Shown one piece after another: positions 1 to 64,000 of a stretch of 64,000 nucleotides of DNA; positions within the stretch are counted from its first letter, which is position 1; the number at the start of each line of letters is the position of its first letter. The stretch lies in the NCBI GenBank assembly GCA_000403255.2, contig KE159592.1, forward strand, positions 186,001 to 250,000, written 5' to 3'. The translations under genes and the position numbers were made by a program. The notes below the pieces were generated by a model that saw only the letters and a program-made list of their open reading frames with translations, did no database searches and was not told the origin of the DNA. The DNA comes from Lachnospiraceae bacterium 3-1. Its GTDB lineage: Bacteria; Bacillota; Clostridia; Lachnospirales; Lachnospiraceae.

Positions 1-157
1 GCTCCAAATCCATATTGTCAAGAACCTGTGCCTGCATTTCCCGGCTGGTCAAAAGTCCTGTTTTCTCAATAATCCGGTCTGCCAATGTTGATTTCCCATG
101 GTCTATGTGTGCAATAATGCAAAAATTCCTGATTTTACTCTGGTCGATTGCTGCCAT
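1..157 (-). CDS. lepA: Elongation factor 4 (LepA), N-terminal part, cut by window edge
   Basis: Only about 52 N-terminal codons are present; the gene runs off the left edge. The peptide starts [20 protein letters not shown] and carries the G1/P-loop of a translational GTPase (AHIDHGKST) followed by [10 protein letters not shown], which is the typical LepA opening. LepA is a ribosome-associated GTPase that acts on stalled or mis-translocated elongation complexes. The start ATG is preceded by AGGAGG about 12 bases upstream. Its place downstream of gpr and spoIIP on the same strand matches the usual gpr-spoIIP-lepA order in Clostridia and Bacilli. Other translational GTPases are unlikely given the start of the protein, but the rest is not visible. 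Confidence 0.9.
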
Positions 158-324
158 AATCGTCAAAAATCCTCCTGTGCTCCAAATAATTCCTGTTTCC
201 CTTAACAGTATATACTTTTCAATACCCTTGCGCAATCTTTTTTTTCTTCTATAGGAAAGACCTTGTCACGGGAAAGCGTAAAAATATCTTTCGATAGATA
301 ATTATTTTTAGGAGAGAAACTACG

Positions 325-1233
325 TTAGAATAACTTTTTCTTTTTAAAAAACCAGATGCATACCAGAATGACCAGTACACTGAGTACTACTACAAAAAGA
401 TACCCGTATGGCCAATCCAATTCGGGCATCCAGGCAAAATTCATGCCATACCATCCAGCAATCAGGGAAAGTGGCATAAAAATGGTGGTTACTGTGGTAA
501 ATACCTTCATAATTCTATTTTGTTCATAAGACAAGGCTGCGTCTAATGCCTCCCGGATATGGACCAATTCCTCATATAAAAACTGAATCTCTTCAGTAAG
601 TCGTCGCATTTTATTTTCGTAGACACGAAAATAGCAGGCAGATTCCTCCGTTAGAATCTGCCCTTGGTCTTCTTTCTTTTTTTGTTCTAGTCCATTGATT
701 CCTTCTATAATATTTAAAAATTGCCCATAATCATTTTTCCATACGGTCAGGGTTCGTTTGCATTCGAAAATGTTCCAGTTTCGATTTCGGTTGATTTTCC
801 CACTTACGATTTCCTGTTCCATGTCAATCAGGTAGCGTTCCATCTTCTCTGCTTTCTGCTGCCCACGTTTCCAGAAATTTTCGAATAATCGTTCCATCTT
901 CTCTTCCGTACTAGTATGTTCCATGTGTTTTTCTTTTTGTTCCAAAGCTGCTTCCTGCTGAAACATTCTGTTTTCATCATTTAGAACAATCAGGATAAAT
1001 TCTTGTTTTCCTAGTAAGAACGCTGCCCTGCTGATTTTATTTTCTCCATTTTGCTCTTCGTGGAAGCTAAAAGCTCCATAAAGGCAATCCTCCGCCATCC
1101 TTACTCCAGACCAGTAAACCGGCTCTAATTTGTACATGGATTGAAGCAACAGTTCTTCCTGGCTGTTTCGTTCCTTGTTCAACAGTTGTTCCCAGCCTGT
1201 GACCTGTATATATTCCATTTTGCCTTCCTTCAT
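325..1233 (-). CDS. CorA-family divalent cation transporter
   Basis: 302 aa. A long, highly charged and coiled N-terminal cytoplasmic part (about residues 1-235) is followed by two C-terminal transmembrane segments. The first ends in the family signature YGMNF, the GMN selectivity loop of CorA Mg2+/Co2+ channels, and the second is followed by a lysine-rich tail. CorA proteins form pentameric channels that import Mg2+. The start at the upstream ATG fits a GAGGTG site 7 bases away; an internal ATG five codons later is also possible. The gene sits between lepA and spoIIP in the same orientation. The N-terminal domain is divergent, so the ion carried (Mg2+, Zn2+ or other) is not settled. Confidence 0.85.
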   Translation of the reverse strand: MKEGKMEYIQVTGWEQLLNKERNSQEELLLQSMYKLEPVYWSGVRMAEDCLYGAFSFHEEQNGENKISRAAFLLGKQEFILIVLNDENRMFQQEAALEQKEKHMEHTSTEEKMERLFENFWKRGQQKAEKMERYLIDMEQEIVSGKINRNRNWNIFECKRTLTVWKNDYGQFLNIIEGINGLEQKKKEDQGQILTEESACYFRVYENKMRRLTEEIQFLYEELVHIREALDAALSYEQNRIMKVFTTVTTIFMPLSLIAGWYGMNFAWMPELDWPYGYLFVVVLSVLVILVCIWFFKKKKLF

Positions 1234-1255
1234 TGGTATTCACCTCAATCCTATG

Positions 1256-2599
1256 CTATTGTGTCAATACTTTATGTAAAATGTCTGCCAGGGGCTCCAT
1301 GGCATTCATAGCTTCCTCCAAGGTGTTTGTCTGTGCCCCTACTTCAACCAGCAGACTTTTTGGGCAATAATGGAGATTATAGCGATAGCCTTTCAGATAA
1401 TTGGGACGTGTAAAGCCTGGATAATATTCTTCAGCCGCCAGCTTCATCTGAAAAGAGAATGCCAGGTTATCTGCAAGGTAGGGATTGGCAAGATAGGGAA
1501 TCTCCCCATTTGCCGTAGTCCTGCTCAATCCATTAAAAAACATAATTTGCGCTGTCTGCTTTCCATTCACCTCTGAAACCAAATGGGTGGTGTCTGCAAC
1601 TCCGTCTCTGTGCAGGTCTATCACAACTTCAATGCTTGGGTTTTCTGCTAATATCTGCTCTAACGCTGGACCGGAGTAAGAATAGGCATTATCCCTGTCC
1701 TCTACATCATACTCTCCCGTATGATGCATCACCTGTAACCCATAGTTCTCTTTAAGAAGAGTAGTCAGATATTCCCCGACCTGAACGACGCTGGTACTAG
1801 CATCCCCAGGGACAGAATCGGCATACCCCTCCTGGGAATGGGTATGGTAAATCAATATCTGGACATCCTCATTCCCATCTTTCAGTTTCATACTTTTTCC
1901 AAGGAGGGCCTCTGCATTCAACTGGCTGCTATCTACGGTAGTAGTCCGGTCAACCTGGTAAAAATTCTGTAAGAGGTAGTCAAAATCATTCAGCTTTTCT
2001 CTGGAAATGTCAACAGCTTTTCCACTTGCCTGTGCGCTTTTAAGTTCTTCTTTTTCCTTTTTCTTACTTTTCTTCTTTTTTTTCTGTTTCTCTTCTGCTT
2101 TGGCATCCTTTTCCAGATCTGCTTCCTGCTTTTTTGTATTTTCTGTCAAAAGCCCATTTGCTAAATCACTTTCAATCTGTGTATCATATTCTGTCAAAGT
2201 TTCGCTGAATCCGCATATTGGATAAAATGCTTCTAATTTTCCCAATATGTAGCTTACAGGAGAAAGCAAATGTTCTTTTTCCTCTGTCACCATAATCAAC
2301 ATACAGTTTTTCCAGGCATTTACCGATGTTTCTTCCATAAAATAAGTTCCAATCTGCTTCATGGCTGGAGCATTCCCTGTTTCTGACATATTTTGATAAC
2401 ATACCAATACAAATAGCAGGCTTACAATACACAAAAAAAGATGTATTTGTTTTCCAGATCTTTTTCTTTGGGTAATCGCTTTCGCATTTACAGAAAAGCG
2501 GCTGCGCCTCATTCTTTTTTTTCTCATTCCCATTTTCCTATCAAACTGTTTCATTATTGCGCTTTCACAATAATTAAATATATGCCTGTACGAAAACAT
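1256..2599 (-). CDS. spoIIP: Stage II sporulation protein P, cell-wall amidase
   Basis: 447 aa. A basic N-terminus and one transmembrane anchor (about residues 53-70) are followed by a charged Lys/Glu-rich linker (about 165-190). The C-terminal SpoIIP domain holds ILIYHTHSQEGY, a conserved Glu/Asp-rich middle and VIDLHRDGV, the conserved histidine and acid motifs of this N-acetylmuramoyl-L-alanine amidase family. SpoIIP removes stem peptides from septal peptidoglycan during engulfment, together with SpoIID and SpoIIM, in the mother cell. The start given overlaps the stop of gpr; an ATG 15 codons downstream (2554) is an alternative, and neither has a strong ribosome site. Co-directional with gpr, as in other spore formers, so probably expressed late in sporulation. 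Confidence 0.92.
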   Translation of the reverse strand: MFSYRHIFNYCESAIMKQFDRKMGMRKKRMRRSRFSVNAKAITQRKRSGKQIHLFLCIVSLLFVLVCYQNMSETGNAPAMKQIGTYFMEETSVNAWKNCMLIMVTEEKEHLLSPVSYILGKLEAFYPICGFSETLTEYDTQIESDLANGLLTENTKKQEADLEKDAKAEEKQKKKKKSKKKEKEELKSAQASGKAVDISREKLNDFDYLLQNFYQVDRTTTVDSSQLNAEALLGKSMKLKDGNEDVQILIYHTHSQEGYADSVPGDASTSVVQVGEYLTTLLKENYGLQVMHHTGEYDVEDRDNAYSYSGPALEQILAENPSIEVVIDLHRDGVADTTHLVSEVNGKQTAQIMFFNGLSRTTANGEIPYLANPYLADNLAFSFQMKLAAEEYYPGFTRPNYLKGYRYNLHYCPKSLLVEVGAQTNTLEEAMNAMEPLADILHKVLTQ

Positions 2600-3550
2600 T
2601 TATGCAAAGGCAATGTTCAATCCTTCAGAAAGGGTATAGCTTAGGCGTTTGACCGATTCGTCAATATCTTTTGGTGTGACGAACATGGTGTTTAGCTGGG
2701 GAGATAAAAGCTCTCGGATTAGCTCATATTTTTCCATGTCATTCAATGCATTCAAGCCAGTACTTAAGGCTTGCAGATGACAATTCTCCTCCATAGCCTG
2801 AATTAAGGTATGCATGGTGTCATTTACAATAGTTGCTGCATCTACAACCGTAGGCACGCCAATTGCAATGACGGGAATCCCTATGGTCTGTTTGGACAAT
2901 CCATGACGATGGTTTCCTACCCCAGAACCTGGATTGATTCCCGTATCTGTAATCTGTATCGTACGGCTCAGCCTTCGGGTACTTCTGGCCGCCAGCGCAT
3001 CTATGGCAATCATCACATCGGGCTTCGTCTCATCCACCACTCCGCGTATGATTTCCTGGCTTTCCATTCCTGTTTGGGCCATGACGCCTGGGACAATTCC
3101 ACTGACTTCATTTACCTCTTCTTCCCCAAAGGCATATTTTCCAAATTCTTTTAACACATGGCGAGTCATCAGCATATTATCTACGACTCTTGGTCCCAAT
3201 GCATCTGGTGTTACTTCCCGGTTTCCAAGACCTGCCACAAGCACCGATAAGGTATTTTCCTTTTTCGGCAAAAGCTTTTTTATAATTTTTGCCAGTTCCA
3301 ATGAAATTTCCCGATGATAATCTTCATCTTGGCAGTCCATATTGACTGCCTCCAGTGTAATATAAGTTCCTTTGGGTTTTCCCATGGCTTTTGCGCCATT
3401 TTCGGTCTCAATGACCATTGTGGTAATTTTAATCTCTGATTTTTCCCGGTATTCCTCTTCTACCCGCACCCCTTTGATTTCTACATTGTCCTCTTCGAAT
3501 TTCTCGCGTGTTTCCAAAGCCAAATCGGTACGCACCTGAAACTGATTCAT
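2600..3550 (-). CDS. gpr: GPR germination protease
   Basis: 316 aa from the chosen ATG, which lies 6 bases behind GGAGGG; a longer upstream reading frame exists but lacks conserved sequence. The protein matches peptidase family A25: VRTDLALE at the N-terminus (site of propeptide processing), LVAGLGNREVTPDALGP and the DALAARSTRRLSRTIQ region followed by GINPGSGVGNHR. GPR is made as an inactive zymogen in the forespore and degrades small acid-soluble spore proteins at germination. It is followed immediately by spoIIP. The start codon lies about 50 bases from a 41-bp imperfect palindrome. Identification is secure. Confidence 0.95.
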   Translation of the reverse strand: MNQFQVRTDLALETREKFEEDNVEIKGVRVEEEYREKSEIKITTMVIETENGAKAMGKPKGTYITLEAVNMDCQDEDYHREISLELAKIIKKLLPKKENTLSVLVAGLGNREVTPDALGPRVVDNMLMTRHVLKEFGKYAFGEEEVNEVSGIVPGVMAQTGMESQEIIRGVVDETKPDVMIAIDALAARSTRRLSRTIQITDTGINPGSGVGNHRHGLSKQTIGIPVIAIGVPTVVDAATIVNDTMHTLIQAMEENCHLQALSTGLNALNDMEKYELIRELLSPQLNTMFVTPKDIDESVKRLSYTLSEGLNIAFA

Positions 3551-3602
3551 AATGATCCCTCCAAGACGATATCTCCATTGCAGCCTTATGGATTGCAGGC
3601 TG

Positions 3603-3643
3603 AACAGTTTGTTACTGTTACTCCGTGAACAGTAACAACTGTT
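3603..3643. repeat. Imperfect palindrome between gpr and rpsT
   Basis: Left arm AACAGTTTGTTACTGTT and right arm AACAGTAACAACTGTT pair along their length with a single bulged base and an 8-base spacer. It lies in the divergent gpr/rpsT intergenic region, 50-90 bases upstream of gpr and just before the rpsT promoter. No plus-strand gene ends upstream of it, so it is not an obvious terminator. It could be an operator or a transcript hairpin in the gpr leader. Confidence 0.5.
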
Positions 3644-3675
3644 ACTATTTTTTACAAAAAAAGCGGGAATATGTA

Positions 3676-3704
3676 TTGACATGCAGGAAATTTAGTACTA
3701 GAAT
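3676..3704 (+). promoter_or_regulatory. Sigma-A type promoter of rpsT
   Basis: TTGACA at 3676-3681, 17-base spacer, TAGAAT at 3699-3704. The inferred transcript has a leader of about 120 bases before the rpsT TTG start. Confidence 0.65.
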
Positions 3705-3830
3705 ATATAAGAATGTTTACATTAGAACGTCCGTGTCCGGATTTAATGAAACAACTGTATTTTACAGTGCAATCCTTTTCCGCGAACAGTCAATTGGATT
3801 GTCGAAATAAACAAAATGGAGGTGTACGGA

Positions 3831-4094
3831 TTGGCTAACATCAAATCAGCGAAGAAGAGAATTTTAGTAACTGAGATCAGAACAGCTCGCAATAAGTCTA
3901 TTAGATCTGCAGTTAAGACTGCGATTAAGAAAGTGGACGCCGCTGTTGCAGCAAATGATAAAGTTGCAGCACAGGAAGCATTGCCGAAGGCTGTCTCTAC
4001 CATCAGCAAAGCTGCTTCCAAAGGTGTATATCACAAAAACACAGCAGCCAGAAAGGTTTCCCGCTTAACAAAAGCTGTAAACACACTTGCTTAA
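3831..4094 (+). CDS. rpsT: 30S ribosomal protein S20
   Basis: 87 aa, the usual length of S20. The N-terminus ANIKSAKKR and the C-terminal HKNTAARKVSRLTKAVN are characteristic of this helical protein that binds 16S rRNA early in small-subunit assembly. The start is the TTG preceded by GGAGGTG with 6 bases between; an ATG 15 bases upstream overlaps the ribosome site itself and would add non-conserved residues. S20 genes often use a non-AUG start, known in E. coli to take part in autoregulation. The gene is monocistronic, with its own promoter and a strong terminator, divergent from gpr and convergent with holA. Confidence 0.95.
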   Translation: MANIKSAKKRILVTEIRTARNKSIRSAVKTAIKKVDAAVAANDKVAAQEALPKAVSTISKAASKGVYHKNTAARKVSRLTKAVNTLA

Positions 4095-4160
4095 TTATTT
4101 TTATAAAACAGCCATTTTTGCAAATATAAAAATGACTGCATTTCAATTATTGATAATAAA

Positions 4161-4194
4161 AAGAAGCCGATACCGTCAGTCGGCTTCTTTTTTT
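4161..4194 (+). terminator. Intrinsic terminator of rpsT
   Basis: A 10-bp perfect stem AAGAAGCCGA / TCGGCTTCTT with a 9-base loop is followed by a run of T. Confidence 0.9.
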
Positions 4195-4200
4195 ACCCTA

Positions 4201-4242
4201 AAGGAAAGACTGTGCTGCTGTAAAACGTTAAAGTCTTTCCTT
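4201..4242 (-). terminator. Probable terminator of holA
   Basis: AAGGAAAGACT and AGTCTTTCCTT form an 11-bp stem just beyond the holA stop codon, with a short T tract on the minus strand. Confidence 0.6.
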
Positions 4243-4248
4243 CTTGTT

Positions 4249-5229
4249 TTATGCTTGTGATTTACTTACAATGAGCAATTCTACTGCCATCTGGTCATTC
4301 ATATTTCCTGTCTTCACGTCCTCTTCCGCTTGCACGCAATCGGAAACTGCGCCTTTGAGCTGCTCTAACGTAAACCTGCCGGCCTGGGCAAGATTCTTGC
4401 GCACTGTAAACTCAGGAATTCCAGCTTTGGAAGCAATAAATTTCTGGTCATATCCCTGTTTTCGAAGCTCTTTTACTTGGAGCAGAATTTGAAACTGTCT
4501 TGCAATAAGAAAAAGAATGCGCATAGGAGGCTCCTTTAGCGCTACTAAATCATAATAAAGTTCTAATGCTTGTTTTTGCCTTCCTTCTGCAATATGATTT
4601 ATCATTTCAAAAATTCTTCCTGTAGTCTGGCCAGTACAAACTGCTTCCACATCCTCTGCTGTAATAATTTCTTTTCCCAGGGTATAGCAAAATAACTTTT
4701 CCAGCTCCCGGTCAATATTTTCCATGTCATTTCCAGCCTTTTCCAGAAAAAGATGCATGACTTGCTCTGTAATTTTTTTGTTTTCCCGTTTTAAACGGGC
4801 CAGAATCCATTGGGTCAGCAAAGTGTCTTTTTGTCTTGCAAATTCTACCACTCTTCCAGCACTCTTTACAGCCTTATACATTTTACTGCGTTTATCTACT
4901 TCTTCTTCCACAAATACAAACACCGTTGTTGTTGTGATATGCTTCATATAATCCGCTAATTCTTCACAGGATCGCTTAAAAACGCCACTGTCCTCGATTA
5001 GAATCAGTCTGCGGTCTGCAAAAAAAGGAAGCGTCTCTGCCAAATCGATGATCTCTCCAGGATTGATATTCTTTCCTTCGTAGCAGGCAGTATTCATGGT
5101 ATCTTCCGGAGCTGACAAGGCACGCTGCAATTTCTGCTTATACTGACGCTTTAAATAGGTTTCCTCGCCATACAAAAGGTATACGGACTGAAAACTGCCT
5201 TTTTTGATGTCTTCGTCAATGCTTTTCAT
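4249..5229 (-). CDS. holA: DNA polymerase III delta subunit
   Basis: 326 aa, normal for HolA. The N-terminal AAA+-like fold shows VYLLYGEETYLKRQYKQKL and LPFFADRRLILIED, both typical of the clamp-loader delta subunit; the helical C-terminal collar domain follows (LVALKEPPMRILFLIARQFQ). Delta opens the beta sliding clamp during replication. In Firmicutes holA commonly lies next to rpsT, here convergent with it, which supports the call. No classical Walker A motif is present, as expected for delta. The ribosome site is weak. Confidence 0.93.
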   Translation of the reverse strand: MKSIDEDIKKGSFQSVYLLYGEETYLKRQYKQKLQRALSAPEDTMNTACYEGKNINPGEIIDLAETLPFFADRRLILIEDSGVFKRSCEELADYMKHITTTTVFVFVEEEVDKRSKMYKAVKSAGRVVEFARQKDTLLTQWILARLKRENKKITEQVMHLFLEKAGNDMENIDRELEKLFCYTLGKEIITAEDVEAVCTGQTTGRIFEMINHIAEGRQKQALELYYDLVALKEPPMRILFLIARQFQILLQVKELRKQGYDQKFIASKAGIPEFTVRKNLAQAGRFTLEQLKGAVSDCVQAEEDVKTGNMNDQMAVELLIVSKSQA

Positions 5230-5243
5230 AAACGCTTGTCTCT

Positions 5244-5909
5244 TTATTTATAGGTTCGGAGAATTTGATAAATTTCATCCATGTTTTTGCTTCCAAGAAG
5301 GGTTTCTTTTTCATTGATTACGGTCATAGGAATCCGCTCAATTTTATATTTTTCTACCAGCTCAGGATATAATCTGGCGTCAATCATCTGTGCCTCAATC
5401 GCTTCACATTCAGCAGCCATTTTCTGACAGGTAATCACTTGCTGGGCACAGTGATGGCAGGACAGGGAAACAAATACTTTAATTTGATTTTTATGGGTCA
5501 GCTTATCTAGTTTTTTCTTGATCCTTTTTTCCATTTCCTGGCCGGGGCCTGATGCATTATAGATGGCAAAAATCAGAGAATTCATTTCTTTTCCCCCAGT
5601 TACGCCGTGGAAGGAAATTCCGGTATACTGTTCCTGTCTGTATAACCCTGTGGCTGGAAGCAAAGAGGTGTCAAGCTCTGGAAACTGTTCCTGTGCCTGT
5701 ACATGGTCATAAAGCTGACAGGAAAGTTTGTCAGAGAGGCTTGCAACATGGCCCACCAATTCCGCCATTTCTACCGATGTGGAATCCTCTGGATCAATTA
5801 CGCACACAAGTGTCAGATTATTTTCCAATTTGGCAAATACACCCTTAATCTGTTCCTCCAGTTCCGGCGTCATCAGACTGCTTTTTGAAGAAATTTTATC
5901 GATATCCAT
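5244..5909 (-). CDS. Thioredoxin-fold protein resembling the AhpF N-terminal domain
   Basis: 221 aa. Two tandem thioredoxin-like folds are suggested: an N-terminal half without active cysteines and a C-terminal half with SLSCHHCAQQV, a CxxC redox motif (C-H-H-C), followed by a cis-proline stretch ERIPMTVINE. This is the layout of the AhpF N-terminal domain that passes electrons to the peroxiredoxin AhpC, but without the flavoprotein part. It lies 11 bases downstream of ahpC on the same strand with an AGGAGG site, so the two are almost certainly co-transcribed. I infer a role as the reductant for AhpC, probably recharged by a separate thioredoxin reductase. Glutaredoxin-like disulfide oxidoreductase is the neutral name. 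Confidence 0.82.
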   Translation of the reverse strand: MDIDKISSKSSLMTPELEEQIKGVFAKLENNLTLVCVIDPEDSTSVEMAELVGHVASLSDKLSCQLYDHVQAQEQFPELDTSLLPATGLYRQEQYTGISFHGVTGGKEMNSLIFAIYNASGPGQEMEKRIKKKLDKLTHKNQIKVFVSLSCHHCAQQVITCQKMAAECEAIEAQMIDARLYPELVEKYKIERIPMTVINEKETLLGSKNMDEIYQILRTYK

Positions 5910-5920
5910 CCCCTGGCCTC

Positions 5921-6487
5921 CTATAACATTCCAACTAAATCCAGACTTGGACTTAAGGTTTCCTCACCAGGCTGCCATTTTGCCGGACACACCTGATCCC
6001 CATGCTCTTCTACAAATTTCGCTGCCTGGACTTTCCTTAAAAGTTCTTCGGCATTCCGGCCAATTCCCATATCATGGATTTCATAAGCCTTTACAACGCC
6101 TTCTGGATTCAGAATAAAAGCGCCGCGCAATGCCTGTCCTTCTTTTTCCACCAGTACGCCAAACTGACGTGCCAGCTCTCCTGCTGGGTCAGCTAACATC
6201 ACATATTGGATTTTACGGATGGTCTCAGAAGCATCGGCCCATGCTTTGTGAACGAAATGAGTATCTTCAGATACCGAGTAAATTTCGCATCCCTCTTTTT
6301 TAAATTCTTCATAATGGTCTGCAAGGTCTCCCAATTCCGTAGGACACACAAACGTAAAATCTGCTGGATAAAAAAACAGTACAGACCAGTGCCCCATAAG
6401 ATCCTGTTGTGTTACATCAATAAACTCCCCTTTTGAAAATGCAGATACCTGAAACTCTTCTACTTTTTTATTAATCATATGTTCCAT
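5921..6487 (-). CDS. ahpC: Peroxiredoxin AhpC
   Basis: 188 aa, a typical 2-Cys peroxiredoxin. The peroxidatic cysteine is in FTFVCPTELGDLADHY and the resolving cysteine in DQVCPAKWQPGEE near the C-terminus. The family reduces H2O2, peroxynitrite and organic hydroperoxides. The start is the ATG of MEHMINKK, preceded by AGGAGG with a rather long 12-base gap; a further upstream frame adds only non-conserved residues. It has its own promoter and heads a two-gene operon with the thioredoxin-fold protein. It is divergent from the small Cys-repeat peptide gene. Confidence 0.94.
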   Translation of the reverse strand: MEHMINKKVEEFQVSAFSKGEFIDVTQQDLMGHWSVLFFYPADFTFVCPTELGDLADHYEEFKKEGCEIYSVSEDTHFVHKAWADASETIRKIQYVMLADPAGELARQFGVLVEKEGQALRGAFILNPEGVVKAYEIHDMGIGRNAEELLRKVQAAKFVEEHGDQVCPAKWQPGEETLSPSLDLVGML

Positions 6488-6523
6488 ACCTATAATATTC
6501 CTCCTTCTTATCATTTTGGTTAA

Positions 6524-6552
6524 ATTATATAGTTGTTCCCAGCAAAATGCAA
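6524..6552 (-). promoter_or_regulatory. Sigma-A type promoter of ahpC operon
   Basis: On the minus strand TTGCAT, 17 bases, TATAAT, ending about 37 bases before the ahpC start. No clear PerR box was recognised. Confidence 0.65.
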
Positions 6553-6619
6553 CTTTTATTTTTGGGATTATCTTTTCTTGTACACTTTATATTGTGTGTC
6601 AAAAACCTTTGTTTTCCAC

Positions 6620-6648
6620 TTGCAACTATAAGAGTATCGGGATATAAT
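6620..6648 (+). promoter_or_regulatory. Promoter of the Cys-repeat peptide gene
   Basis: TTGCAA at 6620-6625, 17-base spacer, perfect TATAAT at 6643-6648, giving a leader of about 47 bases. Confidence 0.7.
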
Positions 6649-6701
6649 ACAATTATTATATAAACTCTGAGACTGTTTTAGCCTATGATAGGAGGAAAAT
6701 T

Positions 6702-6905
6702 ATGGACAAGAAAAATTTAGATATTACAAACATGAACGGAATGACCAATGAGGACGATACAACTTGCGGATTAAACGATATGAACTGTTTAGGAAGTAAA
6801 AATGACGACGATTCCACTTGCAGCATTACAAATATGAATTGTACTTCTGAAGAAGATGATACAACCTGCAGCATCACGGATATGAACTGTACAGGAGAAA
6901 AATAA
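6702..6905 (+). CDS. 67-aa acidic peptide with three Cys-x6-Cys repeats, candidate modified-peptide precursor
   Basis: The peptide consists almost entirely of an imperfect repeat. A Cys-less first copy (ITNMNG, residues 8-13) is followed by DDTTCGLNDMNC, DDSTCSITNMNC and DDTTCSITDMNC, with cysteines at 22/29, 40/47 and 56/63. Each pair is spaced Cys-x6-Cys and each first Cys is followed by x3-Asp/Asn. There is no signal peptide or membrane segment. GGAGGAAAA lies 6 bases before the ATG, a near-consensus promoter precedes it, and a perfect 14-bp terminator follows, so it is surely a real gene. The repeat resembles CX3D-type precursors of thioether (ranthipeptide) RiPPs by known family logic, but no maturase is adjacent outside the island. 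A metal-binding or redox peptide is the alternative. I do not recognise a named family. Confidence 0.75.
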   Translation: MDKKNLDITNMNGMTNEDDTTCGLNDMNCLGSKNDDDSTCSITNMNCTSEEDDTTCSITDMNCTGEK

Positions 6906-6914
6906 GGATATTTT

Positions 6915-6956
6915 ATACAGGATATTGCCAAAGATTTGCAATATCCTGTATTTTTG
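6915..6956 (+). terminator. Strong intrinsic terminator after the Cys-repeat peptide gene
   Basis: Perfect 14-bp stem ATACAGGATATTGC / GCAATATCCTGTAT with a 9-base loop, then T5. The end of the stem and the T run overlap the left 40-bp island-border repeat. Confidence 0.9.
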
Positions 6957-6986
6957 TGGCTCCGGTTTTGTTGGAATTAGCGAATC
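6947..6986. repeat. Left copy of 40-bp direct repeat flanking the accessory island
   Basis: Identical at 39 of 40 positions to 26073-26112 (A at 6975, G at 26101). The sequence includes TTTTTGTGGCTCCGG and ATTAGCGAATC. The right copy contains the last codons of comEC. The two copies are 19,126 bases apart and bracket the AT-rich island, so this is a candidate attachment site or junction left by insertion of the island. No integrase gene is seen between them. Confidence 0.75.
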
Positions 6987-7010
6987 CCCTCTTCCTGTTA
7001 CTTACCCTTA

Positions 7011-7115
7011 TCATACAGTGACCAGGCCAGTTCCATCGTATACACAATAGTTGAGATGACTCAAACCAATGATCAATTATATGTCACTTCTCTTAATGAC
7101 ATTGCACATTTATGA
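7011..7115 (+). pseudogene. Possible relic of an IS66-type transposase C-terminus
   Basis: A short open stretch reads SYSDQASSIVYTIVEMTQTN before losing similarity and stopping. The pattern resembles the C-terminal ASAIVYSIVETAKAN segment that I know from IS66 transposases. It has no start codon or ribosome site and sits just inside the left border repeat, where insertion-sequence debris would be expected. The match is short, so the call is tentative. Confidence 0.35.
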
Positions 7116-7159
7116 AACTGCTTCTTTTCTACATATCAATGTATAGGACAAAGATTCAC

Positions 7160-9670
7160 TTATTCAATGTCTTCATCTAATCTCTCTATTATTTCTTTTT
7201 TTTGCATGCGATTAAAACAAAGTACTGGAACACCTATTGCAATTAAAATTAATATTGGTGTTATTATGAGTAATGGAGTAATTGTAAAATTATAAGTTGC
7301 TGTCCATTTGGCTGATAAATATGCCTTTACTCCAGTATTAATTACCAAAAAACTCAGGAAATATGAAAGTAATAAAGAAATTAGCGCTACTCCAATTCCT
7401 TCAAAGATCAATAATAGCCGAAGTTGCTTTTTCGTCATTCCAATACTCTGCATCATAGCAAATTCCTTTTTTCGCATATTTACAGATGTCACAACCGCAT
7501 TTACCATATTAATAATTCCTATGAGAAAAATCATTCCGGCTACTATATTTGCAATCATCATAGATGCACTTGTTTCTTTCTTATATTCCTGTGCGATACT
7601 CTTTTCTGAAATCATTGGAATATTATTTCTTTCCACATACTCTTCCAAATAATCTTGTATATACTCTTTTTGAGAACTATCGACATTAAAAAATGCCCTT
7701 CGAACTGTATTATCTGGATACAATTCATTAAATTCACTATTTGGCATAAAGAACTGTAAACTAAATTCATATCCCGGATTTACTTTACCTTCTGTGACTG
7801 GATATGGAGCTGAAATAATTGCCATAACTTCATACTCTTTCCCTCCAATTTTTACCATATCTCCTACCGAATAAGTTGGATGCTCATATGCTGTCTCAAT
7901 GCCCTCCATTCCTTGCGCAAGTACATAGTCCCCTGAAAGGAATTTTTCCTTATCTACCTTCCCCTCCAACACAAGATTCTTTTCTGCTAACCTATCATTT
8001 ACAAGTCCATCCACACCAAAGACAGTTGCTGCACATTCATGCGTTTCTTTCATTTTATAATATCCTTCTGTCCAACCAATTGACTGTTCCATATATTTCA
8101 ATATTTCACCGTCATTTTGTTCATAATATCGAATAAGATTATCATATGTACGATCTGGTAACATAACTGAAATATTTTGAGAATATAATCTTCCCATTTC
8201 GTACACCCCTTCTAGCCCCATTATATTTTTCAATATATCTGGCGAAAGTGTTGTTCCTTTACAATCATATTCTTCCCATGAGTCTACTAAAGTACGCTCA
8301 GATAAAGTAAAATCACTAAGAGCTATTTCATCCATATAAAGCTCTAAATCGAAACTTTTGTGTATAACATAAATACTTCCCATAGAGACTATGCCAAGGA
8401 CCAGTAAAAATATCATTAAGATACTTTTTCGTTTATTTCTTCCTATATTATAAACAGCCATTTGAAATAATACTGGCAATCCAGGTATTCTTCTCTCAGA
8501 CTTTCCTTTAAAATATATATTATCTTCTTCACTTAGTAAATCAGAAGGATTAATCTTACCTGCAGTATGTGCTGGCTTAATTACCGCCATTACTACAATA
8601 AAGAATATCAATGCTAACGCTAACAAAAAGTCCTGCCATTCCATATATAATTGGGGCTGAACCTGTAGATTTTGAAACACAATAGGCAACAAAAATTTTG
8701 CCACAACAACTCCGACAATTAACCCAATTATTATCCCAGGTATGCACAATATCAAATTCTGCCACATTACCGACTTGCGAATTTGTTTTGGAGTTGCACC
8801 AAGAGTTTTTATTCTTGCATATAGTTTCATGTCTGTTACATATGATATATGAATAATACTATGCATAATTAATACTCCACTTATAAGTATTGCTATTACA
8901 CCAATCACATATGCTAAAGTATCCATCTTAATGCTTTGGCTGACTCCTTCGTTATATACCTCATTAATTTTGTAAGACATTTCTTCCATTTGAAGTGTTT
9001 GCAACATTTCCCTTGAAGACTCCTCAATATTTTTACTTTCAAACATTATTTCTACAGTTTGGGCGAGTTGCTGATAATCATTCACTATATCTTCTGATAC
9101 CCAAATTTTATGTTTAGAGGTTACTTTACTATTTTCCCATACTCCAACAATTTGAAAAGATTTTTTGACCTCTTCTTCGTTTTCTATCCACTTCAGCTCA
9201 ATGCTTTGTCCGATTCCATTTTCTATTCCAAAATCCTTCAAAACCATTGTATCTACGGCAATCTCATCTCTTGTTTCTGGCATCCGTCCTTGCTCAGGCT
9301 TGGCAAAAGTATATTCTGCATAGTTTTCATCCGCATATCTTATTTCTACAGTCTTTCCATGAAATTCTTGGTTTACGGCATTTCCTACTAATACACTTTT
9401 TCCCATTTCCTTCACTTCAGAATATGTTTTAAGTTTCTCTATATTCGAATCTGATAAATTGTCCATCCTAAGATGTCCCTTGCTTCCAAATTGCTGTAAA
9501 TAAAACGACTGGATATTATAATAAGCACTGGTTCCCAATACATTTAAAGCAACAATTCCTCCTACCAATAATGTCACTATAACTACAATTAGAATATTTC
9601 TTGACGGATGTTCCTTAATATTTCTTCTACTCAATCTTCTAATTGCAGTATCGCTTCTTCCTTTACTCAT
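7160..9670 (-). CDS. FtsX/MacB-type ABC transporter permease
   Basis: 836 aa. A transmembrane segment near residues 25-50 is followed by a large extracellular MacB-PCD-like domain, then a three-helix FtsX core (about 255-370). A second unit follows with one helix (about 415-440), an extracellular domain and three C-terminal helices with the typical MMQSIGMTKKQLRLLLIFEG motif. This is the LolCE/MacB architecture with two FtsX domains. Such permeases work with a MacB-like ATPase to extrude or sense peptides and lipoproteins. Start by AAGGAGA and ATG. It ends the third island operon behind the protease, third precursor and ATPase, so export of or immunity to the modified peptide is the likely job (inference). 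Confidence 0.85.
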   Translation of the reverse strand: MSKGRSDTAIRRLSRRNIKEHPSRNILIVVIVTLLVGGIVALNVLGTSAYYNIQSFYLQQFGSKGHLRMDNLSDSNIEKLKTYSEVKEMGKSVLVGNAVNQEFHGKTVEIRYADENYAEYTFAKPEQGRMPETRDEIAVDTMVLKDFGIENGIGQSIELKWIENEEEVKKSFQIVGVWENSKVTSKHKIWVSEDIVNDYQQLAQTVEIMFESKNIEESSREMLQTLQMEEMSYKINEVYNEGVSQSIKMDTLAYVIGVIAILISGVLIMHSIIHISYVTDMKLYARIKTLGATPKQIRKSVMWQNLILCIPGIIIGLIVGVVVAKFLLPIVFQNLQVQPQLYMEWQDFLLALALIFFIVVMAVIKPAHTAGKINPSDLLSEEDNIYFKGKSERRIPGLPVLFQMAVYNIGRNKRKSILMIFLLVLGIVSMGSIYVIHKSFDLELYMDEIALSDFTLSERTLVDSWEEYDCKGTTLSPDILKNIMGLEGVYEMGRLYSQNISVMLPDRTYDNLIRYYEQNDGEILKYMEQSIGWTEGYYKMKETHECAATVFGVDGLVNDRLAEKNLVLEGKVDKEKFLSGDYVLAQGMEGIETAYEHPTYSVGDMVKIGGKEYEVMAIISAPYPVTEGKVNPGYEFSLQFFMPNSEFNELYPDNTVRRAFFNVDSSQKEYIQDYLEEYVERNNIPMISEKSIAQEYKKETSASMMIANIVAGMIFLIGIINMVNAVVTSVNMRKKEFAMMQSIGMTKKQLRLLLIFEGIGVALISLLLSYFLSFLVINTGVKAYLSAKWTATYNFTITPLLIITPILILIAIGVPVLCFNRMQKKEIIERLDEDIE

Positions 9671-9682
9671 AATCCAGTCTCC

Positions 9683-10369
9683 TTAATTAATCTTCTCCAA
9701 TTTGCCATCTCGTAAATAAATTACTCGATCAGCCGCTTCTGCCAATTCTCTATCATGTGTTACCATAATTACTGTTTGATTAAACTCTTTACAAGTCATC
9801 TTCAACAGTCCCGCAACTTCCAACCCTGCACGAGTATCTAAATTGCCAGTGGGTTCATCCGCTAAGATAACCATTGGCTTTGTAGAAAGCGATCTCCCGA
9901 TGGATACCTTTTGCCGTTCTCCACTTGACAAATCTTTAGGAAACATTGTAAGTTTATCTTCTATCCCTAAAAGTCGAGTTATCTGCTTAATATATTCTCG
10001 ATCTGCTACACGTCCATCCAGTTCTAATGGAAGTATAATATTTTCATAAACATTTAAAACTGGGATTAAATTATACTGACGGAAAATCAAACCTACATTT
10101 CGCCTACGGAAAATAGACAAACTCTCATCATCAAAAATAGATAAGTCTGTACCATTAATTTGTACTTTCCCCTTATCAGGAGTACGTAATCCACCTATTA
10201 ACTGAAGAAATGTAGATTTTCCACTGCCTGACGGTCCTACAATAGCATGAAAGCCACGGTTAATATCTAGACTAATACCATCTATAGCTCTGATTTCATT
10301 TTGACCTCTTCCAAATGTTTTTACTAGATTTTCTGTATGTATAGTTCCCATTCGTCCGCTTCCTTCCAT
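9683..10369 (-). CDS. ABC transporter ATP-binding protein (MacB/LolD-like)
   Basis: 228 aa from the first ATG; an ATG six codons later (10351, MGTIHTENL) is equally plausible. Walker A GPSGSGKST, Q-loop FRQYNLIPVLN, signature LSSGERQKVSIGRSL, Walker B MVILADEPTGNLD and H-loop VTHD are all present. It supplies ATP hydrolysis to the FtsX-type permease that starts 13 bases downstream. It is directly behind the third precursor peptide gene (gap 7 bases), so peptide, ATPase and permease form one tight operon. The signature GER in place of GGQ is seen in some peptide-resistance ATPases. Substrate unknown. Confidence 0.9.
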   Translation of the reverse strand: MEGSGRMGTIHTENLVKTFGRGQNEIRAIDGISLDINRGFHAIVGPSGSGKSTFLQLIGGLRTPDKGKVQINGTDLSIFDDESLSIFRRRNVGLIFRQYNLIPVLNVYENIILPLELDGRVADREYIKQITRLLGIEDKLTMFPKDLSSGERQKVSIGRSLSTKPMVILADEPTGNLDTRAGLEVAGLLKMTCKEFNQTVIMVTHDRELAEAADRVIYLRDGKLEKIN

Positions 10370-10376
10370 TCTTTTC

Positions 10377-10568
10377 CTAACTCAGCACTGTCACCGTAGG
10401 CATCATAACCCGCCTAAAACATTCTGTACTACATCTTTGAGCATTCATTCCGGCACATGAAGCATATCCATCAATTTCCTCTGCCATAAAAAATTCATCA
10501 TTATCCAACTCTTCATCTATGTCAACTATAACCTCTGCTACTTCTTTCTTCTTTTTCTTCCAAATCAT
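10377..10568 (-). CDS. Third RiPP precursor candidate, 63-aa Cys-rich peptide
   Basis: A basic start (MIWKKKKK) leads into a strongly acidic segment, then EEIDGYASC, Cys-x7-Cys-x3-Cys (Cys38, 46, 50) and a short tail rich in hydroxyl and aliphatic residues ending TVTVLS. The stretch around the cysteines aligns with the two 55-aa precursors at the other end of the island: ESVEGYGYC with Cys-x6-Cys-x3-Cys against EEIDGYASC with Cys-x7-Cys-x3-Cys. This shared acidic leader, Gly-Tyr and Cys spacing argues for a common precursor family. GGGAG precedes the ATG. It lies between the subtilisin-like protease and the MacB-type ABC genes. It could also serve as a signalling peptide; function is inferred from context. 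Confidence 0.72.
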   Translation of the reverse strand: MIWKKKKKEVAEVIVDIDEELDNDEFFMAEEIDGYASCAGMNAQRCSTECFRRVMMPTVTVLS

Positions 10569-10591
10569 CTTTTTCTTCTCCCAGTTCTTCT

Positions 10592-11671
10592 TTATTTATA
10601 TATACTTTTTATATAGCCGCCCTCATGGGTCAATTTCATTCTCTCAATTGTATTCACAATGGGAAATACTGTTACAATTTCAACTTGTTCCCTTAGCAAA
10701 ATCGCTATCAGCAAATCTAAAAACTCTTTATTCTCGTGAATAAATTGATTACTTAATGCACCAATATAAAATACATCTGTTCCTTGAATTGTTTGCATAA
10801 TTTCTACTTCTGATTTTTGATAAATATCTTTAAAACACAATTTTGCATCATTTACTTCTTTATATATTGCATAAATCTGCATATTATTTAAATCCATATC
10901 ATCCGCAAAAAATAACATCTTCTTATCATCCAAAGAATGTTGTTCTTTTATATCATACTTGTCAAAATATATTCGGGATATATTCTCTGACTTACTAAAT
11001 TGAATTAAAAAGTCCATAAACGCTAAAGTACTCTCTTTGCATATCTCTCTTCCCTCTATAAATTTGCAGAAGATTCCTACAAGTAATGGACAAAGATAAC
11101 TATTCCCTCGTCGAATAATACACTTCGCTAAATCTGGCACATATACCATATTATCAGAGAATTCTACAATTCTGTCTTCATAACTTACTTTACAAAATGC
11201 TTCTGAATCTTCTGGAGTAGTTACTCCTAGTACATTAGAGAAATTTGCCGGATATGACTTTTTTCCTGCAATATTGTGATCGGCAGCAAAAATAATAATT
11301 CCTTTCTTGACTGCTTCATCACAAACCTTTTTCAATTCTTCCAATCTGCTTGCTGTTGATGAACAACTTCCTAAACTTAAATTAATGATATCTACCCTTT
11401 TATCTATACAATATTTTATAGAATTGATAATTGCAGATAACATACACTTATTATTTTCCTGCAATGTCCTGATCGAAAGTATCTTAATATCTGGAGATTC
11501 TTTCAGTATGATCTTGATCACTTCTGTACCATGAGGATTCAGTTTTCCCACATAACAGGTTTTGAACTCACGTTCTTCATAGTATAAATTCTGTATTTCT
11601 GCCTCTTTTAAGTATTCATCATCTTTATCTACCCCTGAATCTATGACCGCTACTAATAATTTCCTTTTCAT
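10592..11671 (-). CDS. Subtilisin-like (S8) serine protease, cytoplasmic, RiPP-associated
   Basis: 359 aa from the ATG of MKRKLLVAVIDSG. Catalytic Asp11 (IDSG), His47 (PHGTE) and Ser191 (RRGNSYLCPLL) are present, and AADHN with Asn133 matches the oxyanion-hole position. The Ser motif is G-N-S rather than the usual G-T-S. There is no signal peptide or propeptide, so it should act in the cytoplasm. About 140 C-terminal residues (after roughly 220) have no recognised domain. Proteases of this family cut leader peptides in some lanthipeptide and other RiPP clusters. Being immediately upstream of the third precursor gene, leader removal is the best guess. Other roles such as receptor or signal processing cannot be excluded. 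Confidence 0.82.
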   Translation of the reverse strand: MKRKLLVAVIDSGVDKDDEYLKEAEIQNLYYEEREFKTCYVGKLNPHGTEVIKIILKESPDIKILSIRTLQENNKCMLSAIINSIKYCIDKRVDIINLSLGSCSSTASRLEELKKVCDEAVKKGIIIFAADHNIAGKKSYPANFSNVLGVTTPEDSEAFCKVSYEDRIVEFSDNMVYVPDLAKCIIRRGNSYLCPLLVGIFCKFIEGREICKESTLAFMDFLIQFSKSENISRIYFDKYDIKEQHSLDDKKMLFFADDMDLNNMQIYAIYKEVNDAKLCFKDIYQKSEVEIMQTIQGTDVFYIGALSNQFIHENKEFLDLLIAILLREQVEIVTVFPIVNTIERMKLTHEGGYIKSIYK

Positions 11672-11699
11672 AATCAAAGCCTTTCTTTCTGCAACTTTT

Positions 11700-11912
11700 C
11701 TATTTTTTAAGCAATACCGCACAGTCCAATTCTGCTTTTGTTGTTATCTTCTCCATAGCCAGAGCAATTCCTGTATTAATTGCCGTTTCGCACGCCACTC
11801 TGCTTTCGGGATCCTGTTTCAAACATTCATCCAAAATTGCATCTGAAATCTGATCACAAACTTTATCTTCATGACCTGCAGTTACTGATCCTGATGTAAA
11901 TAATCTCCTCAT
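11700..11912 (-). pseudogene. metK: Truncated S-adenosylmethionine synthetase N-terminus (metK fragment)
   Basis: 70 codons from an ATG with AGAGGAG in front. [25 protein letters not shown]-type sequence matches the opening of MetK, normally about 390 aa, but in place of the conserved GHPDK it has GHEDK and the Glu of SES/TEG is lost. Similarity continues to about residue 60 ([14 protein letters not shown]) and the frame then stops. It is the first gene of the third island operon, immediately behind a putative LytTR-controlled promoter, and 28 bases ahead of the protease start. It cannot be an active SAM synthetase. Either it is a leftover from recombination at a metK gene or a retained small domain; the intact ribosome site and frame leave the second option open. 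Confidence 0.75.
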
Positions 11913-11953
11913 ATGATTCACTCCTCTTTAGATGAATTATTTTTGATATTGTT

Positions 11954-12017
11954 ATCATAGCGAAATCCCTTTTATCATTCAATATGAGTTGCTTAATCAT
12001 ACTGTGTCACTGTTTAA
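11954..12017 (-). promoter_or_regulatory. Putative LytTR (AgrA-type) operator and promoter of the metK'-protease-precursor-ABC operon
   Basis: On the minus strand TTAAACAGT (12009-12017), exactly 12 bases, TTAAGCAAC (11988-11996), then 28 bases to TATGAT (11954-11959). The 9-12-9 spacing and the distance to the -10 equal those of the two other island promoters, though these copies differ from the best consensus TTAGGCAAT at 3 and 2 positions. Confidence 0.55.
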
Positions 12018-12215
12018 TCGTAACCGCCAAATATTAATGCGGTCAGATACAAAATTACCCCAGCCCTTTGTGAGTTGGAGTAATTCACTATAATTCACAT
12101 GCGATTTTCGATAGATTGAAGTTTTTCACTCCAAGGTGCCAGCTCTACGAGCCGTTCATCAGTCATCTCTTTTGTCAGTCAATACTCCTGTAAAAATTTT
12201 ACTTAAGAGAACTTT

Positions 12216-12800
12216 TCATGCACTTGTTTTCATGCGCTTGTTTTCATGCACTTCTTTCCATGCCCACCACAAAATATCTGGACGAAAGATACGGTCATAC
12301 AACGCATAAAATCTACTCTGCTTATCCATTTTGGCTGTCAAGTATAGATTTCGTTGAAGTTGTTATTATTTTTCAATTGAGTACTGTTGTCCAATATTGA
12401 GCATGTACTATCCTTCCCGTTAACCTTGATTAAAGCATATCCCCTTTTATTCCATAGTATTTCTTAACAATAGTTCATAAATACTATGGTCTCCTCTGAC
12501 TTCTCATAGCACTTCCCAAGAAACTTCGTATGTGTGCCTATACCCTCAGTTACATACCTGTGGTTATATGATGATATGAGACTTCTTCTATTCCGTTATC
12601 AACTATCATAACATTCCACTTCCTTACGAACTGCTATTTTGCATCTGTTTCTCACAGGAATACCTCAATTCAACACAATCTGTCATTTAAAAGCATTGAA
12701 GTCTCGCTATAAAGCTCACTGGAGATTACCTTGATCAGACTTTCACCGACTAGCTGATAACTGCTTGCAGAACACACGACTTTAACCCTTGAGATACGTG
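12216..12800 (-). mobile_element. Decayed 5' part of a group II intron with reverse-transcriptase fragment
   Basis: On the minus strand from about 12800 to 12430 the sequence shows features of group II intron domain I, including a CAGCTAGTCGGTGAAAGTC-like stretch and the segment around GGTTAACGGGAAG. This is followed at 12362-12216 by about 45 codons, QLQRNLYLTAKMDKQSR then FYALYDRIFRPDILWWAW, which match the N-terminus of LtrA-type intron-encoded reverse transcriptases. The frame then breaks down and the rest of the protein is absent. Exact boundaries are uncertain. It is a relic with no function expected. The stretch from 12018 to 12215 shows nothing else recognisable. Confidence 0.55.
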
Positions 12801-12818
12801 CGCCGCTAACGCATTACA

Positions 12819-12869
12819 ATAAAACAAGAGCAAACCTGTATGATAGAAACAGGTTTGCTCTTGTTTTAT
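12819..12869. terminator. 21-bp perfect inverted repeat, likely bidirectional terminator
   Basis: Arms 12819-12839 and 12849-12869 pair perfectly, with core AACAAGAGCAAACCTGT and a 9-base loop, and there are T-rich ends on both strands. On the minus strand it closes the agr-like operon about 205 bases beyond agrD and lies just before the intron relic. Confidence 0.75.
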
Positions 12870-13074
12870 ATAGGTACACACTATCTGCAAATTTATGGTG
12901 AATGACATAGCCATTTCGCCAAGGACGATGTAAGAAAATCGGACTGACGGAGTACATATTTCGTACAAGTGGTACATTTCACCAATATCATTTTTGCGAA
13001 ATTTGCATACTCTATAAGAAACTGCTAATCTAGTAGATTATCTATTTACTTTTGCAACAAATCTTTCATTAACA

Positions 13075-13236
13075 TCAAATCCTCTTTTTTGAATTCATGA
13101 TCTCTTCCTTCAACTTTCCATCAACTACTGGCTGATACATGCGTCCTTGACAACATTGCGAAATGCTTGTCAAAGCCATCATAAAAATCAAATTAGATAA
13201 TATCTCCACACATATATTCATAAATTTATTCTTCAT
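13075..13236 (-). CDS. agrD: AgrD-type cyclic autoinducer peptide precursor
   Basis: 53 aa. An N-terminal amphipathic/hydrophobic helix (about residues 4-25, FMNICVEILSNLIFMMAL) is followed by SISQCCQGRMYQP and an acidic C-terminal part VVDGKLKEE. The layout equals clostridial AgrD peptides, where Cys-x3-x is followed by [HY]-Gln-Pro. The predicted autoinducer ring is Cys29-Gln-Gly-Arg-Met33 as a thiolactone, with an unusual second Cys just outside it. CGGAGGTAAGG stands in front of the ATG. It lies downstream of the agrC-like gene in the same orientation, separated by a transposase relic; the operon otherwise lacks an agrD. AgrB would process it at the membrane. Function is predicted from family pattern and context. 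Confidence 0.82.
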   Translation of the reverse strand: MKNKFMNICVEILSNLIFMMALTSISQCCQGRMYQPVVDGKLKEEIMNSKKRI

Positions 13237-13238
13237 CC

Positions 13239-13417
13239 TTACCTCCGTAAAAAACTTGCAAGCTCCCTCACAACAGCAGTTACTGCTACATTCTTATTCT
13301 TGCCATGTCCTATTTTTTGTAATACTTTCTTCTTATCCTCTTGTTTGCTTTGTCCGCATATGCAACTACCTCCGTCAAGTTGCCGTTCTACCTCGCTTTC
13401 AAATCCTTTGATTTATA
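13239..13417 (-). pseudogene. Relic of an IS110-family transposase C-terminus
   Basis: On the minus strand, KARxNGNLTEVVAYADKAN and KRIRRKYYKK (one stop codon inside) continue after a frame shift as GHGKNKNVAVTAVVRELASF then LRR. This is the pattern of IS110/IS116-type transposase C-termini, which read roughly EVVxYADKxNxxLxRRF then GKxxNVAxTAVARELACF. It lies between agrC and agrD, and its last codons (CGG AGG TAA) double as the agrD ribosome binding site. 13418-13560 shows no further recognisable gene. Confidence 0.6.
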
Positions 13418-13560
13418 CTCGAGCTACCTCCTGCAGATTCTTTTGATACTTCAATCAGCAATTTCCACAAATGGCTGTTTTCGACTTTCGTCATTGGCAG
13501 TATGTTATCCCTGTTACCATTGTGTTTATCAAACTCCAATGTACAAGTAAATTCACGTTG

Positions 13561-14868
13561 TTACAGATGCGGAGAGACTTCATATTCTCCTTTTGAATCA
13601 TCTGAAATTGGAATAATAATACTGATCATAAATTCATTATCTTGAGCAACAATAGATAAATGTCCATTATAAACTTGTATAACTCTTTTTACATTAACAA
13701 GTCCATATCCATGAAATGCTTTATTATTTTTAGTAGTTTTTATTGTATTATCAAAATACCTCATACTATTCTTAATTACTATAGACTGAAAATCTCCTTT
13801 ATATTGACTTTTAAAAATAATGTACCTCTCTTCAATATCCACCTTTTCACAAGCTTCAATAGCATTATCTAATAAATTACCAAATAGAGTAGTTATCTCT
13901 AGTGGTTGCATAAAAGAACCCTTTGAAAAGTCTACATTACATTCTATCGTGATCCCTAATTCTTCTGCTTTACTAATTTTATCTGCTAAAATTATATTTA
14001 AAAAAATATTTCCAGTTTCATAATATGAACCGTATTTTTTAAGTTTTTCACTAATTGTTTTATCAATTGCTGAACTTTCAGTTACTAAAAAGAAATTTTT
14101 CAAATCATGATAAATCTCTTTTATTTTTTCCTCTTCTTCCAAACGTTTTAGATAATATTCATTTTTCATTTCAAGTTGACTTAAGGCTATTTCCTCCTCT
14201 CGCTTTTTTCTCTGTGTTAAAACATAGTGGTTAGTAAAAATTACATTGCTTATAAATGCCATCAGTATACATACAATACATATTATAATCATAATTTTAT
14301 ACCTTGTTTTTCCTACTTGTGGCATAATAAGATACAAACATTCTAAAACTACTACAAAAGAAAAAGAAAGGATAATAATAGGCAAGCCGTCTTTAAATTT
14401 TTCTATTCCTTTAATGTTACTAATTATTTTTTCAACTACAAAAGAAAAGAAAAGTAGCAATGCTTTTGCCATCAATATTACACTTAAAGTAAATTCAAAT
14501 GCATTATTTAATGATGTTGTAGATGCATATACAGTTCTTCCCACCAAATCCCAACTTTGAATCGCTATTATTTCACTTATATCTAATAGAAAAAGATAAA
14601 TCACTCCATATATAAATAAGTTTTTAACATTACACTTGTAATATAATTCCCCAATTAAAACAACTACTATTTCAAATATGAGAAACTTAACCCATACATC
14701 CAAGTTTAAATATGTACAAAATGATGCTTGACTAACAATAATAATATAAAAACAAACTTTTTTTATTCTTGATTTTTCTTCTTCATTTGAAAGTAACAGA
14801 AAAAAACACCATGTCTCAAAGCAAGTAATAAGACTATCGAATAATATTTCATACAGCTTGACTATCAT
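13561..14868 (-). CDS. agrC: AgrC-like sensor histidine kinase (GHKL)
   Basis: 435 aa. Six or seven hydrophobic helices occupy about residues 5-215, followed by a coiled linker (QRKKREEEIALSQLEM), the H-box YHDLKN (histidine near 250), the N-box NLLDNAIEAC and the G-box HGYGLVNVKRV of a GHKL ATPase. This is the AgrC/ComD class that binds cyclic peptide pheromones at the membrane. The start ATG overlaps the stop of the response regulator, indicating translational coupling. With AgrB, AgrD and the LytTR regulator it makes a complete agr-type circuit. The sequence is AT-rich compared with the core genome. Confidence 0.88.
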   Translation of the reverse strand: MIVKLYEILFDSLITCFETWCFFLLLSNEEEKSRIKKVCFYIIIVSQASFCTYLNLDVWVKFLIFEIVVVLIGELYYKCNVKNLFIYGVIYLFLLDISEIIAIQSWDLVGRTVYASTTSLNNAFEFTLSVILMAKALLLFFSFVVEKIISNIKGIEKFKDGLPIIILSFSFVVVLECLYLIMPQVGKTRYKIMIIICIVCILMAFISNVIFTNHYVLTQRKKREEEIALSQLEMKNEYYLKRLEEEEKIKEIYHDLKNFFLVTESSAIDKTISEKLKKYGSYYETGNIFLNIILADKISKAEELGITIECNVDFSKGSFMQPLEITTLFGNLLDNAIEACEKVDIEERYIIFKSQYKGDFQSIVIKNSMRYFDNTIKTTKNNKAFHGYGLVNVKRVIQVYNGHLSIVAQDNEFMISIIIPISDDSKGEYEVSPHL

Positions 14869-15575
14869 ATATTATTCCCCCAATATCTTGCCAATCTTTC
14901 CATAAAATCTTTCTTCTTTGATTTCCCAATTGGAATCATCACACCCGATGAAAGCTTGATATCCATCTTCTCAATATTTTCTACATAAAATAAATTAACA
15001 AGATACGAGGAATGGCATCTGGAAAATCCATATTGTTTAATCTTAGATTCCATCTCTTTGAGTTTCCAATAGCAAAGGATATCTCCCTCCGCAGCATGTA
15101 TCATCAAATTTCGATTATAGGTTTCGATATAACTAATTGATTTCAACAGAATCTTATAATTTCCTTTGTCATTATGAATCGTTATGAAAGGTTCTTCCCG
15201 CTGTTTCAGTTCCTCTATCCAATGATCCATCTCCATCATCAATCTTTTCTTCTTAATCGGCTTAATAATATAATTCGCTGCATGAACTTTATAGCCATCC
15301 AATGCATGCTGTATCAGGGAGGTCAAAAAGATAATGATAACCTTTTTATCCTTTCTCCTTATTTTTTCTGCCGCTTGAATACCATCAATACCTGGCATTT
15401 TAATGTCCAAAAATAAAATATCATAGTTACAGCTATAATTTTCCACCAATTCTTCTCCGCTATAAAAGGTAAATATGCGAAGATCTCTTTCTTTTTCTTT
15501 TGCATACTCTTCTAAACTTACTTTCATAGTTTCAACCATTGCCTCAGAATCATCACAAATTGCTACTGTAATCAT
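14865..15575 (-). CDS. agrA: LytTR-family response regulator (AgrA-like)
   Basis: 236 aa. An N-terminal receiver domain has the acidic pair in AICDDSE, the phospho-acceptor Asp in DILFLDIKMPGIDG, Thr in IFLTS and Lys in YIIKPIKK. The C-terminal LytTR DNA-binding domain (about 135-236) contains ISYIETYNRNLMIH and FSRCHSSYLVN. AgrA-type proteins bind two 9-bp direct repeats spaced 12 bp apart. Three such sites are present in this island, upstream of this operon, the precursor operon and the protease operon. The gene overlaps agrB by 23 bases and agrC by 4. It is very likely the activator of the whole island. Confidence 0.9.
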   Translation of the reverse strand: MITVAICDDSEAMVETMKVSLEEYAKEKERDLRIFTFYSGEELVENYSCNYDILFLDIKMPGIDGIQAAEKIRRKDKKVIIIFLTSLIQHALDGYKVHAANYIIKPIKKKRLMMEMDHWIEELKQREEPFITIHNDKGNYKILLKSISYIETYNRNLMIHAAEGDILCYWKLKEMESKIKQYGFSRCHSSYLVNLFYVENIEKMDIKLSSGVMIPIGKSKKKDFMERLARYWGNNI

Positions 15576-16194
15576 ATTCTTTACCTCTACCGCTATATTT
15601 TCTTTTTGATACTATTAACATATTTTTTATATATCCACATATTACCAGTAACGCCACTTCACAAACCGCTGCCATTCCATATGCTATTTCATCTCTTAAT
15701 GCAGGAATCATGCTATATGCCACTACAAGACTAGCAATGTAGAATATGCTTCTTGTTCTGGCCCTTTTTCTATAAACAGCTCTTTCTCCCATTTCCAACG
15801 GTTTTCGCAAGTCCTCCACAGGCACTAAAATAAAAATAAATACTCCTGATGCTAATGACCCGTAAAGCAATATCATTTCCATACTCATATTTTCCAACAT
15901 TTTTATTATATAAATAATTTCCATATAAAAAAGATTGAACATGATAATACAATTTCTATGTGTCGCAGCATGATATCCCCCTGCATACACCCGTATTGAC
16001 GTATAAACACATAAATACAATATTGTCTCCCATATACATCCTGCATAAGTGCCTATTCCTAAAATAAGCATCGTACAAAATATTTCTGAAATCAAAAGTT
16101 CCGAGCCGTATATGTAAACATCCTTTACCCCTTCATCAATTACCTTCCTCTGAATCAGATAGTCTGTTATTTTTCCAGCCATTTTCCTTATCAC
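15553..16194 (-). CDS. agrB: AgrB-type accessory gene regulator, peptide-processing protease
   Basis: 213 aa membrane protein with about five or six hydrophobic helices. The signature RVYAGGYHAATHRNC supplies the catalytic His and Cys of AgrB cysteine proteases, and a basic tail follows. AgrB cuts AgrD and forms the thiolactone ring before export. The GTG start has AAAGGGG 9 bases upstream; an ATG four codons later is less well placed. It is first in the operon agrB-agrA-agrC-agrD and has the LytTR-type promoter immediately upstream, so positive autoregulation is expected. Confidence 0.9.
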   Translation of the reverse strand: MIRKMAGKITDYLIQRKVIDEGVKDVYIYGSELLISEIFCTMLILGIGTYAGCIWETILYLCVYTSIRVYAGGYHAATHRNCIIMFNLFYMEIIYIIKMLENMSMEMILLYGSLASGVFIFILVPVEDLRKPLEMGERAVYRKRARTRSIFYIASLVVAYSMIPALRDEIAYGMAAVCEVALLVICGYIKNMLIVSKRKYSGRGKEYDYSSNL

Positions 16195-16225
16195 TTTTCT
16201 GTACCCCTTTATTTAATCTGCCCTT

Positions 16226-16288
16226 ATTTTAGCAAATAAAACATTTCGTACAATCCTTATCACCTAATCCACCTCCCACATCGCCTAA
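16226..16288 (-). promoter_or_regulatory. LytTR-type operator and promoter of the agr operon
   Basis: On the minus strand TTAGGCGAT (16280-16288), 12 bases, TTAGGTGAT (16259-16267), then 27 bases to TAAAAT (16226-16231), with TTGTAC as -35 16 bases before it. The remainder of the gap 16195-16523 contains only very short frames and a terminator, no gene. Confidence 0.72.
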
Positions 16289-16470
16289 ATGACTATCTCA
16301 TATAATCATAATGTAGCTCTTACATCATCCGTTCATTCATACGATACATCCGTCTGCAATGTTCAATATCCTATTGATAATCTTTACCTCACGTCACAAA
16401 AGAGTATACCATAAAATCAATCCATAGTCGAGTATCTCAAAATCTAACGGATCAGTTCAAATACAACATT

Positions 16471-16505
16471 AAAATAGGGATACCTCTGTTCTCAGATATA
16501 TCCCC
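16471..16505 (-). terminator. Terminator of the precursor/maturase operon
   Basis: Minus strand GGGGATA...TCTG-AGAA-CAGA...TATCCCT forms an interrupted stem, followed by TATTTT. It lies 20 bases after the stop of the 154-aa gene. Confidence 0.6.
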
Positions 16506-16523
16506 ACTTTATCAGCATTTACT

Positions 16524-16988
16524 TTATTCCTTTTTCCAATCCAAAACAACACTCTCCTGGCGTCCATCCGGGAAAACATATGTAAATCTACTTTCCTCAT
16601 CATGACAAATATAAAAAAAAGATCTCTCAGTGCCTAAATGATATCTATATTTTTCTTTTGATCCCTCTGCGAACAATGTGAAATATTCAAAACACCCGTT
16701 CTGTTCAATCTGAAGATTTTTCATTTGAGTTTCCAATATCTGATAAATATGTTCCTCTTTTAGTTCACTTTCCCTAATCTGTTTAAAACGGAAAAGCTTT
16801 TTATCTCGATTGCTGTTTAACATCCTCTCTAAATATTTTGTATATTCCGAAGGCATAATGCTCGTCGCTGCAATCTCTATCTGTTTGCTTGGGGACTCTT
16901 TAATTTTCTGTAGAAGTAACCGGAGAATTTCTGGCGAGATTATAATAAAGTCAGTTGTTCCTACAATGCTTAATTTATACTCTTTCAA
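16524..16988 (-). CDS. Unknown 154-aa protein, last gene of the RiPP operon
   Basis: I do not recognise this protein. It is soluble-looking, charged, without signal peptide or membrane helix. The N-terminal half (ISPEILRLLLQKIKESP) is helical and basic; the C-terminal half has alternating aromatic strands (CFEYFTLFAEGS, SFFYICHDEESRFTYVFPDGR). It has two cysteines and no evident metal or catalytic motif. It starts 39 bases after the third radical SAM gene and ends just before the operon terminator, so it is co-transcribed with the precursors and maturases. A precursor-recognition or immunity role is possible, but nothing in the sequence proves it. Confidence 0.7.
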   Translation of the reverse strand: MKEYKLSIVGTTDFIIISPEILRLLLQKIKESPSKQIEIAATSIMPSEYTKYLERMLNSNRDKKLFRFKQIRESELKEEHIYQILETQMKNLQIEQNGCFEYFTLFAEGSKEKYRYHLGTERSFFYICHDEESRFTYVFPDGRQESVVLDWKKE

Positions 16989-17026
16989 ATTTTCACACCT
17001 TACACTTTAAATTTGCAATTCTTTTT

Positions 17027-18313
17027 CTATACAGTTCTTATTCCTGCTAAAATTTCTTCAATGTATGTTGCTAAAAACTGTAAATTTTCTTTCTTACTTT
17101 TTTTACTATCATAATAAAACATACAATATTGCAACAACGCTCTTCTTGACAAGCACTTACTGTCAACATTTTCCGGTACTCCACCATTTTCAGCAACCTC
17201 TGCTGCACAAGGTCCTGAACAAAAATATTTTGCCCAGCAGTTTTCACACATTTTAATCTTGTCCACACAGAACTTCTCTTCTAACTCTGGACTCTCTGTT
17301 TTATTTCGCAAATCCTCACAAAGTTCTTTCATGGTCTGTTTCCTGACATTTCCCATAGAGAACTGCTTATCCTTAAAATTCGCACACATAAACGTATTTC
17401 CGTCCGGGTGAATTGCCAGCACATTTCCGAAAGCTCCACAACTTCGTTGCGGTTGAATGTCTCCTGAATAATTACTGGTAAGTCCTTCATCAAAATACTC
17501 TTTCTTCAGCAAATAGCGGATAATTTTTAACTGGATTTTTAATGTATTATGCTCTTTCAATAATTTATCACTGACATTATTTTGTTTCGCACGTCCTACT
17601 AATGTAATAATTCTTGTTGTAAAAACAGCATGATATTTATGGCAAACCTCAATAGCTTCTTCTAAATGTTTCTCGCTATTTTGATCCACGACAAAGGACA
17701 ATGATAATAATACACCAGTCTCATTTGCTGTCGTAAATATTTCCTCCATTCTCGACAGTAATTTTTTATCATCAAAAATATTTTCTATGCTGATTTCCAG
17801 CACTCCAATTTTATCTGCCAAGCCTCTCACCAACTCTGGGTTTAATAATAAACCATTGGTCTGAAGTACGATACGCTGCTTATCGAATGCCATTGCCAAT
17901 ACATCCAAAACCTCTCCTATATCCCTTCGCATTAATGGCTCTCCGCCAGTAATAACAATTTTTCGTGGATTTATTTCTTGCAATTTAGGAATCAACATAT
18001 CTTTGATTTCATTAGCAGTCAAATCATTCTTAGTGCTTACATATGGGCTAGAATTCATCGTGCAGAACTCACACTGTAGATTGCAACGTCCTGTCACAGC
18101 AAAATAAACGCTCTTACGCATGAAATCTTTTTCTTCATTCAAAAGACCATATTTATTCTCAACATATTTTTCAAGCGCCTCCCTATTCTTCTCAGAATAA
18201 CAGAATCGATCATAAGTGTCTTTCTTCATTCTTACCCAATGTCCATTCTTTACATTTAAAAGAATCACTTTCCCATTTCCCTCTTTTACAATCAAGTCAT
18301 CTAATGTAAGCAT
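17027..18313 (-). CDS. Radical SAM/SPASM peptide maturase with N-terminal recognition-like domain
   Basis: 428 aa. About 75 N-terminal residues (VILLNVKNGHWVRMKKDTYDRF...) look like a PqqD/RRE-type peptide-recognition segment. The radical SAM core follows with TGRCNLQCEFC (CxxxCxxC for the [4Fe-4S] cluster and SAM) and TGGEPLMRRD. The C-terminal SPASM region has CGAFGNVLAIHPDGNTFMC, then FCVDKIKMCENCWAKYFCSG, then a final CxxxR. Such enzymes install thioether, C-C or other crosslinks in RiPPs. GGAGGTATGTGAG precedes the ATG. The gap to the second radical SAM gene is 14 bases. It is the only one of the three maturases with a clear N-terminal extension. Confidence 0.88.
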   Translation of the reverse strand: MLTLDDLIVKEGNGKVILLNVKNGHWVRMKKDTYDRFCYSEKNREALEKYVENKYGLLNEEKDFMRKSVYFAVTGRCNLQCEFCTMNSSPYVSTKNDLTANEIKDMLIPKLQEINPRKIVITGGEPLMRRDIGEVLDVLAMAFDKQRIVLQTNGLLLNPELVRGLADKIGVLEISIENIFDDKKLLSRMEEIFTTANETGVLLSLSFVVDQNSEKHLEEAIEVCHKYHAVFTTRIITLVGRAKQNNVSDKLLKEHNTLKIQLKIIRYLLKKEYFDEGLTSNYSGDIQPQRSCGAFGNVLAIHPDGNTFMCANFKDKQFSMGNVRKQTMKELCEDLRNKTESPELEEKFCVDKIKMCENCWAKYFCSGPCAAEVAENGGVPENVDSKCLSRRALLQYCMFYYDSKKSKKENLQFLATYIEEILAGIRTV

Positions 18314-18327
18314 CTCACATACCTCCC

Positions 18328-19416
18328 TTACATAATCAAATGTTTTATAATCTCTTCATGTTCTTTATATACTTGATACATTAATTTTCGCATCCTACAA
18401 AAGATAGGTGCTGGTTTATTTTTATCTCCCGTAACAGCCAAATTTTGCATAATGCAAGAACGCTCTACACAATAGGATGCAATACTACAATTCTGACAGG
18501 TTATATTCTCAATTCCATCAAATTCTCTTAATTCTTGTATTTTTTTCTTCTGAAGCCCGGCATCTAAACTACCTAATTTTACAGATTTATCTAAATTCCC
18601 CGGACATGCAAAAATGGAACCATCCGTTCGGATATATGCGGAAATAATTCCCGCACCACAACAATAGAATTTATCTTTTGCAGTATTTCTCGAAGGTTCT
18701 CTGAATTTTACAACTTTTTCTGCAAACTCCCAATAAAATCCTTTTTGTTGTTTTGCACATTCAAGAAAATACTCAAAGGATTTTTTTATTTGCTCTGCCA
18801 GAATATCCATTTCCGCTTCAGTCCATGATAAACTCAAATCAATGGCTGTATCAATCATTTTAAATCCTAAATTCTGGGTCAAATAAATCAATGTGTCATA
18901 ATAACTTTCATAATTATTCTGTGTAATTACATTTGTTACCTGAACATGTCTCCCAGTTCTTTCTTCAAACTGATGTACATAATGCAAATTTTCAAGAATT
19001 TTATCATGCACACTATAACCACTCCATGAAATTCGGTTTCGATCATTTACTTCTTTATCTCCGTCTATACTTACTTTTAGAGTAAATGAATTTTCAATCA
19101 AAAAATCAATAATATCTTGCGTGAAAATGGTAGCATTTGTAGTAACAGAAAAAAGTAATTCATAGCTGTACTCCGCATTTTTTTCTTTTATATAATTGAC
19201 CATATTTTTTATCATTTCGAAATCTAAGAAAGCCTCTCCACCTACAAAATCAATCCAAAGCTTACAATCTTTGTGTTGTCTTGTTTTTATAAAAGCCATA
19301 TCTACTGCTTTCTGTGCGGTTTGAATATCCATCTTTGCACCACTTTTTTCTCCTAAATAGCAGTACTTACATTTCAAATTACATTTCTGATTAATCTCTA
19401 ATGTCAAACTGTACAT
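18328..19416 (-). CDS. Radical SAM/SPASM peptide maturase
   Basis: 362 aa. The protein opens directly on the core, with LEINQKCNLKCKYCYLG, VGGEAFLDFEM in the SAM-binding position and SIDGDKEVNDRNR typical of SPASM peptide maturases. The C-terminal auxiliary-cluster region has FYCCGAG, IRTDGSIFACPG, then ITCQNCSIASYCVERSC and a last Cys in PIFCRMRK. AGAGGAG precedes the ATG. No N-terminal recognition domain is visible, so it may rely on a partner protein for substrate binding. It is downstream of the BceAB-like pair in the precursor operon. The exact reaction (sactionine, ranthionine or C-C link) cannot be read from sequence. Confidence 0.88.
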   Translation of the reverse strand: MYSLTLEINQKCNLKCKYCYLGEKSGAKMDIQTAQKAVDMAFIKTRQHKDCKLWIDFVGGEAFLDFEMIKNMVNYIKEKNAEYSYELLFSVTTNATIFTQDIIDFLIENSFTLKVSIDGDKEVNDRNRISWSGYSVHDKILENLHYVHQFEERTGRHVQVTNVITQNNYESYYDTLIYLTQNLGFKMIDTAIDLSLSWTEAEMDILAEQIKKSFEYFLECAKQQKGFYWEFAEKVVKFREPSRNTAKDKFYCCGAGIISAYIRTDGSIFACPGNLDKSVKLGSLDAGLQKKKIQELREFDGIENITCQNCSIASYCVERSCIMQNLAVTGDKNKPAPIFCRMRKLMYQVYKEHEEIIKHLIM

Positions 19417-19499
19417 TGTATCGCTCCTCTGTCCTTTTTCTATCTTGAAAATACCACTTTATAAATCATTTTCATATATCATATTGTTATAGATTGATT

Positions 19500-21617
19500 T
19501 TATTTAATTCCAACAATATGCTTTACTTCCTTTAATGAGATATGGTATCCAATATACTGATATACTCCCACAAACAGGCAAAGCAATAAATCTAACATTG
19601 CTGCTTTTACTTCATATGCATGAAATACTCCATCATTTTGTAAATATGTCGTACACTGATACGAATAAATAATGCCAATACCAATAAGCGTTGGGAATGC
19701 GTAAATCTTTTTCAATTGTCCTTTTACACATCGTAAAATATAACTATTGTCTGCGCCTAACTTCCGAATATCATCATACACCTGCTTATTACTTAAGCCA
19801 ATTGTTTGACTCCTTGTATAACCGATAATGCCAACTGATGCAAGCATCACAATTGCCACAAAAGTAAATAGTAAAAACTGAATTGCATATTGTAGTAACA
19901 TATTTTTCTGGAATAATATTTTGAAATACGGTTCATACTTCCAATTCAAGTCTAATTCTGGATGTTTTGGCTCTAACTCAATATGCTCACCATCATAATA
20001 CTCTTCACCTGCTGATAATGCTTTTTTCTCCAAATAAGCATCATAGAACAATAACACTTTCATATCATCACTGGCTATATTACAATATTGCTCATATAGC
20101 TGCTTGGAAAAATCGTAAGATTTCTCTAAGTCATCCACATTAAAAAGTATTTGTCGAATCACATGTTCTGTTGAAATTCCCTCTGCTAATGCAGAATAAT
20201 CCTCTTCACTGATTACAAATCTGGCAAAATTATCCCATCCATTTTCCACAATGAGTTCATTAAACACTACTGTCCCTGAATAGACTAGTTCTTTTTGCAC
20301 CCCTGTATTTTCATTCATGACAAAATCAAGATCATCAAATGCAAAGAATATGGTTTCATCCATTTCCGTTGAACGAATCATCTGATAAGTCCCTTCTTTA
20401 ATATCAATATCCGTTCCCATTGCTTCATTCAGCTCTCTATCACTGATAAACTGACGATAATACGCCTGCTGTTCATATTTTTCTACAATCTTCCCATTGT
20501 TGTCCACATTATCACGATTAATTGCGCTAGACAATAACTCAATAAATGGAAGCTCAAGATAATTTTGAACAGTTATTCCAAACTCTTCGGCTAATGATAT
20601 AATCTCGGCTTCATCCAATCCAACCACATTCTCTGGTATACGATATGAAACATCCGCGGAATTTTTCTCCGCCAAGTTTTGGCCTTCCATTATATTTGTT
20701 GGCAAATAAAATGCTGCAAACAAAGCCCCCATCACCAAAAGAACAATAAGCCCCATATTTCTGACCATGGAAATTCCTTGAAATTTTAACATTCCATACG
20801 AAATAATATTCCTATAATATTTTTGTGGATTCCTACCTCGCCGATGAACTACAATAGAATAAACTAAAATCCTATAAATTCCAATAATACACAATCCATA
20901 AAACAAGTTAAACAAACCACTCAGATATTGTTTAAACATATTAGCCCACAATGTCGGAAGCACATATGCCATAAAAATACCAAATACAAGCAAGCTAACT
21001 CCCGACACAAAATATTTCCCTGTAACCTTTTTTTTGATTGGTTCACATTTTCTCTGTTCATTGATAATATCCATTATGTTAGATCGTCGCATAAAAGAAA
21101 AAGTCATTATCAAAATGCAGAAAAATATACAAATAGAAAAGATAATTGCATATAGCATTCCTATCATCGATACCATAAAAGTTAACCCATCAGGTGCAAC
21201 TCCAATCATTTCCATTACTTTTCCAATACACAAAGCCAACAGGTTTCCAATAACTATACCTGTAATAGCTGCACTGCCTCCTATCGAAAACACTTCTCTT
21301 AATAAAGCACTAGACAGCCGTTTTTTTTCTGTTCCCAACGCCAGAAATACACCAATTTCTTTGCTTTTATACCGAAGAAATAGCCCCATTGCATAAAGAA
21401 CAAAAATAAAACATCCTATCACTGCAATACCAAAAATCAAATATATCTGTTTTCTGGAATCTCCGCCCTCTGGCAATGCTGTCTGTATAAAATCACTAAA
21501 CAACACTCCGAAAAAAGAGGCAACTAACAAATTTGCAAATGCAATACACATCCAAAGTTGTTTATACTGTTTTCTATTTACTTTTCGTAATTTTTTTAAT
21601 AGATTAGTCAACGTCAT
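19500..21617 (-). CDS. BceB-like FtsX-domain ABC permease
   Basis: About 705 aa from the ATG of MTLTNLLKKL; two ATGs up to 15 bases upstream (21632) are alternatives. Ten helices are apparent: four N-terminal, a pair near 205-260, one near 290, and three C-terminal. A large extracellular domain (about 310-585) separates the last two groups. LGTEKKRLSSALLREV is the FtsX coupling motif. This matches bacitracin-exporter-type (BceB/VraG) permeases that sense or remove antimicrobial peptides. It overlaps the end of its ATPase gene. In a bacteriocin-like operon the expected role is producer self-protection, or export. Substrate is inferred only from context. Confidence 0.82.
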   Translation of the reverse strand: MTLTNLLKKLRKVNRKQYKQLWMCIAFANLLVASFFGVLFSDFIQTALPEGGDSRKQIYLIFGIAVIGCFIFVLYAMGLFLRYKSKEIGVFLALGTEKKRLSSALLREVFSIGGSAAITGIVIGNLLALCIGKVMEMIGVAPDGLTFMVSMIGMLYAIIFSICIFFCILIMTFSFMRRSNIMDIINEQRKCEPIKKKVTGKYFVSGVSLLVFGIFMAYVLPTLWANMFKQYLSGLFNLFYGLCIIGIYRILVYSIVVHRRGRNPQKYYRNIISYGMLKFQGISMVRNMGLIVLLVMGALFAAFYLPTNIMEGQNLAEKNSADVSYRIPENVVGLDEAEIISLAEEFGITVQNYLELPFIELLSSAINRDNVDNNGKIVEKYEQQAYYRQFISDRELNEAMGTDIDIKEGTYQMIRSTEMDETIFFAFDDLDFVMNENTGVQKELVYSGTVVFNELIVENGWDNFARFVISEEDYSALAEGISTEHVIRQILFNVDDLEKSYDFSKQLYEQYCNIASDDMKVLLFYDAYLEKKALSAGEEYYDGEHIELEPKHPELDLNWKYEPYFKILFQKNMLLQYAIQFLLFTFVAIVMLASVGIIGYTRSQTIGLSNKQVYDDIRKLGADNSYILRCVKGQLKKIYAFPTLIGIGIIYSYQCTTYLQNDGVFHAYEVKAAMLDLLLCLFVGVYQYIGYHISLKEVKHIVGIK

Positions 21618-22362
21618 TTCCATCACCACCATTCAAGTCTTTAAAGATATTTAACAACTGATCCAAAAATACTTTCCGGTTTCCTCTGTTTTTCATTTCT
21701 TTATGAATCTGGCCATCTTTCATTACAATCACCCGGTCACAATAACTAGCAGAAATACTGTCATGTGTAACCATAAAAATAGTAGCTTGTAACTGTTTCT
21801 TTGCTTCAATAAATGCTTGAATCACAGCTTCGCTCGAACGGCTGTCTAAGTTTCCGGTTGGTTCATCTGCAAGAATAATAAGCGGGTCATTCATCAAAGA
21901 ACGCGCTACTGCCGTTCGCTGACGCTGCCCTCCTGAAATTTCTGCCGGATATTTCTTTGCAATTCTTTCTATATCAAACATCTGAAGCAATTTTTTTGCT
22001 TTTGCTTCCATTGGTTTATATGGTGATTCCTGAATTACCTTTGGCACACACACATTTTCAAACACAGTTAGTCCATCCAAAAGCATAAAATCTTGAAATA
22101 CAAAACCCAGTCTTTTATTTCTAACCTCTGCAATTTCTTTTTCTGCAAGATTGGTTAAGTTAATTCCATCCAAAGTGATCTTACCACTATCATAAGGAAT
22201 GAATGACGAAATGCAATTTAAAAGTGTAGATTTTCCACTTCCGGATGGACCCATAATAGCCACGAATTCTCCTTTTTGGATTTCAAAAGATACATTTTTT
22301 AAGGTATGATAAACCTCATTCCCGTTTTTGTAACTCTGACATAAATTTTTTACGCTTAACAT
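21604..22362 (-). CDS. BceA-like ABC transporter ATPase
   Basis: 252 aa from the ATG of MLSVKNLCQSY, which has AAAGGG 7 bases upstream; the upstream ATG overlapping the previous stop (22383) is a coupled alternative. Walker A GPSGSGKST, Q-loop VFQDFMLLDG, signature ISGGQRQRTAVARSL, Walker B LIILADEPTGNLD and H-loop VTHD are intact. It belongs to the MacB/LolD/BceA class. It is coupled to the permease downstream, and the two probably form a peptide-detoxification or export unit for the modified peptide. A C-terminal extension (about residues 222-252) is longer than in MacB-type ATPases. Confidence 0.9.
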   Translation of the reverse strand: MLSVKNLCQSYKNGNEVYHTLKNVSFEIQKGEFVAIMGPSGSGKSTLLNCISSFIPYDSGKITLDGINLTNLAEKEIAEVRNKRLGFVFQDFMLLDGLTVFENVCVPKVIQESPYKPMEAKAKKLLQMFDIERIAKKYPAEISGGQRQRTAVARSLMNDPLIILADEPTGNLDSRSSEAVIQAFIEAKKQLQATIFMVTHDSISASYCDRVIVMKDGQIHKEMKNRGNRKVFLDQLLNIFKDLNGGDGNDVD

Positions 22363-22382
22363 TTTAAATCCCTTTCTTTCCA

Positions 22383-24056
22383 TTAATACGCACTTGCAAG
22401 ATTATCTGTTGCAACTGGATATACCTTTTTGTTTTTTACTCCAAAAATATAATCAAATTGCTCACATTCCTCAATATTATGAGTAATACAAACAATAATC
22501 TTATCCCTTTTTTCCTTTTGCAAAATATCAAACAGTTTTTTCCGTCTCTCCAAATCAATGGATGCCGTACTTTCATCAAAAATCAATACATCAGATTCTC
22601 TTAATAATGCCCTTAATACATCTAATCGCTTCTTTTGACCACCTGAAAGATTACTTGTGCCTGAATTCAATTGTGTCTCCCACTGTTCAGGTAGTTTCAT
22701 TACATCATCATATATATCTAACAACCTGCTCAACTCAATCACTCTGGATTTAGAAACACTTTTTCCCATTTCCAAATTCTCCATTATAGTTCCTTGATAA
22801 AACAACGAGTCTTGTGCTACAAACCCTATCCTTTTTCTTAAACTGGTTAGTAAAATGTTCTGAATCGGTCTTCCGTCAATATAAATCTCTCCAGCTGCCG
22901 GCATATATAACCCAAGAAGCATCTTTACCAACGTAGATTTTCCACATCCACTTCCGCCAATAAAACCATAGATATTTCCTCTTTTTAATTCTACATTCAC
23001 ATCATGTAAAATCTCATCAGATTTCAAATATCTGAATGCTGTATTTAAAAACTCTATTTTTTCAATTGACTTCTCAATTGCACTTCCTTCTTCCTTTTCT
23101 TCTTCGTACTCTAATACCTGCAAAAGACGTTTCATTGCAATCAATGTACTTTGATAACTGTTATTAAATTCAGTAAAAAAAATAAGTGGCGCAACCAACA
23201 TGCACTGATAATTAATAAGCGCTGTTACTGTTCCTATCGTTAGGCCTCTTTCAAATATTTCAATTCCTCCAATCATCCATATTGCAAGTGTTAGAAGATA
23301 ATTCAACAAACTTCCAGAATTAATATTGATAGAATAAGTTAATTCCAACGCAATTTGTGATTTGTACTGCTTCATATATACATGTTCAAATTTCTTGCAA
23401 GCAGCTTCGTATGACGCATAAAGTTTTGTGATTAAAACGTTTTTATAATTTTCACTCAGTACACCAATTGCCTCTTCATTTTTTTCCATACTTCGTTCTG
23501 CAAATCGTTTTACACGTCCACCCCAAAATTTATTGTTGATCATATATACTGCTAATAAAACAACTGTAATTATCATAATCCTCCATTCCAATTTGACGAT
23601 CATTACGGTTGCCATTAGAAACGTAATAATATTGCTTACTGTCTTAACTAACATAAATCCGCAATTTTCTTTAATAGTCTCTACTTCGCGACTGTATTTC
23701 GATACAATTTCATTCAAACTATGATCATCATAATAAGAATATTTCATTACTGATAACTTCCTGTTCAAGTCCATCCTAATGTCCATAGATATATTTTCAG
23801 CAATTCTCGCAAGGAAAAAATCTTTTAATACATTTAAGATAACAGCAGCAATGTAACACCCAAACATAATGCCAATAACTATCCAAAATCTTTTTATATT
23901 TTGTTTTGGAAATACTACATCTAATAAATCTTGATAAGTCAAAGGGATACACATTGTAATTAGACTCTGTAAAACAACTGTCACTAATACAAATACAAAA
24001 TAAATCTTTTGTTCAAAGATATATTTCTTCATAAAATACCTATATACCTTATCCAT
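22383..24056 (-). CDS. ABC exporter with fused membrane and ATPase domains
   Basis: 557 aa. An N-terminal six-helix ABC type-1 transmembrane domain (about 15-300) is followed by the nucleotide-binding domain with Walker A GGSGCGKST, Q-loop FVAQDSLFYQ, signature NLSGGQKKRLDVLRAL, Walker B VLIFDESTASID and H-loop CITHN. There is no N-terminal C39 peptidase domain, so unlike bacteriocin PCATs it would not remove the leader itself. It lies directly downstream of the first radical SAM gene and most likely exports the matured peptide. AAAGGAAATC precedes the ATG. Very AT-rich codon use, as in the rest of the island. Confidence 0.9.
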   Translation of the reverse strand: MDKVYRYFMKKYIFEQKIYFVFVLVTVVLQSLITMCIPLTYQDLLDVVFPKQNIKRFWIVIGIMFGCYIAAVILNVLKDFFLARIAENISMDIRMDLNRKLSVMKYSYYDDHSLNEIVSKYSREVETIKENCGFMLVKTVSNIITFLMATVMIVKLEWRIMIITVVLLAVYMINNKFWGGRVKRFAERSMEKNEEAIGVLSENYKNVLITKLYASYEAACKKFEHVYMKQYKSQIALELTYSININSGSLLNYLLTLAIWMIGGIEIFERGLTIGTVTALINYQCMLVAPLIFFTEFNNSYQSTLIAMKRLLQVLEYEEEKEEGSAIEKSIEKIEFLNTAFRYLKSDEILHDVNVELKRGNIYGFIGGSGCGKSTLVKMLLGLYMPAAGEIYIDGRPIQNILLTSLRKRIGFVAQDSLFYQGTIMENLEMGKSVSKSRVIELSRLLDIYDDVMKLPEQWETQLNSGTSNLSGGQKKRLDVLRALLRESDVLIFDESTASIDLERRKKLFDILQKEKRDKIIVCITHNIEECEQFDYIFGVKNKKVYPVATDNLASAY

Positions 24057-24080
24057 GATTTCCTTTCAGATCCTTTTCTT

Positions 24081-25238
24081 TTATATACTCACCTGCTCTA
24101 CTTCACAGATGATAGTTTTCATAATTTTACTCAATTCTATTTTCTGGTCCCTCGCAATCTGTAAATATCGCATCAGACGCATATCTTTTCTTGCATACAT
24201 TTGCTTATATACATTCAAATTATGTTTATATAAAATACGTTCTCTTTTACATGTTTGTTCACTATGAACATTCAATTTACCAGTCTTTACATAATTACAA
24301 AATCCACATTTTGCGCCACTGCAAGTAAAAGCAATATCACATTCATGACAAAATGCTTTAGGTGCCACATGCCCCCTTGCAGACTCTAAAAATTTCTTAC
24401 GATTTAATCCTGTTCTTACAGTTCCAAGATTCCATACCTCGTCATTTACTACATATCCACAAGGAAATAGTTCTCCACTACTATTAATTGTCAGATGTCC
24501 TGCTGATCCACCTGAACAATATTGAGGTATAGAAGCTGCAACAAATGTTCCAATCTTGTAGTCATGAAGATTTAAAGTGGCATCTTTTTCCCTACAAATT
24601 ACATCTAAATAAAATTGATCCATTTTATACATCTGTTCATCCAATATTTTCAATCCTTGCTTGGTCCATTCGCCCATATTATCAATGCCAAGATGAAATT
24701 TATGAATACCCATATGATAAAAATATTGAAGATTTTCATACAAAAATTCTACGTTATTTTCTGTTACTGTCATTCTTACAGAAAATGACAATTGCATTTT
24801 TTGCATTAAACGCATATTTTCTATAATATTGTCATACACGTCCACTCCATTTTTGCTTTTACGATTCAAATTATGCGTTCTCTTATCCCCATCAATACTA
24901 ATAGAGACATCCACATTATATTTTTTGAAAAGCTCAATCACGTCTGCATCTAATAAAACACCATTAGTTGTTATATGAAATTCAAAATTTTTCTTGCTTT
25001 CTGGATATTTTTGATTTATAATATCCATACATTCATAAATTAATTTTTTGTTAAGAAGAGGTTCGCCACCCAGAAAAGTGAGATCGAGTTTTTCACCTTC
25101 TGGATTGTGTTGAACTATAAAATCAATTGCAGTTTTCAAATCATCACTGCTTAGTATTTTTTTTCGTTTATCATCACCTTCATAACAGTAACTGCATTTC
25201 AAATTGCAGTTTTCTGTTAAATATAAAGTACATTCCAA
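24081..25238 (-). CDS. Radical SAM/SPASM peptide maturase next to the precursor genes
   Basis: 385 aa from a TTG that has AAAGGAG 9 bases upstream, giving an N-terminus close to the core, as in the second maturase. Motifs: LTENCNLKCSYCYEG, FLGGEPLLNKK, SISIDGDKRTHNLNR. The SPASM region has YCSGGSAGHLTINSSGELF and CGYV, then AFCHECDIAFTCSGAKCGFC and a last Cys in QTCKRER. It is the first maturase behind the tandem precursor genes and so the prime candidate for acting on them. Upstream in the same frame the sequence stays open for 43 more codons to a TGA, and could encode a longer N-terminus from a non-ATG codon. See the small frame at 25345-25449. Confidence 0.86.
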   Translation of the reverse strand: MECTLYLTENCNLKCSYCYEGDDKRKKILSSDDLKTAIDFIVQHNPEGEKLDLTFLGGEPLLNKKLIYECMDIINQKYPESKKNFEFHITTNGVLLDADVIELFKKYNVDVSISIDGDKRTHNLNRKSKNGVDVYDNIIENMRLMQKMQLSFSVRMTVTENNVEFLYENLQYFYHMGIHKFHLGIDNMGEWTKQGLKILDEQMYKMDQFYLDVICREKDATLNLHDYKIGTFVAASIPQYCSGGSAGHLTINSSGELFPCGYVVNDEVWNLGTVRTGLNRKKFLESARGHVAPKAFCHECDIAFTCSGAKCGFCNYVKTGKLNVHSEQTCKRERILYKHNLNVYKQMYARKDMRLMRYLQIARDQKIELSKIMKTIICEVEQVSI

Positions 25239-25344
25239 ATATACCCACTCCTTTAAGTATTGGTCATATACGAATTGCTTAAAGAAGTGTATATGACCAA
25301 TTGAAAATTTAATATGTAGTTTTCCGTCAATGGCTGACAAAGAT

Positions 25345-25449
25345 TTAATGTCTGGATTTTGAATTCATGACATAATGCAACATTTCTAACCGACCAAAGT
25401 TTTTTTCTGTTGCCCCTGTTGTCTGCCATTTTCTTTTACCAAAATCCAT
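25345..25449 (-). CDS. 34-codon frame of doubtful status between precursor copy B and the first maturase
   Basis: It begins MDFGKRKWQTT behind CAGGAG and ends MNSKSRH. The ribosome site derives from the same sequence that follows precursor copy A. Two neighbouring reading frames stay open across the following 100 bases. One leads into the radical SAM gene, the other ends exactly at the maturase ribosome site. A run of seven A lies in the middle. The small frame could be a genuine mini-protein or the start of a gene broken by a frameshift. No family is recognised. Confidence 0.35.
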   Translation of the reverse strand: MDFGKRKWQTTGATEKNFGRLEMLHYVMNSKSRH

Positions 25450-25467
25450 CCGATTTTCTCCTGTCTT

Positions 25468-25635
25468 TTAATTAATGTGGGAAATTGCCGGACCGCCAAA
25501 TACGCAGTCATTTAAGCATTTCTGTTTGTGAGTTGTGCAATAACCATAGCCTTCTACACTCTCATCATCTTCCTTTTCATTTCCTGATTCTGGTCTTTCA
25601 CCATTTCCTTTTTTGAATTCTTTTGTTTCGCTCAT
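25468..25635 (-). CDS. Cys-rich RiPP precursor, copy B
   Basis: 55 aa, soluble, with a strongly charged acidic leader (residues 1-27, many Glu, Lys, Gly and Asn) and a core that begins near VEGYGYC. Cysteines at 33, 40 and 44 (Cys-x6-Cys-x3-Cys) are followed by VFGGPAISHIN. It is identical to copy A except for Val45 in place of Ala45. AGGAGG lies 8 bases before the ATG. The next full gene on this strand is a radical SAM/SPASM maturase, which is the standard arrangement for thioether-type RiPPs such as sactipeptides and ranthipeptides. No double-glycine leader is present; the protease in the third operon may cut the leader. The chemical structure of the product is unknown. Confidence 0.82.
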   Translation of the reverse strand: MSETKEFKKGNGERPESGNEKEDDESVEGYGYCTTHKQKCLNDCVFGGPAISHIN

Positions 25636-25653
25636 ATCTTTTCCTCCTGTCTT

Positions 25654-25821
25654 TTAATTAATGTGGGAAATTGCCGGACCGCCAAATGCGCAGTCATTTA
25701 AGCATTTCTGTTTGTGAGTTGTGCAATAACCATAGCCTTCTACACTCTCATCATCTTCCTTTTCATTTCCTGATTCTGGTCTTTCACCATTTCCTTTTTT
25801 GAATTCTTTTGTTTCGCTCAT
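25654..25821 (-). CDS. Cys-rich RiPP precursor, copy A
   Basis: 55 aa and the first gene of the long island operon. The leader is acidic and Gly/Asn/Glu-rich and the core reads GYGYC, then Cys40 and CLNDCAFGGP with Cys at 33, 40 and 44, ending AISHIN. Copy B downstream is a tandem duplicate with a single substitution (Ala45 here, Val45 there), so the cell would make a two-variant mixture, as some two-component or microheterogeneous bacteriocins do. AGGAGG precedes the ATG. A LytTR-type promoter lies about 40-105 bases upstream, which ties expression to the agr circuit. Related to the 63-aa peptide at 10377-10568 in acidic leader, Gly-Tyr and Cys spacing. Confidence 0.83.
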   Translation of the reverse strand: MSETKEFKKGNGERPESGNEKEDDESVEGYGYCTTHKQKCLNDCAFGGPAISHIN

Positions 25822-25860
25822 ATCTTTTCCTCCTCTCTGCCTTTGGCTTTCGTTAATATT

Positions 25861-25924
25861 AAAATATCACTTACTTACTTTCTTGTATACACCAATTGCC
25901 TAATCTACTCTCTACATTGCCTAA
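25861..25924 (-). promoter_or_regulatory. LytTR-type operator and promoter of the precursor/maturase operon
   Basis: On the minus strand two identical TTAGGCAAT repeats (25916-25924 and 25895-25903) are separated by exactly 12 bases, followed by 28 bases and TATTTT (25861-25866). This is the best copy of the three island operators. Between 25925 and 26072 nothing else is recognisable. Confidence 0.75.
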
Positions 25925-26072
25925 AACACTCTCAAAAAACACTTAAAATATTTTTTAATTATACTGCTTGTGTCACTCTACATTTTAATATCTGTCTCGT
26001 ATCAGAAGAAGAACTGCAAGTAGACAATATAATTTTCTCCGGTCAGTCATTCTTCTCCTTTCTTCTGACTCA

Positions 26073-26112
26073 TGTATTTTTGTGGCTCCGGTTTTGTTGG
26101 GATTAGCGAATC
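26073..26112. repeat. Right copy of 40-bp direct repeat flanking the island
   Basis: 39/40 identical to 6947-6986. It includes the stop codon and last codons of comEC (ATTAGCGAATC on the plus strand), which fits insertion of the island at the 3' end of comEC with duplication of the target. Confidence 0.75.
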
Positions 26113-28505
26113 ATACAGTGAATTTTGGAAAATTGAACTGAAATTTCTCCATGGTCCATGGTACAGAGAACATGACTTGCGGTATCCCTAAGCCGTTCCA
26201 TTGCCTCAGCTCCTGGATGTCCATAGGAATTCCCTTTTCCACAGGATATCACCGCCAATTTCGGAGACAGCATCTCAAGAAATTGCTGACTATTGGAACG
26301 ATTGGACCCATGGTGCGCACCTTTGTAAAAATCAATCTTCTTAATTTTATTACTCCTCATCCATGTTTCAATTTCACGCTCTTTTACCATCTGCGCTTCT
26401 TCCTTTTCTCCAATATCCCCTGTAAATATCCCAGTAAATCCACGATATTCCAAAGATATCACCAGCGAATTTCCATTTCGTTCTAAATTCTTCTCCTCTG
26501 TCATTTCTTGGCTTTTTGGATGAAAGACAGTGAATATAAGATCATCATTACCTTGCAAATCACCTTTTCTCATTCCAAATTTCATACCAGGTTTTGCAAA
26601 AATCACCCTGCACCCTGCTTTTTTTACCAGATACAATAACTTTTCGGATGCTTCATCCCTTACCATTCCCTCTCCCACAATCACATATTCGATGGGATAT
26701 CCTGCTTCCAACAGCTCCAGAAACCCACTGATATGGTCCTGATCTGCATGGGATAGTATCCATCCTTTGATGGATGCAATTCCTTTTGACTTTAGGAAAG
26801 GAAGAATCCGGTAAATTCCCACCTGTTTCACATCGCTGCTGCCTCCATCTACAAAAAAATGTTCCCCTTCTTCTGTCTGAATCAAAATTCCATCTCCCTG
26901 TCCCACATCCAACACATCAATTTCAAAGCGGGGACTTTCTCTAAGAAATAGGAGCATACCAAGGGCAAGAAAAATACCTGTGAGCCATTTCTTCCCTGCC
27001 CCTTTCCAAAGTAGGTATAGGATGAAAATCAGAACACCATAATACAGAAAAATAAGAACTATTTCCGGTTTTCCAGCTATCCATACTGCCCCTGGCAGAC
27101 AAAGAGCCTTCTGGCAAATCCATTCATTTGCTGCAAGCAGCCATCCTGCCGGAGTAAGAATAAATTTTCCTGCCGGAAGAAAAATGCTGCCTGAAAAAGC
27201 GCCCAATACAGATAAAAACAGCAACGGTCCCATCAAGGGAAGCATACACCCATTAATTAGAATGCCATAACAAGGTATTTCATAATAGAAATACAAGGAT
27301 AAGGGCAAGGTTGCAAGCTGAATGCAGCCACTGACAAACATAGTCTCCCAGCATTTTTTCAACCATTTTCTCCAGAACAAGCATTTTACTTTCTTTTTTT
27401 CATTTTCATTTGTATCCTTCCATGATTTTTTTAGAATTGCTGCAATGACTGTAACACCCAAAACAGCGCTGTAAGAAAAGAGAAATCCCGTATGATCCAA
27501 AAGAAAAGGATTTTTCCATATTTGAACCATAAAGCTGAGTCCAAGGGCCGTAGACGAATCATAACTGCATCCAAGAATACGGGCGGTTATTCCCATAGAA
27601 AACATAAGAATGGCACGTACCGTAGAAATTTCCATGCCAGATAGCAGGCCAAAGCTAAAGACCATCCCGATAGATATTAACCCACATATGCGCTTTGGAC
27701 AAAAGAACCTTTGCAACAAGCGATAGCTTCCCATTCCAAGCAGGGAGATATGTAAGCCAGAAATTGCCAGAATATGAGCAATTCCCGCTGCCTGGTATAA
27801 ATTTTTTATTTCTTTATCCAAAAGAGTTTTATCTCCTAACGTCATATCTGCCAGTAACCCAGCATCTTTTTGAGACATGCACTGAAGGTATACGTTTCTG
27901 AATTTTCGGCGCACTTTTTCAAGAAACACCGAGTAAAAGCCTTTCTTTTCTAAAATTAGTGTTTCCTTTTGGGCATACAGACGAAATTCTATTTTTTTAC
28001 TTTGGTAATATTTCTTTTCATTGAAATTCCCTTCGTTGCGGGATATTTGAAATGGTGCATATGCCCCGGTAATTTTCAGAATATTTCCCGGCTGTATATG
28101 CTTATTTGAACTATAGACAAGAATTCCATGACACGGATAAATCATACCGTCTGCAAGTACATGGGTATCTGTTAGAATATAGCGATACTGTGTGGCCGTC
28201 TCTTCTTTTTTCTGAACTTTTCCTTTTACTGTAATTTGTTTGCCCTCTTCCAGTACTTCTTCCAGTTGATTCCGAATCTCCAATTGATTGTGGAGCTGGC
28301 AAAAACCCAAGCAAAAGAAAAGGATACAGAAAAGATTTCGAATGAAAACAATCTTCCAAATATTTTTTTGACTTGTAAAAATGGTGATGGAAACGGAAAG
28401 TAAGAATAAGAAAAAACCTGCCAAGAGCAAAGCATTTCCATACGTTCCCCAAAGAATACCCATAAGAAGAGAAATTGCCAGACAGCAGACGAAACGATTA
28501 GCCAT
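26103..28505 (-). CDS. comEC: ComEC/Rec2 DNA-uptake channel protein
   Basis: 800 aa from the ATG of MANRFVCC, preceded by AAGGAGG. An N-terminal membrane part with an OB-fold-like loop (GKVQKKEETATQYRYILTD) is followed by the Competence domain with many helices (HILAISGLHISLLGMG, GFLFSYSAVLGV). The C-terminal metallo-beta-lactamase-like domain has DVGQGDGILIQ, FVDGGSSD and LSHADQDHISG. ComEC forms the inner-membrane channel for transforming DNA, and its lactamase domain is thought to degrade one strand. It overlaps the end of the GerMN gene by 8 bases. Full length, despite the island border at its stop codon. Confidence 0.92.
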   Translation of the reverse strand: MANRFVCCLAISLLMGILWGTYGNALLLAGFFLFLLSVSITIFTSQKNIWKIVFIRNLFCILFFCLGFCQLHNQLEIRNQLEEVLEEGKQITVKGKVQKKEETATQYRYILTDTHVLADGMIYPCHGILVYSSNKHIQPGNILKITGAYAPFQISRNEGNFNEKKYYQSKKIEFRLYAQKETLILEKKGFYSVFLEKVRRKFRNVYLQCMSQKDAGLLADMTLGDKTLLDKEIKNLYQAAGIAHILAISGLHISLLGMGSYRLLQRFFCPKRICGLISIGMVFSFGLLSGMEISTVRAILMFSMGITARILGCSYDSSTALGLSFMVQIWKNPFLLDHTGFLFSYSAVLGVTVIAAILKKSWKDTNENEKKKVKCLFWRKWLKKCWETMFVSGCIQLATLPLSLYFYYEIPCYGILINGCMLPLMGPLLFLSVLGAFSGSIFLPAGKFILTPAGWLLAANEWICQKALCLPGAVWIAGKPEIVLIFLYYGVLIFILYLLWKGAGKKWLTGIFLALGMLLFLRESPRFEIDVLDVGQGDGILIQTEEGEHFFVDGGSSDVKQVGIYRILPFLKSKGIASIKGWILSHADQDHISGFLELLEAGYPIEYVIVGEGMVRDEASEKLLYLVKKAGCRVIFAKPGMKFGMRKGDLQGNDDLIFTVFHPKSQEMTEEKNLERNGNSLVISLEYRGFTGIFTGDIGEKEEAQMVKEREIETWMRSNKIKKIDFYKGAHHGSNRSNSQQFLEMLSPKLAVISCGKGNSYGHPGAEAMERLRDTASHVLCTMDHGEISVQFSKIHCMIR

Positions 28506-29493
28506 CTGGTCCCTCCTCTTCAATTACAACCTTTTCATTTCCTTTTTCAATTTGTTCTTCTTGAGACTGGGCGCCTTCGTCCATATAATCCAGGTTTCTC
28601 TCATACATAGTACTCAATTCCATTGTTTCACGGTACTTTATGGTATTATCCCCGTTCACAGAGATTTGTACTTTTGTAACATTAGGAAGCTCTGCCAAAG
28701 AATTTACAATGGAATAGATCACCACAGGTTCCGCAATTTCATAATTCTGGTTGAGAAAACCTTCGTTCAGATTTACAAACCCTACCCCGTCTAAGACCGA
28801 TACATTGACCAGCTTTGTTCCATCTGGAATAGCCGAACGCACGCCATCGCCCTTGGGACCCTTCAAAAGCTGCTCCATCACCAGCTTCTCCATGGAAATA
28901 TTGCTGCTGTAATGAACTTCCTGTACTTCTGGTATCAATCCAGTCCCTTCTGGATTAGAAAAATAAAGGGTAATGCTGGCTGTTTGAATGGTATTAATTT
29001 GTTCCCCAGGATTTTCAATAAAGCTCTCTGCTGTCATCAAGCCGATTAAACTTCCGCTTTCATCCATTAACGGAGAATCTTCCACATAAAATGAAATGCA
29101 TTCCACGCCTTCTACCTGTGCCAGCGTCCTTACAATAGCCGCACGGCACAATACCTCACTTACATTATCCATTTCCAGATATGCGCTGTTAAAATACATA
29201 TAGAGCTGGGCATTATCCAATTTCCAGGATTTTAATTTTACCCCTTCCGGGACTGCCTGATGGTAATCTTTGGAGTCTTGTTTCTGAAAAAGTTTTTCCA
29301 AAAACTCCTGTATCATTCCTCTATTATCTTTTGTCTCTGGTTCATATCCGATTGCAACTGTCTTTGTATTTTCTTTATTTACATAAAAAATTTTATATTC
29401 CGCTGAATCCTTCCGCCCTCTTTCACAGCCTGCAAGCCCTGCAATGAAAAGAAGCAGAATCAACAGATACAGACTTCGTTTCTCTCTTCTCAT
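28498..29493 (-). CDS. Lipoprotein with two GerMN domains
   Basis: 331 aa. The signal peptide ends in a lipobox (FIAGLAGC), so it is an exported lipoprotein. Two GerMN-type domains follow (about 45-165 and 190-305), the second with LVMEQLLKGPKGDGVRSAIPDGTKL and VGFVNLNEGFL. GerM-type proteins in Bacillus take part in spore cortex formation and germination; many clostridial versions lie beside a two-component system and are of unsettled role. Here it follows the histidine kinase by 9 bases and runs into comEC, so the four genes are one operon. A highly acidic tail ends the protein. Confidence 0.83.
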   Translation of the reverse strand: MRREKRSLYLLILLLFIAGLAGCERGRKDSAEYKIFYVNKENTKTVAIGYEPETKDNRGMIQEFLEKLFQKQDSKDYHQAVPEGVKLKSWKLDNAQLYMYFNSAYLEMDNVSEVLCRAAIVRTLAQVEGVECISFYVEDSPLMDESGSLIGLMTAESFIENPGEQINTIQTASITLYFSNPEGTGLIPEVQEVHYSSNISMEKLVMEQLLKGPKGDGVRSAIPDGTKLVNVSVLDGVGFVNLNEGFLNQNYEIAEPVVIYSIVNSLAELPNVTKVQISVNGDNTIKYRETMELSTMYERNLDYMDEGAQSQEEQIEKGNEKVVIEEEGPDG

Positions 29494-29502
29494 TCCATCC
29501 TC

Positions 29503-30921
29503 CTACACAATATACATCAAGGGAATACGAACCGTAAAAGTGGTTCCCTCCCCCTCTTTGCTGTGGGCTTTGATGGCGCCCCGATGCATCAAAATGGCGT
29601 TTCTTGTAATGGCCAAACCAAGACCTGTTCCGCCAATTTCCCTGGAATGGGATTTGTCTGCCCGATAAAATCGTTCATAAATATGTTCCAGTGATTCCTC
29701 TGGTATTCCAATGCCAGAATCCTCCACCCGCACAAAAAAATATTTGTGATCTGCATTCAGGGAAACGTGAACCCACCCCTCTGGTTTGTTATACTTAATG
29801 GCGTTTTCCACCAGATTGTTAAGAGCAAGGGATAGCTTTACCTCATCCACCTCTGCACTTACTGGACGAAAGCTTTCCAGTACCAATTCGATATTTTTTT
29901 TCTCGGCAATTGGGCGCAAACGTTTCATAAGCATTTCTAAAAGTTCATTGATATTCACCACAGAGACATTTAGGCTTCCTGCTGCTTTATCCATTTTTAC
30001 CAGGGAAAGCAAATCGTTAATAATTTTATTTTCCCTCTCGATTTCCTCTGCAATATCTCCCATAAATTCCCGATATAACTCCACAGGCGCATCTCCCTGG
30101 CTTAACAGCGAATCTGCAAGTACCTTCATAGAAGTAAGGGGTGTTTTCAATTCATGGGATACGTTAGATACGAATTCCTGTCTGGAATCGTCAATGACAC
30201 GCATTCTGCCTCGCATTTCGTTAAAGGCAGTAGAGATAGCCTCCGTTTCCGCATAATCAGAAATCATCAGATTTTCTTCATCCTCTGTCTGTACCTTTTC
30301 CAAATATTTTGCTAATTTTCCAAGAGGACGTACCAGTCGATTGGACCAAAACAGCGCAACCCCAAGAATTATGACTAAATTTGCCAATTCAATAATTAAA
30401 GCATTGTCCTTAAGATATTCAAAATTCAGCATGATACTGTCTGTGGATACACTGACTAACATAACTCCCTGACTTGTCTCTGAGTCTGCCTTCTTTAAAG
30501 GGATTGCCAACTCAATATACCGGTTCCTGGAATCATATTTTGTAATTTCTTCCCCCTGGAAGCTTTTTACCACTTCTTCTGAAATGATTGTTTTACCGGT
30601 ATCCAGCCCATATGTGTCCTTTACAATTTGAAAATTGCCATTGATAATAAGTATCCTTCCATCGTAAATATTGGACAACATATCTAACTGGGCATTGATC
30701 ATTTCCAAAGAAGTGTCCTTAATATAGTCGTATGTAACCACCTGATTACTTAATATTTTTGCTTGGCCCAATACATCAATACTCCGGTTGGACACGGCTC
30801 GGTTTTCATAACTGGCAAGTACCCCTGCCCGCAAAGCTACATTGGGAAGAATCCCTATCAATGCCATCAATAGAAACAGCCGGAATTTCAGGCTGTGTAA
30901 AAATTTCAATTTCTTCATCAT
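29503..30921 (-). CDS. Membrane sensor histidine kinase (WalK/PhoR-like)
   Basis: 472 aa. One N-terminal helix (about 10-30), an extracytoplasmic sensor of about 140 residues, a second helix (about 178-195), a HAMP linker, the H-box FVSNVSHELKTPLTSMKVLAD and an HATPase with NLVENAIKYN, DSGIGIPEESLEHIYERFYR and GGTGLGLAI. It pairs with the OmpR-type regulator 12 bases upstream. Similar pairs in Clostridia are called WalK/WalR or ResE-like; the essential WalRK accessory genes are not here, so I leave the name open. The signal is unknown; the downstream GerMN lipoprotein may modulate it. Confidence 0.88.
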   Translation of the reverse strand: MMKKLKFLHSLKFRLFLLMALIGILPNVALRAGVLASYENRAVSNRSIDVLGQAKILSNQVVTYDYIKDTSLEMINAQLDMLSNIYDGRILIINGNFQIVKDTYGLDTGKTIISEEVVKSFQGEEITKYDSRNRYIELAIPLKKADSETSQGVMLVSVSTDSIMLNFEYLKDNALIIELANLVIILGVALFWSNRLVRPLGKLAKYLEKVQTEDEENLMISDYAETEAISTAFNEMRGRMRVIDDSRQEFVSNVSHELKTPLTSMKVLADSLLSQGDAPVELYREFMGDIAEEIERENKIINDLLSLVKMDKAAGSLNVSVVNINELLEMLMKRLRPIAEKKNIELVLESFRPVSAEVDEVKLSLALNNLVENAIKYNKPEGWVHVSLNADHKYFFVRVEDSGIGIPEESLEHIYERFYRADKSHSREIGGTGLGLAITRNAILMHRGAIKAHSKEGEGTTFTVRIPLMYIV

Positions 30922-30933
30922 GCTCTTCTTTGC

Positions 30934-31623
30934 CTATCCCTGATAATAATATCCTACGCCCCACTTTGTATGCACATACTTGGGATCACTGGGATTACTC
31001 TCTATTTTTTCCCGAAGACGGCGCACGTGCACATCAACCGTACGTACATCTCCAGGATAATCATTTCCCCACACCAGGTTTAACAATTTTTCCCGGCTGT
31101 ACACTTTATTGGGATTCAACACTAAAAGCGCCAGCAAATCAAATTCTCTGGCAGTAACATTAATTTCTTTTCCAAGGATAAACAAACGGCGGCTCTCTGC
31201 ATCCAGTCTTAAATCGCCATGCTCCACCATTTTGGAATCTTCTTTTTTCACTCGGGCAGGAGAGGTTCTTCGCATAATCGCTTTGAGCCTTGCCTTGACC
31301 TCCAAAATATTAAAGGGTTTTGTTATGTAATCATCCGCTCCATATTCCAGGCCCAGAATCTTATCCATATCATCCCCCTTGGCAGTTAGCATAACAATGG
31401 GTACGGAAGAAAATTCCCGGATGTGCTGGCACACCTCAAAACCATTCATTTTGGGAAGCATAATATCCAACAGTATCATGTCATAGGTATTCTCCGTTGC
31501 AAGCTTCAACGCCTCTTCTCCGTCATACGCGCAGTCTACCTCCATGTCATCCTGCTCTAAACTGAAACGGATTCCCTTTACAATTAACTTTTCATCATCC
31601 ACTACAAGAACTTTCTTCGCCAT
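30934..31623 (-). CDS. OmpR-family response regulator
   Basis: 229 aa. The receiver domain has VVDDEKL, the phospho-acceptor Asp in MILLDIMLPKMNG, Thr in VMLTAKGDD and Lys in YITKPFN. The C-terminal winged helix (about 130-229) has INVTAREFDLLALLVLNPN and the recognition region DVRTVDVHVRRLREKIE ending WGVGYYYQ. It resembles WalR/YycF. It heads the kinase, GerMN lipoprotein and comEC and follows the comEA-like gene by 10 bases, all on the minus strand. Target genes are not evident from the window. Confidence 0.9.
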   Translation of the reverse strand: MAKKVLVVDDEKLIVKGIRFSLEQDDMEVDCAYDGEEALKLATENTYDMILLDIMLPKMNGFEVCQHIREFSSVPIVMLTAKGDDMDKILGLEYGADDYITKPFNILEVKARLKAIMRRTSPARVKKEDSKMVEHGDLRLDAESRRLFILGKEINVTAREFDLLALLVLNPNKVYSREKLLNLVWGNDYPGDVRTVDVHVRRLREKIESNPSDPKYVHTKWGVGYYYQG

Positions 31624-31633
31624 AATTTACACC

Positions 31634-32215
31634 TCAACCTACTCGAACGCTGTCCTTAATTTTTGAAAATACACCGTCTTTGATTCCTTCTATCTTTTTT
31701 AAATCCTCTATCTGTTGAAAGCCGCCGTTCTTCTCCCGCCATTCAAGAATACTCTTTGCCCTGGCTGCGCCAATTCCCGGCAGTGTCATCAGTTCTTTCT
31801 CCGTGGCAGTATTCAAATCAATTCTGCCATCCTTCTGTTGGTATTCTGCTGCCTGCGATTCCTGCTCTCCAATGCTTGGTACATAGACCATTTGCCCATC
31901 CCTTAAAATTTCTGCCTGATTCAGGAGCTTTGCATCTGCAAGCTCAATTAATCCTCCTGCAAGCTCCACTGCCTGAAACATGCGGCTGCCTTCCTTCAAT
32001 TCATAGACACCAGGATTCTTCACTGCACCGCTTACCTGTACATAAATCACATTTTCTACTGTGGAATGTTCTTCTGGTTCTCCAATTTCTGACTCCCTTC
32101 CAGGAATCTCATTACTGGTTTCTTCCAAAAGAATCGTTTGTTCTTTGTTGGTCTGACATCCCCCGATTACAGCAAACATCAGCAGCATCATAATATAGAT
32201 GATTTTCTTTTTCAT
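31634..32215 (-). CDS. comEA: ComEA-like helix-hairpin-helix DNA-binding lipoprotein
   Basis: 193 aa from the ATG of MKKKIIYIMM, preceded by GGAGAAAAG. A lipoprotein-like signal (FAVIGGC) is followed by an SLBB domain (about 57-110, VYVQVSGAVKNPGVYELKEG-like) and two helix-hairpin-helix motifs at the C-terminus (DLNTATEKELMTLPGIGAAR). ComEA binds incoming DNA on the cell surface and passes it to ComEC. It is separated from comEC here by the two-component system and GerMN gene, an arrangement different from the Bacillus comE operon but on the same strand. A lipid anchor instead of a plain membrane anchor is inferred from the lipobox. Confidence 0.86.
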   Translation of the reverse strand: MKKKIIYIMMLLMFAVIGGCQTNKEQTILLEETSNEIPGRESEIGEPEEHSTVENVIYVQVSGAVKNPGVYELKEGSRMFQAVELAGGLIELADAKLLNQAEILRDGQMVYVPSIGEQESQAAEYQQKDGRIDLNTATEKELMTLPGIGAARAKSILEWREKNGGFQQIEDLKKIEGIKDGVFSKIKDSVRVG

Positions 32216-32394
32216 ACTTTTCTCCATTCTCTGCACCAGATACAAATTCTTACGTTTCGTTCAAATTTTTACATCCCAAAAGGATAATGATGTAAGAATG
32301 GAAAATCTTATTCACGAATCTTTTCTATTGTAACGAACTTTGTGAATTATTACAAGAGTATTTCAAAAATATTGAAAAAGTTTTCATATACTTG

Positions 32395-32829
32395 TCAGGA
32401 TTCCCACTTAAACAGGATAATCCCACCAATACAAATGGCCATTCCAATCACTCTGCGCCACATAAAGGGTTGTTTATCCACACCGAACAATCCAAACAGT
32501 TCAATCACATATGCTATAATCAATTGAGAAACAACAATTAACATGACTGCTTGGGCCGGTCCTAAAGCATCCATACTTTTGATTACCGTATAAGTGATAA
32601 ACGCACCGATCACTCCCCCTAACAGCATATATTTTGGCTGTATCTGTAAAATCCCTGTAAAACTTGTCCGATCTGTGAAAAACCAGCCAACCAGACAAAT
32701 CACCAATGCAGAAAATTGTACCCAGCTATTACTGACCCACATGCTGGTTCCTTTTGTTACCTCTGTATTAAACACTCCTTGAACACTCATCAATGCACCT
32801 GATATCAGGGCAATAAAAATTCCAATCAT
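32395..32829 (-). CDS. Small DMT-family membrane protein (YdcZ/DUF606)
   Basis: 144 aa from the ATG of MIGIFIALIS, preceded by AGGAGGAAGG. Five hydrophobic helices cover almost all of the protein, with GALMSVQGVFNTEVTKG at the start and GLFGVDKQPFMWRRVIGM before the last helix, the pattern of DUF606/YdcZ proteins. These are half-size members of the drug/metabolite transporter superfamily that probably work as dimers. The substrate is not known. It stands alone between the comEA operon and the hemerythrin gene. Confidence 0.83.
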   Translation of the reverse strand: MIGIFIALISGALMSVQGVFNTEVTKGTSMWVSNSWVQFSALVICLVGWFFTDRTSFTGILQIQPKYMLLGGVIGAFITYTVIKSMDALGPAQAVMLIVVSQLIIAYVIELFGLFGVDKQPFMWRRVIGMAICIGGIILFKWES

Positions 32830-32987
32830 GGTCCTTCCTCCTGACTGCTTTGTTTCTATGTAGGATATACCATAATTGGAATTTTTATACCATAGATTGT
32901 CTTCCATTATCATGTAAACAATCTATGTATGGAAACCGCTGCGCACTTGGGCGCAATCACATCATCAAACCGGACAGAATGATTATT

Positions 32988-34346
32988 TTATGAGCGATTT
33001 TTCTTCCTAAAATAATCATCTACTTCCTTTTTTATCTTATCGGGAGCCATGGTTTTCAGAAGATATCCAGATGGCTTTAATGAGATTACCTTCTGGACAC
33101 TTTCTTTATCCATTCTGCTGGTCAAGAAAATAACTGGAATATTTTCAAATTCCTTTTCTGAACGGATCATGCCAAGTACCTGTCGTCCGTCACAAACAGG
33201 CATTTCATAATCCAAAAGTATCAAATCTGGACGATCTAATGTAATACTCCGAATCGCTGATAAACCAGAATCTGCCATTGAAATCTCGTAATCCTTCTGC
33301 AACAGCTCTTTCATCGCATGCCGCATAAGCTCTGAATCATCTACTAAGAGGATTTTTTGCTTCTGTCCCTGATTTTTGCTTGCCTGGTTCCTCTTTAGAT
33401 AATTCTTAACCTCTGTCATTGCGTTCTCTGCCTTGATGGAAGTTCCATCTTCATTGGAAAGCAAATGTGGCGCAATGGCGCAAAAAGCAAAATATCCTGC
33501 TCCTGTGTCAAACAGTAAGCTATATTGTGGATGATTTCCTTCGAATTTTTTCTGGAACTGCTCATAGCTTAACAGGTTCTCCTCCTTCACCTCATATTCA
33601 TCCAAATTCACAAACTGTTCCCGAATACGCTCCAGAAACTGTCTTGCTGTATAACGGGAAGCATTCATCACCATAACGCTTATTTCTTCTGATTGGTTGT
33701 CTATCATGCTCCCAATGGTATTGAGTAATAATTTCTCTTCAAAAATCAGAATAATTTCCCACTTTTTATCGTCTTTTCCACCATAAACCAAACGATAATA
33801 AATTCCTTTTCCAAACTTCTCTCCGCCGTAGCATTCACTGATCACTCGTGCTTTCAGCTCGAACATATCATCCAGAAGATAAAGTATGGTCTCTTTCATG
33901 GCTGATTGTTCTTCTTCAGGCATAAGCTTCCCCCACCGACTGATCCCTCTTCCTGTAATAGCCCGATCTTCAGTAAGGGTATGGCCAATCAACCATCCTG
34001 CACAAACTCCTAGGAAATGATTGACTGCTTCTTCCGAATAGTCTGCCTGGTTTAATTCTTTCTCAAGAGCTGGAAGGGTTTTTTTTCGAAAATTATCATG
34101 TACACGTCTGTGTGTTTCAAAGCCTGCATAACTAATAGAGGCCATATAAACTTCTTCTTCAGCAAAATGCTTCATGGCATGTTCTTTGAAATATTTCACG
34201 CCCTCCTGGTAAATCCATTTGCTTCTTTCATCCTGCTGCTTATTGGTAAGCAATCTATTTAAAATACTGAAAAGCTTGCGATGCTCTTTGTCAATTACAT
34301 CTACACCTATATTAAAGCGATCCTGCCACACTAATTGTTTTCCCAT
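32988..34346 (-). CDS. Bacteriohemerythrin domain fused to a response-regulator receiver
   Basis: 452 aa. An N-terminal hemerythrin domain (about 1-125) has the iron ligands in DKEHRKLF, HAMKHFAEEE, HRRVHD and HTLTED. A middle segment of about 170 residues includes a CheX/CheC-like stretch (MIDNQSEEISVMVMNAS). The C-terminal receiver domain (about 328-447) has LLVDDSEL, the phospho-acceptor Asp in LILLDYEMPVCDG and Lys in GYLLKT. Hemerythrins bind O2 at a diiron site. In an anaerobe this fusion would couple oxygen sensing to a phosphorelay or chemotaxis-like output. No DNA-binding domain or kinase is adjacent. RBS GGAGGAG. Confidence 0.86.
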   Translation of the reverse strand: MGKQLVWQDRFNIGVDVIDKEHRKLFSILNRLLTNKQQDERSKWIYQEGVKYFKEHAMKHFAEEEVYMASISYAGFETHRRVHDNFRKKTLPALEKELNQADYSEEAVNHFLGVCAGWLIGHTLTEDRAITGRGISRWGKLMPEEEQSAMKETILYLLDDMFELKARVISECYGGEKFGKGIYYRLVYGGKDDKKWEIILIFEEKLLLNTIGSMIDNQSEEISVMVMNASRYTARQFLERIREQFVNLDEYEVKEENLLSYEQFQKKFEGNHPQYSLLFDTGAGYFAFCAIAPHLLSNEDGTSIKAENAMTEVKNYLKRNQASKNQGQKQKILLVDDSELMRHAMKELLQKDYEISMADSGLSAIRSITLDRPDLILLDYEMPVCDGRQVLGMIRSEKEFENIPVIFLTSRMDKESVQKVISLKPSGYLLKTMAPDKIKKEVDDYFRKKNRS

Positions 34347-34505
34347 GATTCTCCTCCTTTTCCAGTTATTATTTTTCCTGTCTCCTCCACTCTTTAAATT
34401 TCAACCATACATTTTATTATACAAAATCTTTTTTTTTCTGTCACTACTTTTCTGTTTTTTTTGGGAAAATTCACCTATTTTTGATATTTATGTCAGGAAA
34501 GGAAC

Positions 34506-34557
34506 TTTATTCCCGCCAGCAATGAGCCAAGTAGCCCCGCTCGCGGGGATATTTGAC
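34506..34557. repeat. Dispersed 52-bp palindromic repeat, copy 1
   Basis: 47 of 52 bases equal those at 56176-56227. The inner hairpin CCCCG-CTCG-CGGGG is matched by CCGCG-CTCG-CGCGG in the other copy, a compensatory change that preserves pairing. It lies just beyond the argD stop, in the gap 34347-34556, which holds no gene. Confidence 0.8.
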
Positions 34558-35756
34558 TAATACTGATGAAAAATTTTTTTCAAAATTTCTATCATCTCAT
34601 CTACATGTTCTTTTTCAATGATTAAAGGAGGAACAAACCGAAGAACATTATTTCCTGCTGTAATTAATATCAGCCCCTGCTCCAAAGATTTTTTACTGAT
34701 TTCTCCTGCCGATACGTCAGAATTTAGTTCCAATCCCTGCATCAATCCAAGTCCACGTCTTTTGGCAATGGCTGGTATCTCTTCCTTTAATTGTTCTAAC
34801 TGTTCCTCCAAATAGCCGGAAATCTCCTGTACATGATCTGTAATCTTTTGTTCTTTCAAAATGTCCAGTACCTTGCTCACTGCTGCGCCCACCAAAGGAT
34901 TCCCTCCATAAGTGGTCCCATGGTCTCCAGGCTTTAGTGAGGATTCTGCCACCTGCTTCGTCATCAAAAAAGCTCCTACAGGAACGCCACATCCCAATGC
35001 CTTTGCACATGCCATGATATCTGGTTTTACTCCATATCCCTGCCATGCAAACATGTGGCCGCACCTGCCCATGCCGCATTGAATTTCATCTAATATCAAA
35101 AGTATATCATGCTCTTGACAAAGCTCTTTTACCCCAGTTAAAAATTCTTTGGTGGCGGGATAGATACCGCCTTCTCCCTGTACTGTTTCCATGATAACTG
35201 CACAAGTTTTCTCATTGACCAGATTTTTTACACTGTCCAGATCGTTATATTCTGCAAATTTCACAATTCCAGGCAACGGCTCAAAGGCTTCTCTGTAATG
35301 GGCATTTCCCGTCACAGATAATGCGCCAAGGCTTCTTCCGTGAAAAGAATGATTCATGGCAATGATTTCATGATCCGTTTTCCCATCCTTTTCATATGCA
35401 TATTTCTTAGCCGCTTTGATGGCTCCTTCTATGGCCTCTGTTCCACTGTTGGTAAAAAATACCCGCTCCAAGCCGGAAACCTCACAAAGCTTCTTAGCTG
35501 CTTCTATGGTAGGCTGATTGTAGTATAGATTGGATGTATGCAGCAATTTATCCACTTGCATTTTTAAGGCATCCTTATATTCTTTATTTCCGTAGCCCAA
35601 TGCCTGTACTGCAATTCCCGCTGCAAAATCCAAATATTTTTTTCCTTCGGTATCATAGAGGTAAACACCTTCCCCATGATCCAGTACAATCGGATAACGA
35701 TTGTAGGTATGTAAAATAGTCTGTTCCGCTTGTTCCATCCATGTATTTGTTTCCAT
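34557..35756 (-). CDS. argD: Acetylornithine aminotransferase
   Basis: 399 aa, a class-III PLP aminotransferase. YLDFAAGIAVQALGY and NSGTEAIEGAIKAAKKYA bind the cofactor phosphate, LILDEIQCGMGRCGHMFA holds the PLP-binding Asp, and the catalytic lysine is in MACAKALGCGVPVGAF. ArgD converts N-acetylglutamate semialdehyde to N-acetylornithine. It is the last gene of the minus-strand arginine operon and follows argB after 40 bases. GABA or ornithine aminotransferases are related, but the context settles the call. Confidence 0.95.
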   Translation of the reverse strand: METNTWMEQAEQTILHTYNRYPIVLDHGEGVYLYDTEGKKYLDFAAGIAVQALGYGNKEYKDALKMQVDKLLHTSNLYYNQPTIEAAKKLCEVSGLERVFFTNSGTEAIEGAIKAAKKYAYEKDGKTDHEIIAMNHSFHGRSLGALSVTGNAHYREAFEPLPGIVKFAEYNDLDSVKNLVNEKTCAVIMETVQGEGGIYPATKEFLTGVKELCQEHDILLILDEIQCGMGRCGHMFAWQGYGVKPDIMACAKALGCGVPVGAFLMTKQVAESSLKPGDHGTTYGGNPLVGAAVSKVLDILKEQKITDHVQEISGYLEEQLEQLKEEIPAIAKRRGLGLMQGLELNSDVSAGEISKKSLEQGLILITAGNNVLRFVPPLIIEKEHVDEMIEILKKIFHQY

Positions 35757-35796
35757 ATCTTGCTCCTCACTTACTTATTTTATAGGGTGGTTTTAT

Positions 35797-36702
35797 TTAT
35801 TCCCCATGAAAATAATAACGCTCTTCGCCATCACCTAAAATAGCAGTTCCAATTCCACGATTGGTAAAGATCTCTAACAGCAGGCAATGGGGAATCCGGC
35901 CATCCAAAATATGCACCCTTGACACACCATTTTCAATGGCGTCAATACAATTATTTAGCTTGGGAAGCATTCCTCCACCGATATTTCCATCACCTATCAG
36001 CTCCTGTGCCTCTGAAACAGACAGCTCTGAAATCAATGTAGCTTTATCCTTCGGATCTTTGTATACCCCTTCGATGTCTGTAAGAAATGCCAGTTTTTCC
36101 GCATTCACAGCCCTTGCAATGGCACAAGCCGCATCATCTGCATTGATATTGTAGGTATCAAATTCATCTCCTAAGCCAATGGGACACACAATAGGCAGAA
36201 AATCCTTCTCCAACAAGTCAAATAAAATCTTTGGATTTACTTCCTTGACGTCACCTACAAAACCAATATCCTGGCCGTTGGAATATTTTTTATCTACTTT
36301 TAAAAGGCTTCCGTCCTTTCCGCTAATTCCTATGGCATTGACACCCAGCTCCTGTACCATCTGCACCAGAGATTTGTTCACCTTATTTAATACCATTTCA
36401 GCAATTTCCATGGTGGCTGCGTCGGTTTTGCGAAGGCCGTTTACAAACTCTGGTTCCATTCCAGATTTTTCTACCCATTTACTGATTTCCTTGCCGCCGC
36501 CATGGACAATGATAGGTTTAAAGCCTACCAGTTTCAACAGTGTTACATCTTGTATCACACTTCTTTTCAATTCTTCGTCCACCATGGCGCTGCCGCCGTA
36601 TTTTACCACAATAATTTTGCGGTTAAACCGCTGGATATAAGGCAGCGCTTCAATGAGCACTTCTGCTTTTTGCAAGATTTCCTGCATATTTTTCTCTTCC
36701 AT
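35797..36702 (-). CDS. argB: Acetylglutamate kinase
   Basis: 301 aa from the ATG preceded by AGGAGG and 7 bases; a longer upstream frame is not conserved. Amino-acid kinase fold with [25 protein letters not shown] and [15 protein letters not shown], and [13 protein letters not shown] near the nucleotide site. ArgB phosphorylates N-acetylglutamate, the second step of arginine synthesis and the usual point of arginine feedback in organisms with argJ. Co-transcribed with argJ, argC and argD. The gap before it holds only the 242-aa membrane protein gene. Confidence 0.95.
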
Positions 36703-36725
36703 ATTTAATCCTCCTGTGTATTGAA

Positions 36726-37454
36726 CTATGGATTGTTCATTGCAGCATCTTCGTGACATTGGCGGATATCTTCTGCCAGTGTTTTCCAGGAATCGTATTC
36801 TAATTTTTCCATCAGGCTGTCCCAGCCGCCTTTGGCTTTTAGGGGTATGTTTTGCCTGTCCATTTTTTTGCCCAGCCATCTTGCGTAGTCATACACGTCC
36901 TCTGGGAATTGGCGTTCAAATTTATCGCTGAAATATTCTATGCACCATAGGAATCCTCCGTTGAAGGAGCGCTTTGTTCTATCCTTCATCTGAAATTCAA
37001 AGGCAAGGCTTCCATGGGAATCTGCTTTCAGAAGAAGGCAGTCCACATCCTGCCACTGGTATTCCTTTTGGTAAAAAAAGCAGTGGTATTCCACCCCTTC
37101 CAGTGTAAACCGCTGGAACCAGCACATGCTTCCAAGGATACACGCTATGGTGAGAAGGAAGGAAAGGAATCCGGCTATAATTTTTTTCTTTTTGGAAAAA
37201 TGAGCTTTGATTCCCTCGCCGTTTTCTTCCTCTAAATAACCTTTTAATCCATCTCGGCTAAAGAGCCAGAGAACTATGGCAAAGAGAATCAGGGACAGCA
37301 AAATGGGAATTCCTGTCCCTGTAATCAGATAAATGCTGTCTAATCCATAATACCATTGATACCCCTCTTCTACCAGGGGCAGAACCCCGAAAAAGATAAG
37401 AAAAATCCAGAATACCGCTGCCAGTATGCGGATTACTTTTCGGAATATTCTCAT
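36726..37454 (-). CDS. Unknown 242-aa membrane protein inside the arginine operon
   Basis: I do not recognise this protein. Three hydrophobic helices are visible (about 8-28, 42-66 and 90-112). They are followed by a soluble C-terminal part of about 130 residues rich in Trp, Tyr and charged residues ([31 protein letters not shown]). It looks like small PH-domain-like or DUF membrane proteins of Firmicutes, but no motif is decisive. AGGAGGAAAATCCA precedes the ATG. It lies between argJ and argB with short gaps (15 and 23 bases), so it is co-transcribed with arginine genes, although no link to the pathway is visible. Confidence 0.75.
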
Positions 37455-37469
37455 TGGATTTTCCTCCTG

Positions 37470-38693
37470 TCAGGAACGGTAGTCCGCATTGATTTTCACA
37501 TAATCATAGGTCAAATCGCAGCCCCAGGCTGTTGCTTCTTTCTCACCCATTTTCATATCGACCAGAACCGTCACTTCCTCATCAGATAGAATTTTGGTGG
37601 CTTCCGCTTCGTTGTAGTCCGTTGCCACACCATTTTTATAAATCTGAATCTGCCCGGATTTACTCTGGAAAAATAACTCAATGGCCTCCGGGTCAAAATT
37701 TACGCCTGCATATCCCAATGCACATAAGATTCTTCCCCAGTTGGCGTCATGACCGTAAATGGCTGCTTTGGTTAATGAAGAGCAAATGACAGATTTTGCT
37801 AAAATTTTCGCATGTTCTTTGGTATCTGCATGGATCACCTTTGTCTCAAAAAGTGCGGTAGCTCCTTCTCCATCCCCAGCCATTTTTTTTGAAAGGGTAG
37901 TGTTGACATAATTCAAAGCTTTGACAAATTTCTGATAATTTTCATCCTTCTTTGTAATCTTTTGATTCCCAGCCATACCGTTTGCTAAGAGCAGCACAGT
38001 GTCATTGGTAGAGGTATCTCCATCTACGGAAATCATATTGTAAGTATCCGGTATGTCAGATTTCAATGCTTCCTGTAAAAGCTCTTTGGAAATAGCCAAA
38101 TCAGTGGTTACAAAGCTTAACATTGTACACATATTTGGATGAATCATCCCAGAGCCTTTGCACATACCGCCAATTGTCACGGTTTTGCCATCCACTTCAA
38201 ACGTAACCGCTGCTTCTTTTGATTTGGTATCGGTAGTCAGAATGGCACATGCTGCCTGGTGACCGCTTTCTTTGGAATGCGCTAGCTCCTTTGCCATGGT
38301 TTCCACTCCCCATGTGAGCTTTTCCATGGGAAGCTGCATGCCAATGACGCCAGTAGATGCTGTCAATACTTGTTTTACAGGAATCTGTAAATGCTTTTCT
38401 ACGGCTTCTGCTGTCTTTTGACAATATTCCATGCCTTCTGCTCCAGTACATGCATTGGCAATTCCTGCATTAATGACCACTGCCCTGGCACAATCTTCTT
38501 CTGCAACGATTTTTTTGTCCCATTTTACTGGGGCTGCCTGCACCACATTCGTGGTAAATGTTCCTGCTGTTACTGCTGGAACTTCACTGACAATCATGGC
38601 CATATCCATTCTATCCTTGTATTTTATGCCTGCTGCTGTGGCTGCTGCCAAAAATCCTTTTGCAGCGGTAACACCGCCTGTGATTATTTCCAT
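37470..38693 (-). CDS. argJ: Bifunctional ornithine acetyltransferase / N-acetylglutamate synthase
   Basis: 407 aa from the ATG of MEIITGGVTAAKGF, which has GGGAGG 9 bases upstream. The self-cleavage site is in GGMCKGSGMIHPNMCTMLSF, where the Thr after Met-Cys becomes the nucleophile of the beta subunit. AAIYGHDANWGRILCALGYAG and the C-terminal TYDYVKINADYRS are also typical. ArgJ moves acetyl groups from acetylornithine to glutamate, so the pathway is cyclic. It lies between the GNAT gene and the membrane protein in the arginine operon. Whether it also uses acetyl-CoA cannot be decided from sequence. Confidence 0.95.
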   Translation of the reverse strand: MEIITGGVTAAKGFLAAATAAGIKYKDRMDMAMIVSEVPAVTAGTFTTNVVQAAPVKWDKKIVAEEDCARAVVINAGIANACTGAEGMEYCQKTAEAVEKHLQIPVKQVLTASTGVIGMQLPMEKLTWGVETMAKELAHSKESGHQAACAILTTDTKSKEAAVTFEVDGKTVTIGGMCKGSGMIHPNMCTMLSFVTTDLAISKELLQEALKSDIPDTYNMISVDGDTSTNDTVLLLANGMAGNQKITKKDENYQKFVKALNYVNTTLSKKMAGDGEGATALFETKVIHADTKEHAKILAKSVICSSLTKAAIYGHDANWGRILCALGYAGVNFDPEAIELFFQSKSGQIQIYKNGVATDYNEAEATKILSDEEVTVLVDMKMGEKEATAWGCDLTYDYVKINADYRS

Positions 38694-38725
38694 ACCTTTC
38701 ATCCTCCCTGACTTACCATCGCATA

Positions 38726-39187
38726 TTATTGGAATGTTGTAATATTTTCATCATTCAATACAAAATCATAATAATTCAAATCCTCCCGGAAGGTCCATCC
38801 CACACTTTTCCAAAAAGAATTCCCAACTTCATTTTTCTTAAATGCAATCAGGCATACCTTGTTAATCTGTTCTTCCTGTAATGCTTTCATAGCCTGAACC
38901 GCCATATTTTTTCCAATTCCCTGTTTGCGATACCCCTCTCGTACACAAACATGGTAAAAGCAGCCACGCCTGCCATCATGACCGCAGAGTATTGCCCCTA
39001 CCATTTGTCCGTCTGCCTCTGCTACCATACTAGTTGAGGGATTCCGGCGGATGAACCGGACTACCCCCTCTTTGGAATCATCCACACTTCGGATGCCAAA
39101 TCCTTTGATGGTCTTCCAAAGTCCATATACCTTTGGATAATCTTCTTCCACCATTGGACGGATGATAATTTCCTCTTTTTTTTCCAT
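38726..39187 (-). CDS. GNAT-family N-acetyltransferase in the arginine operon
   Basis: 153 aa from the ATG of MEKKEEIIIRPM; an ATG 14 codons upstream at the argC stop lacks a ribosome site. The acetyl-CoA-binding loop is VREGYRKQGIGKNMAVQA, and KNEVGNSFWKSVGWTFRED is the usual C-terminal GNAT strand-helix. It sits between argC and argJ. This raises the possibility of an N-acetylglutamate synthase-like or regulatory acetyltransferase role, but it is closer to RimI/YpeA-type GNATs in length and motifs. Substrate unknown. Confidence 0.82.
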   Translation of the reverse strand: MEKKEEIIIRPMVEEDYPKVYGLWKTIKGFGIRSVDDSKEGVVRFIRRNPSTSMVAEADGQMVGAILCGHDGRRGCFYHVCVREGYRKQGIGKNMAVQAMKALQEEQINKVCLIAFKKNEVGNSFWKSVGWTFREDLNYYDFVLNDENITTFQ

Positions 39188-39231
39188 TTTTATTCCTGCT
39201 CTTCCTATGTGTTCATTCTGTTGTGTCATAT

Positions 39232-40299
39232 TTATGGAAACATAGGAACAAGTGTAAGCCCTTCCTGCTCTGAAAAACCAAAGAGCAGATTCATATTCTG
39301 AACGGCCTGTCCTGCTGCACCCTTTACCAGATTATCAATGGCTCCCATTAAAATAATTCTGCCAGTGCGCGCATCGATTTGAAAACCAATGTCCACAAAA
39401 TTACTTCCTTCCACCCATTTGGTCTCTGGGCATACGCCTTGCTCCAAAACCCGTATAAAATATTCCTCTTTGTAATATTTATCATAAGCCCCTTTTATCT
39501 GCTCATACGTTGGCAGTAAAAAGCTTCCGTCCGCTTGTTTGATTTTTTTTAAGGCAGCATATTCTGTTGCCAGAATCCCCCGGTTCATAGGAACCAAATG
39601 AGGCGTGAAATTGATGGTCACAGGTTCCTCTGCTGCATAGCTAAGCTGTTCTTCGATTTCTGGCGTGTGGCGATGAGTGGATACGCCATATGCTTTGATA
39701 TTTTCATTGACTTCACAAAACAAATTCGGCAGCTTTGCCCCCCGGCCTGCACCGGAGGTTCCAGACTTTGCGTCCACAATCAGTGTGCCTGGCTCAATCA
39801 ATCCTTCTTTGATCAGTGGATATGCGGTTAGAATAGAACAGGTGGTATAGCAACCTGGATTTGCCACCAGTCTGGCCTTCTTTACTTTTTCCCGATTTAT
39901 CTCACACAGGCCATATACAGCTTCCTGGATAAATTGAGGACTTTTATGTTCTATTTTGTACCATTTTTCGTAAACTGCCACATCCTTCAAACGGTAGTCT
40001 GCACTTAAGTCCACTACCTTTGTATGTTCTAAAATTTCCTCCGTCAATACACCTGCCAAAAATCCCTGTGGCGTTGCAGTAAAAATCACGTCTACCTGTT
40101 TTGCCAATTCTTCTATGTTATCATCCAGACAGGTATCTTCCACAAGCTGAAACATATTTCCATATACCTTTGCATATTTCTCATCTATATAGCTTTTGGA
40201 GCCATACCATTTGATTTCCACTTCTTTATGTCCAAGGAGAATTCGCACCAGCTCCGCTCCTGCATATCCTGTCGCTCCAATAATTCCTGCTTTAATCAT
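39232..40299 (-). CDS. argC: N-acetyl-gamma-glutamyl-phosphate reductase
   Basis: 355 aa from the ATG of MIKAGIIGATGYAG with GAGG upstream; a GTG four codons before is an alternative. The NADP-binding loop GATGYAGAELVRIL, the active-site cysteine in VANPGCYTTCSILTAYPL and STHRHTPEIEEQLS identify type 1 ArgC. It reduces N-acetylglutamyl phosphate to the semialdehyde. It is the first gene of the minus-strand arginine operon. Upstream are a candidate ARG box and the divergent argG gene. Confidence 0.95.
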   Translation of the reverse strand: MIKAGIIGATGYAGAELVRILLGHKEVEIKWYGSKSYIDEKYAKVYGNMFQLVEDTCLDDNIEELAKQVDVIFTATPQGFLAGVLTEEILEHTKVVDLSADYRLKDVAVYEKWYKIEHKSPQFIQEAVYGLCEINREKVKKARLVANPGCYTTCSILTAYPLIKEGLIEPGTLIVDAKSGTSGAGRGAKLPNLFCEVNENIKAYGVSTHRHTPEIEEQLSYAAEEPVTINFTPHLVPMNRGILATEYAALKKIKQADGSFLLPTYEQIKGAYDKYYKEEYFIRVLEQGVCPETKWVEGSNFVDIGFQIDARTGRIILMGAIDNLVKGAAGQAVQNMNLLFGFSEQEGLTLVPMFP

Positions 40300-40390
40300 A
40301 ATTTTCCTCACTTTCTCCTGCCCCCAGAAACCAGGACAATCCTCTACCTATAGTAATATATCTTACCTGTTTCGTAAAGTCTTTTTTGAT

Positions 40391-40404
40391 TGAATAATTA
40401 TACA
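40391..40404. promoter_or_regulatory. Candidate ARG box (ArgR/AhrC operator) between argC and argG
   Basis: TGAATAATTATACA matches the known ArgR half-box pattern TGNAT-N4-ATNCA at every defined position and lies 13 bases upstream of a -35-like TTTACG of argC. A second palindrome (TGCATATATGCA) lies near 40475-40490. Regulation by ArgR is inferred; no argR gene is in the window. Confidence 0.5.
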
Positions 40405-40519
40405 TTACTTATTATTTTTATGCAAGTATAGAATCATATATAAAAGGTTTTCTGGTATTTCTTTGGCGTTTTGTATGCATATATGCATTTTTATTACTTT
40501 ATTATGTATATTTTTTCAC

Positions 40520-40548
40520 TTGTCTTTTCAGAAACATTATTATATAAT
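40520..40548 (+). promoter_or_regulatory. Promoter of argG
   Basis: TTGTCT, 17-base spacer, TATAAT, about 54 bases before the argG ATG. Confidence 0.6.
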
Positions 40549-40601
40549 AATACGAAGCTATAACTACCATCATAAACGAATAAACAAATGGAGGAAACGT
40601 A

Positions 40602-41816
40602 ATGAAAGAAAAAGTAATTTTAGCGTATTCTGGCGGTCTGGATACCACTGCTATTATCCCATGGCTAAAGGAAAATTATGATTATGAAGTAGTCTGCTGC
40701 TGTATCGACTGCGGACAGGAAGAGGAATTAGACGGTCTGGAGGAACGTGCCAAATTGTCCGGTGCTTCCAAATTATATATTGAAGATATCACCGACGAAT
40801 TTGCAGAGGAATATATTATTCCCTGTGTTCAGGCTGGTGCAGTGTATGAGAACAAATATTTGCTGGGAACCTCAATGGCACGTCCTGGTATTGCAAAACG
40901 CCTGGTAGAAATTGCCCGGAAAGAAGGCGCTACTGCCATTTGTCATGGCGCTACTGGAAAGGGAAACGATCAGATCCGTTTCGAGCTTGGAATTAAGGCG
41001 CTGGCTCCTGATTTAAAGATTATTGCTGCATGGAGAAGTGATAAATGGAACATGCAGTCCCGGGAAGAGGAAATTGCATACTGCAAGGAACATGGGATTG
41101 ACCTTCCATTTTCTGCAGATAGCAGTTACAGTCGGGACCGGAACCTGTGGCATATTAGTCATGAAGGACTTGAATTGGAAGATCCTTCCTGTGAACCCAA
41201 CTATGACCATCTTCTGGTCCTTGGCGTATCACCAGAAAAGGCTCCAGATGAGGGTGAATATGTTCGTATGACTTTTGAAGCAGGAGTCCCAAAAACCATC
41301 AATGGAAAAGAAATGAAAGTTGCTGATATTATTCGGGAATTGAACCGTTTGGGCGGAAAACATGGCATTGGTATTATCGATATTGTAGAAAATCGTGTGG
41401 TAGGCATGAAATCCCGTGGTGTTTATGAAACTCCTGGCGGAACCATCTTAATGGAAGCACAACAGCAGTTAGAAGAACTGGTTTTAGACCGTGCTACAAT
41501 GGAAGTAAAAAAGGACATGGGAAATCGTATGGCGCAGATTGTATATGAAGGAAAATGGTTTACCCCATTGCGGGAAGCAGTACAGGCTTTCATCACTTCT
41601 ACGCAGAAATATGTAACTGGAGAAGTAAAATTCAAGCTTTATAAAGGAAATATTATCAAAGCTGGAACCACCTCTCCCTACTCTCTCTATAGTGAATCTC
41701 TGGCTAGCTTTACCACTGGTGATTTGTATGATCACCATGATGCAGAAGGATTTATCACATTGTTTGGTCTGCCATTGAAAGTACGTGCAATGAAAATGGC
41801 TGAGTTGGAAAAATAA
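40602..41816 (+). CDS. argG: Argininosuccinate synthase
   Basis: 404 aa. The ATP pyrophosphatase loop AYSGGLDTTAIIPWL is at the N-terminus, followed by GATGKGNDQIRFEL (the citrulline/aspartate region), SADSSYSRDRNLWHIS and the C-terminal multimerisation part. ArgG joins citrulline and aspartate. GGAGGAAAC precedes the ATG. It is divergent from argC and followed by a hairpin; no argH follows within the window, so the last step is encoded elsewhere. Expression probably shares ArgR control with argC. Confidence 0.96.
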   Translation: MKEKVILAYSGGLDTTAIIPWLKENYDYEVVCCCIDCGQEEELDGLEERAKLSGASKLYIEDITDEFAEEYIIPCVQAGAVYENKYLLGTSMARPGIAKRLVEIARKEGATAICHGATGKGNDQIRFELGIKALAPDLKIIAAWRSDKWNMQSREEEIAYCKEHGIDLPFSADSSYSRDRNLWHISHEGLELEDPSCEPNYDHLLVLGVSPEKAPDEGEYVRMTFEAGVPKTINGKEMKVADIIRELNRLGGKHGIGIIDIVENRVVGMKSRGVYETPGGTILMEAQQQLEELVLDRATMEVKKDMGNRMAQIVYEGKWFTPLREAVQAFITSTQKYVTGEVKFKLYKGNIIKAGTTSPYSLYSESLASFTTGDLYDHHDAEGFITLFGLPLKVRAMKMAELEK

Positions 41817-41835
41817 AAAGATATCACAATAGAAG

Positions 41836-41868
41836 CAGGGGCTATCTGATCGAAAAAGATAGCCCCTG
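41836..41868. terminator. Terminator between argG and the MORN lipoprotein gene
   Basis: A 12-bp perfect stem CAGGGGCTATCT / AGATAGCCCCTG with a 9-base loop. The T run is short, and the site may serve both converging genes. Confidence 0.65.
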
Positions 41869-41886
41869 TCCTGCTTTATGACCTTT

Positions 41887-42807
41887 CTATTGTCCTGAAT
41901 AAAAATGTTTCACACCTTTTGTCGCATCCTCTGCATAAACCATGGTACAGCTTTTTACTTCTCCTGCCTCGTTATACAAAAAAGCAATGGCAAGATGTGG
42001 CTCTTCTGGTACTACAAAATTATTCGCTTCCAGCTCTTCATCAGAAATGGTTACATATTTCCCTTTTTTTAACTGATAGGTTCCCTTTACCTCAGTCCCG
42101 TCTTCCAGTGTATCTTTCATCTCATAGGTACCATGAAATAAGCCGTTTTTCACCTTAAACTCCTGATCGGTATCTATGGTATCGCCTAAGGCAATGACCT
42201 GATGACCCTTTCCATTGGGCGCATCTTCACTCCAGTCTCCATCATACACTTCCTTGTAAAGGTTTCCGTCTTCAGTATGACTGCTGACATAATACCAGAT
42301 TCCCTTTCCTTCCCGTTTTCCTTCCACATAATCTCCATAATACCATTGATCACATTCGCAGTCGTCAAAGGTATAAAATCCAACTCCAATTCCACTGGCA
42401 CCACCTTCTGGAAAATAAATATAGCTTCCGGTATCCTTTGCCTTTTCCAGCAAAAGCTGCCTTTCTTCCCCTTCTTGAAGAGCATCCAATGCAGCCGCAT
42501 CATCTGTTTCAATGGCTGTCATGGCTGCTTCCATAATGGCATGGTATTGTTTGATTTCTTCTGCTTTTTTGTCTAATTCTTCTGCCGCTTTCTGTAATTC
42601 CTCATCTTCTGGTAATTGCTCTAGAGCTTTTTTCATGGCTTCCTGCGCTTTGATATAATCCTCATTCTCCATGTAGGCATCTGCCTCTTTTTGGTATGCT
42701 TCTGCAGCTTGTTTCTGCTCTTTTGTAGGACCACCGCAGCCGATCAGACACATTGCAAAGAATGCGGTTGTCATCCATGCTGCCATCAATTTCGTGTGTC
42801 TTGTCAT
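41887..42807 (-). CDS. Lipoprotein with MORN-like repeats
   Basis: 306 aa from the ATG of MTRHTKLMAAW, preceded by GGAGGAAAA. The signal peptide ends in a lipobox (CLIGC). A helical, tetratricopeptide-like or coiled segment (about 25-95) is followed by MORN-type repeats such as YYGDYVEGKREGKGIWYY and YDGDWSEDAPNGKGHQ. MORN repeats are strand hairpins often used for protein or membrane contacts. Its function is unknown; a cell-surface structural or binding role is likely. It is followed closely by the DUF2225 and glnS genes only in the sense of reading upstream on the same strand. Confidence 0.8.
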   Translation of the reverse strand: MTRHTKLMAAWMTTAFFAMCLIGCGGPTKEQKQAAEAYQKEADAYMENEDYIKAQEAMKKALEQLPEDEELQKAAEELDKKAEEIKQYHAIMEAAMTAIETDDAAALDALQEGEERQLLLEKAKDTGSYIYFPEGGASGIGVGFYTFDDCECDQWYYGDYVEGKREGKGIWYYVSSHTEDGNLYKEVYDGDWSEDAPNGKGHQVIALGDTIDTDQEFKVKNGLFHGTYEMKDTLEDGTEVKGTYQLKKGKYVTISDEELEANNFVVPEEPHLAIAFLYNEAGEVKSCTMVYAEDATKGVKHFYSGQ

Positions 42808-42861
42808 GTTTTTCCTCCAATCATTTTCACGCTGCATCATTGATTCCCAAGAGACTTTCTC

Positions 42862-43722
42862 TTACCTCTTTAACTGGGAAACAATCTCCTCTTTTAAATC
42901 CAGGGCCATATCTTTCAAGCGTCGGCTTGCAGACGACGAAGTAAGTACGCTTCCCAAGCACTTGGAAGCCATATCATACTTTTTAAAGTGGAATGACATA
43001 TAGGCTAAGAGATAATCTAAAGTACCTTCATCCATTCCATAAATGGGAAACATTTCCTGAGAAATTGCTTTGATAAATCCTTCGTATGCCTGTAAATAAA
43101 ATTCCTCCCCTTCTTTCAGGCATGCAGCTATTTTTTCCTTTTCCTGAGGGGTAGATTGACTCATGGTTTCTCCTTTTCCTCGGTATAACCATGCAATTTT
43201 TAAGCAGGTATAAGCTTTCTCACTCTCTTTCCCCCGTTTTACTGCTGCATTCAGCAAAGATAATTTATAACGCTGAATGGCTGCGTCATAGGAATAAACC
43301 CCTGTATCCGGCTCGTAAACTTTACGGAACCTGGAAGAAATTTGTTCTCGAATCATTTTGGCCTGGGTTGGGGTAATCCTGTCGAAATCTCTGGACATTG
43401 CGGTGTAGCCGCACGCCGGACAGGAAATAATATCATATTTCAATGTATCAATATATTGAAACCTTGGACGAAGATCCCGGTCTGGCTGCAATCTCCTGGC
43501 TTTGCCACTTTTTACCAGTTTTGCCTTAAACACATGTTCGCATACCTTACACCGGATGGTTTTTAGCAAAAGAAAGTCTGTTTCTTTCGGAAGGAGCCTT
43601 TCTTTTGCTTTTTCTTCCTTTTCTTCCTCCTTCTTTATATTCTCCCTCTTTCCTTCTTCGTATAATTGCATAGATTCCTGGGCCTCCAACCCGAATTTTT
43701 CTAACCCTGAAAACAAATTCAT
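42862..43722 (-). CDS. DUF2225-family protein with Cys-pair zinc motif
   Basis: 286 aa. A charged N-terminal helix (EEGKRENIKKEEEKEEK) is followed by TIRCKVCEHVFKAK and ISCPACGYTAMSRDF, two CxxC pairs that likely bind zinc or iron. A helical TPR-like C-terminal part (about 145-280) follows. This is the layout of DUF2225 proteins found in many Clostridia, with unknown function. AGAGGAG precedes the ATG. It starts 26 bases after glnS and is probably co-transcribed with it. No enzymatic motif is seen. Confidence 0.8.
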   Translation of the reverse strand: MNLFSGLEKFGLEAQESMQLYEEGKRENIKKEEEKEEKAKERLLPKETDFLLLKTIRCKVCEHVFKAKLVKSGKARRLQPDRDLRPRFQYIDTLKYDIISCPACGYTAMSRDFDRITPTQAKMIREQISSRFRKVYEPDTGVYSYDAAIQRYKLSLLNAAVKRGKESEKAYTCLKIAWLYRGKGETMSQSTPQEKEKIAACLKEGEEFYLQAYEGFIKAISQEMFPIYGMDEGTLDYLLAYMSFHFKKYDMASKCLGSVLTSSSASRRLKDMALDLKEEIVSQLKR

Positions 43723-43748
43723 ATTGATCTACTCCTCTGATATACTGC

Positions 43749-45422
43749 TTACTTCCCTGTTGGCAGTTTATAGGAACTCTTTAATGATACAATCCGGTTG
43801 AATACCAGTGCATCAGGCTTGGAATCTTTCGCGTCTGTACAGAAAAATCCTTGGCGTACAAACTGATAACTATCATATGGTTTTGTTTCTGCCAGAGCAG
43901 GCTCTACATAACATTTCTTTAAAACGATGAGTGACTCTGGATTCAGATTGAGACTGCCATCCTCCTTGTTGTACACTCCTTTTTCTTCATCCACCAAATT
44001 CTCATATAACCGTATTTCACATTCTTTTGCAAAAGGTACTGGTACCCAATGGATGGTTCCTTTTACTTTCCGTCCCGTAAATCCGCTTCCTGCTTTTGTC
44101 TGCGGGTCGTAAGTACAATGTACCTCTATGACATTTCCATTTTCATCTTTTACAAAGCTTTCACATTTTACAAAATATGCATGCATCAGACGCACTTCAT
44201 TTCCAGGAAACAGCCGGAAATATTTTTTGGGAGGCTCTTCCATAAAATCTTCCCGTTCGATATAAAGCTCCCGGCAAAATGGTATCTGACGTGTGCCCAA
44301 CGCTTCATTTTCCAAATTATTGGCAGCATCCAAATACTCTACCTGTCCTTCTGGATAATTGTCTATCACCAGTTTAATTGGATTTAAAACGGCCATCATT
44401 CTGGAACGTTTCAATTTCAAATCTTCCCGGATACAATATTCCAGCATAGCATAATCCACAGAGCTGTTTGCCTTGGATACTCCACACAATTCCACAAACT
44501 TTTGAATGGATTCCGGGGTAAATCCTCTTCTTCGCAACGCTGCAATGGATACCAGCCTTGGATCATCCCATCCATCCACAATCTTGTCTTCTACTAATTT
44601 CTTAATATAACGCTTGCCTGTTACCACATTGGTTAAATATAATTTTGCAAATTCTATCTGTCTTGGGGGATTCTCATATTCTAATTCACTCACAACCCAG
44701 TCATACAAAGGTCTATGATCTTCAAATTCCAAGGTACAAATGGAATGGCTGATGCCTTCTATGGCATCCTCAATGGGATGTGCAAAATCATACATTGGAT
44801 AAATACACCATTTGTCTCCGGTGTTATGGTGATTCATATGAGCTACCCGGTAAAGAATGGGATCTCTCATATTGATATTAGGTGACGCCATATCAATCCT
44901 CGCCCGAAGCACCAGCTCTCCGTCCTGATATTTGCCGTTTTTCATATCCTCAAACAATTGAAGATTCTCTTCTATGCTTCTTGTGGCATTGGGGTCCTCT
45001 TTCCCTGGCTCTGTCAATGTTCCCCGGTATTCTCTGATTTGCTCTGGATTCAAATCGGACACATAGGCTTTCCCTTTTTGAATCAGCTTCACTGCTGCTT
45101 CATACATTTGTTCAAAATAATCCGAAGCAAAAAAGAGACGGTCCTCCCAGTCTGCACCCAGCCACTTGATATCTTCTTTGATGGATTCTACAAACTCTGT
45201 TTTTTCTTTTGTGGGGTTGGTATCATCAAATCGCATATGGAATTTCCCATGATACTTCTTGGCCAAACCATAGTTGAGCAAAATTGATTTTGCATGTCCG
45301 ATATGAAGATAACCATTCGGTTCTGGTGGAAAACGCGTCCTTATCGTTTTATAATGTCCTTCCTTTAAATCTTGTTCAATCTCCTGTTCAATAAAATTTC
45401 TGGAAATCACTTCATTTTCCAT
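43749..45422 (-). CDS. glnS: Glutaminyl-tRNA synthetase
   Basis: 557 aa. The class I HIGH motif occurs in [16 protein letters not shown], followed by [19 protein letters not shown], which binds the amino acid and tRNA end; the second ATP motif appears as [11 protein letters not shown]. The C-terminal anticodon-binding beta barrels (about 340-550) contain [16 protein letters not shown]. GlnRS rather than GluRS is indicated by the length and the C-terminal beta domains. AAGGAGG precedes the ATG, and a consensus promoter lies 125 bases upstream. Many Firmicutes lack GlnRS and use GatCAB; here a GlnRS is present, as in several Lachnospiraceae. Confidence 0.94.
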
Positions 45423-45495
45423 CTATGTTCCTCCTTTTGTTGGGCAAACTCTGTGCAGCCCTGACTGCAAATTTTAGATATTTTTACAGTAACAA

Positions 45496-45532
45496 AGCAT
45501 ACCAGAAGCTGCAGCGCAACTTCAGATATGCT
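45496..45532 (-). promoter_or_regulatory. 5'-leader hairpin of the glnS transcript
   Basis: Minus strand AGCATATCTGAAG pairs with CTTCTGGTATGCT (one mismatch, one G-U), at the inferred start of the transcript. No T-box consensus was found. Role unknown. Confidence 0.4.
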
Positions 45533-45543
45533 ACATTACAAGT

Positions 45544-45572
45544 ATTATAAATTCTTATCCATTATTTGTCAA
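45544..45572 (-). promoter_or_regulatory. Promoter of glnS
   Basis: TTGACA, 17 bases, TATAAT on the minus strand, a consensus sigma-A promoter. Confidence 0.75.
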
Positions 45573-45610
45573 TGAATACGTCAATTTGAGTTTCCTCATT
45601 TTACAATTCA

Positions 45611-45743
45611 TAGTACCAAAGTGTTTCCATCACTTTGTGATGGAAACACTTTGCACATAAAAGTGCTCTGGAAAGCTAGCTTTTCAGACGCTTTTTGTGC
45701 AAGATGTCTATGCTGCCAAAGGCAGCAAGACCTTTTGGTTCTA
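45611..45743. repeat. 133-bp structured intergenic element with terminal inverted repeat
   Basis: The ends TAGTACCAAA and TTTTGGTTCTA are inverted copies with one mismatch. Inside are a perfect 16-bp hairpin (45618-45633 with 45637-45652), an imperfect 23-25-bp hairpin centred on AGCTAGCT near 45680 and a GCTGCC-AAA-GGCAGC hairpin near 45716. It lies between glnS and the rhomboid-like gene and could be a MITE-like element or a structured RNA. Confidence 0.5.
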
Positions 45744-45785
45744 TCATATCAGATATTATTAAGAAATGGGGAAACTCAAAATACG

Positions 45786-46625
45786 TCAACTATGTTTGAT
45801 ATGCTGATGGGTAAACAAATGGTCTTGACAATATTCATAATTGCCGTCACATTTGGAACAGAACCTGAATTCCAGCTCAGCTCCATCCCGTTCTGTTCTG
45901 CCGCAAATCGCACACTTATGCCTGGTAATGTTTTGCGCCTGACGCATCTGTTGTTGATAAACCTGTCTTCGATGAATTTCCTTGGGCGCCATCCGCTTAT
46001 AATTCCTTGTGCTGAAAAAGAAAATCAGAAAATTCATCAGGGAAGCAAAAATAGCCGTCCGACCTGCTGCATTGCTTGCTGCAAACATAAAAATCATCCA
46101 AATGGCATCTACAATCCCCATCCATTTTGCTTTGATGGGAATAATAAAATACAGACGAAACTCTACATTCGGATAGATCACTGCAAATGCCATAAACAAG
46201 GACATTGTAATATACTCGGTACTAAAATAGTATCCAATGCCAGAAACAGCCATTCTCTTTACCAAATAATAAAATCCGTATAAGATGAATGCTCCAAAAA
46301 TGGAGCATAACATACCTCCAATGAGATATACATTGTAGCGGAAGGTTCCAATTGCCTGTTCAATAGAATTCCCAATAAAATAGTAACAGGATAAAAAAAA
46401 GATTAAAAACAGGATGTTTACTGACGGTGGAACCAATAACCAAGAAACAATTCTCCACACCTGTCCCTGCAAAATCAATGCAGGCTCTAGTAATAGCAAT
46501 ATCTGGACTTCTGGCATGGTATATTGGATAATAAACCCTAAGATCCAGGTTCCAATTAACCAGAAAGTCAAATTTTGAATGGCGTACTTTCCAAATTTAC
46601 GTTCCATTTTATTTAGAAAACCCAT
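45786..46625 (-). CDS. Rhomboid-like membrane protein with C-terminal zinc ribbon, catalytic residues not seen
   Basis: 279 aa from the ATG of MGFLNKMERK, preceded by GGAGGAGGATATT. Six or so helices (about 20-210) have the rhomboid-like pattern, including WRIVSWLLVPPS and FIGNSIEQAIGTFRYNVYLIGG. The catalytic GxSG serine motif and the conserved His are not evident, so it is probably a pseudoprotease. A C-terminal soluble tail has CAICGRTERDGAELEF, FCSKCDGNYEYC and HQHIKH, a likely zinc-binding module. Function is unknown; membrane-protein quality control is a guess. Confidence 0.75.
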   Translation of the reverse strand: MGFLNKMERKFGKYAIQNLTFWLIGTWILGFIIQYTMPEVQILLLLEPALILQGQVWRIVSWLLVPPSVNILFLIFFLSCYYFIGNSIEQAIGTFRYNVYLIGGMLCSIFGAFILYGFYYLVKRMAVSGIGYYFSTEYITMSLFMAFAVIYPNVEFRLYFIIPIKAKWMGIVDAIWMIFMFAASNAAGRTAIFASLMNFLIFFFSTRNYKRMAPKEIHRRQVYQQQMRQAQNITRHKCAICGRTERDGAELEFRFCSKCDGNYEYCQDHLFTHQHIKHS

Positions 46626-46719
46626 AATATCCTCCTCCACAGACATGCTGACTTCAAGTATTTATTATAGATTTTCCTGACAAGTTTGTCAACGAAAGCG
46701 GCATAGTTTCATAAAAAGT

Positions 46720-46998
46720 TTATATTTCCTCCGGCATTGTAGTATCCTGCATCAATTCCCCTTGCATTCTATTTTCTGGAGTTCTGGGCTGGATACTAAT
46801 CGGAATACACAGTTCATCCCCAATCTGCAAATTGTATACATTTACAAAAGGATTTGCAAACATCAATTGTCCTACGCTTACATGGTATTGTTTGCCCAAA
46901 CGATACAACGTATCGCCTTTTTCGATTACATGTACCATTCCACGGCAAGGCCCTTCGTTATAAATAGGCCCGATTGGGATTGGAATAATCTTTGCCAT
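46720..46998 (-). CDS. Short LysM-domain protein
   Basis: 92 aa. A single LysM domain (about 20-68), with VHVIEKGDTLYRLGKQYHVS and NLQIGDELCIPI, fits peptidoglycan or spore-coat binding. No signal peptide is present; the short N-terminus is IPIPIGPIYNEGPC. Small LysM proteins without a signal occur in spore formers as coat or cortex-associated proteins (compare SafA-like), but this is only a suggestion. GGAGGAAAGTTT precedes the ATG. It stands alone, 95 bases from the rhomboid-like gene. Confidence 0.82.
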   Translation of the reverse strand: MAKIIPIPIGPIYNEGPCRGMVHVIEKGDTLYRLGKQYHVSVGQLMFANPFVNVYNLQIGDELCIPISIQPRTPENRMQGELMQDTTMPEEI

Positions 46999-47201
46999 AA
47001 ACTTTCCTCCATTTTGGTTTCATCCTCTCCATTTATTATATTCTAAAAGAAAAAAACGGTTCTTTTCCCTTTTGATTCCATTGGAATTTTTCGTTTCCTT
47101 TGTTCTGTATTGGCATTTTAGACATATATTTTGAAGAAAGAAGTTACGTTTCTACAAATTTGTGTTTAAATCTAAACATTCTATAAAAATCAAAAAAGTA
47201 A

Positions 47202-47230
47202 TTGTTTTTTGCAAATTCCTGTCGTATAAT
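47202..47230 (+). promoter_or_regulatory. Promoter of the dehydratase activator gene
   Basis: TTGTTT, 17 bases, TATAAT, about 133 bases before the ATG. The remainder of the gap 46999-47362 shows no gene. Confidence 0.55.
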
Positions 47231-47362
47231 AAGCGGTGTTCGAATTCAGGACGTTTACATTATAAATAAGAAGAAACAGAAAAATTTACCATTTTAATTT
47301 GGGTTCCTGATGTATCCGTTTTTGCATCAGCAGAAATTTACAGAAAACCTGGAGGAAATGAT

Positions 47363-50300
47363 ATGACACAACCTACTTTACATAAGTTGGGCATTGACAT
47401 TGGTTCAACTACCGTAAAAATTACAATATTAAACTCTGATAACCAAATTCTATTCGCCGATTATCAAAGGCATTTCGCAAATATCCGTGAAACCCTTTCT
47501 GATCTTTTGGCACGAGCACAGGATGAGCTTGGCAATGTTTTCTTATCTCCCGTTATCACTGGCTCCGGCGGATTGGCCCTTGCAAAGCATCTGGAGATTC
47601 CATTTGTGCAGGAGGTAATTGCCGTTGCCTGCGCATTACAGGATTATGCCCCTCAGACCGATGTGGCCATTGAGCTTGGCGGAGAGGATGCCAAAATCAT
47701 CTATTTTGAAGGCGGAAATGTGGAACAGCGTATGAATGGAATCTGTGCTGGTGGAACAGGATCTTTCATTGACCAGATGGCCTCCTTGCTTCAGACAGAT
47801 GCCACTGGTCTAGATACCTATGCCAAAAATTATAAGGCGCTTTATCCCATTGCCGCTCGTTGCGGCGTTTTTGCAAAATCAGATATTCAGCCTCTGATTA
47901 ATGAAGGAGCTTCCAAAGAAGATTTGTCCGCTTCTATTTTTCAGGCAGTGGTAAACCAGACAATTTCCGGACTGGCATGCGGAAAACCCATTCGGGGACA
48001 TGTGGCATTTTTAGGTGGGCCTCTCCATTTCCTGCCAGAACTAAAAGAGGCTTTTATCCGCACCCTAAAATTGGACGAAAACCATATCATAGCCCCAGAA
48101 CATTCCCATTTGTTTGCGGCTATGGGTTCTGCCTTGAACTGTAAGCCCGAAGTATCCATGGAGCTTTCGGACATTTTAAAGAAGCTCTCCTCTGATATTC
48201 ATATCGAATTTGAAGTGGAACGTATGGAACCCCTCTTTGCTACCCTGGAGGACTATGACAAGTTCCAAAAGCGCCACCAAAAGCATCAGGTAGCGACTGG
48301 GGATTTGTCCCATTATCACGGAAATTGTTATCTTGGTATTGATGCTGGCTCCACCACCACAAAAGTAGCGCTGGTGGGGGAAGACGGCTCCCTTTTATAC
48401 TCTTTTTATAGTAGTAACAACGGAAATCCCCTTGCCACGGCCACTTCTGCCATACAAGAAATTTATTCCTTACTCCCAGAAGAAGCCACCATTGTTCATT
48501 CTTGTTCGACCGGATATGGAGAAGCTTTGCTAAAATCTGCTTTTATGCTGGATGAGGGAGAAGTGGAGACAGTCGCCCACTATTATGCAGCAGCCTTTTT
48601 CAATCCAAAGGTGGACTGCATTCTAGATATTGGCGGCCAGGACATGAAATGCATTAAAATCAAAAATCAGACCGTAGACAGTGTACAGTTGAATGAAGCC
48701 TGCTCTTCCGGCTGTGGTTCTTTCATTGAAACTTTTGCAAAATCCCTGAATTATTCTGTGGAGGATTTTGCACAGGCTGCTCTTTTTGCCCGAAACCCCA
48801 TTGATTTAGGAACCCGCTGTACAGTATTTATGAATTCCAAAGTAAAGCAGGCGCAAAAAGAAGGAGCGGAGGTTTCCGATATTTCAGCCGGACTTGCTTA
48901 TTCTGTCATTAAAAATGCATTGTTTAAAGTTATCAAAGTGTCCGATGCAAAAGATTTGGGGAAAAATATTGTTGTTCAAGGCGGAACCTTTTATAATGAT
49001 GCGGTGCTGCGCAGCTTTGAGAAAATATCTGGCTGTGAAGCCATCCGGCCAGACATTGCCGGGATTATGGGAGCTTTCGGAGCAGCCTTAATCGCTCGGG
49101 AACGTTACGAGGAAACACCTTCTACTACCATGCTCTCCCTAGAAGAAATCAATGCCCTTAAGGTTGATACGAAATTGACAAGATGCCAGGGATGCACCAA
49201 TCACTGTCTTTTAACCATCAACCGTTTTTCTGGCAACCGCCAGTTTATTACCGGAAACCGCTGTGAAAAGGGGCTTGGAAAAGAAAAGAACAAAGCGCAG
49301 ATTCCCAATCTGTTCGAATATAAAAATAAACGGATCTTTGATTATGAACCTCTTTCCAAAGAAGAGGCTGTCCGTGGAACAGTAGGAATTCCCAGGGTTT
49401 TGAACTTTTACGAAAACTACCCCTTTTGGGCGGTATTTTTCCATACTTTGGGATTTCGTGTTCTACTGTCACCCCCATCCACCCGGAAAATTTATGAAAT
49501 GGGCATTGAGTCCATTCCCAGTGAATCGGAATGCTACCCGGCAAAGCTGGCGCATGGACATGTATCCTGGCTGATACGGAATCAGGCTGATTTTATTTTC
49601 TATCCCTGTATTCCCTATGAGCGGAATGAATTTCCAGATTCCAATAATCATTACAATTGTCCCATTGTCACCTCCTATGCAGAAAACATTAAAAACAATG
49701 TGGATGAAATTACTTCGGGAAAGGTACGGTTCTTAAACCCCTTTATGTCTTTTGCCTCAAAAGAGGCTTTATGTGAACAACTAAAGCTGGTATTCCAACA
49801 GGAATTTTCCATTTCCCCAGAAGAAACACAGGCTGCCGTAGAAGCTGGCTGGCAGGAGCTTACGAATATGCGAAAGGATATCCGCCGCAAGGGGGAAGAA
49901 ACGCTGGCATATATGGAAGAAACTGGATGCCGGGGCATTGTCCTTGCTGGACGTCCCTATCATATCGACCCAGAAATCAACCATGGCATTCCCGAATTGA
50001 TTAATTCTTATGGAATTGCAGTATTGACGGAAGACTCTGTTTCCCATCTCCATGAGGTAGAACGGCCCCTGCTTGTGATGGATCAGTGGATGTATCATTC
50101 CAGACTTTATGCTGCCGCAAATTTTGTGAAGTTCAGGGAAGATTTGGATTTGATTCAACTGAATTCTTTTGGATGCGGCTTGGATGCCGTCACTACCGAT
50201 CAGGTGAATGATATTTTAAGTAAATCTGAGAAAATTTATACCTGCTTAAAGATTGATGAGGTAAACAATTTAGGCGCTGCCCGTATCCGCATCCGTTCTC

Positions 50301-51625
50301 TTCTTTCTGCTCTGAGAGTGAGAGAAAAACAAAAAACATGCCGCACCGTGAAGCCTTCCACCTACAAGCGAGTGGTATTTACAGAGGAAATGCGAAAGGA
50401 TTATACCATCCTCTGTCCCCAGATGTCACCGATTCATTTTGAACTGCTAGAGCCCGCCTTCCAGTCTGCTGGATATCATATTGTAGTTTTGGATAATGAT
50501 GGAAAGACTGCAATTGATACGGGATTAAAATATGTAAATAACGATGCCTGTTACCCATCACTGATTGTGGTAGGTCAAATCATGGACGCCATTTTATCTG
50601 GCAAATATGATTTGAAAAAAACTGCTGTAGTTATTACCCAGACAGGAGGCGGTTGCCGAGCTTCCAATTATATTGGTTTCATCCGTCGGGCGCTGGAAAA
50701 GGCCGGATACCCCAATATTCCAGTAATTTCGGTAAATTTAAGTGGATTCGAGGCGAACCCAGGATTCAAATTCACTCTTCCACTGCTGCAAAGGGGTCTG
50801 TATGCTTTAATTTTTGGCGACATCTTTATGCGCTGTCTGTATCATACCAGACCATATGAAACCGTCCCAGGCGCAGCAAATGAGCTGCATGAAAAGTGGA
50901 AAAAGAAATGTATTGACTTTCTTTCTAAGAATAAAATGTGCTCTCACTGGAAATTCAAGCAGTATTGCAAAGAGATTATTCAGGACTTCGATAAGCTTTC
51001 GGTAACCGAAACATGCAAACCAAAGGTAGGAATTGTAGGTGAAATTCTGGTGAAATTTTTGCCTGCTGCAAACAATCATCTGGTAGAATTACTGGAGGCA
51101 GAAGGCGCTGAAGCTGTTGTTCCTGACTTAACAGACTTTTTACTTTACTGCTTTTATAACCAAAACTTCCGGGCTGAAAAATTAGGACTGAAAAAATCCT
51201 CTGCGCGGAATGCCAACTTAGGAATTCAGCTTTTGGAATGGCTGCGGAGCACTGCTCGAAAGGAATTTGAAAAAAGCCGTCATTTTGAACCTCCTGCACG
51301 GATTGGAACATTAGCAAAATACGCTTCTCCTATTGTTTCCATGGGAAATCAAACAGGAGAAGGATGGTTTTTGACTGGAGAAATGCTGGAGCTGATTCAT
51401 TCAGGCACCAATAACATTGTATGTATACAGCCTTTTGGCTGTTTACCCAACCATGTAGTTGGAAAAGGCGTAATTAAAGAAATACGCCACCGCTACCCTC
51501 TTTCTAACATTGTAGCCATTGATTATGATCCTGGAGCATCTGAGGTGAATCAGCTCAACCGCATTAAGCTCATGCTGTCCACTGCTCAGAAAAATCTTGC
51601 CAAGCAACAGGAGGAAGCCTTCTAA
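47363..51625 (+). CDS. 2-Hydroxyacyl-CoA dehydratase activator-type fusion protein (double ASKHA + DUF2229 + HgdB-like)
   Basis: 1420 aa. Two BcrA/BadF/HgdC-type ATPase domains occur in tandem: residues about 7-260 with [14 protein letters not shown] and [15 protein letters not shown], and about 320-580 with [29 protein letters not shown] and [15 protein letters not shown]. The cysteine in each ACxxGGxGSF/SGCGSF motif would hold the bridging [4Fe-4S] cluster. A DUF2229 region follows (about 645-870, [20 protein letters not shown]), then an HgdB-like C-terminal region. Such large proteins are widespread in Clostridia; they couple ATP hydrolysis to low-potential electron transfer, but their partner dehydratase is often unknown, as here. 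GGAGGAAATGAT precedes the ATG. Confidence 0.88.
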
Positions 51626-51688
51626 CTGCTGCTTTCCGTTGAGATTGCAATTGATTTCCAGCAACAGATAAATGATAGGAGCCTGTAT

Positions 51689-52168
51689 ATGACTGTCAGA
51701 CAAGCAAAAATTTGTGATTTGGAATCTATTCTTCCCATCTATGCTTACGCAAGGGAGAAAATGGCGGAAAATGGAAATCCCAGACAATGGGGAACCGATA
51801 AGCCCACAATAGAAACCATCCAACAGGATATTCAACAGGGCAATCTGTTCCTAATCGATGCCAAGGGACAGCTCGTAGGTGTATTTGCCTTTCTTATGGG
51901 GGAAGAACCCACATACCGCAGAATCGAAGGAAAATGGGAAAATGACCTGCCCTATGGAGTAATACACCGAATTGCTGGAAATGGCAAGCAAAAAGGCATC
52001 TTAAAGCAGTGTCTGATTTTCTGCCAAGGATTTACAAATAATATCAGAATTGATACCCATAAGGATAACCTTATCATGCGGCATTTGTTAGAAAAGTACA
52101 ATTTCAAAGAATGCGGTACAATTTACGTGGAGGATGGAACTCCGCGTATTGCCTTCCAGCGTAATTAA
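51689..52168 (+). CDS. GNAT-family N-acetyltransferase
   Basis: 159 aa. TVRQAKICDLESILPIYAYA is the typical GNAT N-terminal strand-helix, followed by LFLIDAKGQLVGVFAFLMGE and a C-terminal NLIMRHLLEKYNFKECGTIYV strand-helix. The acetyl-CoA loop is less canonical than in the 38.7-kb GNAT (GNGKQKGILKQCL). It belongs to the same group as the GNATs often annotated near cell-wall genes, but substrate is not known. It starts 63 bases after the dehydratase activator, without a terminator between, so the two may be co-transcribed. Confidence 0.82.
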   Translation: MTVRQAKICDLESILPIYAYAREKMAENGNPRQWGTDKPTIETIQQDIQQGNLFLIDAKGQLVGVFAFLMGEEPTYRRIEGKWENDLPYGVIHRIAGNGKQKGILKQCLIFCQGFTNNIRIDTHKDNLIMRHLLEKYNFKECGTIYVEDGTPRIAFQRN

Positions 52169-52299
52169 ACTAAAAGATTAGATTGTTGAAGTAATCCTCC
52201 TTCCTGCATCGTTATAATAAACAAATGGCTCTGTGAAACATGCTTTGCGGTTCTAATACCCACAGTTCCAAACATGCAGTTGTAAAGGAGGATACTTTT

Positions 52300-53352
52300 A
52301 TGAAACAAAGAAAACTGTTGACCGTGATTCTAGGAATTGCTATTTTTGCCAGCATTTTATGTTCAGGCATTATTATCACAACTGGCATTCAAGCAGAAAA
52401 TGCCTCGATTTCCAATGCTTCAGTCCAAAAAAGAAGCTTTCCAAAGCCCCACACATTGAAAAAAACAAAAATCGAAGAATTTTCTGAAGCTTCCATACAG
52501 TTGGAGGATGGCAACATCTCTATTCTGCCATCGGATGGATTTTATCTGGAATACCGTCTGGATGGTATTTGTGAAGAACCTGACTATGAAATATCCGATG
52601 GAAAATTTTATTTTCAGGAAGGTCCTGCACTGAAGCAATATGGAATCTCTTTCCATTTATTTGGAAACCCGTCCAATCAAGAGCCTTTTTACTTAAATCT
52701 CTATGTCCCCAAAGACCAATACTTTGAATTTCTTTTTTTGTCATCTCAAAGCGGAAATATGGAACTAGAACAAGTAAATGCCCAAGAAGCAGAATTTTAC
52801 CTAAGTTATGGAAACCTGAATTTGCAGGAATTTACAGGGGATACCCTGAATATTTCTGCTGAATCTGGTAATATAACATCCGAACACATAACCTGTGAGG
52901 ATTTGTCCATCTTCTCATCTTATGGAAACCTTACCGCAGATGTTATTTCTGTTTCTCATGTTGCTAATCTAAACTTAGAATCTGGAAATTTGACTCTGTC
53001 TCAGTTAGAATCAGACACACTATCAGTTGACATGGAATATGGAACATGCACCATTGACAGTATTGCCAATAAAACAGGGAAAATCTACATGGATTCTGGA
53101 AACCTGAACTTGAAAGCTGCCACACTGGAAACGATGAATATTAAATCTGAATATGGAAATGTCACCCTGCAATTGGCAGACGAATTTTCAGACCATAACT
53201 ATGACCTTCAAACAGAATATGGAACCCTGAAAGTTGATGGGAAAACTATAAAAGTCAAAGAAGATGGAACGGTTTCTTATCAAAAGCAACAGGATGCAAA
53301 CACAGGAAATATTCAAATTTACTGCGAAAGTGGAGCTGTTACAGTCAAATAA
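52300..53352 (+). CDS. DUF4097-type beta-strand repeat protein, membrane-anchored
   Basis: 350 aa from the ATG preceded by AAAGGAGG and 8 bases. One N-terminal hydrophobic helix (about 7-30) acts as signal or anchor. The remainder is a right-handed beta-helix-like series with alternating SGN/YGN turns (ESGNITSEH, SSYGNLTAD, LESGNLTLSQ, MDSGNLNLKA, SEYGNVTLQ, TEYGTLKVD), about every 22 residues. This matches DUF4097/adhesin-like proteins, of unknown function and often linked with LiaX-type envelope stress. It stands alone between the GNAT and lexA genes. Confidence 0.8.
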   Translation: MKQRKLLTVILGIAIFASILCSGIIITTGIQAENASISNASVQKRSFPKPHTLKKTKIEEFSEASIQLEDGNISILPSDGFYLEYRLDGICEEPDYEISDGKFYFQEGPALKQYGISFHLFGNPSNQEPFYLNLYVPKDQYFEFLFLSSQSGNMELEQVNAQEAEFYLSYGNLNLQEFTGDTLNISAESGNITSEHITCEDLSIFSSYGNLTADVISVSHVANLNLESGNLTLSQLESDTLSVDMEYGTCTIDSIANKTGKIYMDSGNLNLKAATLETMNIKSEYGNVTLQLADEFSDHNYDLQTEYGTLKVDGKTIKVKEDGTVSYQKQQDANTGNIQIYCESGAVTVK

Positions 53353-53405
53353 TTCCATATACCTTTGACAACTATCTGAATTCTATATCTCTCAAGGATG
53401 TATTG

Positions 53406-53419
53406 CGAACAAATTTTCG
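53406..53419 (+). promoter_or_regulatory. SOS (LexA) box upstream of lexA
   Basis: CGAACAAATTTTCG matches the Gram-positive LexA box CGAAC-N4-GTTCG with one mismatch; a weaker second site may follow near 53422-53435. Located 80-93 bases before the lexA start, it fits autoregulation. Confidence 0.65.
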
Positions 53420-53498
53420 GAATATCTGTTTGCATTTTTTTTGAAGATATGGTATGATAGGTATATTAAAATTCGGGTTGTCTTTAGGAGGTATGACC

Positions 53499-54116
53499 AT
53501 GGCATATGGAAAAATAAGTGATAAGCAAAAAGAAATTTTAGAATATATTAAAAGTGAAATCTTGAATCGCGGTTACCCACCTGCTGTACGGGATATTTGT
53601 GAAGCCGTTCATTTAAAGTCCACTTCTTCTGTCCATTCTCATTTGGAAACATTGGAGAAGAATGGTTATATCCGCAGGGACCCTACAAAGCCCAGAGCGA
53701 TTGAGATTATTGATGATACATTTAATCTGGTTCGGCGTGAGGTGGTAAATGTTCCTCTGCTTGGCCGTGTTGCCGCTGGACAGCCGTTGCTGGCTGTGGA
53801 AAATATAGAGACTTATTTTCCCATCCCTTCTGAATATGTGCCCAATGAGGAGACCTTTATGCTTCGGGTAACAGGGGAAAGCATGGTGAATGCTGGAATT
53901 TTTGACGGAGATAATATCCTGGTGCAGCGTCAATCTACTGCTGGAAATGGAGATATGGTCGTGGCTCTGATCGATGATTCAGCAACAGTAAAGACCTTCT
54001 ATAAAGAGGATGGACACTATCGTCTTCAGCCAGAGAATGATAGTATGGAACCAATTATTGTAGAAGAGTGCACGATTCTTGGGAAAGTCTTTGGAGTCTT
54101 TCGCTTTTTTGAATAA
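53499..54116 (+). CDS. lexA: LexA repressor
   Basis: 205 aa from the ATG preceded by AGGAGGT and 7 bases; upstream in-frame ATGs are not conserved. The N-terminal winged helix (about 1-65) has [15 protein letters not shown] and [17 protein letters not shown]. The cleavage site is in [16 protein letters not shown] (Ala-Gly) and the catalytic Ser in [16 protein letters not shown] and Lys in [18 protein letters not shown]. LexA represses DNA-repair genes until RecA-stimulated self-cleavage. A LexA box lies upstream. Monocistronic, followed by a hairpin shared with the opposing rsfS operon. Confidence 0.95.
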
Positions 54117-54192
54117 CTCATCTTTCTATCCAATCAAATGACAAAGTTATAAGCATTCTTATTACATATCTGTGTAATAAATATATGATAAA

Positions 54193-54221
54193 GACAGAGA
54201 GGGTATTGCTCCCTCTCTGTC
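54193..54221. terminator. Hairpin between lexA and rsfS, likely shared terminator
   Basis: An 11-bp perfect stem GACAGAGAGGG / CCCTCTCTGTC with a 7-base loop between convergent genes. T runs are weak. Confidence 0.55.
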
Positions 54222-54273
54222 GTAATATCTAATCCTGTGTCTCTTTTATATTTTATCACTTCTTCTATCCGAA

Positions 54274-54624
54274 TTATAATTCATCCACTTGAACTTTTTT
54301 GCCATCTGTCCAAATTCGTTCCAGATCATAAAATAGACGATCCTCTTTTGAGAAGACATGAACAATAATATCTCTGTAGTCCATAAGAATCCAACTGGAA
54401 TTACGGTTTCCTTCAATTTGCTTTACTGTATGGCCTTGTTTGCCCAGTTCTTCTTCTACTGCATCTACCATCGCCTGAATCTGGTTTGTATTCGCTCCTG
54501 TTGCAATGACAAAATAATCTGCAAGAGGTGAAATTTCACTGATATCAATCACACGAATTTCCTCTGCCTTTTTATCGTTCAATGCATGGCAGGCAATTTT
54601 CGCCATTTCCCGGGAAATATCCAT
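54274..54624 (-). CDS. rsfS: Ribosomal silencing factor RsfS
   Basis: 116 aa. VIDISEISPLADYFVIATGAN and ILMDYRDIIVHVFSKEDRLFYDLERIW are the two conserved motifs of the RsfS/Iojap family. RsfS binds ribosomal protein L14 and blocks subunit joining when nutrients are scarce. It is the last gene of a minus-strand operon nadD-yqeK-rsfS, the usual order in Firmicutes, 18 bases behind yqeK. Confidence 0.95.
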   Translation of the reverse strand: MDISREMAKIACHALNDKKAEEIRVIDISEISPLADYFVIATGANTNQIQAMVDAVEEELGKQGHTVKQIEGNRNSSWILMDYRDIIVHVFSKEDRLFYDLERIWTDGKKVQVDEL

Positions 54625-54642
54625 CTTATGCCCTCCTTTATT

Positions 54643-55218
54643 CTATTCCATAGTTGTTTGTTTCTCATAATACTCGTATGTCTCAACGGTGCGTGGGTCA
54701 ATTTCACCGCCCTTTTTTTCCAAATAATTTAACGTATCTGATAATATCTTTCGCATCGCTTGATCCAAGTCTTCAAAAGCTAACCTTCGTACTTCTTCTA
54801 AGTTCGGCGCTTTCGCTCTGTTTGGTTCAATATAATCTGCAATATAGATTATTTTATCTAAGGTATTCATTCCTGTCTCACCAGTTGTATGCACTTGTAT
54901 TGCATGAAGAATGTCTTTGTCTTCCACTCCATAAACTTTCCTGGCAAAATAAGCTCCCAGTTTTGCATGAAGCAAAAAAGGTCTTCGTTCCTCAGAAGGA
55001 GAAATATAAATTTTATTTTTCTTACATATTTTGAGTTTGTCATGGTTGGAAATACACTTCGCACAGTCATGTAAAAGACCCGCATACATGGCCTTCTCCA
55101 TATCCGCCTGATGCGCCATTGCCATAGCCGCTGCAGTATACATCACACCTAAGGTATGAACATATCGTTCCTTATCCAATTCCTTTTTCAATTTTTTTTC
55201 TATTTCTGCCCGTTTCAT
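54643..55218 (-). CDS. yqeK: HD-domain Ap4A hydrolase YqeK
   Basis: 191 aa from the ATG of MKRAEIEKKLKKE, preceded by GGGAGGG. The HD motif is in MYAGLLHDCAKCIS, with VHTLGVMYTA upstream and HAIQVHTTGETGMNTLDKIIYIADYIEPNR downstream, which supplies further metal ligands. YqeK proteins split diadenosine tetraphosphate symmetrically. It overlaps nadD by 47 bases in a different frame and precedes rsfS. The operon order supports the call. Confidence 0.92.
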   Translation of the reverse strand: MKRAEIEKKLKKELDKERYVHTLGVMYTAAAMAMAHQADMEKAMYAGLLHDCAKCISNHDKLKICKKNKIYISPSEERRPFLLHAKLGAYFARKVYGVEDKDILHAIQVHTTGETGMNTLDKIIYIADYIEPNRAKAPNLEEVRRLAFEDLDQAMRKILSDTLNYLEKKGGEIDPRTVETYEYYEKQTTME

Positions 55219-55834
55219 CTTCCGATCCCTCCCCTTCATATAGATGGTAAGTCCTGATGTATTCTTCTACTTTTCTTGGAACAAGATACCGAATGGTTCG
55301 TCCACTTTGCAGGCGATTTCGGATATCCTGTGAGGAAACTTCTAAATTTGGCGTATTTAACGGGAAAAATTTTTCTTGATATTTTTGATTTAAAAACGCA
55401 ATCCGCTGAAAAAACTTTTCCTGCTTCTGATGATTTCGATATGCAGCGAGAACGCTGCAATGTTTCAAAATAGCTTCTGGTTCTTTCCAGGATTCAAAAT
55501 CAAATAGGGAATCAGCTCCTAAAATAAAAAACAATTCTGTGTTTTTATAATATTCCCCTATCTTTTCCAATGTGAGATATGTGTAGCTTATATCTGGAGA
55601 ATCCACCTCTATCCTGTCCAAAAGGAAGCTTGAATTATCTTCAATTGCCAAAGAAACCATCTGGCAGCGGTGAAATGGGGACGTAACATCCTGTTCTTGT
55701 TTATGCGGAGAATGCCCAGTGGGGATAAAGAGGACCTTTTCAAGACCAAATTGTTCCCTGGCATTCTCTGCTATCATTAAATGTCCATAATGAATAGGGT
55801 CAAAAGTTCCCCCCATGATTCCAATTCTTTGCAT
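55172..55834 (-). CDS. nadD: Nicotinate-nucleotide adenylyltransferase
   Basis: 220 aa from the ATG of MQRIGIMGGTFDPIH; an ATG five codons upstream lacks a better ribosome site. The nucleotidyltransferase motif GGTFDPIHYGHL, FIPTGHSPHK, FILGADSLFDFESWKEP and the C-terminal SSQDIRNRLQSGRTIRYLVP (ISSTxIR-like) are all present. NadD makes deamido-NAD from nicotinate mononucleotide. It begins a three-gene operon with yqeK and rsfS, 28 bases behind yhbY. The C-terminal 20 residues are unusually charged. Confidence 0.94.
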   Translation of the reverse strand: MQRIGIMGGTFDPIHYGHLMIAENAREQFGLEKVLFIPTGHSPHKQEQDVTSPFHRCQMVSLAIEDNSSFLLDRIEVDSPDISYTYLTLEKIGEYYKNTELFFILGADSLFDFESWKEPEAILKHCSVLAAYRNHQKQEKFFQRIAFLNQKYQEKFFPLNTPNLEVSSQDIRNRLQSGRTIRYLVPRKVEEYIRTYHLYEGEGSEDETGRNRKKIEKGIG

Positions 55835-55861
55835 AGCTCTCTCATCCATACGACATCCCTA

Positions 55862-56158
55862 CTATTTTGGCAACTGAATTTTGGAATTATTCTTTGCTGG
55901 ACGATATAGAATAATTTTCTTTCCAATGACTTGAACCACTTGAGATTTTGTACGCTCTGCCATGGTATCTGCAACTTCCTTTGGATCATCAAAACAGTTT
56001 TTTAAAACAGAAAGCTTAATTAACTCCCTTTTTTCCAGCGCTTCTCCTACTGCATTAATTAATTCTGGAGTAAGGCTTGCTTTTCCTACCTGAAAAATAG
56101 GGTCAATATTATTGGCAAGACCTTTGAGATAAGCACGTTGTTTACTTGTTAAATTCAT
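55862..56158 (-). CDS. yhbY: YhbY-family RNA-binding protein (CRM domain)
   Basis: 98 aa, one CRM domain. MNLTSKQRAYLKGLANNIDPIFQVGK at the start (quoted in part: TSKQRAYLKGLANNI) and IGKKIILYRPAKNN near the end are typical. YhbY proteins associate with precursors of the large ribosomal subunit. The position between obg and nadD is the standard order in Firmicutes. It is separated from obg by the dispersed palindromic repeats. Confidence 0.93.
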   Translation of the reverse strand: MNLTSKQRAYLKGLANNIDPIFQVGKASLTPELINAVGEALEKRELIKLSVLKNCFDDPKEVADTMAERTKSQVVQVIGKKIILYRPAKNNSKIQLPK

Positions 56159-56175
56159 ATGATATCCTTTCTAAA

Positions 56176-56227
56176 TTTATTCCCGCGAGCAATGAGCCAA
56201 GCAGCCGCGCTCGCGCGGATATTTGGC
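56176..56227. repeat. Dispersed 52-bp palindromic repeat, copy 2, with a further hairpin to 56280
   Basis: 47/52 identical to 34506-34557, with inner stem CCGCG-CTCG-CGCGG. Adjacent at about 56240-56278, GCCAAATACCC pairs with GGGATATTTGGC, which reuses the repeat's end sequence. It lies between yhbY and obg. Confidence 0.8.
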
Positions 56228-56291
56228 GAATGCCGCGAGGCCAAATACCCTGCTCCTTGCGGGATATTTGGCTTAAGGCGCTTTTTACACC

Positions 56292-57578
56292 CTATTTATA
56301 ATAATCAAATTCCAATCCATACATCCGCACCGTATCGCCCTCTGAAATTCCAGCATTCTCCAGTTCTTCCAAAATACCCTGTTCCCGAAGGAACCTTTGG
56401 AAAAACAAAAAGCCTTTTTCTGAGTCAATATTGGTATATCCAAGCATTTTCTCAATTCTAGGGCCTTCCACCACATAAACATGATCTTCTTCGTTAAATT
56501 CTACCGTATAGGGCTCTCCTTGGAATGCAATGGTTTCTGGGAAAAATTCTTGTTCAAAAATTACAGGAGCATCCTCTACCGTTGATAAAAGTTCATTTAC
56601 ATGGTACAGTAATTCTTTCAGTCCTTGTCCACTTACAGCGGATATGGGAAATACTTTGATTCCCTGGGACTCAAATTCTGCTTTTAAGGCTGGCAGGGCG
56701 CTTTCCGATTCCTCATAAATTGCATCAATTTTATTTGCAGCAATCACCTGAGGCTTCTCCAGCAATTGAGGATTATAATTCTTAAGCTCTTGGTTGATGG
56801 CATAAATATCTGCAATGGGATCTCTCCCTTCCACTGAAGCTGCATCTACCATGTGAATCATGACTTTTGTACGTTCAATGTGTTTTAGGAAAGCATGTCC
56901 CAATCCAACCCCCTGGGAAGCTCCCTCAATCAATCCTGGAATATCAGCAATCACAAAGCCGCTGGTTCCATCTAAATCTACAACCCCAAGGTTTGGGTTC
57001 AAGGTGGTAAAATGATAATTTGCAATTTTGGGCTGTGCATTTGTGACCCTGGACAATAATGTTGATTTCCCTACATTTGGGAATCCCACCAGACCTACAT
57101 CTGCAATGACTTTTAGTTCCAGACGGACTTCTAACTCAATTCCCGGCTGTCCTGGCTGTGCATATTTGGGCGCCTGCATGGTTGCAGTTGCATAATTCTG
57201 GTTACCGAGACCACCTTTACCGCCTTTGAGAATGATCTGCCGGGTATTCTCTCCTGACATATCTGCAATTACCTGATCGCTTTCTGCTTCACGTATAATT
57301 GTTCCAGCAGGAACCTTTACAACCAAATCTTCTCCATTCTTTCCATGGCAGTTGCGTTTCTTTCCGTCTTCCCCATTTTGGGCTGCATATTTTCTCTTAT
57401 GCCTGAAATTATTCAGGGTATTCATGCCCTCATCTACCTGAAATATAATGTTACCGCCATGACCGCCGTCGCCGCCATCTGGTCCGCCGCTAGGCACATA
57501 TTTCTCACGTCGGAAAGAAACATGCCCATCGCCGCCTTTTCCTGATTTTATGATAATTCTTGCACTGTCTGCAAACAT
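56292..57578 (-). CDS. obg: GTPase ObgE/CgtA
   Basis: 428 aa. The glycine-rich Obg fold (about 1-158) has GKGGDGHVSFRREKYVP and GGDGGHGGNIIF, followed by the GTPase domain with G1 GFPNVGKST, DIPGLIEGAS as G3 and NKIDAI as G4, and the C-terminal OCT domain (about 350-428, FRFLREQGILEELENAG-like). Obg takes part in large-subunit assembly and stress signalling and, in spore formers, in sporulation entry. AGGAGGAAAC precedes the ATG. It follows rpmA, as in most bacteria. Confidence 0.96.
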   Translation of the reverse strand: MFADSARIIIKSGKGGDGHVSFRREKYVPSGGPDGGDGGHGGNIIFQVDEGMNTLNNFRHKRKYAAQNGEDGKKRNCHGKNGEDLVVKVPAGTIIREAESDQVIADMSGENTRQIILKGGKGGLGNQNYATATMQAPKYAQPGQPGIELEVRLELKVIADVGLVGFPNVGKSTLLSRVTNAQPKIANYHFTTLNPNLGVVDLDGTSGFVIADIPGLIEGASQGVGLGHAFLKHIERTKVMIHMVDAASVEGRDPIADIYAINQELKNYNPQLLEKPQVIAANKIDAIYEESESALPALKAEFESQGIKVFPISAVSGQGLKELLYHVNELLSTVEDAPVIFEQEFFPETIAFQGEPYTVEFNEEDHVYVVEGPRIEKMLGYTNIDSEKGFLFFQRFLREQGILEELENAGISEGDTVRMYGLEFDYYK

Positions 57579-57629
57579 GTTTCCTCCTAAATTGAAAGCA
57601 AATCCTACGCTTTCATTTTCTATCAGATG

Positions 57630-57663
57630 AAAAGAATAGACCCGGCTATACAGTCGAGTCTAT
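57630..57663 (-). terminator. Weak terminator-like hairpin between rpmA and obg
   Basis: On the minus strand ATAGACTCG pairs with CGGGTCTAT (one G-U), followed by TTCTTTT. Confidence 0.5.
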
Positions 57664-57706
57664 CAATTCCACAAAACGCAAATCCAATTGTGCCTTAAGA
57701 CAGCAA

Positions 57707-57997
57707 TTATTCATTGCTTGCTACTGGATATACGGAAGCCTGCTTCTTATCTCTTCCTTTTCTTTCAAATCTTAAAATACCATCAACTTTAGCGAATAAT
57801 GTATCATCTCCGCCTCTTCCAACATTCACACCTGGATGAATCTTGGTTCCACGCTGCCGATATAAGATATTTCCAGCCTTTACAAACTGTCCATCAGCTC
57901 TTTTCGCACCTAATCTCTTTGCTTCGGAATCTCTTCCGTTCTTGGTAGATCCAACTCCCTTTTTATGAGCAAAAAATTGAAGGTTCATATTCAACAT
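57707..57997 (-). CDS. rpmA: 50S ribosomal protein L27 with cleavable N-terminus
   Basis: 96 aa. The N-terminus [20 protein letters not shown] has the Firmicute extension ending LQFF before AHKKG, which is known to be removed by the Prp protease whose gene lies immediately upstream. [20 protein letters not shown] is the conserved core. L27 reaches the peptidyl-transferase centre. GGAGGTG precedes the ATG. The gene order rplU-prp-rpmA is typical of Firmicutes and Fusobacteria. Confidence 0.97.
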
Positions 57998-58000
57998 GTT

Positions 58001-58330
58001 CTACACCTCCTTAAATGTAAGCATAATATAATCATTCCCGTAACTGTTCTGTATTCCTTGCAAACCTAAAACCAGTGAACGAATCAGCAGCAGCGATTCC
58101 TTAGAATATCCTTCCCTTAACGAAAAATCTATCTGGCCGCTGTCCTGATCTGTTTCCATGTCAAATGCATCCGAAACAAGGGTTTCTATGGAATTGATGG
58201 TATTGATCACCAATGCAGAAACCGCAGCACATACGATATCTTCTCCTGCTGGGGCATATCCTGCATGTCCCAGACATTGAAATGCTGTATATTCCTGTTC
58301 ACGGTTTTCATAAATCGTTATATCAATCAT
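58001..58330 (-). CDS. prp: Ribosomal-processing cysteine protease Prp
   Basis: 109 aa. GHAGYAPAGEDIVCAAVSAL holds the catalytic His and Cys of Prp, which cuts the N-terminal extension of L27. The remainder is small and fits the YsxB family. It lies between rplU and rpmA with gaps of 15 and 3 bases, so it is co-transcribed and probably coupled to rpmA. The matching cleavage site in the adjacent L27 confirms the pairing. Confidence 0.95.
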   Translation of the reverse strand: MIDITIYENREQEYTAFQCLGHAGYAPAGEDIVCAAVSALVINTINSIETLVSDAFDMETDQDSGQIDFSLREGYSKESLLLIRSLVLGLQGIQNSYGNDYIMLTFKEV

Positions 58331-58345
58331 AACAATTCCTATCGA

Positions 58346-58651
58346 TTAGCCATTAATCTTTTCAATCTTTACCTTGGTGAATGACTGTCTGTGACCATTC
58401 TTCTTATGGTAACCGGTTTTTCTCTTATACTTGTAAACGATGATCTTTTTGCCTCTTCCGTTTTCTACAACAGAAGCTTCTACCGTTGCATTGGCTGCGT
58501 CTGCTCCAACCTTTAAGGAACCGTCGCTTACTGCTAACACATCATCAAAAGTAACCTTCTCACCAGCTTCCAAACCAAGTTTTTCAATGGTAATGATATC
58601 GCCTTCGGATACTTTGTACTGCTTACCACCAGTTGCTATAATTGCGTACAT
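58346..58651 (-). CDS. rplU: 50S ribosomal protein L21
   Basis: 101 aa from the ATG of [14 protein letters not shown], preceded by GGAGGTG; a longer upstream frame lies in the leader and is not conserved. The N-terminus and the C-terminal [20 protein letters not shown] are characteristic of L21, which binds 23S rRNA. First gene of the rplU-prp-rpmA-obg group. Confidence 0.97.
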
Positions 58652-58760
58652 ATCGCACCTCCTATTATCATTACTCGCCAGTTGCGGCGCTGCCATGGGC
58701 AGACTTACAAGCCTCACTGTGCGGCATACTCATAGAGAATACCACAAAATCACTGACAAG
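58652..58760 (-). promoter_or_regulatory. Structured leader of the rplU operon
   Basis: Minus strand has CTGCC-CAT-GGCAG and CGCC-GCAACT-GGCG hairpins just before the rplU ribosome site. L21 leaders are known autoregulatory RNAs in other Firmicutes; whether this is one needs a covariance-model search (Rfam L21_leader). Confidence 0.4.
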
Positions 58761-59966
58761 TCAATTCTTTTTTACGAATTCTACCTGTTCTGCCAAAGAT
58801 TTCTTCACTTTTTTTCGGGTAAGCTCTACCAAATTTAACTTTGTCATATCCACCAACTGAACGGGAACGGGGTCCTTAGAAACAGCGCTGCGTAATTTTT
58901 GCATTAACAATTCTTGGAACTGTGCAGATTTCATATCTATAAAATCTACAATAATAATTCCAGACAGATTTCGAAGACGAAGCTGATGCGCAATTTCTTC
59001 TGCTGCTTCTAGATTAATGTTTAAGTAATGCTCCTGTACCTGCTTTTTGGAAATGCTTTTTCCTGAATTCACATCAATTACGGTCAATGCCTCGGTGGGC
59101 TGAATCACCAAATATCCTCCTGATTTGAGCCATACCCTTTCTTGCAGAGCTTCCTTTAGCCTGTGTTCTAACTGGTAAAGCTTACTTAAACTTAACATAG
59201 CGTCTTCATAAAAGGTAAGTTTGTCCAAATCCTCTGGTTGAAATTTCTCCAGATATTCGTGGATTTTATCAAAAAGTTCTACATCATCGGTAAGGATAGC
59301 GGTAAGCTGAGATTGATTCACATTCTGAAGAATATGAAGATACTCTGGTGTGCTTTCCTTCAGACAGGAAAATACCGTACGATACGGCGCTGTTTCTCTT
59401 AAATGAAAATATTCCTGTTTTAACATCTCAAATTCTTCCAGGATTTCTTTTTTGGAAACATCCCCAGCATTGGTACGTACAATCAGACCAAAATCTTGCG
59501 TATTTTCAAAACATAGCTCTTGCTTTAATTCTTCTCTTTTTTGTTCTTGCAGCTTTTTGGAAAATCCAATTTTAGAGCCCCCGCTGGTGAGCGCCAGATA
59601 TTTTCCAGTTAAGGTTAAATTCGTAGTAACCTTTGGCGGCTTAGATTTACTACTTTCTTTTGCCACCTGAACAACCACTTCATCCCCTTGTACCAGTCGG
59701 GGGCTGTTTATCTTTTTCACAAACAGGGGCCGCTTCATCTCATCCAGGGGATAATAGCAAGGCCTTCCAGGAGCAATCTCAATAAAGGCCGCATTTATGT
59801 TTTTTACAATATTTTTCACTCTTCCAACATAAATATTTCCAAGAATGCTTTGCTGGCCGAATGGCTCTAACGTAATTTCAAGTAATCTATGCTCCGAATA
59901 AAGGGCTGTGGCAATATAAATGGTATCATTGCGGTTTAATTTGGTAATCAGCAGTTTGTTTCCCAC
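58761..59966 (-). CDS. rng: Ribonuclease G/E family protein
   Basis: 401 aa, with a GTG start preceded by GGAGGAGA. The S1-like part (about 35-110) has GNIYVGRVKNIVKNINAAFIEI-type sequence, and the catalytic part has LTVIDVNSGKSISK and IIIVDFIDMK, with the two Asp that bind the metal. RNase G processes the 5' end of 16S rRNA and some mRNAs. The zinc-link CxxC of longer RNase E/G is not seen and the protein is short of about 90 C-terminal residues compared with E. coli RNase G, as is common in Clostridia. It overlaps the preceding DUF2344 gene by 19 bases. Confidence 0.9.
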   Translation of the reverse strand: MGNKLLITKLNRNDTIYIATALYSEHRLLEITLEPFGQQSILGNIYVGRVKNIVKNINAAFIEIAPGRPCYYPLDEMKRPLFVKKINSPRLVQGDEVVVQVAKESSKSKPPKVTTNLTLTGKYLALTSGGSKIGFSKKLQEQKREELKQELCFENTQDFGLIVRTNAGDVSKKEILEEFEMLKQEYFHLRETAPYRTVFSCLKESTPEYLHILQNVNQSQLTAILTDDVELFDKIHEYLEKFQPEDLDKLTFYEDAMLSLSKLYQLEHRLKEALQERVWLKSGGYLVIQPTEALTVIDVNSGKSISKKQVQEHYLNINLEAAEEIAHQLRLRNLSGIIIVDFIDMKSAQFQELLMQKLRSAVSKDPVPVQLVDMTKLNLVELTRKKVKKSLAEQVEFVKKN

Positions 59967-60805
59967 AAAATCTCCTCCCCCAACGCTCCCAAAGGCAAAA
60001 ATTCTGGAAATTCTTTTCCTTCATCTGCAAAGGTTTTTCTAAGGTGTTTGAGATGTTTTTTGTAATCTTCCCGCTCTTTCTCCCCTTTTACTGGAATCTC
60101 ATCTGATTTTGCATAAACTTCCAGACGATGTATCTGAAACCGGAAAGGATTCTCCTCAAGATGAAAGAATCGGCAGAATGCTTCCAGTACAAGCTCTGGC
60201 TTTATATTATTACTGCTTCCAGTACAAACTTTTAAAAATAAACCATACTTTGCCGACTGGTTTGCATCCTTTTGGGGGATATCCCCTAATGTTACAGCCT
60301 TCATCTCATAGATGAACTGCTTTAAGTTCATTTCTATTTCACTCTTTTTCGTTTGTTTCGTAATGATGATTTCTTGCTGGTCTTCATAAAAAGCATGAAT
60401 TTTTTCCTGAAGCTCTTCCAGTGAGGAAAAGAATGGCTCATACCCTGATTTTTCATAGATTAGATAATCAGCAGCTGCAACCAGCGACATAGAAGTTTTG
60501 GCTGTATCTGGAAGCGCTTTATACTCCAGAATGGAGATTCCTTCCACCATTGCCTGGTTCAAGGCGTCTATGGACTCCTGGCTGGATTTGGAAGAATTGA
60601 CCTCAATATCAAAATATTCACCGTCACTGGTCACGCCTACCCCTAAAGGTGCGGCAAAGGACATAATCTGATGGGGGCTGTAGCCTCCCGAATAGGCGAT
60701 ATCAATTCCCGCCCGACGAATTGCCTTTTGAAAATACCGCATCATATCCAAGTGTCCAATAAATTTCATGACGCCATATTTTTGAAATTTAATTCTGATG
60801 TTCAA
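59948..60805 (-). CDS. TIGR03936-family radical SAM-associated protein (DUF2344)
   Basis: 285 aa from the TTG of LNIRIKFQKYG, preceded by AAGGAGG and 8 bases. FIGHLDMMRYFQKAIRRAGI and YSGGYSPHQIMSFAAPLGVG match DUF2344 proteins that occur either fused to or next to the radical SAM protein described next. It overlaps that gene by 17 bases, indicating a complex. Its substrate is unknown, though a role in RNA or ribosome modification has been supposed because of linkage with rng, rplU and rpmA. No catalytic motif is evident. Confidence 0.88.
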   Translation of the reverse strand: MNIRIKFQKYGVMKFIGHLDMMRYFQKAIRRAGIDIAYSGGYSPHQIMSFAAPLGVGVTSDGEYFDIEVNSSKSSQESIDALNQAMVEGISILEYKALPDTAKTSMSLVAAADYLIYEKSGYEPFFSSLEELQEKIHAFYEDQQEIIITKQTKKSEIEMNLKQFIYEMKAVTLGDIPQKDANQSAKYGLFLKVCTGSSNNIKPELVLEAFCRFFHLEENPFRFQIHRLEVYAKSDEIPVKGEKEREDYKKHLKHLRKTFADEGKEFPEFLPLGALGEEILWETNC

Positions 60806-62651
60806 GACAGACACCTCCTTGAAATGCGGCAGCTCCACAGCCATTGCATTGTTGCTTGCAGTTTAAAGTAACTTCACCCTTTTTCGCCCGCTCCCATTCG
60901 CGTACCAAAAATTTTTTCGTCACCCCGCAGTCGATAAAATCCCATGGGAAAATCTCATCTATCCTTCGGATACGCTGATTGTAAAATTCAATGGAAACAC
61001 CGCATTCCTGAAAGGCTTCCATCCATTTTTGATTGTCAAAAAATTCACTCCAGGCATCAAAGATACAACCTTTTTCATATGCTTTTTGTAATACCTGCCC
61101 TACCCTTCGATCGCCTCTGGCAAACACTCCTTCTAGAACGGTAACGTCAGCCTCATGCCAGTTATACTTTAAGCTCTTGCGGTTTAACTGCCCTTTCATC
61201 TCTTCGTTGACAATTCTTGCTCTTGCCAGATATTCCTCTTTTTCATACATGGGAGCCCACTGGAAGGGGGTAAAAGGTTTGGGTACAAAAAAGGAGGCGC
61301 TGATGGTTATCTGGCATTTACCATTTCGTTTCTCTTTTGGAATCTCATAATATTTGCGAGCAATTCTATCGGCCAGCCGAGGAATGTCCCTCATATCCTC
61401 CTCTGTTTCTGTGGGAAGTCCAAGCATAAAGTATAGCTTTACCTTCTGCCATCCTCCTTCGAAAGCCAATCCTGCCCCATCCAAAATAATTGCTTCAGTC
61501 AGTCCTTTGTTGATCACATCCCTCAGACGCTGGGAGCCTGCTTCTGGTGCGAATGTCAGGCTGCTTTTACGGATATCCTGTACCTTGCTCATGACCTCTA
61601 GGGAAAAAGCATCAATCCGCAGGGAAGGCAGGGAAATATTCACCCCTTGCTCCTTGGAGGCAATCAAATAATTGATGAGTTCCGAAAGCTGGCTGTAATC
61701 ACTGGAGCTTAAAGAGCTTAAGGATATTTCTTCATGTCCAGTATTTTGAAGCATCTCATGGGCACATTCCTTTAACATATTCACGTTCCGCTCTCTGGTA
61801 GGACGGTAAATCATGCCTGCCTGACAAAAACGGCATCCCCGAATACATCCTCTTTGGATTTCTAAGACAACTCTATCCTGGGTTGCTTTGATAAAAGGAA
61901 CTAATGGTTTTCTAGGATATGCAGCATTACTTAAATCCATTTCAATTTCTTTTTTTACAACTGCTGGAACATCTTCGTATTTGGGATGAAAGCTGGCGAT
62001 GGTTCCATCCTCATGGTACACCACTTCATAGAGAGAGGGCGCATAAATTCCTGGGAGTTTACAGGCTTCGCGCAAAAATTCCTGTCTTGTCCCTCCTCTT
62101 TCCTTCCAAGACTTGTATAAATCAAATAATTCATCATATCGGGTCTCTCCTTCACCGATATAGAACAAATCAAAAAAGTCTGCCAAAGGTTCTGGATTAT
62201 AGGTACAGGGGCCTCCCCCAATCACAATGGGGTGTTGTTCCGTCCGCTTTGACGATAACAATGGAATCTGACTCAAATCCAAAATTTGCAGAATATTCGT
62301 GTAGCACATTTCATACTGTATTGTAATGCCCAGAAAATCCACATCTTTTACTGGAGACTGGGTTTCTAGCGTAAACAGCGGTATTTTTTGTTCTTTCATG
62401 ATTTTATGCAAATCACTCCAGGGAGAATATACTCGTTCACAGTAAATATCATCCCTTTGATTGAACATATCATATAGGATCTGTATGCCTAAATGTGACA
62501 TGCCAATCTCATACACGTCTGGAAAGCACAGGGCAAAACGGATTGCCACCTCTTCTAGGTCTTTTTTTACCATATTGACTTCATTACCAATGTATCTGGC
62601 TGGTTTGTCAATATGCAATAATATTTCATCGCTTAAAGCTAATTGTCTCAT
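60789..62651 (-). CDS. TIGR03960-family B12-binding-domain radical SAM protein
   Basis: 620 aa from the ATG of MRQLALSDEILLHIDK; upstream in-frame ATGs are not conserved. An N-terminal B12-binding-like segment (about 30-210, FPDVYEIGMSHLGIQILYD and IVIGGGPCTYNPEP) is followed by the radical SAM core with the cluster motif RGCIRGCRFCQAGMIYRP and GLPTETEEDMRDIPRLA. A short C-terminal tail has CKQQCNGCGAAAF, likely an extra cluster or zinc site. It forms a set with the DUF2344 gene and rng, found in many Clostridia. Its reaction is not established. Confidence 0.9.
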   Translation of the reverse strand: MRQLALSDEILLHIDKPARYIGNEVNMVKKDLEEVAIRFALCFPDVYEIGMSHLGIQILYDMFNQRDDIYCERVYSPWSDLHKIMKEQKIPLFTLETQSPVKDVDFLGITIQYEMCYTNILQILDLSQIPLLSSKRTEQHPIVIGGGPCTYNPEPLADFFDLFYIGEGETRYDELFDLYKSWKERGGTRQEFLREACKLPGIYAPSLYEVVYHEDGTIASFHPKYEDVPAVVKKEIEMDLSNAAYPRKPLVPFIKATQDRVVLEIQRGCIRGCRFCQAGMIYRPTRERNVNMLKECAHEMLQNTGHEEISLSSLSSSDYSQLSELINYLIASKEQGVNISLPSLRIDAFSLEVMSKVQDIRKSSLTFAPEAGSQRLRDVINKGLTEAIILDGAGLAFEGGWQKVKLYFMLGLPTETEEDMRDIPRLADRIARKYYEIPKEKRNGKCQITISASFFVPKPFTPFQWAPMYEKEEYLARARIVNEEMKGQLNRKSLKYNWHEADVTVLEGVFARGDRRVGQVLQKAYEKGCIFDAWSEFFDNQKWMEAFQECGVSIEFYNQRIRRIDEIFPWDFIDCGVTKKFLVREWERAKKGEVTLNCKQQCNGCGAAAFQGGVCLEHQN

Positions 62652-62730
62652 TATTTTCCATCCCTTTTTTGAATTCTCCACTGCGCTCATTATAACAATA
62701 CCTGTTCTGTTTCGCAATAAAATTTTCATG

Positions 62731-63561
62731 CTAAAGTAGCTTTAATTTTTCAAAGGCCGCATATAAGCCATCTTCTGTTACCGATGGACAAACCATATCA
62801 GCAATTTTTAAAAGAGAAGGACTTCCATTGGCCATACAAACCCCCATTTCCACAGCCAAAAGCATCTCCAAGTCATTCATGCTGTCTCCAAAAGCAATGG
62901 TATCCTCTTTGGAAATTCCCAAGAATTCACATAATCTTTTTACCGCGCTTCCCTTATCAAAAGCCTTACTTGATAATTCCCCATTTACGATTCCGCAGGT
63001 ATCCGCATCCTGTATGCAAAAATCAAATTCTTCCTGTAGGATCTGCATGGGTTTCTCCAGGCGTTTGGCTCCACGACTCATAAATGCCATACCATAAATG
63101 GGCTCGCCATCGTATTCTGACATAGGACGAATATCCAGTTCATTTTCAATTTGAATCCGCCACCGCAGCAGCTCACTGTTGGCTTTGGATTGCATATTCT
63201 CTGCTAGAAATTCCTTAAAGCCCTCGTCAGTATAACTATGATTTTTGCCGCCTATGGTACGATAAATCCCACTTTCCTTAAAAACATCCAGCACTCTCGT
63301 CTGTTGTTCTGGAGTCATTGGACAGTCGTAAACCACCTGGCCCTTATACTCTATGTAGCCACCAGCGCTGGCAACTAGCCCATCAAAGCCAAACTGCAGC
63401 ACAGGAAAAAGCATCCCATAATTCCTCCCGGAACACAATACTACTTTATGCCCCTTTTCCCTGGCTCTTTGAACTGCATCAACCGCAGATTGGGGCGGAA
63501 CATTTTTCCCTGGTTCAGTGAGTGTACCATCAATATCCAAAAATATTAATTTCTGATCCAT
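62731..63561 (-). CDS. Cof-type HAD-IIB phosphatase
   Basis: 276 aa. Motif [15 protein letters not shown], motif II VVLCSGRNYG, motif III Lys in DKGSAVKRL and motif IV FGDSMNDLEML are all present; the cap (about 85-195) is of the C2B type. Such enzymes dephosphorylate sugar or nucleotide phosphates with broad specificity. GGAGATTATT precedes the ATG. It is divergent from the PTS gene at the window's right edge; a sugar-phosphate substrate is possible but unproven. Confidence 0.9.
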   Translation of the reverse strand: MDQKLIFLDIDGTLTEPGKNVPPQSAVDAVQRAREKGHKVVLCSGRNYGMLFPVLQFGFDGLVASAGGYIEYKGQVVYDCPMTPEQQTRVLDVFKESGIYRTIGGKNHSYTDEGFKEFLAENMQSKANSELLRWRIQIENELDIRPMSEYDGEPIYGMAFMSRGAKRLEKPMQILQEEFDFCIQDADTCGIVNGELSSKAFDKGSAVKRLCEFLGISKEDTIAFGDSMNDLEMLLAVEMGVCMANGSPSLLKIADMVCPSVTEDGLYAAFEKLKLL

Positions 63562-63722
63562 AATAATCTCCTTATTCGTGTTATGAACTCGTTTTCATTT
63601 TGTTTATTATATTGTTGGGAAATCCTTCTGTCAATCCATGATCCTTCTTTTTCTGTTTTTCACAAAATGATTCTCACCTTTTTGTGAAAAATGCTATTTT
63701 TATAATTTTTTTCTCTGTAATA

Positions 63723-63773
63723 TTGACTTTCCATCTATTTACGTGTTATTCTCCTTCCACAATGAACACGTGT
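63723..63773 (+). promoter_or_regulatory. Promoter and possible operator of the PTS gene
   Basis: TTGACT (63723), 17 bases, TTATTC (63746). ACGTGTT (63741) and AACACGT (63765) form an inverted repeat overlapping the -10. A separate hairpin TTTTTCACAAAA/TTTTTGTGAAAAA lies at about 63657-63692. Regulation by a sugar repressor is inferred. Confidence 0.45.
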
Positions 63774-63829
63774 ACATTATGTAATTTTTTCTTTGGTCTA
63801 ACGAAAGAATTATTAAGAAGGAGGAAACT

Positions 63830-64000
63830 ATGAACTACGATTATGCAAAGATAGCAAAAGAAGTAATTCAAGCCGTTGGCGGATCAGAAAACATCAAATC
63901 TGCCGCCCATTGCGCCACACGCCTGCGCCTCATTGTGGCAGACCGTTCTTTGGCAGACGATGAAAAGGTTGGTGAAATTGACGCTGTAAAAGGAACCTTT
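63830..64000 (+). CDS. PTS sugar transporter EIIB domain, start of gene, cut by window edge
   Basis: 57 N-terminal codons. MNYDYAKIAKEVIQAVGG and AHCATRLRLIV are the opening of an EIIB domain of the glucose/beta-glucoside type, in which Cys28 takes the phosphate from EIIA. The full protein would continue as EIIBC, perhaps with EIIA. AAGGAGGAAACT precedes the ATG. The sugar (trehalose, sucrose, beta-glucoside or N-acetylglucosamine) cannot be decided from this part. Confidence 0.88.
   Translation, partial: MNYDYAKIAKEVIQAVGGSENIKSAAHCATRLRLIVADRSLADDEKVGEIDAVKGTF

Follow-up and report, generated by a model that had tools for sequence, protein, structure and literature searches.

In the 64,000-nucleotide stretch of the Lachnospiraceae bacterium 3-1 genome analysed here (the window), a block of minus-strand genes beside comEC combines small peptides, radical SAM enzymes and an agr module, which raises the questions of what the block makes and whether cell density controls it. 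We consider it probable that this ~19-kb gene block is a horizontally acquired RiPP locus under quorum control.

The island and its boundaries

The ORF list and family-model scans placed every gene named in the original prediction where it had been put, all on the minus strand, and the AT-richness described there was borne out, with 0.30-0.35 GC per 2-kb bin against ~0.38-0.44 in flanking bins. The extent first given, 7160..25924, does hold the gene block, but junction comparison indicated that the island reaches beyond it to two copies, 95% identical, of a 43-bp imperfect direct repeat:

6944..6986, no strand, left copy of the repeat, island boundary
26070..26112, no strand, right copy, which includes comEC's last codons

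A plus-strand 67-aa Cys-repeat ORF was rejected as a fourth precursor: it lies outside the island, and 5 of 27 relatives conserve it (82-88%) near comEC. No close DNA match to the locus was found in a plasmid search; among the matches listed, the maturase rSAM-C (below) reached at most 28% in 8 of 31 plasmid records, and signs of viral carriage were confined to two weak viral loci at 22-24%. Promoter and terminator scans gave 95 and 7 sites, with shuffle means of 95.2 and 5.9.

Precursor peptides

Three short ORFs belong to one precursor family, the 55-aa pair being recognised by tandem repeat, alignment and a leave-window-out profile, and the 63-aa member by alignment, profile and the gene position in the Paenibacillus locus (L071):

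25654..25821, minus, 55-aa precursor, copy 1
25468..25635, minus, 55-aa precursor, copy 2
10377..10568, minus, 63-aa precursor, divergent member, core GYASCAGMNAQRCSTEC

A 186-bp tandem duplication accounts for the two 55-aa ORFs, which show 99% DNA identity and differ in one residue. When a profile of 14 sequences, none from the window, was scored on 1857 stop-to-stop stretches, the top three were 25471-25653 (E 4e-11), 25657-25866 (9e-11) and 10380-10595 (0.007), followed by a next best of 2.6. Across 17 aligned precursors the leader ends in an acidic stretch and the core keeps Y, C, C and C, with D or E preceding the last C; Trp follows the last shared Cys in 11 of the 14 non-window precursors and is absent from the window's three. 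Strong profile matches number 20 in six genomes (17 profile members and three others), including seven in G023 and seven in the window's own genome, and the profile matches all six cluster-bearing genomes and neither of two genomes lacking a cluster match. None of the Pfam models fits the scanned precursors, and NCBIfam models gave no match up to E 10 in the five of 17 precursors scanned. The two kinds of precursor location proposed earlier find support in Paenibacillus, where a single precursor lies between the S8 protease and MacB genes, as does the window's 63-aa ORF.

Radical SAM maturases

Three maturases accompany the precursors:

24081..25238, minus, rSAM-A, radical SAM/SPASM maturase, proposed TTG start (model scans, homologue alignment, tree)
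18328..19416, minus, rSAM-B, radical SAM/SPASM maturase (PapB model 7e-59, QhpD model 8e-43, both below cut-off; tree)
17027..18313, minus, rSAM-C, radical SAM/SPASM maturase with an extra N-terminal domain (Pfam scan, alignment, predicted fold)

The CX3CX2C motif and SPASM cysteines are invariant in the alignments of all three, and Pfam SPASM was found in rSAM-C. The start of rSAM-A had been set at 25340; the TTG at 25238 is most likely instead, since a Met codon stands at this point in the homologues L070 and L071, and AAAGGAG is found a short distance upstream. Met in two homologues at this TTG also led us to reject a frameshift suspected from an upstream 34-aa ORF. As a query in the first scan of genome contigs, rSAM-A gave no match.

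In a tree whose outgroup carried 21 labels, 10 of them checked, rSAM-A and rSAM-B are sister clades (support 99/98) and group with QhpD, apart from SCIFF maturases (90/99, under the tool's starred level). They score 219.9 and 199.6 bits on PapB model NF047865, below its curated cut-off of 340, and 144.1 and 146.8 bits on QhpD model TIGR03906, below its curated cut-off of 453; four QhpD proteins above the latter reach 601-644 bits. Residues 8-55 of rSAM-C, considered as a possible RRE fold, are predicted as strand-strand-strand-helix-helix (mean pLDDT 64.5), and none of the Pfam RRE families was found in the protein. Foldseek matched the predicted rSAM-C best to SkfB, SuiB and 5why, which we take to be CteB, with most VIA rows aligning only from about residue 64.

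Protease, transporters and the protease unit

Further genes of the block, with a gene fragment beside the protease, are:

22383..24056, minus, ABC exporter, membrane and ATPase domains, peptidase domain not found (family-model scans)
21604..22383, minus, BceA-like ABC ATPase (ABC_tran 2e-36)
19500..21632, minus, BceB-like FtsX permease (FtsX 2.7e-9; BceB likeness from layout)
16524..16988, minus, 154-aa protein, family not assigned (family-model scans; similarity among loci)
11700..11921, minus, truncated metK, S-AdoMet synthetase N-terminus (PF00438 1e-25)
10592..11671 (ORF opens 11722), minus, S8 subtilisin-like protease, QhpE-like, probable leader peptidase (NF049966 1.4e-27, below cut-off)
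9683..10369, minus, MacB/LolD-type ABC ATPase (family-model scans)
7160..9670, minus, MacB-like FtsX permease (FtsX 7.5e-29, MacB_PCD 1.2e-6)

The S8 protein is probably a leader peptidase. It scores 96.5 bits on the QhpE model NF049966, below the curated cut-off of 165; this model matches five of five S8 proteins of the clusters, at E 3e-28 in the best case, and ranks first for those of the window and of C2, the two with full model lists. D, H, N and S are invariant in the S8 alignment. FtsX-type ABC pairs are often self-protection devices against peptides, and the MacB-like permease probably serves self-protection or export. The 154-aa protein had no significant match in Pfam and NCBIfam scans, and its only homologues among the compared loci were the window's own copies.

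The protease unit is preceded by the metK fragment and by mobile-element debris at ~12000-13400 (judged by eye). A riboswitch before the fragment was rejected, with no Rfam match at gathering score in the window, L009 or L010.

Sister clusters

Six further clusters were found in Lachnospiraceae, including Blautia and Anaerocolumna, and in Paenibacillus. The searches that led to them started from the maturases or the S8 protease, so the set is not an unbiased sample. The set of precursor, rSAM-A, -B and -C, exporter and S8 protease occurs in all seven clusters counted, in six genomes with the window included, and a MacB-type pair in six of the seven. The RiPP reading of the original prediction is strongly supported by this co-occurrence, and the locus has the makings of a RiPP cluster: a short precursor, variable core, conserved features and adjoining tailoring enzymes. 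The S8 gene lies apart from the maturases in the window and Paenibacillus, unlike in C2, G023, G396 and Blautia. Among the CC-licensed PMC papers that our searches listed, none was recognised as a description of this gene combination.

The agr module and its operators

Between the maturases and the protease unit lie the agr genes, and candidate operators precede agrB and the first precursors:

25895..25924, minus, candidate operator TTAGGCAAT-N12-TTAGGCAAT before the first precursors (repeat search, genome pattern scan)
16259..16288, minus, candidate operator TTAGGCGAT-N12-TTAGGTGAT before agrB (repeat search, genome pattern scan)
15553..16194, minus, AgrB, one of four in the genome (PF04647 5e-32)
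14865..15575, minus, LytTR response regulator, AgrA-like (LytTR 1e-19, Response_reg 9e-19)
13561..14868, minus, AgrC-like GHKL histidine kinase (HATPase_c_5 6e-23)
13075..13236, minus, probable agrD, 53 aa, contains SISQCCQGRMYQPVVDGKL (TIGR04223 E 0.0015; GGAGG before start)

AgrB scores 111 bits on PF04647 (cut-off 23). The AgrD named earlier we retain as probable, not certain, because its 18.7 bits fall just under the TIGR04223 cut-off of 19; it is separated from the other agr genes by transposon debris.

The operators form a 30-bp direct repeat of 21-bp period, with two copies in the window and none in 100 window shuffles. TTAGGYRAT-N12-TTAGGYRAT with at most one mismatch occurs in the 5.08-Mb genome only at the agrB and precursor sites (reversed-pattern control 0); a longer pattern with at most two mismatches gave one extra, 2-mismatch site, and its control gave three. 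According to PMC6193735, LytTR sites are usually direct repeats ~12 bp apart, and the 9-bp direct repeats upstream of agrB and the precursors, also ~12 bp apart, follow this rule as putative binding sites. Their letters differ from those of the LytTR sites in the portion of the PMC6193735 tabulation compared.

An operator shared by all units had been proposed. It precedes agrB and the first precursors, but repeat search, half-site scans and the genome pattern scan found none before the protease unit. The proposed quorum control is narrowed: a paired operator seen nowhere else in the genome supports it for two units, but not for the protease unit. Only for the first precursor unit does predicted agr control have good support, and the unit of protease, 63-aa precursor and MacB pair may be expressed independently of agr.

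Agr does not generally accompany the RiPP system: when five other cluster genomes were searched for AgrB, only Anaerocolumna had an agr module near the cluster, at a distance of ~14 kb and with another RiPP-like locus in between; the G023 cluster lies near contig ends, so that for G023 this holds only up to those ends. The window, Anaerocolumna and Paenibacillus each carry, 103-114 bp upstream of the precursor, a looser operator form whose consensus was drawn after the sites were seen. The Paenibacillus candidate rests on position, because 62 of 200 shuffles of the 21-kb locus match or exceed the site's score with a window-only matrix. Half-sites in the C2, G023, G396 and Blautia loci yielded no convincing candidate. 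The agr module appears to have been added locally to a rare RiPP cassette.

Comparison with known systems

A close parallel is QHNDH maturation, in which QhpD, QhpE and QhpF act on QhpC (PMC7876137). The window's SPASM maturases rSAM-A and -B lie on the QhpD branch, QhpE is the best family for its S8 protease, and both systems have an ABC exporter and a small leader-bearing substrate (PMC7876137). With rSAM-A and -B grouping beside QhpD, the logic of the locus resembles that of QhpDEF: cytoplasmic crosslinking, leader removal there, then export. The window-type clusters differ in their Gram-positive hosts, two to three maturases, FtsX-type ABC pairs and short, often multi-copy precursors, with enzymes below the QhpD and QhpE cut-offs. 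Among ranthipeptides (PapB/freyrasin, SCIFF/CteB, Tte1186), PapB provides the best-scoring model for rSAM-A and -B, and it accepts Cys-Xn-Asp with n of 0-6 (PMC9413430); the window core likewise has Cys near Asp/Glu, but the precursors lack a CX3D array or six-Cys SCIFF peptide, and a dedicated S8 protease is present.

The regulatory module resembles AgrBDCA in its AgrB, AgrD-like peptide, GHKL kinase, LytTR regulator and paired operator before agrB, and differs in its order, B-A-C-(debris)-D, and in that it appears to drive a RiPP operon. Streptococcal radical-SAM RiPPs under Rgg/SHP are likewise quorum-controlled, with a cytoplasmic Rgg receptor in place of agr/LytTR.

Proposed mechanism and alternatives

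We suggest that AgrB would mature AgrD to a cyclic signal and that, at high density, the AgrC-like kinase would activate the LytTR regulator, which may bind the repeats upstream of the precursor operon and, as positive feedback, those upstream of agrB. rSAM-A, -B and -C would put side-chain crosslinks into the precursors, most likely Cys-to-carbon thioethers, judging from kinship with QhpD and PapB. The cytoplasmic QhpE-like S8 protease would cut off the leader, the peptidase-less ABC exporter would carry the product out of the cell, and the producer may be shielded by the MacB- and BceAB-like pairs.

The product could instead be a secreted signal or cofactor-like peptide, a QhpC-like crosslinked scaffold for communication or redox, with the ABC pairs exporting or sensing it. 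Among the proteins compared, those of QHNDH maturation are nearest to rSAM-A/B and S8, and a link between SCIFF ranthipeptides and clostridial quorum sensing has been described (PMC8102284). We nevertheless regard a non-antimicrobial role as rather unlikely: potentially self-protective FtsX-type pairs occur in six of seven clusters, the precursors are multiplied and divergent like bacteriocin arsenals, as the seven strong matches each in G023 and this genome illustrate, and no QHNDH alpha or beta subunits (QhpA/QhpB) were noticed by eye among the listed ORFs of the loci.

That the locus is decaying, its protease unit split off by mobile elements and the metK fragment so that mature peptide would hardly be made, if at all, would fit the debris, the fragment adjoining S8 and the distance of S8 from the maturases, which C2, G023, G396 and Blautia do not show. 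We find this improbable, as all biosynthetic ORFs are uninterrupted, the three enzymes keep their radical SAM and SPASM cysteines and S8 its D, H, N and S, and the Paenibacillus S8 also lies apart. Quite improbable, in our view, is that agr and cassette became neighbours by an accident of insertion, with agr regulating itself and something else; the agr genes do adjoin mobile-element debris, are missing from most sister clusters and leave the protease unit without an operator, yet the genome's only two operator copies precede agrB and the precursors, and the sites agree in repeat unit, 12-bp spacing and start-codon distance.

Implications

We tentatively propose that the locus may represent an undescribed Gram-positive RiPP class, in which QHNDH logic would be turned to a secreted tricysteine peptide, with one crosslink per invariant Cys made by three radical SAM enzymes, and which agr would have captured here through operator sharing. 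The precursors form a family outside the Pfam and NCBIfam copies searched. The locus links maturation of a quinone-enzyme subunit in Gram-negative bacteria with bacteriocin-like peptides of gut and soil Firmicutes; as a compact system it allows a test of how several radical SAM enzymes share one small substrate, and its clear two-site operator lets density sensing be probed by mutation.

Organization of the probable RiPP locus and its island

The window very likely holds a RiPP locus, the genes of which fall into three putative units delimited by gene spacing. Together they form an AT-rich block of minus-strand genes between comEC and an ahpC/thioredoxin/holA group.

Features of the locus and its borders
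4249-6514: ahpC/thioredoxin/holA group
6702-6902, plus strand: 67-aa ORF, outside the island
6944-6986 and 26070-26112: 43-bp direct repeat at both island ends, copies 95% identical, one spanning the last codons of comEC
Unit 1, minus strand: two 55-aa precursors (25654-25821, 25468-25635), radical SAM/SPASM maturase rSAM-A, ABC exporter (domains found: membrane and ATPase only), BceAB-like pair, rSAM-B, rSAM-C, 154-aa unknown protein
Unit 2, minus strand: AgrB, LytTR regulator, AgrC-like kinase, and some 325 bp beyond them a probable agrD
Unit 3, minus strand: S8 (subtilisin-like) protease, 63-aa precursor (10377-10568), MacB-like pair
11700-11921: metK fragment, 73 aa, between units 2 and 3 (Pfam match)
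12000-13400: debris between agrC and the S8 unit, with pieces that by eye look like the end of an IS110 transposase and like a group II intron protein
26103-28523: comEC

Because of the border repeat and the neighbors of comEC in relatives, we read the block as an island inserted at the comEC 3' end. A comEC match was found in 27 relatives of the genus: holA adjoins comEC in 18 of them, the 67-aa ORF lies nearby on the plus strand in five (82-88% conserved, with ahpC also beside it in four), and four have neither within the roughly 1.5-kb flank fetched. No integrase was noticed among the ORFs that were read. The 67-aa ORF itself carries three DDTTC..I.DMNC-like repeats and matches no protein family.

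Sister clusters and their distribution

Similarity searches revealed six further clusters with a precursor, rSAM-A, -B and -C, the exporter, and the S8 protease, a common gene set that is partly selected for, since the clusters were recruited by rSAM or S8 similarity.

Sister clusters, with strong precursor-profile places per genome
Contig C2 of the same genome: 7, counted over the whole genome
G023, same genus: 7
G396, another genus of the family: 2
Anaerocolumna sp. AGMB13025: 1
Paenibacillus bouchesdurhonensis: 1
Blautia massiliensis GD8: 2

A MacB-type pair occurs in six of the seven clusters, and none was seen in the stretch of Blautia that was read. Left out of the count were a more distant cousin, the second G396 locus (L035, C1:3535000-3554000), which combines an S8 gene and an exporter with a pair of radical SAM genes and a candidate precursor of 57 aa that includes CDNDC, and G023 contig L202, where regulators, a B-type enzyme and a precursor are all that precede the contig end. 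The gene set is rare. At E < 1e-60 the S8 profile matched 2 of 397 family genomes; at 1e-20 it matched 17 of 397, and the additional matches, looked at by precursor pattern scan alone, are probably ordinary subtilases. Within the genus the count was 2 of 29 genomes. The precursor profile matched one of 391 class genomes and the rSAM-C search one of 398 phylum genomes, in both cases the source genome itself.

Additional or truncated copies of metK accompany four of the seven clusters: in C2 (position 64584) and Blautia (G450:C4:32092) an additional copy sits at a distance of 3.5 to 5 kb, and the copies in the window and in G023 (C23:64147) are truncated. None was found near the clusters of G396, Anaerocolumna and Paenibacillus. 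These copies would fit an added supply of SAM for three SAM-consuming enzymes. In the window the fragment immediately precedes S8, so a captured promoter may drive unit 3.

Other genes were observed around the sister clusters. Four have a putatively secreted, zinc-dependent phospholipase C-like protein (L010:782-1624, L033:7072-7971, L070:14133-14990, L072:6544-7395; PF00882 was tested on the C2 copy), which was not seen in the island of the window. An adjacent second cluster in Blautia (L200:15134-18768) comprises a radical SAM gene, an ABC gene and a peptide of 86 aa in which Cys recurs at short, regular intervals.

Precursor family

One Y and three C residues are invariant in 17 aligned precursors, and the residue before the last shared C is D, or E in the 63-aa member; every precursor presents C-x2-[DE]. 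A profile built without the three window precursors gave precisely these the first three ranks among 1857 stretches of the window, with the 63-aa precursor matched weakly (E 0.007). In a scan of eight genomes the full profile found 20 places at E < 1e-12, a count that includes its own members; three of these lie outside its membership (C2:60966, C32:47677, C4:26908), and the two genomes without a cluster match had no strong match. Three further places, at E 0.025 to 0.45, were taken as chance. For the five precursors scanned, no NCBIfam model matched up to E 10, and Pfam gave just two matches, under cut-off (E 0.06-0.08).

Regulation

Quorum control of the locus is likely, acting through its first unit. 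With at most one mismatch, TTAGGYRAT-N12-TTAGGYRAT occurs at two places in the 5.08-Mb genome, before agrB and before the precursors, and its reversed control at none. LytTR sites are typically 9-bp direct repeats 12 bp apart (PMC6193735); the window repeat has other letters than the sites tabulated in that paper. A relaxed pattern, TTA-N2-CAA(A/T)-N12-TTA-N2-CAA(A/T), composed after three of its sites had been seen, has four matches when both strands of the window and related loci (264 kb) are scanned. Each lies upstream of a first precursor: one in the window, one in Anaerocolumna and two in Paenibacillus. Reversed, the pattern has no match in the same 264 kb. A still looser form found nine places, four of them elsewhere, against three for its control. 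With a window-only matrix the Paenibacillus site was not singled out (62 of 200 shuffles of the 21-kb locus reached its score), and no relaxed-type site precedes a precursor in the C2, G023, G396 or Blautia loci.

Only the window has agr genes within the cluster. Anaerocolumna has an agr module about 14 kb from its precursor, made up of a kinase, agrB, an AgrD-like ORF, and a LytTR regulator that shares 40% identity with the window's; this proximity could be chance because that genome has six AgrB. Between this agr module and the cluster sits another RiPP-like group (L199:707-4047), a radical SAM gene beside an M16-peptidase-like gene, by eye similar to a sactipeptide locus.

Kinship and proposed maturation

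A maximum-likelihood tree built from 45 radical SAM proteins (21 outgroup, PapB itself left out) places rSAM-A and rSAM-B as sister clades (99/98); L074, a single Clostridia sequence on a long branch, falls next to A. A and B together join a clade of QhpD plus one nif11-type enzyme (90/99), apart from the SCIFF maturases, and rSAM-C is a lineage of its own. Outgroup labels were checked against models for 10 of the 21: four exceeded the QhpD cut-off and one was QhpD-like under it; three exceeded the SCIFF cut-off, and for one of these the ScfB-related orphan model gave a higher score; one was nearest nif11 and one matched only PapB, both under cut-off. The QhpE model matched all five S8 proteins and was the top model for the two whose full model rankings were compared (window and C2). 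The catalytic residues D, H, N and S do not vary among the S8 proteins. S8 and exporter matches occur together in 22 of 76 outgroup loci. By their cut-offs, the locus is not a member of the QhpD, QhpE or PapB families.

In the Qhp system, QhpD makes Cys-to-Asp/Glu thioethers, QhpE is the cytoplasmic peptidase that removes the leader of 28 residues, and QhpF is the exporter of the product (PMC7876137). PapB joins Cys-Xn-Asp, with n ranging from 0 to 6 (PMC9413430). The C-x2-[DE] of the precursors is compatible with such a linkage. That each of the three enzymes makes one bond at one of the three cysteines is a guess, because the first Blautia unit and L202 have just a B-type enzyme beside the precursor. 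We infer the chemistry, cleavage and immunity of the locus, which would work like a QhpDEF line with a bacteriocin-like peptide as its substrate.
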